Source of the DNA: a virus
IMG/VR virus record: IMGVR_UViG_3300029319_000297
Location: 1-30,897 of that record
Strand: one strand, 5' to 3'
Length of the DNA stretch: 30,897 nucleotides
Below, in pieces: positions 1 through 30,897 of the stretch (positions are counted from its first letter, which is position 1; each line of letters starts with the position of its first letter). The position numbers were made by a program, and so were the translations under genes. The notes under the pieces are model-generated. The model was not told the DNA's origin and searched no databases. It was given only the letters and a program-made list of their open reading frames with translations.

Positions 1-2472
1 GGTGACATGTCAATCACCAACTCTAACTCTAACTTTGGTAACACTGCTCTTAGATCAGCAGGTTTCAAAGCAAAAGCATTCTCGAAAGATAAAGCAGCTG
101 CATTGACTCACATCATTCCACCGAAAGCACTCAACGTTATCTCTACGACTGCAACTGGAACAAGTGGTGCAAATACTATTACACTAGCAAACGACGGGTC
201 AGTCAACGGGGTCATTCAAGGAATGACAATTTCTGGAACTAACATTGCTACTGGTGCAACTGTAGGTTCAGTCAATACAAATACAAGAGTTATTACTTTA
301 AGTGCAAACAATACAGGAACAGTCAACGGGAACGTAATCTTTGGTGAAGAGACTTCTGTTAACTGGGTGAACATTGATATTCAAAGAACTAAAGTAATTA
401 ACGCTGCTCTAGCAGGTCAAGGTGGAACACCAGGCACAAGACTATACTTATATGGTTATACTGTTGAAGCATCGCCACCAACAACACGAGTACAGGGTTT
501 CACAGTTGGTGCAAGACAAGACGGAACTGGTGCAAGTGCAGTTGCAGATAAGTTAAATTGTTTATTGGTTGCTAATGGTGCAACTGAAGCAACTGTTCAG
601 ACTGCAAGCATCACACCTTTTGGACCTAGTGTATCTGGTGTGGCAGCAGGTGCAGCAGGATCTCCTATTCAGTATGACAGCACAACATATACAATCAATG
701 GTGTAGCAAATACAGTCGGTGGATGGTATCTATCAGTCAGTTCAACTAGCAATGAAATCTATACTACATTATCAACGAATACACAATACAACACTGTAAA
801 CTTCACACCTACAACATTCTTGAAGAGGATCCCCGATCCAAGAGACTTACAAGATAGAACTTATCGTGTAAGACTTGTAATTGATAAGGACAAATCTAAT
901 CCTTTACCTAGAGATCCTATCTCTGGTTTCGTGATGCAACCTTTGAATAGTGATACTACATCATATAACTTAGGAAAATGCTTCTACATTTATGATATTG
1001 AAGTTGTTCAAGCATTTGAAAGAGGTGTCAATGATGGTATATACTACTTAACTCTTTTATGTGGATCTATTACACCTTCAACTTCTAACTTTAATGATAG
1101 AAAGTTCAGTCAGAATGTAAACGAAGTTTATCCTACATTTGATAGAGATAATCCAGTTGCTGATCCTCTTGCTGCTATATCTGTTGCTGATAATGTTACT
1201 ATCGGTCTTGTAAATGCAACTGATGGAGCAACTCCAACACCTGCAAAAGATCCAAAGAGATCTATTACTAAAGAAGGAATACAATTCTTACTGACTGATA
1301 CTGGATGGACACAACCAGGTACAACTCCAAACTATGATTCTATCAACAATAGACTATCTGGTGTTGAATTGACAGCACGAGCAGGTGATGAAGAGACAAG
1401 AAAGATTAATATTAGAGAGACTAATGATGGAAATGTAGCACCTATCAACGTAGAGTTTAGACGACATTCTATTCTAAGATCTGGTAACCATACGTTTGAA
1501 TATCTTGGTTTTGGTCCAGGTAACTACTCAACTGCATTCCCTCAAACACAGGTAGAGACTTTAAGTCAAGAGCAGATTAGATTCTCACAGTCTATTAAAG
1601 AAGAAGGAGGAGTTTCTTTCTACTCAGGTCTTAACTCAAATGGTGACCTGTTTATTGGTAACCAAGTTATCAACCCTGTTACAGGTCAGATTACTAACGA
1701 AGATATTGCACAGTTAAATGTTATTGGTGAAGAAAATACAACCATTGAAACTTTCTCTGAGGTTGTTCTGACTGATAAGTTGACTGTAATTGGTGGTGCA
1801 TCAAACCAGTTAGAATCTATCTTTGCAGGTCCTGTTACATTCCAAGGACTAACAACTTTCACTAATAATCTTCAAGCGAAGAAGATTACATACTTCAACC
1901 AAGATGGTACTGTTCTAAAACAAACATTACTAGCACCCGAAGATGCGAGTGGACTACCAAGTTTCGCAGGTATTACAGGATATGATACACCTGGCGATGG
2001 AGATATTGTTTACAATATTAACTGGACACCTGGTAAATCTCTTGGTTGGATATATTATGGTGGAAACTGGAAAGAGTTTGGTCTAACAGATACAGGTGAA
2101 ATTAATGTTGCGACAGATGGCACAGGACATATCGGTCTTGGTGTTGCACCTGATTCAACTTATAGAATTAAGACTAATGGATCTGCATATATTGATGGTG
2201 ACTTAGTTGTAACTGGACGTGGTGGTGTATCTGCTAGTAAGTATATAACTAAAACATATACAGGTGATGGTTCAACACTCACCTTTGCAGTATCAACTTA
2301 CTCTGGTGGTATTCAGCATACTGATGATTCACTTCTAGTATTCTTAAATGGTGTTGCACAAATTGCTGGCACCAACTATACAGTCGATTCTGGTGGTGCT
2401 AACGTAGTATTCTCTTCTGGAGATGCTCCACAATCTACAGATACGATTCATATCCTTGAATTACCTATCTAA
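1..2472 (+). CDS. Large virion structural protein, 3' part (tail fibre/baseplate type)
   Basis: The reading frame is open from base 1, with two codons before the first ATG at position 7. The gene therefore probably continues upstream and the Met at 7 may be internal. The protein is rich in Gly, Thr, Asn and Ser with no transmembrane segment. A stretch around residues 485-510 (RRHSILRSGNHTFEYLGFG) is, from memory of the family, typical of the very long virion proteins of marine T4-like phages. The last ~75 residues (TYTGDGSTLTF to the end) look like a beta-rich fibre end domain. It heads the fibre gene run, and a late-promoter-like sequence overlaps its stop codon. Virion location is confident; the exact part (baseplate wedge or fibre) is inference. 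Confidence 0.8.
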   Translation, partial: GDMSITNSNSNFGNTALRSAGFKAKAFSKDKAAALTHIIPPKALNVISTTATGTSGANTITLANDGSVNGVIQGMTISGTNIATGATVGSVNTNTRVITLSANNTGTVNGNVIFGEETSVNWVNIDIQRTKVINAALAGQGGTPGTRLYLYGYTVEASPPTTRVQGFTVGARQDGTGASAVADKLNCLLVANGATEATVQTASITPFGPSVSGVAAGAAGSPIQYDSTTYTINGVANTVGGWYLSVSSTSNEIYTTLSTNTQYNTVNFTPTTFLKRIPDPRDLQDRTYRVRLVIDKDKSNPLPRDPISGFVMQPLNSDTTSYNLGKCFYIYDIEVVQAFERGVNDGIYYLTLLCGSITPSTSNFNDRKFSQNVNEVYPTFDRDNPVADPLAAISVADNVTIGLVNATDGATPTPAKDPKRSITKEGIQFLLTDTGWTQPGTTPNYDSINNRLSGVELTARAGDEETRKINIRETNDGNVAPINVEFRRHSILRSGNHTFEYLGFGPGNYSTAFPQTQVETLSQEQIRFSQSIKEEGGVSFYSGLNSNGDLFIGNQVINPVTGQITNEDIAQLNVIGEENTTIETFSEVVLTDKLTVIGGASNQLESIFAGPVTFQGLTTFTNNLQAKKITYFNQDGTVLKQTLLAPEDASGLPSFAGITGYDTPGDGDIVYNINWTPGKSLGWIYYGGNWKEFGLTDTGEINVATDGTGHIGLGVAPDSTYRIKTNGSAYIDGDLVVTGRGGVSASKYITKTYTGDGSTLTFAVSTYSGGIQHTDDSLLVFLNGVAQIAGTNYTVDSGGANVVFSSGDAPQSTDTIHILELPI

Positions 2473-2475
2473 ATA
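2468..2475 (+). promoter_or_regulatory. Candidate T4-type late promoter (TCTAAATA)
   Basis: TCTAAATA matches the T4 late box TATAAATA at 7 of 8 positions. It lies 22 nt before the ATG at 2498, nearly the same spacing as the perfect box at 5666-5673. It overlaps the stop codon of the preceding structural gene. Confidence 0.4.
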
Positions 2476-2497
2476 ATACGGAGGATTGTATTAACCA

Positions 2498-2914
2498 ATG
2501 GCAATTACTAAGATTAGTGGCAATCAGATTGCCGACTCTACTCAAGCAATTATAACAACATTAAATTTCCTCAATACGAACAGTGTATTGAGGATACCTT
2601 CAGGTACGACAGCACAAAGACCTACTGGTGTTTCTGTTGGAACTCTGAGATTTAACACGTCTCTAGATTCTGCTGAAATCTACAAGGCAGATGATGGAAC
2701 TGGATCTGCAGGTTGGGCAAACGTTGCAGGTGGAGGACCAGCACTGGGAGAAAATAGTGTTATAAGAACAAACCAAACTACAATTTCTGAAAATATTACA
2801 ATAGGAACTACTGCTGGTGCTGAATTTGCTAATGGCATGAGTTCAGGTCCTATTACTATCGCGAATGGATATACAATAACTATCGAGTCCACTGGGAGTT
2901 GGAGTGTTGTATAA
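2498..2914 (+). CDS. Small tail-fibre protein with adaptor motif
   Basis: This 138-residue protein carries the module shared by most fibre genes here, around residues 34-75: IPSGTTAQRP, then GTLRFNTSLDSAEIYK and a Trp (GWANV). Its C-terminal part is Thr/Ser/Gly-rich and probably beta-structured. A GGAGG ribosome-binding site at 2480-2484 precedes the ATG, though with a long 13-nt gap. The stop TAA overlaps the next ATG (TAATG), so the two genes are likely translationally coupled. A fibre or fibre-accessory role rests on composition and neighbours. Confidence 0.7.
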   Translation: MAITKISGNQIADSTQAIITTLNFLNTNSVLRIPSGTTAQRPTGVSVGTLRFNTSLDSAEIYKADDGTGSAGWANVAGGGPALGENSVIRTNQTTISENITIGTTAGAEFANGMSSGPITIANGYTITIESTGSWSVV

Positions 2915-3147
2915 TGGAACTCAGAGTCGCAAATTTAGTAGGTAATTCTCCAAACTTCAGAGTTACTATAGAGGACACTTTGGTTGTCAGAGGTTTATTT
3001 AATATAAGTCAGCAGTCATATATGCCAACTCCTTCAGGTACAGGAGCACAGAGACCCATAAAATCTGCTGAAGCGTCCTTATATTTCAATACAGAAGAGA
3101 ATAAAATGCAAATGTATGCTAATGGTGAGTGGAGGAATCTTAATTAA
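2914..3147 (+). CDS. Small fibre-associated protein with adaptor motif
   Basis: The 77-residue protein begins MELRVANLVG. The ATG at 2914 is preferred over an upstream TTG because it overlaps the previous stop as TAATG. It has the same motif as its neighbours: TPSGTGAQRP, then SLYFNTEENKMQMYANGEW near the C-terminus, and almost nothing after it. It may therefore be the adaptor alone, without a distal domain. Its stop TAA overlaps the next ATG in turn. Confidence 0.7.
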   Translation: MELRVANLVGNSPNFRVTIEDTLVVRGLFNISQQSYMPTPSGTGAQRPIKSAEASLYFNTEENKMQMYANGEWRNLN

Positions 3148-4118
3148 TGAGTCAACTTAAAGTCGGTAAGTTAAAAGGAATTGGTGCTTCTCTTAATCAG
3201 GTAAGCGTCCCACCTGGTAATGATCTTAGGATCGGGACAGAGGGTTGTATTGACATGAGAAATACGGGTGCATTACAATTACCAACGGGAAATACTGCTG
3301 GCAGACCTGCATCACCTCAAGCAGGTTACATGAGATATAATACACAGTTAAACAAACTTGAATTCTATAGTGGAAGTGAATGGATACTACTTGGTGGTCC
3401 TCCATTTACTTTATATGAAAATGCTGATCTCGCTTCTTTTGCTGTTTATATGCAAGCACGAAAAACTAATTGGGCTGGAAGCGGTACTAACTACGCATAT
3501 GAAACAGATTCTAGTGATGATAGAATTGGCGATGCTCAGTCTGATATGTATGACAATGGTAACTATACACAGGTCAGAGAAAATGGGAGTGGAAGTAGTA
3601 ATATTGGATATAGTAGTGTAGTTCCTAATTCTTATGGTACTATTAAATATATTCCACTTGGATATTCTTGGCCACTGGTTGCAATCGCAGTTGCTCCTAG
3701 TGATACAAGCACTAGATATGGTTGGTCAAGAAGTGGTAACCTAGGTGCTGATGGTGGTGGAGGATCACCAAATGCTATAACGGTATATAACAATGCTACA
3801 GTCAGTGGATTCAGTCCAGTTTATGCATGGTTGGTAAACAAAGCATATAATCAGAATAGTGATCCAGGTGTTATGCACTTATATTGCACTGTTGGTGCTA
3901 GTGCTTGGCAGAGTGTTGTTTCTAATGGATCTACAGTTCAGAGTTTCTCTAGTTCATCTGACAATGATTACTCTCAATATGAAACAACATCAACAAACTG
4001 TTTTGTTTGGACAGCTCTAGTATCTAATGGTCAGACTGTAGGACAAATCACTGTCAGTCAGGCACAAACTTTTGTAAATAATTTCTTGAATGATGCAAGA
4101 ACACATTTCGGATTGTAA
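3147..4118 (+). CDS. Tail-fibre protein, paralogue A
   Basis: The 323-residue protein has an N-terminal adaptor (MSQLKVGKLKG; then LPTGNTAGRP and GYMRYNTQLNKLEFYSGSEW, about residues 48-80) joined to a ~240-residue C-terminal domain. That domain is shared with the next gene, including ETDSSDDR, DAQSDMYD, LGYSWPLVAIAVAP, YGWSRSGNLGAD, NSDPGVMHLYC and FVWTALVSNGQTVG. The pair looks like a tandem duplication followed by divergence. The C-terminal domain is a candidate receptor-binding head, which is inference; I do not recognise its family. Confidence 0.75.
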   Translation: MSQLKVGKLKGIGASLNQVSVPPGNDLRIGTEGCIDMRNTGALQLPTGNTAGRPASPQAGYMRYNTQLNKLEFYSGSEWILLGGPPFTLYENADLASFAVYMQARKTNWAGSGTNYAYETDSSDDRIGDAQSDMYDNGNYTQVRENGSGSSNIGYSSVVPNSYGTIKYIPLGYSWPLVAIAVAPSDTSTRYGWSRSGNLGADGGGGSPNAITVYNNATVSGFSPVYAWLVNKAYNQNSDPGVMHLYCTVGASAWQSVVSNGSTVQSFSSSSDNDYSQYETTSTNCFVWTALVSNGQTVGQITVSQAQTFVNNFLNDARTHFGL

Positions 4119-4120
4119 CT

Positions 4121-5110
4121 ATGAGTAATGTTAAAGTAGATTCAATTAAAGGACACGATCCCACATTTGAGATCGAAATGGATACGAACGCTAACTTAAA
4201 TGTTAATGGTTCACTGTCTGTTAGTGGTTTTGATTCTCAAATAGCAATTCCAAAAGGCACAACAGGAGAGAGACCCTCTAGTCCTAGTGCAGGTATGATT
4301 AGATTTAATACCACTGATGATCTTTTTGAAGTATATAATGGTTCTGGGTGGGAACAATTTGGAGTAGCTACTGGTAGTTCTAGTTCTAATCTTAAGACTT
4401 TCAACTTATACGATAACAGTGGTTTTGATGCGTTTATTAGTCACATGTCAAGTCAAAAAACTACTTGGGCAGCAAGTGGCACGAACTATCAATATGAAAC
4501 GGATGCTAGTGATGATAGAATTAATGATGCTCAATCTGATATGTATGACGGTGGTAACTACACTCAGGTAAGAAAAAATGGAAGTGCAAGTGGAAATATA
4601 GGATACAACAGTGGTCGTAGTACATATTCAGATATTAAATATCAAGGACTTGGATATTCTTGGCCACTGGTTGCGATTGCAGTTGCTCCAAAAGATACGA
4701 CTACTACATATGGTTGGTCAAGAAGTGGTAACTTAGGTGCTGACAATGGTGGAGGAACACCGAACTCAATTACAGTATATGCTAATGCTAGTGTTGCAGG
4801 TTTTGATAAGGTTAACGCATGGTTAGTAAACAAAGCATGGAATCAGAACTCAGATCCAGGCGTTATGCACTTATATTGTTCTGTTAGTAGTTCTAGATGG
4901 AGTGGAGATATTACTGATGGTTTTGCAACTGTTGATTATGCTTCTAATTCCGATAATGATTACTCTCAATACCAAGCAACAGTAATTAACGGTTTTGTTT
5001 GGACAGCTCTAGTATCTAACGGTCAAACTGTAGGTACTATCAGTGCTTCTCAAGCACAAACATTTGTAGACAATTTCTTAACTTCTGCAGCAGCACACTT
5101 AGGTTTCTAA
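4121..5110 (+). CDS. Tail-fibre protein, paralogue B
   Basis: The 329-residue paralogue of the preceding protein has adaptor residues about 45-85 (IPKGTTGERP, GMIRFNTTDDLFEVYNGSGW). Its C-terminal domain is strongly similar, with the same anchors (ETDASDDR, DAQSDMYD, YSWPLVAIAVAP, YGWSRSGNLGAD, NSDPGVMHLYC, FVWTALVSNGQTVG). Differences concentrate between these anchors, as expected if exposed loops vary while the scaffold is kept. It starts two bases after the previous stop. Confidence 0.75.
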   Translation: MSNVKVDSIKGHDPTFEIEMDTNANLNVNGSLSVSGFDSQIAIPKGTTGERPSSPSAGMIRFNTTDDLFEVYNGSGWEQFGVATGSSSSNLKTFNLYDNSGFDAFISHMSSQKTTWAASGTNYQYETDASDDRINDAQSDMYDGGNYTQVRKNGSASGNIGYNSGRSTYSDIKYQGLGYSWPLVAIAVAPKDTTTTYGWSRSGNLGADNGGGTPNSITVYANASVAGFDKVNAWLVNKAWNQNSDPGVMHLYCSVSSSRWSGDITDGFATVDYASNSDNDYSQYQATVINGFVWTALVSNGQTVGTISASQAQTFVDNFLTSAAAHLGF

Positions 5111-5112
5111 TT

Positions 5113-5670
5113 TTGTTTTATCATGAAAATGTGTTGCCCGAATTTAGGGCAACTGAACTATACAAATATCTCCTAGACTCCTCTTGGACATGGGGGTATC
5201 GCAGTCATAAATCTCAGATGAGAAGAAGCATACCTAAGTGGTCTATCTTTTTTGGCGGACCTACCAAGGAAGGACAACCTTGTTATGACTGTGAGGGTGA
5301 ACTTAGTGGAGTAATACTTGATGTATGGAAAGACATCAAACCTTACTTAGATTCAGAAGATGTTTTAGTTCGTTGCTATGCAAATGCTCAAACATGTGGT
5401 CAAGATCAAAGATTACATACTGATGACTCCACAGACACAAGTAAAACTATAATTGTATATGTGAATGAATCTTGGAACGCTGATTGGGGAGGAGAAACTA
5501 TTATTTGGGATAGTGAAAGGAGATTGATAACTCATTCAGTATTACCTAAATTTAGATCTGTCTTAGGTTTTCCTGGTTACGCTTGGCACGGAGTTAGATC
5601 AGTCAGTCAATATTGCGATTCTCTTAGAATGACTTTAATGTTTAAAACTAGACATAAAAAAGATATATAA
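5113..5670 (+). CDS. 2OG-Fe(II) oxygenase, prolyl-4-hydroxylase type
   Basis: The 185-residue protein contains H102-x-D104 (LHTDD), WGGET around 125-129, a distal H159 (AWHGV) and R172. This is the full Fe(II) and 2-oxoglutarate ligand set of the prolyl-4-hydroxylase-like fold. Family members hydroxylate a substrate side chain while decarboxylating 2-oxoglutarate with O2; the substrate here is unknown. The start is the TTG at 5113, since the N-terminal FYHENVLPEF segment fits the family and no in-frame ATG precedes it. It lies between fibre genes, away from the main oxygenase block, which suggests a virion substrate (inference). A late promoter overlaps its stop. Confidence 0.85.
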   Translation: MFYHENVLPEFRATELYKYLLDSSWTWGYRSHKSQMRRSIPKWSIFFGGPTKEGQPCYDCEGELSGVILDVWKDIKPYLDSEDVLVRCYANAQTCGQDQRLHTDDSTDTSKTIIVYVNESWNADWGGETIIWDSERRLITHSVLPKFRSVLGFPGYAWHGVRSVSQYCDSLRMTLMFKTRHKKDI

Positions 5671-5673
5671 ATA
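5666..5673 (+). promoter_or_regulatory. T4-type late promoter (TATAAATA)
   Basis: An exact TATAAATA overlaps the stop of the oxygenase gene and lies 21 nt before the ATG at 5695. It fits a gp55-type late promoter and would drive the downstream fibre genes and possibly the oxygenase block. Confidence 0.65.
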
Positions 5674-5694
5674 AAACAGGATTACTTATCTAAA

Positions 5695-5877
5695 ATGGCA
5701 TCTGGAAGATTAAACGTAGAAACTTGTGAACCAACGGTTCAAATTAACTTACCAGTATTTCCCCAATGGGATTTACCGAAAGGTGAGGTAGGTTCTGTAA
5801 TCTATGTTCTCGACCGCATAAATAGAGGAGGACTAAGATTTTATGGTCCTAAAGATGGTGTCAATCAATGGAATTAA
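5695..5877 (+). CDS. Small fibre-associated protein
   Basis: The 60-residue protein (MASGRLNVETCEP) ends in GGLRFYGPKDGVNQWN, resembling the end of the adaptor motif (RFNT...W) of the neighbouring fibre genes. No transmembrane segment or catalytic motif is visible. It follows an exact late promoter and is separated from the glycine-rich gene by six bases. A virion or assembly role is likely from context only. Confidence 0.6.
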   Translation: MASGRLNVETCEPTVQINLPVFPQWDLPKGEVGSVIYVLDRINRGGLRFYGPKDGVNQWN

Positions 5878-5883
5878 TTTAAC

Positions 5884-6936
5884 ATGTCACAACTAAATGC
5901 TGGTACACTCAATGTTACCAACACATTAAAACTTCCTAATTACACTACGTCAGGTCGTAACGCATTAAGTCCTTCAGTTGGAACTATGATTTTCAACACA
6001 ACGGACTCGATAGTTGAGATTTGGAATGGTTCAGAGTGGGCACCTGCAGGTGGAGCAAGTGAAACATTTATTGTTGCATCTGGAGGAACAATTACAGAAT
6101 CAGGTAATTATAAGATTCATACATTCAACAGTAGTGGTGCAAACTTTACGGTATCGCAGATTGCATCTGACGCTGCTAATAATAATGTTGAGTATCTCAT
6201 TGTCGCTGGTGGCGGTGGCGGTGGTGGATTTGGAAGTGGTCTAAATGGAAACTTCGGGTCTGCTGGTGGAGGAGGAGCAGGTGGTTTAGTTCACTCTGGT
6301 GGATATAACTTCCCTGTTGCTGTTCAAACATACACAGTTAATGTCGGTGGTGGTGGAACTGGCGGTACTGGAAATGGTATGGGTGCTGATGGAGGTGGAA
6401 GTCAGTTCGGTTCTATATCTGCAACAGGTGGTGGAGGTGGAGCTCAGCAAGACCAAAACGGAAGACCTGGTGGGTCAGGTGGAGGAAACGGAACTGATGG
6501 AGATGGTTGGAATGAACCTGCAGGATCTGGTGTACCAGGTCAAGGATATCCTGGCGGTAAAGGTGGTTCATCTCAAAACGCAACCTCTGGTGGAGGTGGT
6601 GGTGCAAACCAAGCAGGAGAAAACGGATATAACAGACCAAATAGTAGACCTGCACAGGGAGGAGACGGAAAATCTATTGATATCACTGGTTCTCCTACAA
6701 CATATGCAGGTGGTGGCGGTGGAGCGAACTATCCAGGTGGTCCTCATAACCCAGAGGGCGGTGCTGGTGGCGGTGGTCCTGGTGCTACTAACCCCAATGG
6801 TAATGGAACCAATGGCACTGACGGTTTAGGCGGTGGTGGAGGAGGTTCTGCTGACCAAGATCCTCGTAACTATCCAGAACCTAAAGGTGGTAATGGTGGA
6901 TCTGGTGTTGTAATCATTAAATATAAATTCCAGTAA
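5884..6936 (+). CDS. Glycine-rich tail-fibre adhesin-like protein
   Basis: The 350-residue protein has an adaptor at residues ~15-58 (LPNYTTSGR, GTMIFNTTDSIVEIWNGSEW). After a short linker, glycine runs occupy about residues 102-345 (VAGGGGGGGFGSG, GGGGTGGTG, GGGGGAQQ, GGGGGGSADQ), ending GGSGVVIIKYKFQ. Such Gly blocks separated by variable loops recall the poly-glycine sandwich of T-even gp38 adhesins (Salmonella phage S16), where loop tips bind the host receptor. That parallel is inference from composition. The last codons contain TATAAATT, a weak late-promoter-like match. It is a natural candidate target for the neighbouring hydroxylases. Confidence 0.75.
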   Translation: MSQLNAGTLNVTNTLKLPNYTTSGRNALSPSVGTMIFNTTDSIVEIWNGSEWAPAGGASETFIVASGGTITESGNYKIHTFNSSGANFTVSQIASDAANNNVEYLIVAGGGGGGGFGSGLNGNFGSAGGGGAGGLVHSGGYNFPVAVQTYTVNVGGGGTGGTGNGMGADGGGSQFGSISATGGGGGAQQDQNGRPGGSGGGNGTDGDGWNEPAGSGVPGQGYPGGKGGSSQNATSGGGGGANQAGENGYNRPNSRPAQGGDGKSIDITGSPTTYAGGGGGANYPGGPHNPEGGAGGGGPGATNPNGNGTNGTDGLGGGGGGSADQDPRNYPEPKGGNGGSGVVIIKYKFQ

Positions 6937-6940
6937 AATT

Positions 6941-7468
6941 ATGGCACATTTCGCAAGATTAGACAAAGACAACACTGTAATTGACATTCTCAAAGTGGAT
7001 AATGAACTTATCCTTGATGATAATGGTGTAGAGCAAGAAAGTATCGGGATACAAAAACTTCAAGTAGGTAATCCTGGTGGCATATTTGTAAAAACATCAT
7101 ACAATACAGAAGCGAACGAGCATAGAGCAGGAGGAACTCCCTTCAGAAAAAACTATGCAATGATAGGTGGTAAGTACGATGCTGTTCGTGATGCTTTCGT
7201 TGGAGAACGACTGTATCCAGAACAGACAGTGCTTGACACAGACACAATGCAATGGTATACTCCTTTTATAGGCAAGCAAGCATCTGACAATGCTGGCAAT
7301 CCAATGCCCTATGATGACAATAGTGATTATGACACTAAAGCAAAAGTCATCTTAAAAGATTGGGCATGGGATAGTAAAAACAAAACCTATGTAGGAACTG
7401 CCATTACTAAAAAAGTTGCTGTAAACTATGCATTCAATAGCTCCACTGGTAAATGGGAGGAACAGTAA
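6941..7468 (+). CDS. Conserved marine-phage virion-associated protein
   Basis: The 175-residue protein starts MAHFARLDKDNTVIDILKV and contains KTSYNTEANEHRAGGTPFRKNYAMIGGKYD (written in parts: KTSYNTEANEH and FRKNYAMIGGKYD) and DAFVGERLYPEQTVLD. I recognise this pattern from proteins next to fibre genes in marine T4-like phages; its exact role is unknown. It closes the fibre module. Only 16 bases separate it from the first gene of the oxygenase block, so the two regions may be co-transcribed. Confidence 0.65.
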   Translation: MAHFARLDKDNTVIDILKVDNELILDDNGVEQESIGIQKLQVGNPGGIFVKTSYNTEANEHRAGGTPFRKNYAMIGGKYDAVRDAFVGERLYPEQTVLDTDTMQWYTPFIGKQASDNAGNPMPYDDNSDYDTKAKVILKDWAWDSKNKTYVGTAITKKVAVNYAFNSSTGKWEEQ

Positions 7469-7484
7469 TTATTGATTCTTCATT

Positions 7485-8048
7485 ATGCTTTTTGCGTGTT
7501 TTCCAAGACCGATTTTATTTGAACCAAATATTCTAAACGAAAACCTAGAAACTTATGAGACAGATGTCAAACATGCTGTCTCTAAGGTAGGTTCAATGAG
7601 AGATTCTATGTTGAACGTAGATTCTACTCATAAACTTAGAGAAAATATTTTTGAGGTTGCTCGACTAAAAGATTTACGTCAAGCGATCTTTTTTCATGCA
7701 ACAAATTTTTTACAAGAGATAGGATATAAAAATACAGACTCATTACATTTTGAAAATGTATGGGCAAACATAAGTCATAAGGGTGACTATCTATTTCCTC
7801 ATGTACACAATGGTTCTTTACTATCTGGTGTTTACTATGTAAAATGTGACATGAAAGATAAACTTAAATTTTTTAACACACCTAGTATGTTGCCAGAACC
7901 TACAGAATATAATCAATATAATGCACAGTTCGCAGAGTATGCATGTATTCCTGGTGCATTAATGATGTTTACAAGTGATCTACTACACGGAACTGATAAA
8001 CAAATTGGTGAAGAAAAAATTGCAATTTCATTTAATATGAATTTATGA
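7485..8048 (+). CDS. Putative 2OG-Fe(II) oxygenase, H-x-H type
   Basis: The 187-residue protein resembles the family once called TIGR02466 (2OG-Fe(II)_Oxy_5). It starts MLFACFPRPILFEPN, then WANISHKGDYLFPHVHNGS, SGVYYV and PGALMMFTSDLLHGT, and ends in a final strand IAISFN. Instead of the usual H-x-D it has H106-x-H108, with distal H168. The position normally holding the 2-oxoglutarate Arg appears to be K178 (EEKIAISFN). It starts the block of twelve, and its stop overlaps the next ATG by 4 bp. Iron binding is likely; activity on 2-oxoglutarate is less certain than for H-x-D members. Confidence 0.7.
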   Translation: MLFACFPRPILFEPNILNENLETYETDVKHAVSKVGSMRDSMLNVDSTHKLRENIFEVARLKDLRQAIFFHATNFLQEIGYKNTDSLHFENVWANISHKGDYLFPHVHNGSLLSGVYYVKCDMKDKLKFFNTPSMLPEPTEYNQYNAQFAEYACIPGALMMFTSDLLHGTDKQIGEEKIAISFNMNL

Positions 8049-8641
8049 ATAGGATAGGTTTCATCGCTGGTTGGAAGATCTCAGACGAAGCATGTGATGG
8101 TCTGATTGATTTCTTTGAAGAGTCACCTGATAAGAAAGCAGGTGAAGTTGGTAAAGGTCTTGACCCAGAGTCAAAAGTATCTACAGATATTACAGTTTGC
8201 CCTAACATACCTGATAATAGAATACAAAATTACCTAGATGAATTGGGAAAGGTATGCAATGAATATACAAATCTATTTGAATGGTCATCAAAGTCTCATG
8301 CTTTATGGGGATTGAATACTAATTTCAATATTCAAAAATATAAACCGAACGAAGGTTTTTACTCATGGCATATGGAGAGAGCATCTTATAAAGATCTTAA
8401 TTCATATAGACATCTAGTCTTTATGACATATCTAAATGATGTAACAGATGGTGGACAAACAGAGTGGTATCATCAACAGGTGAAAATTCAACCAGAAAAA
8501 GGAATGACATACATTTGGCCATGTGATTGGACACATACTCATCGTGGAATACCCTCACCTACTCAAACTAAATATATTACTACTGGTTGGTACACATATC
8601 ATCTACCAGATTTTGATTATACAGAGTGGAATGGAGGTTAG
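8045..8641 (+). CDS. Putative 2OG-Fe(II) oxygenase, H-x-E type
   Basis: The 198-residue protein has FYSWHMERASY, giving H109-x-E111 as the metal pair. Further along are LVFMTYLND, DGGQTEW at about 135-141, a distal THTHRG (H164/H166) and TKYITTGWY, whose K176 sits where the 2-oxoglutarate-binding basic residue is expected. A Glu in place of Asp is tolerated in some members of this superfamily. From memory, the W-H-x-E-R pattern recurs in marine phage homologues. The ATG lies inside the end of the preceding gene (ATGA overlap). Confidence 0.75.
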   Translation: MNRIGFIAGWKISDEACDGLIDFFEESPDKKAGEVGKGLDPESKVSTDITVCPNIPDNRIQNYLDELGKVCNEYTNLFEWSSKSHALWGLNTNFNIQKYKPNEGFYSWHMERASYKDLNSYRHLVFMTYLNDVTDGGQTEWYHQQVKIQPEKGMTYIWPCDWTHTHRGIPSPTQTKYITTGWYTYHLPDFDYTEWNGG

Positions 8642-9250
8642 ATGAATTTAAAAAATTCCTATTGGTATTTTAAAGGTGTAATTAGACCAGAGATATGTGA
8701 TCGTATCATTGCTATGGGTAAGAGAAGGTGTAATAAATTAGGACAGGTGAATAAAGAATCACCTAAAGAAGTAGAAGAGTATAGTCAAGAAGAACTTGAT
8801 AATCTGTTAAAGGTTAGAAACTCTCATGTCGCTTGGTTAGATGAACCTTGGATTTATAACATACTAAAACCTTTGGTAGATGAAGCAAACAAAAATGCTG
8901 GGTGGAACTTTCAATGGGATACAACAGAGTCAGCACAGTTCACAGAATACAAACCAGGTCAATTTTATGATTGGCACCCCGACATGGGAACTGACCCATA
9001 TTCAGAGGGTAAGTGGCAAGGTAAGTATAGAAAATTATCTACCACATTATTGTTAAATGACCCTAGCGAATTTGATGGAGGTACGCTAGAATTTCATCAT
9101 CACAGAGATAAACTCACAATATGTGAGGAACTAGATATGCAAGGGTCATTAGTCGTATTTCCCTCATTTGTATATCATAGAGTAAACCCAGTAACTAGGG
9201 GTGTTAGATACTCTCTAGTCACATGGAATTGTGGATTTCCTTTCGTATGA
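8642..9250 (+). CDS. 2OG-Fe(II) oxygenase, PKHD/prolyl-hydroxylase type
   Basis: The 202-residue protein is the most canonical member. It has FYDWHPDMG with H112-x-D114, LSTTLLLNDPSEFDGGTLEF at about 132-151, GSLVVFPSFVYHRVNPV with H179, and GVRYSLVTW with R189. This spans the full double-stranded beta-helix core of PKHD-type hydroxylases such as PiuC, at a comparable length. The ATG follows the previous stop with no gap, and its own stop overlaps a tiny lysine-rich gene. Confidence 0.9.
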   Translation: MNLKNSYWYFKGVIRPEICDRIIAMGKRRCNKLGQVNKESPKEVEEYSQEELDNLLKVRNSHVAWLDEPWIYNILKPLVDEANKNAGWNFQWDTTESAQFTEYKPGQFYDWHPDMGTDPYSEGKWQGKYRKLSTTLLLNDPSEFDGGTLEFHHHRDKLTICEELDMQGSLVVFPSFVYHRVNPVTRGVRYSLVTWNCGFPFV

Positions 9251-9351
9251 AAACAGAACTACTACTAAAAATTTACAAGGCGGTCAAGGTAAAACCTAAA
9301 CCAAAGATCAAACCTGTTCGCAAACATTACAACGCACATTTATTCGGGTGA
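9247..9351 (+). CDS. 34-residue lysine-rich peptide
   Basis: The 34-codon frame MKTELLLKIYKAVKVKPKPK... is strongly basic (about ten Lys plus Arg/His in 34). It is joined at both ends by overlaps: ATGA with the stop of the oxygenase before it, and GTGA with the start of the next. Without it there would be an isolated ~100-base gap in an otherwise gap-free run. This makes it a real, coupled gene rather than noise. The function is unknown; binding to nucleic acid or to a neighbouring enzyme is speculation. Confidence 0.65.
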   Translation: MKTELLLKIYKAVKVKPKPKIKPVRKHYNAHLFG

Positions 9352-9872
9352 TTTACGTTTCTCAAACAAATATAACACCAGAGTTATCAAAGGAACTCAT
9401 AGAGTTCTTTAACTCTAATATACTTAAGACATATGTCTGGGACGAAACCAGAGTCTTAAGTATGGACGCTGGTGGCATGGGAAATAAAGACTTACCTGAC
9501 ACATATTATAAGTTAGTAGAACTTACTAAGACTATCAAATCATTTGTAGATCATGATTCTAAATTTAAGATACTGCAAAATGTAGAGATAGTTAAGTATC
9601 CTTGTGGAGCTGCAAAGGGATATCATTATGATGTAACTAGAAAGACAACTACAGGTGCATCTATCACATATCTAAATGATGATTATATTGGTGGTAATAC
9701 TATTATTGGAGGTGTTGATGTTCAACCTATGATGGGTCGGACAGTATATTTTGATGGGTGTGAGTTTAGACACGCTGTATCAAATGTTCTCAAAGGAGAT
9801 AGATACACAATATCATCATGGTATGGTGAAGATGTATCATTACCACTCAACAAAGATTTCACCAACTTATGA
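9348..9872 (+). CDS. 2OG-Fe(II) oxygenase, H-x-D type
   Basis: The 174-residue protein has GYHYDVTR with H93-x-D95, SITYLNDDYIGGNT at about 105-118, GRTVYFDGCEFRHAVSNV with H142, and GDRYTISSWY with R152. All Fe(II) and 2-oxoglutarate ligands are therefore present. The start is a GTG overlapping the stop of the lysine-rich peptide (GTGA). It shares the 'Y-L-N-x-x-Y/F...G' pattern and short length with the next gene, so both may derive from one ancestor. Confidence 0.85.
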   Translation: MIYVSQTNITPELSKELIEFFNSNILKTYVWDETRVLSMDAGGMGNKDLPDTYYKLVELTKTIKSFVDHDSKFKILQNVEIVKYPCGAAKGYHYDVTRKTTTGASITYLNDDYIGGNTIIGGVDVQPMMGRTVYFDGCEFRHAVSNVLKGDRYTISSWYGEDVSLPLNKDFTNL

Positions 9873-10345
9873 AAATTATTGACAAAGCATTAGATGTAGA
9901 ATTATTTTCTATCATTAGAAAATTAGGTTGTGACTCTCAAAGTTTACCTTGGTATTTGGAGACCGATATATCTGGTATGGGTGAAGAAGAAAATTGTTAT
10001 TTCACCCATTTGTTTTACAATAATGATACTGTTTGTAGTGACTATATGAAGTGGGGTCAAGCATTAAAAAATTATCTGGGAGCAAAAGCATTCATCAGAA
10101 TCAAAGCAAATTTATATCCAAGAACCGACACTATTGTGCATCATACAGATCATGTTGACTATGATTTTGATCATAAAGCTGCTATACTATACTTAAATAC
10201 AAATGATGGATTTACTGTAATTGGTGACGAAAAAATTGAATCAGTAGCAAATAGAATGTTATTGTTTAATCCTCAGATACCACACCATAGCACAACTTGT
10301 ACTGATACTCAATTCAGATCAAACATCAATTTTAATTATTTCTGA
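9869..10345 (+). CDS. 2OG-Fe(II) oxygenase, short MKIID type
   Basis: The 158-residue protein begins MKIIDKALDVELF. It has VHHTDHVDYD with H92-x-D94, AAILYLNTNDGFT, a distal IPHHSTT (H139/H140) and FRSNINFNYF with R150. It is a clear paralogue of the gene at 13230, which shares MKVID, IYYVNSNNGYT, NRVVIFN and INLNYF. The Gly-Gly strand seen in prolyl-hydroxylase types is absent, so its substrate class probably differs. It has 4-bp overlap before it and one-base overlap after it. Confidence 0.8.
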   Translation: MKIIDKALDVELFSIIRKLGCDSQSLPWYLETDISGMGEEENCYFTHLFYNNDTVCSDYMKWGQALKNYLGAKAFIRIKANLYPRTDTIVHHTDHVDYDFDHKAAILYLNTNDGFTVIGDEKIESVANRMLLFNPQIPHHSTTCTDTQFRSNINFNYF

Positions 10346-10701
10346 TGACTAGAATCTTAGACCCAAGAGAAACATATATTTTTCCAGAGTATGTCAATGT
10401 TCCATACACAGGAGACTATGAGCAACTTTGTAAAGGTATTGAAGAAGTATTGAAAAATGAATTCAATGCTAAGATTGAGTATGCAGAAGTCAGAGAACTA
10501 GAAGATGAAGATGTATGTTCTGATGGACAGTTCACTGCTGTAGTATCTACAGTTACAGGAACTTTATACATCTATTGTTGGGAGGTTCATGGTTGTTCAC
10601 ATGAATTCAAATTAAAACCTGTCACGAAACATATTCAAAGAGGAATCATGTATCGTCTTATAAATGTGAGGGATATAGAAAATGCAAAACATTATTTTTA
10701 A
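10345..10701 (+). CDS. Unknown 118-residue protein inside the oxygenase block
   Basis: I do not recognise this protein (MTRILDPRETYIFPEYVNVP...). It has no H-x-D/E/H pair and no membrane segment. The middle is acidic (RELEDEDVCSDG), followed by strand-rich segments (FTAVVSTVTGTLYIYCWEV). It shares one base with the gene before (TGATG) and overlaps the next by 20 bases, so it is co-translated with oxygenases on both sides. An accessory or substrate-binding role is possible but unsupported. Confidence 0.65.
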   Translation: MTRILDPRETYIFPEYVNVPYTGDYEQLCKGIEEVLKNEFNAKIEYAEVRELEDEDVCSDGQFTAVVSTVTGTLYIYCWEVHGCSHEFKLKPVTKHIQRGIMYRLINVRDIENAKHYF

Positions 10702-11278
10702 GATCGTATCTAATCTACCAGTAGTTTTTATTCAAGACTTTTATGATAAAGAAGAACTTGAATTGATTATGAAAGAACTACATTATTTTAGAGACGAAAA
10801 TATATTTAAGAAACCAGGTGACCCATTTGGACCTGGTACTGCTATTCGTGATGGTGTTGAATTGAAAGATGGTTTAGGGTTACACTTAGATGGTTTCTAT
10901 AGTGGTAAAAGAGAAGAGTCGGACATATTAAGAGTCAATAGAAAATTATTTTCAACTGAAGTTGTAAAGTTATTGGAAGGATTGCATACATTTTTTAGAT
11001 ACATTTCAGAATCATCTGAAGATAATACCAAGATACATTACTTCAATAAAGGTAATCATTATAAACAACATATAGATTCAACAACTGTAACTGCTATCTC
11101 ATACTTTCATGACATACCAAAGACATTTACTGGTGGGGAGTTGATTATAGAATCACAACTTCAACTACCTTGCCTAAATAATTCACTTGTAATATTTCCC
11201 TCGATCTTATGGCATGAAGTGACACCCGTAGAAGGAACGGGTAGATATGCTATGAGTCAATTCATATCAATGGCATGA
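10682..11278 (+). CDS. 2OG-Fe(II) oxygenase, prolyl-hydroxylase type
   Basis: The 198-residue protein has NHYKQHIDSTTVTAISYFHD with H130-x-D132, FTGGELIIES around 149-157, LVIFPSILWHEVTPV with H178, and GRYAMSQF with R188. The Gly-Gly-Glu-Leu strand and W-H-x-V-x-P are typical of prolyl-4-hydroxylase-like enzymes. Its start lies 20 bases inside the preceding gene, an unusually long overlap for this block. The stop overlaps the next ATG by 4 bp. Confidence 0.85.
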   Translation: MQNIIFKIVSNLPVVFIQDFYDKEELELIMKELHYFRDENIFKKPGDPFGPGTAIRDGVELKDGLGLHLDGFYSGKREESDILRVNRKLFSTEVVKLLEGLHTFFRYISESSEDNTKIHYFNKGNHYKQHIDSTTVTAISYFHDIPKTFTGGELIIESQLQLPCLNNSLVIFPSILWHEVTPVEGTGRYAMSQFISMA

Positions 11279-11916
11279 AACTAACTCAATTTGAAAGCGA
11301 TCCACCAAAGACTAAGTTTGCACCAGTATTTGATTATTGGGTGTATGAAAACTTTGTAGATATTGGCGATTTAAAATCAATTATATTATCAAAAGAAAAA
11401 GAAATCATAGAAGGTAATCCATACACACATGATTGGAATACAGGATTGGGTAAGGATAGTTTAACATCTCGATCTGATTGCTACAATATATTGAAGTGGG
11501 GTGAAGCACATTTTTTAAAAGAGATTATCAGATCATCACATGACAATATGATTACCGAGTTAGGATATAATTGGGAGAATAGAATCTATGTTCAATGTTG
11601 GGCAAACGTATTAAGAAAAGGTCAAGCAATAAAACAACATCATCACTGGGATAGTCCTTACACATATCTTGGAGGACATATATGTTTAGATAATTATGAT
11701 ACGAGTACTCATTATGAAATACCATACTGTAAAAAATTATATTCATCACCAAATGAACTAGGCAAGGTGACATTATTTCCAAATTGGTTAGAGCATTTCA
11801 CCGACCCATACGAGGGGTCAGATGAACGTGTAACACTAGCATTTGATATAATCACAGAGGTAGTATATAATGAAGATGTATTTAATAATAAAAAAGATCA
11901 TTGGGTTCAGTTATGA
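11275..11916 (+). CDS. Putative 2OG-Fe(II) oxygenase-like protein, HHH-W-D type
   Basis: The 213-residue protein resembles the Oxy_5 group: WANVLRKGQAIKQHHHWDSPYTYLGGHICLD, then VTLFPNWLEHFTD and ERVTLAFDI. The metal site is unclear. H122-H123-H124 is followed by W125-D126, so either H-x-H or H-x-D (H124-x-D126) could bind iron. H174 and R185 complete the set. The ending AFDIITE is shared with the gene at 12616 (AFDLITE), supporting recent common ancestry. Their separation by one QueG-like gene suggests insertion between two paralogues or duplication around it. Confidence 0.7.
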   Translation: MKLTQFESDPPKTKFAPVFDYWVYENFVDIGDLKSIILSKEKEIIEGNPYTHDWNTGLGKDSLTSRSDCYNILKWGEAHFLKEIIRSSHDNMITELGYNWENRIYVQCWANVLRKGQAIKQHHHWDSPYTYLGGHICLDNYDTSTHYEIPYCKKLYSSPNELGKVTLFPNWLEHFTDPYEGSDERVTLAFDIITEVVYNEDVFNNKKDHWVQL

Positions 11917-12623
11917 ATCTCAATGATATTCGAGTTGCTATAGATCATGTAATAGAAGATGCTCCTCTATTATATGATTTGTCAGTAACAACACCACCAC
12001 CTGATTTAGTAAGACAAAGAACTCAAGACCATTACAACACATCAATGCCTGACTCTCATGGTAGAGATTTTTCTATACATGAGAATTGTAAGTCTGTAAT
12101 TGTATGGAATGTTTTTAGTACAGTCGCATACGATTATCATTACAAGAATGAATTTCTACCAAAGATACTCATGTATCTTAATTACAGATGGGGTATGAAT
12201 GGTTATAGTTTTGGTTATGATGATTATGTATTGAATCGTAAGCAATTTGCAATGCGATCTGGTTCAGCAACATTAGCAAAGAACTCTCTAGCATTTCATG
12301 AAAAGTTTGGACTCAATTATAAAATTGAATTAATCCTAACTAATTGTGAATTTGAAGAGACAACCATAGTTGATGGTAATCCTCACTATGATAATTGTTT
12401 AGGTTGTCCTGCTCCTTGTGTTACTAACTGCCCTATGAATTGCAAAATGGATTTCGATCTAGTAGATTGGGAAGATTGTGCAAATTTTGTAGATACACCT
12501 GCTGCTTTCAAAGACCTTGATGGTATTTGTAGGATATGTCAAACAAGTTGCCCTTATTCTGAGCAACTAAAATCTGACATCTTGGAAGTCAACTCTAACT
12601 ATGGAATGAGATTAAATGTCTGA
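11913..12623 (+). CDS. QueG-like double [4Fe-4S] protein, lacking the B12 domain
   Basis: The 236-residue protein carries C162-x2-C165-x3-C169-x3-C173-P and C206-x2-C209-x3-C213-P, two ferredoxin-type [4Fe-4S] motifs. Before them lies SATLAKNSLAFHEKFGLNYKIELILTNCEFE (in parts: LAKNSLAFHEKFG and IELILTNCEFE). This matches the G-K-N-S-L / L-T-D-L segment of epoxyqueuosine reductase and related B12-dependent reductases. Full QueG is about 380 residues with an N-terminal cobalamin domain, and only a shorter N-terminal region is present here. The ATG at 11913 is chosen because it overlaps the previous stop (ATGA). A role as electron carrier or reductase for neighbouring oxygenases is speculation. 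Confidence 0.65.
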   Translation: MNLNDIRVAIDHVIEDAPLLYDLSVTTPPPDLVRQRTQDHYNTSMPDSHGRDFSIHENCKSVIVWNVFSTVAYDYHYKNEFLPKILMYLNYRWGMNGYSFGYDDYVLNRKQFAMRSGSATLAKNSLAFHEKFGLNYKIELILTNCEFEETTIVDGNPHYDNCLGCPAPCVTNCPMNCKMDFDLVDWEDCANFVDTPAAFKDLDGICRICQTSCPYSEQLKSDILEVNSNYGMRLNV

Positions 12624-13233
12624 ACAATTATCTTGGGAACTATCACAGTCTAACAATTATTTTGCTCCTCAGTTTACAATTAAAATGTGGGAAGATCATC
12701 TACCTCACTCATTAATTGATGATGTCATGGGTGTCACTCTACATCAAGAACTAGATGGATTATTTGATAATGATCTATGGGAACATTATAATGTATTCAA
12801 GTGGGATTATCCTTGCATTCGAGAATTGAATGACAATATCAAAGAATGCTATAAAAATTTCTGTACATATTTGAAGATCCCTATAGAAAAAGTTTGGATC
12901 AGAGGTTGGATTTATCCTCAAAAAAGAGGCATGAAGTTAGATAGACATATACACGCATTACACGAGAACTCTTATCTTAGTGGTAACTTGTGTTTAACTC
13001 AAAATCAAACAACAACAGATTATGATATACCTTACATTGGTTGGGTAAAGATAGATAATCAAAAAGGTAAGATGATTTTATTTCCGTCTAGCATACCGCA
13101 CGCTTCGGACACATTACAAGAGGACTCAAGATATACATTAGCATTTGATCTCATAACAGAGCAAGGTATGGATTACTTTTGGAATCATAATGCAACTGAA
13201 TATGACCCTCTATTATTAGCAACTGAATTATGA
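12616..13233 (+). CDS. Putative 2OG-Fe(II) oxygenase, H-x-H type
   Basis: The 205-residue protein is paralogous to the one at 11275. It has RHIHALHENSYLSGNLCLT with H111-x-H113, TDYDIPY (compare THYEIPY), KMILFPSSIPHASD with H162, and SRYTLAFDLITE with R172. The N-terminal 100 residues are Trp-rich and poorly conserved. It overlaps the QueG-like gene by 8 bases and the next gene by 4. Confidence 0.7.
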   Translation: MSEQLSWELSQSNNYFAPQFTIKMWEDHLPHSLIDDVMGVTLHQELDGLFDNDLWEHYNVFKWDYPCIRELNDNIKECYKNFCTYLKIPIEKVWIRGWIYPQKRGMKLDRHIHALHENSYLSGNLCLTQNQTTTDYDIPYIGWVKIDNQKGKMILFPSSIPHASDTLQEDSRYTLAFDLITEQGMDYFWNHNATEYDPLLLATEL

Positions 13234-13718
13234 AAGTTATTGACGATTTTTTACAATGGGAAGATTTTTTAAGGATTAACAATTTGATGTTAAGTCCAGA
13301 ATTTTCATGGTTTTATAATTCATTTGTTGATGATGAATATGGTGAAGACGGTGAAAAATATCAACTCACCCATACATTTTATAAACAACCAAATGGAAAC
13401 AATAGTGAACATATACACATATTAAATCCTCTATTTAAAAAGTTGAATGCACAGTTATTGGTTAGAGTAAAAGCAAATATGAATCCTAGATCAGTTGACA
13501 AAGAACTAGGAGTGCTTCATAGAGACGTAAAATATGATTGTAATACTGCAATATATTATGTCAATAGCAACAATGGATACACAGAGTTTGAAGATGGAAC
13601 TCAAGTAAAATCAGTTGAGAATAGAGTTGTTATATTTAATTCAAATATGCTACACACAGGAAGAAATTGTACTGATGAGAATGTCAGAGTCTTAATCAAT
13701 CTAAATTACTTCACATGA
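13230..13718 (+). CDS. 2OG-Fe(II) oxygenase, short MKVID type
   Basis: The 162-residue paralogue of the gene at 9869 has MKVIDDFLQWEDF, LTHTFYKQ (compare FTHLFYNN), RVKANMNPR (compare RIKANLYPR), VLHRDVKYD with H97-x-D99, AIYYVNSNNGYT, NRVVIFNSNMLHTG with H142, and VRVLINLNYF with R153. The two copies are spread across the block, not adjacent, so duplication was followed by rearrangement or involved a multi-gene segment. Confidence 0.8.
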   Translation: MKVIDDFLQWEDFLRINNLMLSPEFSWFYNSFVDDEYGEDGEKYQLTHTFYKQPNGNNSEHIHILNPLFKKLNAQLLVRVKANMNPRSVDKELGVLHRDVKYDCNTAIYYVNSNNGYTEFEDGTQVKSVENRVVIFNSNMLHTGRNCTDENVRVLINLNYFT

Positions 13719-14191
13719 ATACAGTTCATTATATACCAGAGATATTGACTGACATTAGAAGGCAACAGTCCATTGATGATTGTGAGTCTCTCTTACTTAC
13801 AGGACAACAATTATCAGAGCATTTTGGCAAAGGAACATATCCTGGCAGACAAACATTTTCTAACTTACATCACAATGATCTTTATGATGACATATTTGAG
13901 ACTATGTTGTATAATATTAAGAAGTATCTAAAGGAAGATTTATCAATAGACAAAGCATGGATTAACTGGACAGATGGAGACAAGCAACATGAATGTTGGC
14001 ACACTCACAAACCTGCAAAGTTATCTGCTGTATATTATATGACACCATATAATTGTGGCACTCAGTTTCAAGATCAATTTGTTGAGACTGAACTCAATAG
14101 TCTATTAGTATTTCCGTCCGATCTATTACACACAGCACCAGTATCTAACAATAGATATGACAGATACACAATGGCATTTGATCTTGTATGA
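13715..14191 (+). CDS. Putative 2OG-Fe(II) oxygenase, H-x-H type
   Basis: The 158-residue protein has ECWHTHKPAKLSAVYYMTP with H96-x-H98, LLVFPSDLLHTAPV with H139, and DRYTMAFDLV with R150. It belongs with the Oxy_5-like genes at 7485 and 12616 by the L-S-A/G-x-Y-Y strand and the F-P-S-D-L-L-H motif, but is shorter. ATGA overlaps join it on both sides. Confidence 0.7.
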   Translation: MNTVHYIPEILTDIRRQQSIDDCESLLLTGQQLSEHFGKGTYPGRQTFSNLHHNDLYDDIFETMLYNIKKYLKEDLSIDKAWINWTDGDKQHECWHTHKPAKLSAVYYMTPYNCGTQFQDQFVETELNSLLVFPSDLLHTAPVSNNRYDRYTMAFDLV

Positions 14192-14769
14192 ACTTAAAAG
14201 ATTTTTATTTTAAAAATAGTTATGCTGTAGTTCGTAAATTGGCAAATCCATTACTACTCAGAAACCTACCTCAACTATATGTTGAAGGACACGAGGAGTA
14301 TAATTATAGAGACCCTAGTAAACATCAATTTTTTAATGATGAGAGACAGGTTAATGGTGCATACTCAAGAACAAACCACCCATTTTATAAAGACCTACAC
14401 AGACAATTACGTACTGTATTAGAAAATATATTAGAAACAAAACTAATACCAACATATTATTTTGATAGAATATATTATTCTGGACAAGAGTTAGTTCCTC
14501 ATACTGATTGGGAAGGTTGTGAAGTAAGTGTTACCTTACAAATAGAAACAACATTAAAATCTGCATGGGACTTTTATGTTGAAGGGACACCAATAAAAAT
14601 GGAAGATGGGGACGCTGTTATATACAATGGTATGTTCGCTAAACATTGGAGAAAACCTATGGAAGGTAACTCAAAAGATTATCATCATCAAATCTTTTTA
14701 CATTACGTCATACATAATAGTCCTTGCTATTTTACTATGTTAGAAAACAAATGGGAGTTAAATGATTAA
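14188..14769 (+). CDS. 2OG-Fe(II) oxygenase, H-T-D type, paralogue 1
   Basis: The 193-residue protein has LVPHTDWEGCEVSVTLQIE with H105-x-D107, GDAVIYNGMFAKHWRKPM with H153, and DYHHQIFLHYV in the last core strand. It shares this layout with the next gene (IKHTDRPACEISATVHL, GDAIIYLGCTTQHWRE, HFCQLFLHWV), so the two form an adjacent duplicated pair. The usual C-terminal Arg is not in the common R-x-S/T position; the 2-oxoglutarate anchor may be R155 or differ. It overlaps the next gene by 8 bases. Confidence 0.75.
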   Translation: MNLKDFYFKNSYAVVRKLANPLLLRNLPQLYVEGHEEYNYRDPSKHQFFNDERQVNGAYSRTNHPFYKDLHRQLRTVLENILETKLIPTYYFDRIYYSGQELVPHTDWEGCEVSVTLQIETTLKSAWDFYVEGTPIKMEDGDAVIYNGMFAKHWRKPMEGNSKDYHHQIFLHYVIHNSPCYFTMLENKWELND

Positions 14770-15394
14770 CAGACAACTATTAGAAAAAGGTTATATGATT
14801 GTTAATGGATTTGTTAATCCAGAATACTGTCATGAACTCTATCAAGACTTATTGAAAGATGGTAGAACAGAAAACACATTTATGTGTGATGACTTTCATG
14901 GTGCAGTTCACAACCACCCCAACCCAGTTGCAGCAGTTGAAATTCTACATTACATGACTAAGTATATGACTGACTTAGTTGAAGAGTCATTATTTCCTAC
15001 TTATTCATACATGAGAATCTACAATAAAGATTCTTTTTTAATCAAGCATACAGATAGACCTGCGTGTGAAATATCAGCAACAGTTCATTTAGGTTCAGAT
15101 AAAGAGTGGTCAATGGGTGTGGAACGTCCTATTACAAGAGCAAGATCAAAGATAAATCTAAAACCTGGTGATGCTATCATATATTTGGGTTGCACGACTC
15201 AGCATTGGAGAGAAGGTTCATATACAGGAGATCATTTTTGTCAACTATTCTTGCATTGGGTAAGGAGTAGAGGTAAATTTGCATATACTTTAAACGATAA
15301 GGACAGGACACAACCACCAAGCGGTTGGGTCGGAGACCTTGTGACAGAGTATGAGAATATGCTAACTGGCACAACACCCTCGACAGACCAGTAG
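14762..15394 (+). CDS. 2OG-Fe(II) oxygenase, H-T-D type, paralogue 2
   Basis: The 210-residue last member of the block has LIKHTDRPACEISATVHLG with H96-x-D98, PGDAIIYLGCTTQHWRE with H148, and HFCQLFLHWVRSRG. The ~45-residue tail after the core is absent from its neighbour. The 3' end of the gene contains the dyad and overlaps the -35 of the next promoter, so the boundary between oxygenase and early regions lies inside its final codons. Confidence 0.8.
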   Translation: MINRQLLEKGYMIVNGFVNPEYCHELYQDLLKDGRTENTFMCDDFHGAVHNHPNPVAAVEILHYMTKYMTDLVEESLFPTYSYMRIYNKDSFLIKHTDRPACEISATVHLGSDKEWSMGVERPITRARSKINLKPGDAIIYLGCTTQHWREGSYTGDHFCQLFLHWVRSRGKFAYTLNDKDRTQPPSGWVGDLVTEYENMLTGTTPSTDQ

Positions 15395-15408
15395 AATTGT
15401 GCTATGAT
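15350..15408 (+). promoter_or_regulatory. Sigma70-type promoter with degenerate dyad
   Basis: TCGACA (15380-15385), N17, TATGAT (15403-15408). A right half-site ACTGGCACA (15365-15373) ends 29 bp before the -10; the left half TATGAGAAT is weak. Drives the gene at 15435. Confidence 0.6.
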
Positions 15409-15434
15409 TCAGAGGTAGTAAATAACTCACAACA

Positions 15435-15635
15435 ATGCCTCAATTCACATTGACTTGTACTGATGATGACGAGACCATTACTAGCAAAGAGTTTGAAGCA
15501 ACAATTTTGACTGAAGTTGTTGAAAAAACTCAAGACTTTTTGCATGGTGTAGGTTACGTCTTTGAAGAATTGCAAGTCTTAGAAGAAAATGATGAAAGTG
15601 TAACAACAGATAATGTTATTCCTTTCAATCGTTAA
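15435..15635 (+). CDS. Small conserved phage protein, unknown function
   Basis: The 66-residue acidic protein (MPQFTLTCTDDDETITSKEFEATILTEVV...) has a predicted strand-helix pattern: FTLTCTD, then a helix through EVVEKTQDFLHGVGY. I recall similar small proteins from marine T4-like phages but know no function. It has its own promoter ending at 15408, with a short leader of about 20 nt. It is the first gene after the oxygenase block. Confidence 0.7.
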   Translation: MPQFTLTCTDDDETITSKEFEATILTEVVEKTQDFLHGVGYVFEELQVLEENDESVTTDNVIPFNR

Positions 15636-15673
15636 TACATAATACAAGTAGTTTATTAATTACTATCAATCAC

Positions 15674-15850
15674 ATGGGAAAAACTTTTCGCAGAGGTGGG
15701 TCTGAAAGGGGTAACTACTCTTTCGGCAAATCTATTCGGGATAAACGTCAAAACAATGGCGGTATTAACAGAGTTCCAAAGGGAGACTATTCTTATGAAA
15801 AAGACCAAGCAAGAGAAAGAAAACCAAGAACTCGAACGGATAGATGGTAA
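15674..15850 (+). CDS. 58-residue basic protein, unknown
   Basis: A 58-codon frame starts MGKTFRRGGSERGNYSFGKSIRDKR and ends RKPRTRTDRW. It is Arg/Lys/Gly-rich and likely unstructured, as expected for a nucleic-acid-binding tail. Another frame across part of this region starts only at GTG 15696, so the ATG here is better. It overlaps the following acidic gene by 56 bases in a different frame. Confidence 0.6.
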   Translation: MGKTFRRGGSERGNYSFGKSIRDKRQNNGGINRVPKGDYSYEKDQARERKPRTRTDRW

Positions 15851-15941
15851 GGAGTGGGAAGATGATGGTCTCGATTATGAAGACCTCTATTATGATGATA
15901 GTTCAGAAGTTGACTACGGATTAGAATACACCCTATCCTAA
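15795..15941 (+). CDS. 48-residue acidic protein, unknown
   Basis: The ATG at 15795 is chosen over an upstream GTG (15696) because GGGAG at 15781-15785 lies nine bases before it. The product is lysine/glutamate-rich at the start (MKKTKQEKENQELER), then strongly acidic (EWEDDGLDYEDLYYDD). The charge is opposite to that of the overlapping upstream gene. Whether the two proteins interact is unknown. Confidence 0.55.
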   Translation: MKKTKQEKENQELERIDGKEWEDDGLDYEDLYYDDSSEVDYGLEYTLS

Positions 15942-15945
15942 ATAA

Positions 15946-16224
15946 ATGAAAGATCAAGCATCAGTAGGACTAAACGAGAGTCCTACTGTAAAATATCAGA
16001 GGGCATTAGACCTCTTTACAGAGTCAGTTATGAAACCTGACCACGATTTGCGTGGGTGTGCATATAATCAAGATTGCTTCAATGAACTCATGGAGATCAG
16101 AGAACACGTCTTAAAATATCTATCGACTCTAAAATCAACACAAAACTTTGAAAACCCAGATGAGTCTGATATACTAGAGAATGAAAAGTTGATCGAAACA
16201 GCACCCCTCTCAAAATGGCGATAG
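15946..16224 (+). CDS. Hypothetical 92-residue protein
   Basis: The protein (MKDQASVGLNESPTVKYQ...) is predicted mostly helical, with no membrane segment and no motif I recognise. It starts five bases after the preceding stop and overlaps the next gene by 10 bases. It probably belongs to the transcript that begins at the 15403-15408 promoter. Confidence 0.65.
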   Translation: MKDQASVGLNESPTVKYQRALDLFTESVMKPDHDLRGCAYNQDCFNELMEIREHVLKYLSTLKSTQNFENPDESDILENEKLIETAPLSKWR

Positions 16225-16424
16225 CAATGTCAGTAATCAAATCCTCTATCTTAGACCAAGGTCAAAAAGAAATTTTAAAAGATGCTTTACTATCGTATGT
16301 AAGCAACCTACAAAAAAGATTTTTTAAAGACTCACTCATCACAGAAGAAATCTATCATCAAAAGATGAAAGAGATTCAAGATGTTGTTAGTTCCTTGCAT
16401 CTTAATGAACTATACAAGATGTGA
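16215..16424 (+). CDS. Hypothetical 69-residue helical protein
   Basis: The protein (MAIAMSVIKSSILDQGQKEI...) is predicted nearly all helical. A second Met at codon 5 (16227) is an alternative start. Its stop TGA lies inside the dyad at 16420-16443, and an intrinsic terminator follows 16 bases later. This closes the transcription unit begun at 15403. Confidence 0.6.
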   Translation: MAIAMSVIKSSILDQGQKEILKDALLSYVSNLQKRFFKDSLITEEIYHQKMKEIQDVVSSLHLNELYKM

Positions 16425-16479
16425 CAATTCATAAAGTGGATCAGTAGGGGTTGTTCCTTGCTGATTTTTACTGTACACT
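16420..16479 (+). promoter_or_regulatory. Promoter with dyad, overlapping a terminator
   Basis: Dyad TGTGACAAT-N6-AGTGGATCA (16420-16443), then TTGTTC (16451-16456), N17, TACACT (16474-16479). The dyad-to-(-10) gap is 30 bp. The predicted transcript start lies only a few bases before the ATG at 16489. Confidence 0.5.
16440..16469 (+). terminator. Intrinsic terminator
   Basis: A 10-bp stem (ATCAGTAGGG with CCTTGCTGAT, two G-T pairs) has the 6-base loop GTTGTT and is followed by TTTTT. It ends the unit 15435-16424. Its loop contains the -35 of the next promoter. Confidence 0.7.
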
Positions 16480-16488
16480 GATTATATT

Positions 16489-17070
16489 ATGAAACTTAGA
16501 CCAATGACAATTAATAAAGATATTGAACTTGTTGCAGATGCCTTGCAAGAGCAATTACCTTTTATTGTAGAGGAGTGGAATACAGTATCACTTCCATTAA
16601 TGGAGAAACTATACAGAAAATCATTCAAAGATATTTTCAAGAACAGACAGACTCAAGAGAAAACAAAAGCAATTAGTCCTATTATTGACGAGATTATTGC
16701 AGAGAAAATACAAGAGAAGGTTTCAGCATTCACAATTACAGAGGGAAAAGGATTTGATTATACTCTCAATGATACAGAAATTGAGTGGAAGAATAGTCTA
16801 TCAGAAAGTAACTCATGGACAGGTAACGGATATAGAAAAACCAACTGGCATTTCTTATGTAAGTTTATCCCTAATGAAGATGGTAAGATCGAAAAGTATT
16901 TCGCTTGCGTAGTTCCTTATGATATGTTAGAATCTAATTGGAGTGATACTGGTAACAGTAATTTCAGTTCTCTAACATTACAAAATGTAGATATGCACAA
17001 AGTTATGCAGATTGCTGGTCATTTCAAATCAGCAAAAAAATACCTAAAACCTAATTACGTCACAGTATGA
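16489..17070 (+). CDS. Possible PD-(D/E)XK nuclease (restriction-endonuclease-like)
   Basis: The 193-residue protein has GFD90Y, then EIE99WK101, followed by NSLSESNSWTGNGYRKTNWHFLCKF (in parts: SWTGNGYRKT and WHFLCKF). A D...E-x-K arrangement followed by a 'trp-thr-gly-asn' loop and a hydrophobic strand resembles type II restriction endonucleases of the PD-(D/E)XK fold. It is two genes upstream of a DNA methyltransferase, which supports the idea. The match is from pattern only; an unrelated phage protein is possible. The leader is nearly absent given the promoter at 16451-16479. Confidence 0.45.
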   Translation: MKLRPMTINKDIELVADALQEQLPFIVEEWNTVSLPLMEKLYRKSFKDIFKNRQTQEKTKAISPIIDEIIAEKIQEKVSAFTITEGKGFDYTLNDTEIEWKNSLSESNSWTGNGYRKTNWHFLCKFIPNEDGKIEKYFACVVPYDMLESNWSDTGNSNFSSLTLQNVDMHKVMQIAGHFKSAKKYLKPNYVTV

Positions 17071-17336
17071 TTCAATTTTTATTATTTAATGCAGGTTTTT
17101 TAAACCTCATGTTTTATGTTTTTGCAATAGGATTTGTAATCTCATTAATACTTGAACAGTTTGTAAGACAGACAGGTAATGAGAGAAACATTTATATTGT
17201 AGAGAGCAACAGGAAATACTGTTGGAGACAAGCATGGATTACAAATGCTTTTTGGTTCTTATGTAACATAGGATTATACATTGTCTCAAGAAATATGCAA
17301 ACACAACAGGTAGATACATTTTGGAACGGAATATAA
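17067..17336 (+). CDS. Small two-helix membrane protein
   Basis: The 89-residue protein has hydrophobic stretches at about 4-29 (FLLFNAGFLNLMFYVFAIGF) and 58-74 (TNAFWFLCNIGLYIV), separated by a basic, polar loop. It overlaps the preceding gene by 4 bases and the methyltransferase gene by 16, so all three are probably one coupled unit. The function is unknown. Membrane placement between a nuclease-like gene and a methylase is unusual. Confidence 0.65.
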   Translation: MIQFLLFNAGFLNLMFYVFAIGFVISLILEQFVRQTGNERNIYIVESNRKYCWRQAWITNAFWFLCNIGLYIVSRNMQTQQVDTFWNGI

Positions 17337-18124
17337 TCCATTTAAAAGATTGTATAGAAGGAATGAAAGAACTTGATGATAGTTCAATAGATGCTATCAT
17401 CACTTCTCCACCATACAACCTCAATATTAAATATGGTTTATATGCTGACAATAAACCTAAGCATGATTATCTTGATTGGTTAAAGACAGTATTTAAAGAA
17501 GGGAAACGTATCTTAAAAGATCAAGGACATCTATTTGTCAATATGGGTTATTCAAATGTTGACCCCTATGTTGGCATGGAAGTTGCAATGACATTAAGAG
17601 ACGATTGGGTATTACAAAATAATATTAATTGGGTTAAATCTATTCATGTCAATGATAAGACAAGTGGACATTTTAAACCAATTAATAGTAAAAGATTCTT
17701 ATGCCCAACATGGGAAAACTTATTTCACTTTACTAAAGATGGTAGCGTCAATATTGATAGACTATCTATTGGTGTCAAGTATGAGTACTATGAAGCAAAT
17801 TTAAGGCATAGTAAATCACTTGATAAACCAAAACCTAATCTAAGAGACAAAGGTAACGCATGGTTCATACCATACGAAACTATTAATAGCAAAGAACTTA
17901 GAGGAAAACATCCTGCTGTATTTCCAGTTAAGTTAGTAGAAGATTGTTTAAAACTTACTGGTATCAAAAATGGAATAGTTCTTGACCCATTTATGGGAAC
18001 TGGAAGCACAGCAGTTGCATCACAAAATTTATCATGGTCATATATTGGATATGATATTGATGAAGATTATGTTACGTTTGCAACACAAAGACTTAATAAT
18101 GTATTGACTCATGTATTAAGTTGA
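17321..18124 (+). CDS. DNA amino-methyltransferase (N4-cytosine or N6-adenine), beta type
   Basis: The 267-residue protein has the catalytic motif IV T28-SPPY-NLN and, later, the AdoMet-binding motif I D222-PFMGTGST, the order of beta-class enzymes. TSPPY is more common in N4-cytosine methylases, although some N6-adenine enzymes have it. The start is a TTG at 17321 because the conserved IIHLKDCIEGM segment precedes the first internal ATG. It follows a nuclease-like gene, so it may protect phage DNA from it or evade host restriction. Its last codons contain the -35 (TTGACT) of the next promoter. Confidence 0.9.
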   Translation: MERNIIHLKDCIEGMKELDDSSIDAIITSPPYNLNIKYGLYADNKPKHDYLDWLKTVFKEGKRILKDQGHLFVNMGYSNVDPYVGMEVAMTLRDDWVLQNNINWVKSIHVNDKTSGHFKPINSKRFLCPTWENLFHFTKDGSVNIDRLSIGVKYEYYEANLRHSKSLDKPKPNLRDKGNAWFIPYETINSKELRGKHPAVFPVKLVEDCLKLTGIKNGIVLDPFMGTGSTAVASQNLSWSYIGYDIDEDYVTFATQRLNNVLTHVLS

Positions 18125-18132
18125 TATATAAT
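18104..18132 (+). promoter_or_regulatory. Strong sigma70-type promoter, no dyad
   Basis: TTGACT (18104-18109), N17, TATAAT (18127-18132). No TGTG[AC]CA half-site lies at the usual distance. It drives the 374-residue gene at 18196 through a leader of about 57 nt. Confidence 0.7.
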
Positions 18133-18195
18133 AACGTCATCAACGGAACAATGCGTCTGTTTAGATGATACTTACCTACTATTACAGAGGATTAA

Positions 18196-19320
18196 ATGAA
18201 ACAACTAAAGGTTGGCGAATGGTATTCGCTACCAGTTAATATTGGAGATTGCTCTAATATTGAACTGGACGAGATCGAAATTGGTCTCATTTCAAGAGCA
18301 ACATTTTTAGAGTTGCCACAATGGATTACACAGAGAAGTGTAACCAACAGACTTAAAAAGAAAGGTGTGTTAGATCATCTTGCTAAACTATTCCCTACAC
18401 ACTTCATTGTAGCGTTGGCAGAACTAACACAAGACGATATATGGGAAGATGGTCGAGAGTTTGATGCAGGTACTGAGTGGACAATAGATGCCAACTCAAG
18501 GGGTCACATTTGGAGAAACCAAATGTCAGACAAGTTACCAGATAATGTGCTTGCTATCAAATATAAAGGAAAGTCATTACTTGATATAAGAAGTATCTAC
18601 TGGGCATTTGACAACCCAACAGCAGCAGAAGTTGCTGCAGAAGTTGTTACTGGTGTCTTGAGATCACTTAATGCAACATTACACACTAAGAAGTTTCAGA
18701 GTGGACAATTCGTAACAGCACTATCATACACTTGTATGTTTGATAATGCTACTGTTTACGGAGACAGAGGACTATGGACAGATAGTGATGATGACACTAT
18801 TACTAATAGTGAGTATAAAAGGAGAATGACATCACTTGCAGTTCAGCAATACCTACCAACTATACAAGCAGTTGATAATTTGTTGCATGAACATGGTATT
18901 TCTAAGGACTTCGATCAAACATTTATCACAGCACTATTCTTATTTCACTTAAAGATGGGTGTATTTGATGATAATGTTGTTAGAGTCATCAGACTACTAG
19001 CAGAAACTCAATTAGATTCTGACGGAGAGAAAGAAGGGATTGCAACTACTAAGACAGGTGCATTAACACCTCAAGGTTGGATTAAGAGAGAGAATGAGAG
19101 AGGTTACGAAAAGGTAGATCAGATCAAAATTCCTAACAGAGGAAAAATTGATGGATACTATGAAGGAGTGCCATTTTTCTGTTATTGGTTGTATATTGCA
19201 TCAACAGATGGATACACAAAGAAACAGAAATCAGGTGCAAAACAAGGGTACCGCAAGTGGTTTGATGACTTTATGTCTCGAACACCAATTACAAAGTTGG
19301 AGGAATTACTAACTAAATGA
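18196..19320 (+). CDS. Unknown 374-residue phage protein (weak ParB/sulfiredoxin-fold hint)
   Basis: I do not firmly recognise this protein. Residues ~40-130 contain LPQWITQRSVTNRLKKKGVLDHL and later TIDANSRGHIWRNQ. The latter loosely recalls the D-G-x-x-R segment of ParB/sulfiredoxin-like domains, but with Ala-Asn-Ser in place of Gly. The rest is mixed alpha/beta with a Lys/Arg-rich end (TKKQKSGAKQGYRKWFDDF). An AGAGG ribosome-binding site sits seven bases before the ATG. It has its own strong promoter and lies between a methylase and a helicase, so a role in DNA modification or phage takeover is possible. Confidence 0.7.
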   Translation: MKQLKVGEWYSLPVNIGDCSNIELDEIEIGLISRATFLELPQWITQRSVTNRLKKKGVLDHLAKLFPTHFIVALAELTQDDIWEDGREFDAGTEWTIDANSRGHIWRNQMSDKLPDNVLAIKYKGKSLLDIRSIYWAFDNPTAAEVAAEVVTGVLRSLNATLHTKKFQSGQFVTALSYTCMFDNATVYGDRGLWTDSDDDTITNSEYKRRMTSLAVQQYLPTIQAVDNLLHEHGISKDFDQTFITALFLFHLKMGVFDDNVVRVIRLLAETQLDSDGEKEGIATTKTGALTPQGWIKRENERGYEKVDQIKIPNRGKIDGYYEGVPFFCYWLYIASTDGYTKKQKSGAKQGYRKWFDDFMSRTPITKLEELLTK

Positions 19321-19511
19321 AACGTGAGATCAAACTTCTCAAGAAATGTATAAAGAAAGGGGAACAGACCCCTTTCCTATACAATGAAGAAGAAACCTTA
19401 AGATTAAAAACAAAATTAAAACAGTTGCAAGATTGGTATGAAAGTGCTAGAATTGCTCAGAACAACGGATTTGGTCAATACATAGACCAACCGAAACCGC
19501 CCAAACCATAA
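19317..19511 (+). CDS. Hypothetical 64-residue basic protein
   Basis: The protein (MKREIKLLKKCIKKGEQTPF...) is helical and basic, ending in a proline-rich tail (QPKPPKP). An ATGA overlap joins it to the preceding 374-residue gene. Its stop lies in the dyad-like sequence before the next promoter, and a terminator follows within 11 bases. Confidence 0.65.
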   Translation: MKREIKLLKKCIKKGEQTPFLYNEEETLRLKTKLKQLQDWYESARIAQNNGFGQYIDQPKPPKP

Positions 19512-19554
19512 ACTGTCACAACCCCTTGCACAAGGGGTTTTTTTATTGTATAAT
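19497..19554 (+). promoter_or_regulatory. Promoter with right half-site, overlapping a terminator
   Basis: A perfect right half-site ACTGTCACA (19512-19520) has a poor left half. It is followed by TTGCAC (19526-19531), N17, TATAAT (19549-19554). The gap to the -10 is 28 bp. Drives the helicase gene at 19573. Confidence 0.6.
19522..19544 (+). terminator. Intrinsic terminator
   Basis: CCCCTT pairs with AAGGGG around a GCAC loop, followed by seven T. It ends the unit 18196-19511. The next promoter's -35 (TTGCAC) lies inside the hairpin. Confidence 0.85.
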
Positions 19555-19572
19555 GAATCTATTGATTAAATT

Positions 19573-20802
19573 ATGATGATTAACTTGAGACCACATCAGG
19601 ATAAATGTTTTGATGCTATGCAGATAAACAATGTTGGTCAAGTTATTGTACCAACAGGTGGTGGTAAAACATATATTATGATTGAAGATGCTATCAATCA
19701 GTTTAAAAGTCCAGTTGCAAATACTATTGTAGTTGTTGCACCTCGTATCTTGCTTGCTAATCAGTTGTGTGCAGAATTCACCGAGTTCATCACCGATACT
19801 GAAGTTGCTCATGTTCACTCAGGAGAGACACATCACTATTCAACTACAAAAGCAAGTAGAATATCTGTATGGGCAACAAAGAATTGTGCCTATAATCAGA
19901 TAATATTCACAACATATCATTCATTACATAAGATTGTAGAGAGTGGTATTCATGTAGATACTATCTATTATGATGAAGCACACAATGGAACACAAAAGAA
20001 CTTTTTTGAAGCAGTAAAAACTATTACCGCAGATCGTAAGTTTTACTTTACAGCAACACCTAAAATCAGTAAAAGTGGTGCGGAAAATGGTATGGACAAC
20101 AGCAAAGTTTGGGGAAACATTATTGCTAATGTACCTGCCAAAACCCTTATCAATACTGGTGCTATAGTTCCACCTAAGGTAGTTCCGTTTAAAACAAATA
20201 GAGTGCGGAACAAAGAGAATGCACACGAAGTTGATGCGGACAACCTCAAGGACATGATTAATAGTCTTGATGATGGTAACCATAAGATTCTTGTATCAGC
20301 ACCTAGTAGTAAAATACTTGGCAAGATGCTAGGACACACCCCTATTCTTGACTATCTTACTACAAATGGATATGACGTATTACACATCACATCTAAATTT
20401 GGTGCTATCATCAATGGCAAGAAGGTAGGAAGAGAAAAGTTTTTCGATACTCTTACTAAGTGGGGTGCAGATAATGACAGAAAGTTTATTATCTTTCACT
20501 ATTCTATTCTTAGTGAAGGTATTAATGTCAATGGACTAACTCATACAATACTATTGAGAAACCTACCTATTATCGAAATGGCACAAACTATTGGTAGAGT
20601 CATTCGAGTTCATAAAGATGATCGCAAAGCAGTTGCTGAAGGTCTCATTCCCTCAGGAGCATTCCATTTATACAAGAAAGCATTTGGACAAGTAACAATG
20701 CCTATCGGGTATCGTATGGGAGACGTTACAAAGATGAGACTTGAGCAAGTTGTAAACAGTATCTTTATTGAAGGAGTACCACCCCTCGCATATTGCATCT
20801 AA
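19573..20802 (+). CDS. SF2 DEAH-box DNA helicase
   Basis: The 409-residue protein has LRPHQDKCFDAM (about 5-16), Walker A VPTGGGKT (26-33), DEAH at 134-137, FTATP at 159-163 and QTIGRVIR around 338-345. These are the ordered motifs of SF2 helicases of the UvsW/RecG/type III Res group. No fused nuclease domain is seen. T4 UvsW homologues unwind branched DNA, but this protein is shorter than those I know, so the symbol is not assigned. It lies between two methyltransferases and overlaps the second by one base. Either recombination/repair or part of a modification system is possible. Confidence 0.9.
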   Translation: MMINLRPHQDKCFDAMQINNVGQVIVPTGGGKTYIMIEDAINQFKSPVANTIVVVAPRILLANQLCAEFTEFITDTEVAHVHSGETHHYSTTKASRISVWATKNCAYNQIIFTTYHSLHKIVESGIHVDTIYYDEAHNGTQKNFFEAVKTITADRKFYFTATPKISKSGAENGMDNSKVWGNIIANVPAKTLINTGAIVPPKVVPFKTNRVRNKENAHEVDADNLKDMINSLDDGNHKILVSAPSSKILGKMLGHTPILDYLTTNGYDVLHITSKFGAIINGKKVGREKFFDTLTKWGADNDRKFIIFHYSILSEGINVNGLTHTILLRNLPIIEMAQTIGRVIRVHKDDRKAVAEGLIPSGAFHLYKKAFGQVTMPIGYRMGDVTKMRLEQVVNSIFIEGVPPLAYCI

Positions 20803-21722
20803 TGAAAGACACAATTTTATACGGAGATTGTAGAACTACAATTCCAACCATAACAGAACCAATACAAATGTGTGTAACAAGTCCACCTTACTATGGTTTA
20901 CGAGACTATGGTGGAGAGGAGAATCAAATTGGACAAGAAGGAAGTCCAGAGGAGTTTATCGATCAACTGGTAGAAGTCTTTAAGAAAGTTAGAGACGTTA
21001 TGGTAGATGATGGAACTCTATGGGTTAATATGGGAGATACCTATTACAACTATAGGAGTGATGGTAACTACCCAAAACAAACAGTAAGTAAAACTAATCA
21101 AGATTTACCTAATTTTTCACCTGCAAGAGGTAACAAACTTAAAGGATTAAAAAGTAAGGATTTGATTGGAGTACCTTGGTTGTTAGCGTTTGCATTACGC
21201 AAAGATGGTTGGTATCTTAGGCAAGATATTATTTGGCATAAACCTAATCCAATGCCAGAAAGTGTAAAAGATAGATGCACTAAGTCACATGAATATATTT
21301 TCTTACTCAGTAAGAGTAAGAACTATTATTATGATAATGAAGCGATCAAAGAACCTGCAAAGGATTGGGGAACTAGAGATCGGACTAATGGTAAGTATCA
21401 TAATAAAGGAACTGGTTTACAACCTCATACTGGACTCAATAAGAGTTATCCTACAAAGAATAAGCGATCAGTATGGACAGTAACAAGTAAACCATATAAG
21501 GAAGCACATTTTGCTACATACCCACCTGATTTAATTGAACCTTGCATCAAAGCGGGTAGTAGAAAAGGAGATATAATTCTTGACCCATTCATGGGGTCAG
21601 GAACTACAGCAATGGTATCTAAACAATTAGATAGGCATTTTATAGGTTGTGAGTTACATGACTCATATAAAACACTTATAAATGGTAGGTTACCTAACAC
21701 AGCATTGAGTGACTTGTTCTAA
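20802..21722 (+). CDS. DNA amino-methyltransferase (TSPPYYGLRDYG type)
   Basis: The 306-residue protein has motif IV T26-SPPY-YGLRDYG, HEYIFLLSKSKNYYYD, RSVWTVTSKPY, HFATYPPDLIEPC and motif I D261-PFMGSGTTA. It is a beta-class adenine-N6/cytosine-N4 methylase widespread in phages. The ATG at 20802 overlaps the helicase stop (TAATG) and is preferred over an in-frame TTG at 20793. It is not closely related to the methylase at 17321, so the phage probably modifies two different sites. The dyad of the next promoter starts directly after the stop. Confidence 0.92.
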   Translation: MKDTILYGDCRTTIPTITEPIQMCVTSPPYYGLRDYGGEENQIGQEGSPEEFIDQLVEVFKKVRDVMVDDGTLWVNMGDTYYNYRSDGNYPKQTVSKTNQDLPNFSPARGNKLKGLKSKDLIGVPWLLAFALRKDGWYLRQDIIWHKPNPMPESVKDRCTKSHEYIFLLSKSKNYYYDNEAIKEPAKDWGTRDRTNGKYHNKGTGLQPHTGLNKSYPTKNKRSVWTVTSKPYKEAHFATYPPDLIEPCIKAGSRKGDIILDPFMGSGTTAMVSKQLDRHFIGCELHDSYKTLINGRLPNTALSDLF

Positions 21723-21782
21723 TGTGCCACTTGAGGTACTGTCACACATATGGTTGCATAGGTGTAGCATATGCTTTATATT
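21723..21782 (+). promoter_or_regulatory. Dyad-containing early promoter
   Basis: Dyad TGTGCCACT-N6-ACTGTCACA (21723-21746), 30-bp gap, TATATT (21777-21782). A -35-like TTGCAT (21754-21759) is spaced by 17. Its transcript would start at about 21789. Confidence 0.7.
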
Positions 21783-21788
21783 AAGAAT

Positions 21789-21881
21789 GTCGAAACAAAC
21801 CAACGTAAAACTTTCAAGGTAACGGATACCCAGAGGAATACGTTTTTAAATCGAACTTAAGTAGTTGAGTTTTGTTTCGAC
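21789..21881 (+). promoter_or_regulatory. Structured 5' leader with 11-bp closing stem
   Basis: GTCGAAACAAA (21789-21799) is perfectly complementary to TTTGTTTCGAC (21871-21881). CAAC/GTTG can continue the stem inside. The left arm begins seven bases after the -10, at the predicted first transcribed base. TCAAG (21814-21818) and GGATACCC (21824-21831) recur in the leader at 22921. No known riboswitch class was recognised. Confidence 0.5.
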
Positions 21882-21904
21882 CCACTCACTTTATCCCAGA
21901 GGTC

Positions 21905-22045
21905 ATGCCTACAGTTCAAACTTATGACTTTCCTCAAAGTCCAATTCTTATAGTTGGATTTGTTGGAATATTCTTTACTCTTGTTTTACTTTATGTTGTA
22001 AACAGAGATTACTTCAATAGTCCATTTAATCAGGATAGGAAGTAA
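21905..22045 (+). CDS. 46-residue single-pass membrane protein
   Basis: The frame MPTVQTYDFPQSPIL... has one hydrophobic helix at about 14-33 (ILIVGFVGIFFTLVLLYVV), then a polar tail NRDYFNSPFNQDRK. Its ATG lies after the structured leader, with AGAGG six bases upstream, and its stop overlaps the next ATG (TAATG). I compared it with small photosystem and cytochrome b6f subunits and saw no clear match. It is probably a small phage membrane protein acting early on the host. Confidence 0.7.
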   Translation: MPTVQTYDFPQSPILIVGFVGIFFTLVLLYVVNRDYFNSPFNQDRK

Positions 22046-22221
22046 TGTCAAAAAAACTAACACCAAAAGAAAAAACCATTATCAAACTTATGGAAATGGT
22101 TATTGATGAACTATCAACTTGTAATACTGTAACTGATCCTGCATTCGATATGTATTACATCATGCACCAAGCAGTTGATAGAGAAGTTTATTATCCTTTA
22201 CATGATCGGGAGTTTATCTAA
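22045..22221 (+). CDS. 58-residue hypothetical protein
   Basis: The frame MSKKLTPKEKTIIKLMEMVIDELSTCNTV... is helical with a basic start and a Tyr/His-rich middle (MYYIMHQAVDREVYYPLHDR). It is joined on both sides by one-base TAATG overlaps, which supports a real gene despite its size. Function unknown. Confidence 0.65.
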   Translation: MSKKLTPKEKTIIKLMEMVIDELSTCNTVTDPAFDMYYIMHQAVDREVYYPLHDREFI

Positions 22222-22439
22222 TGGATTTACAATTCGAGAGACAAACATCAATCGATAATATGATCGATTCACTTTATGAAGCAATGACTAGCAATGGTCT
22301 TAATGGAAACATACCAGAAGCAGCATCTGTTTACGAGGAGTGGGTAGTTGATGGAGTTGACCCTCAGGAAGTAGAAAAGTATGAATTTACTTTTTTAAAG
22401 AACTTTACTTTACCTAATTACGAGGAGTTTATTTCATGA
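22221..22439 (+). CDS. Hypothetical 72-residue acidic protein
   Basis: The protein (MDLQFERQTSIDNMIDSLYEAMTS...) is acidic, with two predicted helices and the segment EEWVVDGVDPQEVEKYEF. No recognised family. It starts on the previous stop (TAATG) and ends in an ATGA overlap. Confidence 0.65.
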   Translation: MDLQFERQTSIDNMIDSLYEAMTSNGLNGNIPEAASVYEEWVVDGVDPQEVEKYEFTFLKNFTLPNYEEFIS

Positions 22440-22654
22440 AACCCAAGAATTATCAAGTAACAGAAATTGAACTCTACTTATCTGAAGTTGGAGACGGAGA
22501 CCCCGATTTACAATTTACACCTCAAGAGGAGTATGTTATGCACCAAAGATGTCTAGGCAGATGGACAGCATACAATGAAGATGACCTAAGAAATCGAATT
22601 TATGATTTTATAGGTTATCATGCAGAAACACTTAAATACGAGGTAAGATCATGA
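22436..22654 (+). CDS. Hypothetical 72-residue protein
   Basis: The protein (MKPKNYQVTEIELYLSEVGDGDPDLQFTP...) contains EEYVMHQRCLGRWTAYNEDDLRNRIYDF. It is soluble, mixed charge, and unrecognised. ATGA overlaps join it to both neighbours in a five-gene run (21905-22866). Confidence 0.65.
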   Translation: MKPKNYQVTEIELYLSEVGDGDPDLQFTPQEEYVMHQRCLGRWTAYNEDDLRNRIYDFIGYHAETLKYEVRS

Positions 22655-22866
22655 TCGCATTTTCTCAAAAGTATTATCCATACTTGAATGAGTATGAACA
22701 ACAGTATAATGACATTTGGTTTTTTAAAATGTTATCTCAATTAAAGTTAGATGGTAAACTTTATATCCCCGATCTTGATTTATGGTTTAACAAGAAGGGA
22801 GAAGAATGTGAACCTTACGAAGGTAACACATATATCGAACAAATGAAACCAGAGTATGCCAGTTAA
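22651..22866 (+). CDS. Hypothetical 71-residue aromatic-rich protein
   Basis: The protein (MIAFSQKYYPYLNEYEQQYNDIWFFK...) is unusually rich in Tyr, Trp and Phe, and ends EQMKPEYAS. The last codons (TAT GCC AGT TAA) are the left half and spacer of the next dyad, so the C-terminal sequence may be set by the operator. Function unknown. Confidence 0.65.
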   Translation: MIAFSQKYYPYLNEYEQQYNDIWFFKMLSQLKLDGKLYIPDLDLWFNKKGEECEPYEGNTYIEQMKPEYAS

Positions 22867-22914
22867 AGTACTGTCACATAACTGATTGCACTTGTTTTTA
22901 ATATCCTTTATATT
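22855..22914 (+). promoter_or_regulatory. Dyad-containing early promoter
   Basis: Dyad TATGCCAGT-N6-ACTGTCACA (22855-22878), 30-bp gap, TATATT (22909-22914). TTGCAC (22886-22891) is a possible -35 with spacing 17. The dyad spans the stop of the gene before. Confidence 0.7.
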
Positions 22915-22920
22915 AAGAAC

Positions 22921-22972
22921 ATAGAGGTTATGCAAACATTTATCAAGTGCTTTGGGATACCCTAACCTCTAT
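22921..22972 (+). promoter_or_regulatory. Structured 5' leader with 10-bp closing stem
   Basis: ATAGAGGTTA (22921-22930) is perfectly complementary to TAACCTCTAT (22963-22972). The stem starts seven bases after the -10, as in the leader at 21789. The loop holds TCAAG (22943-22947) and GGATACCC (22955-22962). An 11-codon frame (22930-22965) lies inside it, ending within the right arm. Confidence 0.5.
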
Positions 22973-22995
22973 AACAAACATTTATTCCTAAGATT

Positions 22996-23445
22996 ATGCC
23001 AAATTGGTGCTATAATAGAGTTAGTATTTACTCAGAAAATACAGAAACAGTTGATAAGTTATTTGACATTTTCAACAACCCCGAACCATTTAATACACTT
23101 ATCCCTAGTCCAAAATGGTCAGAAACACCTAACGAAGATGGAGAGTTACCAGTATTAGATGAGCATAAAGATGCTGATGGTAATGTTGTATTCACAACTA
23201 ACAAATTTCCAAAGTCAGGAAAAAATGACGATAGATGGTATGATTGGCAGATTGAAAACTGGGGAACTAAGTGGGAACCTGCTGATGTTGATGTTGAGCA
23301 ATGTGAACAAGAACTTGAAATCACATTTAATACAGCATGGAGTCCACCAGAAAATATTTGTAGAGCAATTAGAAACAAATATCCTGATGTATCAGTAAGT
23401 TGGTTCTATGATGAACCAAGCATGGAAGTTGCAGGTTATCTATAA
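22996..23445 (+). CDS. Api92/YubB-like ferredoxin-fold protein
   Basis: The 149-residue protein starts MPNWCYNRVSIYS, the signature beginning of Api92-like (DUF1281-type) proteins found in phages and plasmids. It also has FNTLIPSPK, WYDWQIENWGTKWEPADV and a C-terminal strand VSWFYDEPSMEVAGY. The fold is thought to be ferredoxin-like. Its function is unknown; it binds no Fe-S cluster. It is expressed from a structured leader with its own promoter and is single-cistron, since the next promoter follows. Confidence 0.8.
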   Translation: MPNWCYNRVSIYSENTETVDKLFDIFNNPEPFNTLIPSPKWSETPNEDGELPVLDEHKDADGNVVFTTNKFPKSGKNDDRWYDWQIENWGTKWEPADVDVEQCEQELEITFNTAWSPPENICRAIRNKYPDVSVSWFYDEPSMEVAGYL

Positions 23446-23468
23446 ACCTGTAACTTGTCAATAGTACT

Positions 23469-23527
23469 TGTGCCAGTTAATTATGTGTCACACACTACCA
23501 CGCATAGGGTATAAAATCCCTTATAAT
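23469..23527 (+). promoter_or_regulatory. Dyad-containing early promoter
   Basis: Dyad TGTGCCAGT-N6-TGTGTCACA (23469-23492), 29-bp gap, TATAAT (23522-23527). No convincing -35 is visible. Drives 23550. Confidence 0.7.
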
Positions 23528-23549
23528 AAGAATATCAAACAAAAGGAAA

Positions 23550-23810
23550 ATGACTCTTCCCACTCAAAACCTTTACGAACAAATGTTCATGAAACAAGAA
23601 GAACCGATTGACTTCTTAGTTACTATCTACGAAGACTATCTAAGCAAGCATAATCTACCAGAATATGATGCAAGCGATATGCTTCATGCTCATCATATTG
23701 GAGAGATCGAACTTCATGACTCTCAAATCGGTTGGTTCAACAACTTTATTCGCTTATGGGATTTTGTTGCTGAAGCAGAATATCAAAACTTTGCATATCA
23801 GGGAGCATAA
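23550..23810 (+). CDS. Hypothetical 86-residue protein
   Basis: The protein (MTLPTQNLYEQMFMKQEEPIDFLV...) contains a His-rich middle (ASDMLHAHHIGEIELHDSQIGWFNN) and an acidic helix. The His cluster could bind a metal, but no family is recognised. AAAGG precedes the ATG at 23550. The next gene starts one base after the stop. Confidence 0.65.
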   Translation: MTLPTQNLYEQMFMKQEEPIDFLVTIYEDYLSKHNLPEYDASDMLHAHHIGEIELHDSQIGWFNNFIRLWDFVAEAEYQNFAYQGA

Positions 23811-23811
23811 A

Positions 23812-24135
23812 ATGGAATTTAAAGAAGAAATCCAAAGAGCAAAAAATTTGAATGACCAAATTAAACTAGAAAAATTTGGTATGACTCAGAATGAGTTACA
23901 GGAACTTAGATGGCATTTAGTCGATCGTATTGTCGATAATATGTCACTAGAGGATTTAGTTCAATATGTCAAAGAGGACATGGAGAACATGGTTAATGAC
24001 TTGCCTGATGTTGAATTCCTAGACCAAGCGAAGGATTACTGGGAAGATCACTATGATGAAGTTGTTACTGAGATTAAGCAGTATGCTAACTCAGATTTCA
24101 AAAAACCTTTAGAGGAGAGAAGAAACAATGACTAG
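23812..24135 (+). CDS. Hypothetical 107-residue acidic helical protein
   Basis: The ATG at 23812 is used rather than an upstream in-frame Met, because that region is coding in another frame for the gene before. The protein (MEFKEEIQRAKNLNDQIKLEKFGM...) is predicted all helical and acidic (DNMSLEDLVQYVKEDMENMVNDLPDVEF). It overlaps the next small gene by 8 bases. Function unknown. Confidence 0.65.
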   Translation: MEFKEEIQRAKNLNDQIKLEKFGMTQNELQELRWHLVDRIVDNMSLEDLVQYVKEDMENMVNDLPDVEFLDQAKDYWEDHYDEVVTEIKQYANSDFKKPLEERRNND

Positions 24136-24259
24136 ATCAGAACTAGAAAACAAGATTATCAATTTTGTTTTAGAGAATAATCTTGATGCTTCATTTGTAC
24201 AACAAACAGAAGGATTAACTTATGTTCGCTTCACAGTAGAGGAGGATTCTGAAGAATGA
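24128..24259 (+). CDS. 43-residue hypothetical protein
   Basis: The frame MTRSELENKIINFVLENNLDASF... ends FTVEEDSEE. It begins 8 bases inside the previous gene, has GAGGAGAG upstream as ribosome-binding site, and ends in an ATGA overlap with the next gene. These links support a real gene. A helix followed by two strands is predicted; function unknown. Confidence 0.6.
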   Translation: MTRSELENKIINFVLENNLDASFVQQTEGLTYVRFTVEEDSEE

Positions 24260-24438
24260 ACTATAAGCAATTAATTGAATTAGAAGGTTACATTAATCTA
24301 TGGGAAGTTATCCCAGAGGATAAACATTCAAAACTTGCTAACCTGATATGGAAAGCACTTGATGATGAAGGAATTACATTAACACAAGATGCAGAGTTAA
24401 GCATTAGAGTATATGACAGTTTAGATAGTGGCACATAG
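24256..24438 (+). CDS. Hypothetical 60-residue protein
   Basis: The protein (MNYKQLIELEGYINLWEVIPEDKH...) is acidic and helical and ends SIRVYDSLDSGT. The final ~9 codons coincide with the dyad at 24412-24435. It is the last gene of the 23550-24438 unit. Function unknown. Confidence 0.65.
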   Translation: MNYKQLIELEGYINLWEVIPEDKHSKLANLIWKALDDEGITLTQDAELSIRVYDSLDSGT

Positions 24439-24470
24439 TACTCCTATTCCTATATCATTACCTTTATAAT
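24412..24470 (+). promoter_or_regulatory. Dyad-containing early promoter
   Basis: Dyad TATGACAGT-N6-AGTGGCACA (24412-24435), 29-bp gap, TATAAT (24465-24470) followed by AAGAGTAAC. No -35 is visible (TCCTAT at the expected place). The dyad lies wholly inside the preceding coding sequence. Confidence 0.7.
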
Positions 24471-24492
24471 AAGAGTAACAACAAAAGGAATT

Positions 24493-24765
24493 ATGCAATT
24501 CAAATCTCAAAACGAAGAAACAGTAATTGACTACTACGAGGTTCACAATGCTCAAAGAGAGACAATTAAAAATGCGAGATTGAGAATCGTTACTTTCTTG
24601 GGTAAGACAATTTCAAGAAATCCAATTAATGTTTTTGACATGGCAGAAGAGATTGACGTGTTACTTGAAAAGAACTATGCAGTTACTTGTAACACTAAAA
24701 GACCATCACAGTATCTACTAGGTGTGACAGCACAGAAAGTGGCACAGTCTCGCACCTCTTTCTAA
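24493..24765 (+). CDS. Hypothetical 90-residue protein
   Basis: The protein (MQFKSQNEETVIDYYEVHNAQRETIKN...) has a basic middle (ARLRIVTFLGKTISRN) and ends LGVTAQKVAQSRTSF. It is a single-gene transcription unit with promoters on both sides. Its last 43 bases contain the next dyad. Function unknown. Confidence 0.65.
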   Translation: MQFKSQNEETVIDYYEVHNAQRETIKNARLRIVTFLGKTISRNPINVFDMAEEIDVLLEKNYAVTCNTKRPSQYLLGVTAQKVAQSRTSF

Positions 24766-24781
24766 TTCTATCCTTTATAAT
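24723..24781 (+). promoter_or_regulatory. Dyad-containing early promoter
   Basis: Dyad TGTGACAGC-N6-AGTGGCACA (24723-24746), 29-bp gap, TATAAT (24776-24781). No -35 is visible. The dyad lies inside the preceding gene. Confidence 0.7.
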
Positions 24782-24802
24782 AAAAGTAATTAAACAAACA
24801 AA

Positions 24803-25102
24803 ATGACTTCACTTCAAATCTTAAATGCTCACAGACAGATCAACGATTTTGTTGACTATGTTGATTCATTCTATGGAACTAATGACCCATTATACCCATT
24901 ATACAAAGATGGAGTAGCATTGACTAAAGAAGATATACGTCACGCTACTATCGTATATTTGGATAGGTGCGGTAATGATGATTTTGAATATTGCACATGG
25001 GGAGACGGAGATTCACTAGATCGTGAGAGAGTCAGAGATATTCTATCATCTAAATTTGGATATGGCGAGAGCAAATTTTATAGAAGTGTGACAGTAAGAT
25101 AA
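24803..25102 (+). CDS. Hypothetical 99-residue protein
   Basis: The protein (MTSLQILNAHRQINDFVDYVDSFYG...) is acidic, with aromatic-rich segments (YGTNDPLYPLYKDGVALTKEDIRHA) and ends FYRSVTVR. Its last codons form the left half of the next dyad. Single-gene unit. Function unknown. Confidence 0.65.
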   Translation: MTSLQILNAHRQINDFVDYVDSFYGTNDPLYPLYKDGVALTKEDIRHATIVYLDRCGNDDFEYCTWGDGDSLDRERVRDILSSKFGYGESKFYRSVTVR

Positions 25103-25145
25103 CTGTCACATAACCAGTTGAATTTGGTATTCAATCCTTTATAAT
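25087..25145 (+). promoter_or_regulatory. Dyad-containing early promoter (perfect dyad)
   Basis: Perfect dyad TGTGACAGT-N6-ACTGTCACA (25087-25110), 29-bp gap, TATAAT (25140-25145). TTGAAT (25118-25123, N16) is a weak -35. The spacer holds most of the preceding stop codon. Confidence 0.8.
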
Positions 25146-25166
25146 AAGAGTAACAACAAAAGAAAA

Positions 25167-25409
25167 ATGAATTCTACAGTAACTTACACAGAACCAGTAA
25201 ACAGAATCAAACAGAGAATTCTATTTGATGATAACCTCGATAACCTTACTTGCTTATGTGCAAATTGGGAAGAATTTGTAATTGAGATTTCAGAGTGGGG
25301 AATTTACAAGTTAGGAGGAGTTGATTTTGATACTCTAACTACTGAAGACATTGCTAAACTAGATCAGTTTATGGTCTCACAAAATGGATACGAAAAGGAG
25401 GACTTTTGA
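25167..25409 (+). CDS. Hypothetical 80-residue acidic protein
   Basis: The protein (MNSTVTYTEPVNRIKQRILFDDNLD...) is acidic (DFDTLTTEDIAKLDQF), soluble, with one Cys pair (CLC). No family is recognised. The next gene's strong ribosome-binding site (AGGAGG, 25396-25401) lies within its last codons. Confidence 0.65.
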   Translation: MNSTVTYTEPVNRIKQRILFDDNLDNLTCLCANWEEFVIEISEWGIYKLGGVDFDTLTTEDIAKLDQFMVSQNGYEKEDF

Positions 25410-25410
25410 A

Positions 25411-25656
25411 ATGGGTGCTAAATGTGACGTATGTGCTAATTTTGATGAGAATTATAGGCAAGAAATGGAGTTCCCTAAAACTTCAGATCATTGCATTCAA
25501 GATTATCAACCTGATCTTTATTACTATTGGGATAGTCCAATAGAAGAGGATTATAATTGGAGAGATTCTTTTCCATATGCAGATTGTATGTGCGAGATAT
25601 GTTTTGATATAGCAAATCGAGAAAAGAAAATCAAGTGGAATTGTGCCAGTACTTAA
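25411..25656 (+). CDS. Small Cys-rich, probably zinc-binding protein
   Basis: The 81-residue protein has CDVCANF near the start and HCIQ, CMCEIC and NCAS later. Two C-x2-C-type pairs plus extra Cys/His could bind Zn. The ATG at 25411 is chosen over an upstream ATG (25384) because AGGAGG lies nine bases before it and the previous gene stops at 25409. The middle is acidic and Tyr/Trp-rich (DYQPDLYYYWDSP). The last codons (TGT GCC AGT) are the next dyad's left half. Function unknown; a small Zn protein acting on host transcription is possible. Confidence 0.65.
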   Translation: MGAKCDVCANFDENYRQEMEFPKTSDHCIQDYQPDLYYYWDSPIEEDYNWRDSFPYADCMCEICFDIANREKKIKWNCAST

Positions 25657-25700
25657 ACTGTCACACAGTTCCCCTATTCCCATAAATTTCCCTTTATAAT
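25642..25700 (+). promoter_or_regulatory. Dyad-containing early promoter
   Basis: Dyad TGTGCCAGT-N6-ACTGTCACA (25642-25665), 29-bp gap, TATAAT (25695-25700), then AAGAGTAATT. No -35 is visible (CCCTAT). The spacer contains the preceding stop. Confidence 0.75.
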
Positions 25701-25721
25701 AAGAGTAATTAAACAAACATC

Positions 25722-26171
25722 ATGACAACATTATCACTAAAAGAGAGAGTTGAAGATTGGACAGTAGAGCATTGTCTAGCACTTGAGCAGAATTATCTTA
25801 ACTACCATAAAAGAATGGTAACCTCTAACTTTGAGAGATATAACGGAGTTAGATCAGATTTATCTGACTATGCTAAAGAGCAACTTGACTCTATCGAAAA
25901 TGGAACTTTCAGAGGTAAGAAATTCACTTTTACTGAAGGTAAAAAGTATTTGAAAGTTATCATGAATGACTATAATAGTATCACTAAAAAGTATGATGGT
26001 CGAGGAGTCCATTGTTTTATCGATAAGAATACTGGGGAAGTGTATAAAGCAGCATCATGGAAAAGTCCTGCTAGAGGAGTCAGATTTGACATGAGAATTA
26101 TAAGGGAGAGAGAACTATTACATAATCCTAGTTTTGTTTCTTGGAGTGGAGGTTATCTATATGCCAGATAA
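25722..26171 (+). CDS. Conserved phage protein of unknown function
   Basis: The 149-residue protein has a helical N-terminal half, then GKKYLKVIM, RGVHCFIDKNTGEVYKAASWKSPARGVRFD. The segment 'V-H-x-F-x-D-x-N-T-G-x-x-Y-K-x-A-S-W-K-x-P-A-x-G-V-R' is one I recognise as widespread in marine and other phages, with no known function. Single-gene unit with its own dyad promoter. Its end (TAT GCC AGA TAA) is the next dyad's left half and spacer. Confidence 0.75.
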   Translation: MTTLSLKERVEDWTVEHCLALEQNYLNYHKRMVTSNFERYNGVRSDLSDYAKEQLDSIENGTFRGKKFTFTEGKKYLKVIMNDYNSITKKYDGRGVHCFIDKNTGEVYKAASWKSPARGVRFDMRIIRERELLHNPSFVSWSGGYLYAR

Positions 26172-26222
26172 TAAACTGTCACAAGAGAGGTTGCAATTCC
26201 TCTCTTTATTTCCTATTATAAT
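26160..26222 (+). promoter_or_regulatory. Dyad-containing early promoter, overlapping a terminator
   Basis: Dyad TATGCCAGA-N6-ACTGTCACA (26160-26183). The best -10 is TATTAT (26214-26219, 30-bp gap), with TTGCAA (26191-26196) at N17; the overlapping TATAAT at 26217-26222 is an alternative. Spacer TAATAA carries the preceding stop. Confidence 0.65.
26184..26210 (+). terminator. Intrinsic terminator
   Basis: AGAGAGG (26184-26190) pairs with CCTCTCT (26199-26205) around the 8-base loop TTGCAATT, followed by TTATT. The -35 of the promoter for 26247 lies in the loop. Confidence 0.65.
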
Positions 26223-26246
26223 AATAACGATACATCAGACATTATC

Positions 26247-26465
26247 ATGACTATTTCAAATCAGAAACTAGCAAAAGGTTGGAACATTGAAGTAAGTGCT
26301 TCACAATTTGAGTATCTTTGCGAAGTGCTAATGGAAGCGAATGCTATGGACGTAGCAGAGCAAAAAGAGTGGGATGTACAAACATTCGATAATCTAATTG
26401 ATAACGTATGCAATGCTAAAGAGACATACTTATCAAGAGACTGTAAAGGAGTTTACGCAAAATGA
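26247..26465 (+). CDS. Hypothetical 72-residue protein
   Basis: The protein (MTISNQKLAKGWNIEVSASQFEYL...) is acidic and helical with two Cys near the C-terminus (NVCNAK, SRDCKG). No family is recognised. It is first of a two-gene unit and ends in an ATGA overlap. Confidence 0.65.
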   Translation: MTISNQKLAKGWNIEVSASQFEYLCEVLMEANAMDVAEQKEWDVQTFDNLIDNVCNAKETYLSRDCKGVYAK

Positions 26466-26797
26466 GAACTTATATATTCAAAGATTTTCTAAACGATAAG
26501 CATGGTAAGTTTTTACCATTGCGAACTATTGAATCAGAAGAATTTGGTAGGCACTTCTTTATTGACATTGGATTTAATTTCATATCAGCACCTAGTCTAA
26601 TTGATGGTGGATATGATGAGAGTCAACTGGATTATGTCAGTAACTGGACAGACATGGAAGGAGTCAACCTTACGAAACTATTTGACATATATCGAGATTT
26701 GACTTGGCAAGAAAATCAAGATAATAAAGATAAAGCACACACAGAAATGTGCGAATACATGGAAGCGGTCGAGTCGGGAGAAATCGAATATCTATAA
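26462..26797 (+). CDS. Hypothetical 111-residue protein
   Basis: The protein (MRTYIFKDFLNDKHGKFLPLRTIES...) has a strand-rich N-terminal half (FGRHFFIDIGFNFI) and an acidic helical C-terminus (TEMCEYMEAVESGEIEYL). It is unrecognised. Translation is coupled to the preceding gene by ATGA. About 33 bases separate its stop from the next dyad. Confidence 0.65.
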   Translation: MRTYIFKDFLNDKHGKFLPLRTIESEEFGRHFFIDIGFNFISAPSLIDGGYDESQLDYVSNWTDMEGVNLTKLFDIYRDLTWQENQDNKDKAHTEMCEYMEAVESGEIEYL

Positions 26798-26829
26798 TAA
26801 CATCAAACAGACCACTTTTCAATAGTATA

Positions 26830-26888
26830 TGTGACACTTATATTACTGTCACATGTACTCCCCATTGTGGTTGGCGGTCGCCTATAAT
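26830..26888 (+). promoter_or_regulatory. Dyad-containing early promoter (intergenic dyad)
   Basis: Dyad TGTGACACT-N6-ACTGTCACA (26830-26853), 29-bp gap, TATAAT (26883-26888). This copy is fully intergenic, showing the dyad is kept without a coding constraint. Confidence 0.75.
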
Positions 26889-26915
26889 TAGAATATAACA
26901 AACAAAGAAACTATC

Positions 26916-27206
26916 ATGAATTTATTTGACGCAGTTCCATTTTTCGTAGATCAAGAGTTAGGTTACGAAGTTGACGAAGAGAACATCAGTTCATTTGAAG
27001 TCAGACGAGTTTTTAACATAGTTGTCGATAATTGCGATAACTTCTCATTAAGCACATTAACACCAAAAAATCATATGATGATTTTACGCATGGTGCGAAA
27101 TGCGATTTATATGATGACTTCAGAAGATGAGAACGAGAGAGAAGAGTTTAAAAATATGGTAAGGGAGGTTAAGCAAGATTTAGCGAGGAAAGTGGCAGTT
27201 GCATAA
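26916..27206 (+). CDS. Hypothetical 96-residue protein
   Basis: The protein (MNLFDAVPFFVDQELGYEVDEENIS...) is Met-rich in the middle (NHMMILRMVRNAIYMMTSEDE) and predicted mainly helical. Its final codons (GTG GCA GTT GCA TAA) coincide with the next dyad. Single-gene unit, function unknown. Confidence 0.65.
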   Translation: MNLFDAVPFFVDQELGYEVDEENISSFEVRRVFNIVVDNCDNFSLSTLTPKNHMMILRMVRNAIYMMTSEDENEREEFKNMVREVKQDLARKVAVA

Positions 27207-27249
27207 CTGTCACATTGACTTGCCATAATGCCCACTAATCCATTATAAT
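27191..27249 (+). promoter_or_regulatory. Dyad-containing early promoter
   Basis: Dyad AGTGGCAGT-N6-ACTGTCACA (27191-27214), 29-bp gap, TATAAT (27244-27249). TTGCCA (27220-27225, N18) is a weak -35. Drives the run 27269-28457. Confidence 0.75.
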
Positions 27250-27268
27250 AAAAGAAATCGGAGAAAAA

Positions 27269-27451
27269 ATGTCAACACTACATCACGAATCATTGCTCGA
27301 AACTTGCTATGATGAAGCATGGATCGATTACGCTATTGCTAACAACTTGACTCAAGACGAGTTGACAGAGATCGATCAAAATTCTGAACTAGGTTATCTA
27401 CCAGAGATCGCAGAGGAAGCAGAAAGGAGATTTACAGAATTATGTCAGTAA
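27269..27451 (+). CDS. Hypothetical 60-residue acidic protein
   Basis: The protein (MSTLHHESLLETCYDEAWIDYAIAN...) is very acidic and helical. CGGAG lies before the ATG. It is the first gene of a six-gene run without internal promoters, and overlaps the next gene by 10 bases. Function unknown. Confidence 0.65.
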   Translation: MSTLHHESLLETCYDEAWIDYAIANNLTQDELTEIDQNSELGYLPEIAEEAERRFTELCQ

Positions 27452-27660
27452 ATTTTACTCAGCGATATATATCCCCTAAGTTTATTGGGGTATCTGATAA
27501 TGTAAGATACAAAAATAAGGACTATCAGGTTCTAATCAATTACATTAAAGGAGATAAGGACAGAAAAGGATTTATCCCAACAGAGAATTTTACCGTACTC
27601 ATTGATGATAGAGGTAAAAGAGTTTACTGTCACAATTTTAAAGATTTAGAGATCATTTAA
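27442..27660 (+). CDS. Hypothetical 72-residue beta-rich protein
   Basis: The protein (MSVNFTQRYISPKFIGVSDNVRY...) is basic with alternating short strands (DYQVLINYI, NFTVLIDDRGKRVY), perhaps a small beta-barrel; no family is identified. AAAGGAGA within the previous gene is its ribosome-binding site. It contains an isolated ACTGTCACA at 27626-27634 with no partner or -10. Confidence 0.65.
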   Translation: MSVNFTQRYISPKFIGVSDNVRYKNKDYQVLINYIKGDKDRKGFIPTENFTVLIDDRGKRVYCHNFKDLEII

Positions 27661-27662
27661 TC

Positions 27663-27863
27663 ATGGAACTTACTAAAAAACAACTTGAGTATATGCTTAC
27701 TTGCTTAAACTTTCACTATTCAGAAAGCGATCATAAAGAGTTTTATCTTGAGATCAATTCTAGTATAGCGAGGTTAGTCAATCATGAACTAGAGCAAATC
27801 GAAGCATATAAAAGTAAGATAGATAGAAACAGAGCAAAGCAACCCAAACCAGAGTGGGAGTAA
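27663..27863 (+). CDS. Hypothetical 66-residue helical protein
   Basis: The protein (MELTKKQLEYMLTCLNFHYSESDHK...) is charged and helical, ending in a Lys/Pro-rich tail (KQPKPEWE). It starts two bases after the previous stop. No family is recognised. Confidence 0.6.
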   Translation: MELTKKQLEYMLTCLNFHYSESDHKEFYLEINSSIARLVNHELEQIEAYKSKIDRNRAKQPKPEWE

Positions 27864-27867
27864 AAAA

Positions 27868-28095
27868 TTGCATCATGTTTTATATGAATGGTCGGAGTTA
27901 GTGGAAATCGATCAGCAACTAACCAAACTTGAAAAGGGAATTGAACTAATTAAAGAAATTAACTCAATTCTTTATAATAGCGATAATCGGGAACTATTGC
28001 AACATAGTCACATTATCCAAAAGGAATTAGAGCAACAATTCCAGGAAATTCAATCTATTTTTGAAGATAGACTCAAAAAAACTAATCTAACATAA
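27868..28095 (+). CDS. Hypothetical 75-residue coiled-coil-like protein
   Basis: The start is TTG at 27868 with GGGAG seven bases upstream; no in-frame ATG is near. The protein (MHHVLYEWSELVEIDQQLTKLEKG...) is almost all Leu/Ile/Glu/Lys helix with heptad-like spacing (LEQQFQEIQSIFEDRLKK), so it may form a coiled coil. Function unknown. Confidence 0.55.
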   Translation: MHHVLYEWSELVEIDQQLTKLEKGIELIKEINSILYNSDNRELLQHSHIIQKELEQQFQEIQSIFEDRLKKTNLT

Positions 28096-28332
28096 ATGGA
28101 GCATAAAGTCAAGTTAAATCATTTCTATAGGCATAAAAGTGATCTAGGTTATATCGCTTTTATATGTAAGGACTATTGCACTTTAGTAGTCAGAGAAAGC
28201 GAGGATAAAGAGACTATAAACGGAGTCAGACAAACTAAGGTATTAATTAATCGAAGTGAATGGGATAACATGAAAACAGTTAATAAAAAAGAAGTTGCGG
28301 ACGTGTTTCCGCACTTAGATATAAAGCAATAA
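28096..28332 (+). CDS. Hypothetical 78-residue protein
   Basis: The protein (MEHKVKLNHFYRHKSDLGYIAFICK...) is basic, with strands in the first half and NGVRQTKVLINRSEWDNM in the second. The ATG follows the preceding stop directly, and its stop overlaps the next ATG. No family is recognised. Confidence 0.65.
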   Translation: MEHKVKLNHFYRHKSDLGYIAFICKDYCTLVVRESEDKETINGVRQTKVLINRSEWDNMKTVNKKEVADVFPHLDIKQ

Positions 28333-28457
28333 TGAAAGATGATAAAATACTCAAACCTAAGGAATTGCAATATATTTGGACTATATTGAAAGAAATTAGT
28401 GTAACCCTATGGGAGGAAGTTAGAAAGCGAGGATACTGGAAAAAAGAAGAAAAATAG
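28332..28457 (+). CDS. 41-residue hypothetical protein
   Basis: The frame MKDDKILKPKELQYIWTILKEISV... ends WKKEEK. It is linked to the previous gene by a TAATG overlap and closes the run from 27269. Amphipathic helix with a Lys/Glu tail; function unknown. Confidence 0.55.
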   Translation: MKDDKILKPKELQYIWTILKEISVTLWEEVRKRGYWKKEEK

Positions 28458-28573
28458 AAATCTTTTTAAATGTTAAAATAAATCTAGTTAAGTGTTCTAT
28501 CTGTTACACTCTTAGCACGCATCTTATGAGGTGTCAAGCATTGCGAGGATATCGAAATATTGTAAAGTCGCAG
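28458..28573 (+). other. Non-coding stretch with possible RNA structure
   Basis: Between the 41-residue gene and the next promoter lie AGTGT/ACACT (28491-28510) and TGCGA/TCGCA (28542-28572) pairings. TCAAG (28534-28538) is followed by GGATATC (28547-28553), recalling the element inside the two structured leaders. No gene is seen. Confidence 0.35.
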
Positions 28574-28602
28574 TTGACATAAATTCTAATGTACTGTAAA
28601 AT
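28574..28602 (+). promoter_or_regulatory. Strong sigma70-type promoter, no dyad
   Basis: TTGACA (28574-28579), N17, TAAAAT (28597-28602). No dyad lies upstream. Drives 28612. Confidence 0.7.
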
Positions 28603-28611
28603 AACACTGAG

Positions 28612-28839
28612 GTGTTTCAGAAAACTATGGTCTATTCACTCTATGATGATAAACATGAATTGGTAGAAACATTTAATAGTATCTACGAATTACAAACTTA
28701 TATACATGATTTTAGAGTTAATCGAGACGAATGGAGAATAAGGAAAAATAAAGACGTATCAGTCTTTGATTATATCAAGTCAATCGGATATAGTTGGGAC
28801 GTTGTACCAGTTGAACAAGTGTCACAAGAGAAGTTGTAA
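28612..28839 (+). CDS. Hypothetical 75-residue protein
   Basis: Two starts are possible. GTG at 28612 would be nearly leaderless from the promoter at 28574-28602; ATG at 28627 gives 70 residues. The protein (MVYSLYDDKHELVETFNSIYELQTY...) has a short strand then helices and ends VPVEQVSQEKL. The next dyad lies in its last codons. Function unknown. Confidence 0.6.
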   Translation: MFQKTMVYSLYDDKHELVETFNSIYELQTYIHDFRVNRDEWRIRKNKDVSVFDYIKSIGYSWDVVPVEQVSQEKL

Positions 28840-28861
28840 TGGGTTGCCCTATTGCTATAAT
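28803..28861 (+). promoter_or_regulatory. Dyad-containing early promoter
   Basis: Dyad TGTACCAGT-N6-AGTGTCACA (28803-28826), 29-bp gap, TATAAT (28856-28861). TTGTAA (28834-28839, N16) is a weak -35. The dyad lies inside the preceding gene. Confidence 0.7.
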
Positions 28862-28890
28862 TAATATAACAACATAAGGGAGACCCCAAC

Positions 28891-29211
28891 ATGAGAAAGA
28901 TCGAAAGACAAATGAATCAAGCAATCAGAACAGGCAGAAATTTCTCATCATCTAATACAACAGTCAAGCACGGTTGGGATAATGAAGCGGACGTTTATCT
29001 ACATGGTAATCACATTGCTACAGTTAAAAGCAATTCAATCATCATTAAAGATGGCGGTTGGCAGTCTAATACAACTAAGTCACGTTTAAATGCTCTATTG
29101 GACGAATTTTCTTATGGTATGCGAGTATTTCAAAAAAACTACGAATGGTTCGTAAGTTACAAGAATGTCAAAGAGGACTTTGTAAGCGGTATGGAGTTAG
29201 CAATCGACTAA
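28891..29211 (+). CDS. Conserved small phage protein, unknown function
   Basis: The 106-residue protein is basic at the N-terminus (MRKIERQMNQAIRTGRNF). It then has VYLHGNHIATVKSNSIIIKDGGWQ followed by TTKSRLNALLDEF and FQKNYEWFVSY. The 'L-H-G-N-x-I-A ... G-G-W-x-x-x-T-T-K-S-R-L-N-A-L-L' pattern is one I recognise across many phages. Its function is not known. GGGAG precedes the ATG. It ends just before a strong dyad-free promoter. Confidence 0.75.
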   Translation: MRKIERQMNQAIRTGRNFSSSNTTVKHGWDNEADVYLHGNHIATVKSNSIIIKDGGWQSNTTKSRLNALLDEFSYGMRVFQKNYEWFVSYKNVKEDFVSGMELAID

Positions 29212-29212
29212 C

Positions 29213-29241
29213 TTGACATCTCACACGGATAACACTATAAT
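29213..29241 (+). promoter_or_regulatory. Strong sigma70-type promoter, no dyad
   Basis: TTGACA (29213-29218), N17, TATAAT (29236-29241). No dyad is present. Transcription would start near 29248, inside the loop of the overlapping terminator. Confidence 0.7.
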
Positions 29242-29265
29242 GGGGTATAACAACCCCATTTTTTT
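29240..29265 (+). terminator. Intrinsic terminator
   Basis: ATGGGGT pairs with ACCCCAT around loop ATAACA, followed by a run of seven T. It overlaps the -10 of the promoter above, so it would stop incoming transcripts but not the one starting here. Confidence 0.8.
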
Positions 29266-29425
29266 ATGTAAATACAATCTCGCTAATCTTATCGCAGTCT
29301 TATAACGGGAATGGCAGTATTTTAACCCCCCGTTAATTAAAAAGCAGCCACTACCCTAACCTACAAAGGTTCCCAAACGCAAGTTAAATATTACTTGTAT
29401 TAAAAAAAATTTCCGAGAAAAAAAA
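29266..29425 (+). other. Leader/non-coding region before the 71-residue gene
   Basis: About 160 nt without a gene. TAACGGG (29303-29309) pairs with CCCGTTA (29329-29335) around a 19-base loop. An A-rich stretch precedes the ATG at 29426. No tRNA or known riboswitch was recognised. Confidence 0.4.
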
Positions 29426-29641
29426 ATGCCTCCAGAAGATTTCACTGAAAAGCAAGAAAGAAGAGTATGGTGTATCGAACAGTTAATCCGTTATGAGGGT
29501 ATGTTGGATAACAGAATGTACGAATGTGCCGACCATGCAGCGTCTATCTACAAAGTAAAGAGTAAGGAAACGCTATATACGTTATGGACAGATTGGAAGA
29601 GGAATCACCCTACATCTTACCAGCAAACTAATCGTATGTAA
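29426..29641 (+). CDS. Hypothetical 71-residue protein
   Basis: The protein (MPPEDFTEKQERRVWCIEQLIRYEG...) is helical and charged, with LDNRMYECADHAASIYKVKSKETLY in the middle and a polar tail. The ribosome-binding region is only A-rich (GAGAAAAAAAA), so translation may be weak. It has a long leader from the 29213 promoter. Function unknown. Confidence 0.6.
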   Translation: MPPEDFTEKQERRVWCIEQLIRYEGMLDNRMYECADHAASIYKVKSKETLYTLWTDWKRNHPTSYQQTNRM

Positions 29642-29646
29642 TACTT

Positions 29647-29814
29647 ATGTCACACCGTTTCACAACTAAACTCGATGAAGATGATTATGGAGATCTTATA
29701 TTAACTATCCCTTATGAAATCTGTGAAGAGTTAGGTTGGAACGTTCAAACAGAGTTACAATTTGAATTAGGTGATGATGGTAATAGTATCGTGTTGAAAA
29801 AAGCGATCGACTGA
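29647..29814 (+). CDS. AbrB/SpoVT-like swapped-hairpin protein
   Basis: The 55-residue frame reads FTTKLDEDDYGDLILTIPYEICEELGW, then a polar stretch ending in SIVLKKAID. The order 'D-x-x-G-D-L-x-L-x-I-P-x-E-I-x-x-E-L-G-W ... D-D-G-x-S-I-V-L-K-K' matches the short swapped-hairpin domain of AbrB/MazE-type DNA-binding proteins at nearly its minimal length. No toxin gene is adjacent. It follows the previous gene by five bases. It could be a phage transcription regulator acting as a dimer. Confidence 0.6.
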   Translation: MSHRFTTKLDEDDYGDLILTIPYEICEELGWNVQTELQFELGDDGNSIVLKKAID

Positions 29815-29853
29815 ATATAAACTACAACCTTCGGAGAAACCATACAGTGTATG

Positions 29854-29861
29854 TATAAATC
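29854..29861 (+). promoter_or_regulatory. Candidate T4-type late promoter (TATAAATC)
   Basis: TATAAATC matches the late box at 7 of 8 positions and lies 17 nt before the ATG at 29879. It marks the return to late-type structural genes. Confidence 0.5.
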
Positions 29862-29878
29862 TTGAGATTTTCAAAATT

Positions 29879-30094
29879 ATGGAAGAAAAACAACTAGCAG
29901 AAGCATTAAATACTATTAATGATTGTTTAGTCAAAGTAGGTGAAAGACTAAACGCTATAGAAAAGTATGTAAGTGAGTTACCTACACCTGATAAAACATA
30001 CTATAAACCAAAGGGAAAGGAAGAATATATGAATATTAAGGACAACTTCGATGAGATATACTCTCGTTTAAACAAGATCGAACATGGGATGTAA
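29879..30094 (+). CDS. 71-residue coiled-coil-like protein
   Basis: The protein (MEEKQLAEALNTINDCLVKVGERLNAIEKYV...) has two helical parts with hydrophobic heptads, separated by a Pro/Lys-rich linker (LPTPDKTYYKPKGKEEY). The last residues (YSRLNKIEHGM) overlap the next gene by 11 bases. A role in virion assembly or as a small trimeric spacer is possible from the late promoter and its neighbour. Confidence 0.6.
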   Translation: MEEKQLAEALNTINDCLVKVGERLNAIEKYVSELPTPDKTYYKPKGKEEYMNIKDNFDEIYSRLNKIEHGM

Positions 30095-30897
30095 AACAAC
30101 ACTATCAAATAATGGATGTGTAGGAGGGTTCAATAATGGTACTCTCAGTGATGAGTCGTGCAATAAGTATGATCCTCAAGCAGGTGGTGTAACTGTATCA
30201 TATGTTGAATACCCTCAATCTCCTATCAGACAAGGCAATTACAATGTGCCTGCTAGAGAGGCAGATTTTGTCATGTATAATAGTTTCACTACACTAGGTT
30301 TTGTAACTTCATCAGGTAACTGCGGTAAGATACAAAGAGATAACCCTTGCAATACACAGCAACCAAACTCTAAACTGATATTTGACTACACTCCTTCTGA
30401 ATTATCATTTGATTTTGCCTATTCTGATCGATTCTTTGCATACTTATACGATACTTCAGATAAAGGTGGAACAGTAGGTATACCTTCTTATTATATTGAA
30501 GATCAAACTTCATCAACTTCGGGTGGAAGTAATGATGGTAACGTAACAACTTCTTCTAATTGTTTCCCTTGTAGTAATTTTACTTGTACACCTGCAACCA
30601 CAAGTCTTTCATATACATGTGATACTGATTATACGGGCGATCCAGACTGCCCTCATCCGTCGCTGTTTGGGTTTGGAACCACAAGTAATAAGATTGCGTT
30701 CAAGTATGACGCTTTATCTTCTCAAGCACCTGACGGAGTAATTGATTTTAGTCTCTCTTATGATGGGGTAACCTACGCTGACGCATGGGTACAAAGCACT
30801 AATGAAGGAATTGCGTATAATTCGACACAAAATCCGTGGCAAAGTGGGGACGAGTCGCTCGATGACTTTACTATCTACGAAATCAATGGGTCGGGAG
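30084..30897 (+). CDS. Probable virion structural protein, 5' part
   Basis: The frame opens at ATG 30084 (MGCKTTLSNNGCVGGFNNG) and stays open for 271 codons to the window end. It is rich in Ser, Thr, Asn, Gly and Asp, with about ten Cys, some paired (SNCFPCSNFTC, YTCD, PDCPH). The C-terminal visible part looks like beta-sandwich repeats (GVIDFSLSYDGVTYADAWV). Position behind a late promoter and composition suggest a fibre or capsid-decoration protein. The final ~250 bases use more G/C-ending codons than the rest of the window. Confidence 0.65.
   Translation, partial: MGCKTTLSNNGCVGGFNNGTLSDESCNKYDPQAGGVTVSYVEYPQSPIRQGNYNVPAREADFVMYNSFTTLGFVTSSGNCGKIQRDNPCNTQQPNSKLIFDYTPSELSFDFAYSDRFFAYLYDTSDKGGTVGIPSYYIEDQTSSTSGGSNDGNVTTSSNCFPCSNFTCTPATTSLSYTCDTDYTGDPDCPHPSLFGFGTTSNKIAFKYDALSSQAPDGVIDFSLSYDGVTYADAWVQSTNEGIAYNSTQNPWQSGDESLDDFTIYEINGSG

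Follow-up and report, generated by a model that had tools for sequence, protein, structure and literature searches.

Early promoters of T4-like cyanophages carry, at a near-fixed distance upstream of the -10, a 24-bp dyad that we read, with a probability of roughly 80%, as the operator of a putative dimeric activator, one that would aid the host sigma-70 polymerase at promoters poor in -35 information. The dyad has the consensus TGTGMCASTn6ASTGKCACA, that is, two 9-letter half-sites inverted around a 6-bp spacer. It stands in strict register with the -10, is conserved across the family at early-module and orthologous genes, and has no host counterparts. T4-like cyanophages rank with the most abundant viruses that infect picocyanobacteria in the ocean.

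The stretch analyzed here, called the window, is a 30.9-kb virus contig. In BLAST comparisons, its portion from 21.6 to 28.9 kb best matches T4-like cyanophages, and the nearest relatives are P-RSM4 and S-TIM4 (Thaumasvirus, Kyanoviridae), which align over 22% of the query at about 82% identity. Judged from these matches, the window represents part of the genome of a T4-like cyanophage of the Kyanoviridae. The dyads sit among short ORFs annotated without function, in a module that matches approximately 40-54 kb of the P-RSM4 and S-TIM4 genomes. Before this early module, at 7485-15394, lie about 12 adjacent ORFs, several of which look by eye like 2OG-Fe(II) oxygenases.

Dyad promoters of the window

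Scanning the window with TGTGMCASTN6ASTGKCACA at up to three mismatches returns exactly 13 full sites, all on the + strand. The initial annotation had placed 13 full dyads and one half-site at these same positions, and had held that an equal density in shuffled sequence would speak against them; dinucleotide shuffles of the window contain 0.15 dyads on average and one at most. Eleven sites are strong, with PWM scores of 26.7-32.8. The remaining two full sites, 15350 and 16420, are weak (three mismatches, PWM about 14), and a score above 12 was also reached in one of five shuffles. The 14th site, at 19497, consists of the right half-site only.

All 14 promoters read along the + strand. The weak pair comes first: 15350-15408, with the -10 TATGAT at 15403-15408, precedes ORF 15435 (phrog_935), and 16420-16479, with TACACT at 16474-16479, precedes ORF 16489. 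Two strong dyads are followed by TATATT, namely 21723-21782 (-10 at 21777-21782) and 22855-22914 (-10 at 22909-22914). Eight have TATAAT: 23469-23527; 24412-24470, before ORF 24493 (phrog_500); 24723-24781, before ORF 24803; 25087-25145, before ORF 25167; 25642-25700, before ORF 25722 (phrog_818); 26830-26888, before ORF 26916; 27191-27249, before ORF 27269; and 28803-28861, before ORF 28891 (Pfam Kyano_Gp96), for which P-TIM40, P-RSM4, and Syn9 have an orthologous dyad promoter. The promoter at 26160-26219, before ORF 26247, has TATTAT at 30 bp; an alternative reading is TATAAT at 33 bp.

At the half-site promoter (19510-19554), the right half-site AACTGTCACA is followed by a terminator hairpin at the place of the -35 and by the -10 TATAAT at 19549-19554, upstream of the helicase gene at 19573. 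We consider this half-site trustworthy because the same helicase gene is preceded in P-RSM4, S-PM2, and S-SSM7 by full or near-full dyads at 28-29 bp. The hairpin and its T-run occupy the space between dyad and -10 both here and in the P-RSM4 counterpart. Thus, the -35 region can accommodate other elements.

Re-measured, the distance from dyad to -10 takes the values first proposed: 29 bp in nine cases, 30 bp in four, and 28 bp in one, the half-site, which centers the dyad near -53.5. In a logo of 50 promoters aligned at the 29-bp offset, information is confined to the dyad, the -10, and an A-rich start region, with at most 0.54 bit between dyad and -10, and the better-conserved half-site is the promoter-proximal one. 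The best TTGACA match at 66 dyad promoters averages 3.06 of 6 letters, versus 2.54 at random positions. The early remark that several dyad promoters have no -35 holds for most of them and is not absolute: seven of the 66 reach a match of at least 5/6. The start codon lies at a near-constant 25-36 bp past the -10 in most dyad promoters.

This anatomy bears on whether the bound protein would activate or repress. Symmetric operators are typical of repressors, and early transcripts of phage P-HM2 peak at about 0.5 h (PMC5082946), as might be expected if a phage repressor closed the early genes later in infection. A repressor, however, would not need a register of 28-30 bp, and it would be bound at a site centered at -53.5, clear of the core promoter, upstream of promoters that are themselves poor in -35 information. 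We therefore regard an operator devoted to repression as improbable, while noting that the same site could also be where a repressor binds or a shut-off switch acts.

Distribution in phages and hosts

Scans of related phages and of candidate hosts, both proposed in the initial annotation, give opposite outcomes. Whole genomes of isolates were scanned, with reversed-pattern controls giving 0 or 1 sites. Syn9, S-PM2, P-SSM2, P-TIM40, P-SSM4, S-SSM7, the freshwater phage S-CRM01, and P-HM2 each contain 6-22 dyads, and the layout is present in nine of the ten T4-like cyanophage isolates scanned. The exception, P-TIM68, has three weak dyads only. In this member of the Kyanoviridae (KM359505), the dyad is nearly lost from the early module, and the weak copies stand before phrog_459 and phrog_481-type genes. 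Genome scans find no dyad in T4 or P-SSP7, and S-TIM5 and Ma-LMM01 are essentially without it, with one or two sites each.

The register is shared as well. A -10 follows at 28-30 bp at 12/12 sites in P-RSM4, 15/16 in S-SSM7, 9/10 in P-TIM40, 16/22 in S-CRM01, 9/13 in P-HM2, 8/12 in S-PM2, 7/10 in P-SSM4, and 4/6 in Syn9, where chance would give 8-13%. In IMG/VR loci, a -10 stands at this distance from 184 of the 207 exact dyads, versus 10% of random positions, and the histogram of offsets peaks sharply at 29-30. Moreover, orthologous genes in different genera share dyad promoters: the Kyano_Gp96 gene (PF23790), the helicase gene, the phrog_459 gene encoding 740 amino acids, and phrog_481.

Hosts present the reverse picture, with no dyad excess over control at three stringencies. 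Specifically, eight picocyanobacterial genomes yield two dyad matches at up to two mismatches, both in one genome; seven yield 18 matches at up to three mismatches, versus 60 with the reversed pattern; and 61 yield about 71 matches to the inner core of the dyad, versus 236 in the control. In 300 Cyanobiaceae genomes at up to one mismatch, the dyad occurs in nine, with at most one site having a -10 in register. We therefore reject a host regulon of the dyad, and a host regulator with a chromosomal dyad regulon is unlikely.

These scans also weigh on the idea that the phages hijack a host transcription factor, with the dyad as its operator, as they do PhoB at some S-PM2 promoters. Early genes need immediate reading by the host machinery, and phage promoters bound by host PhoB are documented (PMC10976474); set against this is the lack of dyad excess in picocyanobacterial genomes, and on balance we think such a hijacking rather unlikely. 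A host protein with different sites on its own chromosome is a possible dyad reader.

We note that a few Cyanobiaceae MAGs contain near-identical dyads without a promoter. At one MAG locus, a pair at 5000 and 6272, about 1.27 kb apart, flanks a PIN/HTH gene pair; another has a type I restriction gene on one side and a small operon on the other. Considered as promoters, the MAG dyads were rejected: their -10 register is no better than chance, and some resemble the flanks of mobile cassettes. The promoter-less copies are possibly cassette recombination sites. Extended to the phages, that interpretation would make the dyad, with its 9-6-9 arms, a recombinase site or mobile-element end that lies near promoters by chance. 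The promoter-less host copies, including the pair around the PIN/HTH genes, lend it something; the phage dyads, however, are locked both to the -10 and to orthologous genes, and we give it hardly any credence.

Leader RNAs and promoters without the dyad

Two of the dyad promoters are followed, on the + strand, by predicted structured leader RNAs that have a UCAAG...GGAUACC core in common. Leader 1 (21789-21881; fold z -1.9, with covariation) belongs to the 21723 promoter, and the shorter leader 2 (22920-22975; fold z -2.2) follows the 22855 promoter. Leader 1 recurs at about 99% identity in P-RSM4, and likewise in S-TIM4, standing there before another gene; the P-SSM4 copy is 80% identical. 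More than 20 IMG/VR contigs carry it, most with a dyad promoter 66-71 bp upstream of the leader core. Its copies precede different genes, and in some variants about 50-125 nt are inserted after GGAUACC. Across the three nested helices, two-sided changes occur at 9 of 20 pairs and 96% of cells are paired; none of 500 shuffles does as well, and slid controls are about 50% paired. Rfam has no match for either leader, and the leader 1 core finds only three single-mismatch matches in 300 host genomes. By these comparisons, leader 1 is a phage-specific, covarying leader RNA, predicted to be transcribed from some dyad promoters and absent from Rfam. Relatives of leader 2 occur in P-TIM40 (52518) and in IMG/VR contigs, and its variants, inspected by eye, keep the closing stem through changed pairs.

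Three further promoters on the + strand have no dyad and carry the TTGACT or TTGACA first described; their sequence shows a canonical -35, a 17-bp spacer, and a -10: the host-like TTGACT-17-TATAAT at 18104-18132, TTGACA-17-TAAAAT at 28574-28602, and the consensus TTGACA-17-TATAAT at 29213-29241. The last runs directly into a terminator hairpin with a T-run (29242-29265), on which its start falls, and its transcript would be only about 25 nt long. P-SSM4 has the same layout of perfect-consensus promoter and terminator hairpin at 51677.

Known systems and the candidate reader

In their abstract, Doron et al. 2016 reportedly describe a novel regulatory element that controls early-gene transcription in Syn9, and P-TIM40 is said to have given similar results. 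The element is reportedly conserved in T4-like cyanophages, whose middle genes are said to use host-like promoters, and the study is not known to name the protein that binds it. The canonical promoters at 18104, 28574, and 29213 fit the host-like class reported for middle genes. The dyad resembles the published element in that both concern early genes, belong to T4-like cyanophages, and are widespread; both phages carry it in their early modules, P-TIM40 with eight dyads at 48.9-55.0 kb and Syn9 with dyads at 46.3-53 kb, with a -10 about 29 bp from each. Dyad and published element are very probably one and the same. A description of the motif was not found in papers citing Doron et al. 2016. 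Given that the Syn9 and P-TIM40 element has reportedly been published already, the dyad is probably not new.

Among other known systems, the late promoters of phages P2 and P4 have a comparable layout. These are served by Ogr/Delta activators, which are small and phage-made; they have a dyad near -55 and no -35, and the P2 site reads TGT-N12-ACA. The position is similar (about -55 versus about -53.5), as is the lack of a -35. The sequence differs, however, with the outer TGT and ACA here 18 bp apart, and no Ogr-type zinc-finger activator was seen in the subset of ORFs whose proteins were scanned. T4 middle promoters (MotA/AsiA) likewise combine a good -10 with an activator that replaces -35 contacts, but the MotA box lies near -30 and is not a dyad, and cyanomyoviruses are without motA and asiA (PMC2984593). 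The 50-promoter consensus also bears out the earlier judgment that the dyad matches CRP and NtcA spacing poorly. CRP shares the outer letters TGTG/CACA; its site is TGTGA-N6-TCACA, whereas the outer parts of the half-sites are 14 bp apart here. The GTA-N8-TAC of NtcA is absent from the consensus, and both spacing and inner letters differ.

The initial annotation proposed a dimeric activator that defines a phage regulon. The anatomy fits: the dyad is symmetric, the 28-30 bp register is strict, information resides only in the dyad and the -10, and conservation is family-wide, all of which argue for that reading. From this anatomy we infer protein binding, activation itself, and the presence of the factor from the start of infection. 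The notion is that a putative dimer would occupy -42 to -65, just upstream of the host sigma-70 RNA polymerase. From there it would contact the polymerase, probably through alpha-CTD or sigma, and so make up for a weak or absent -35; given that contact, a good -10 alone would suffice. The factor would be there from the beginning if it were virion-borne, if a first promoter produced it, or if it were a host protein that has no such sites on the host chromosome.

The activator had been allowed either a phage or a host origin. The host scans now disfavor a host regulator that has chromosomal sites of its own. Tentatively, and with somewhat less than even confidence, we suggest that the reader is an unrecognized early activator encoded by the Kyanoviridae, virion-borne or made first, without a host counterpart, that would replace T4 Alt and strong -35 boxes. 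Pfam recognized no HTH or other DNA-binding domain in 20 small conserved Kyanoviridae proteins. The MazE/AbrB-like phrog_661 was considered as the reader and rejected: it occurs in only six of nine isolate genomes with clear dyads, is missing in S-SSM7, S-CRM01, and P-HM2, and is weakly matched in S-TIM5, which is essentially dyad-free. In the window, its ORF (29647-29814, 55 amino acids) falls below the length cut of the ORF list, and in several Kyanoviridae it lies near Kyano_Gp96.

Cyanomyoviruses have no alt, modA, modB, motA, or asiA (PMC2984593), and they therefore need other means of favoring their early genes. Its register, consensus, orthologous promoters, and absence from hosts now define the site precisely, so that the dyad reader can be sought by direct test. 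The same definition lets early promoters be called in uncultured phage genomes. Finally, the dyad may bear on how T4-like cyanophages, lacking Alt, MotA, and AsiA, take over the polymerase of their host.
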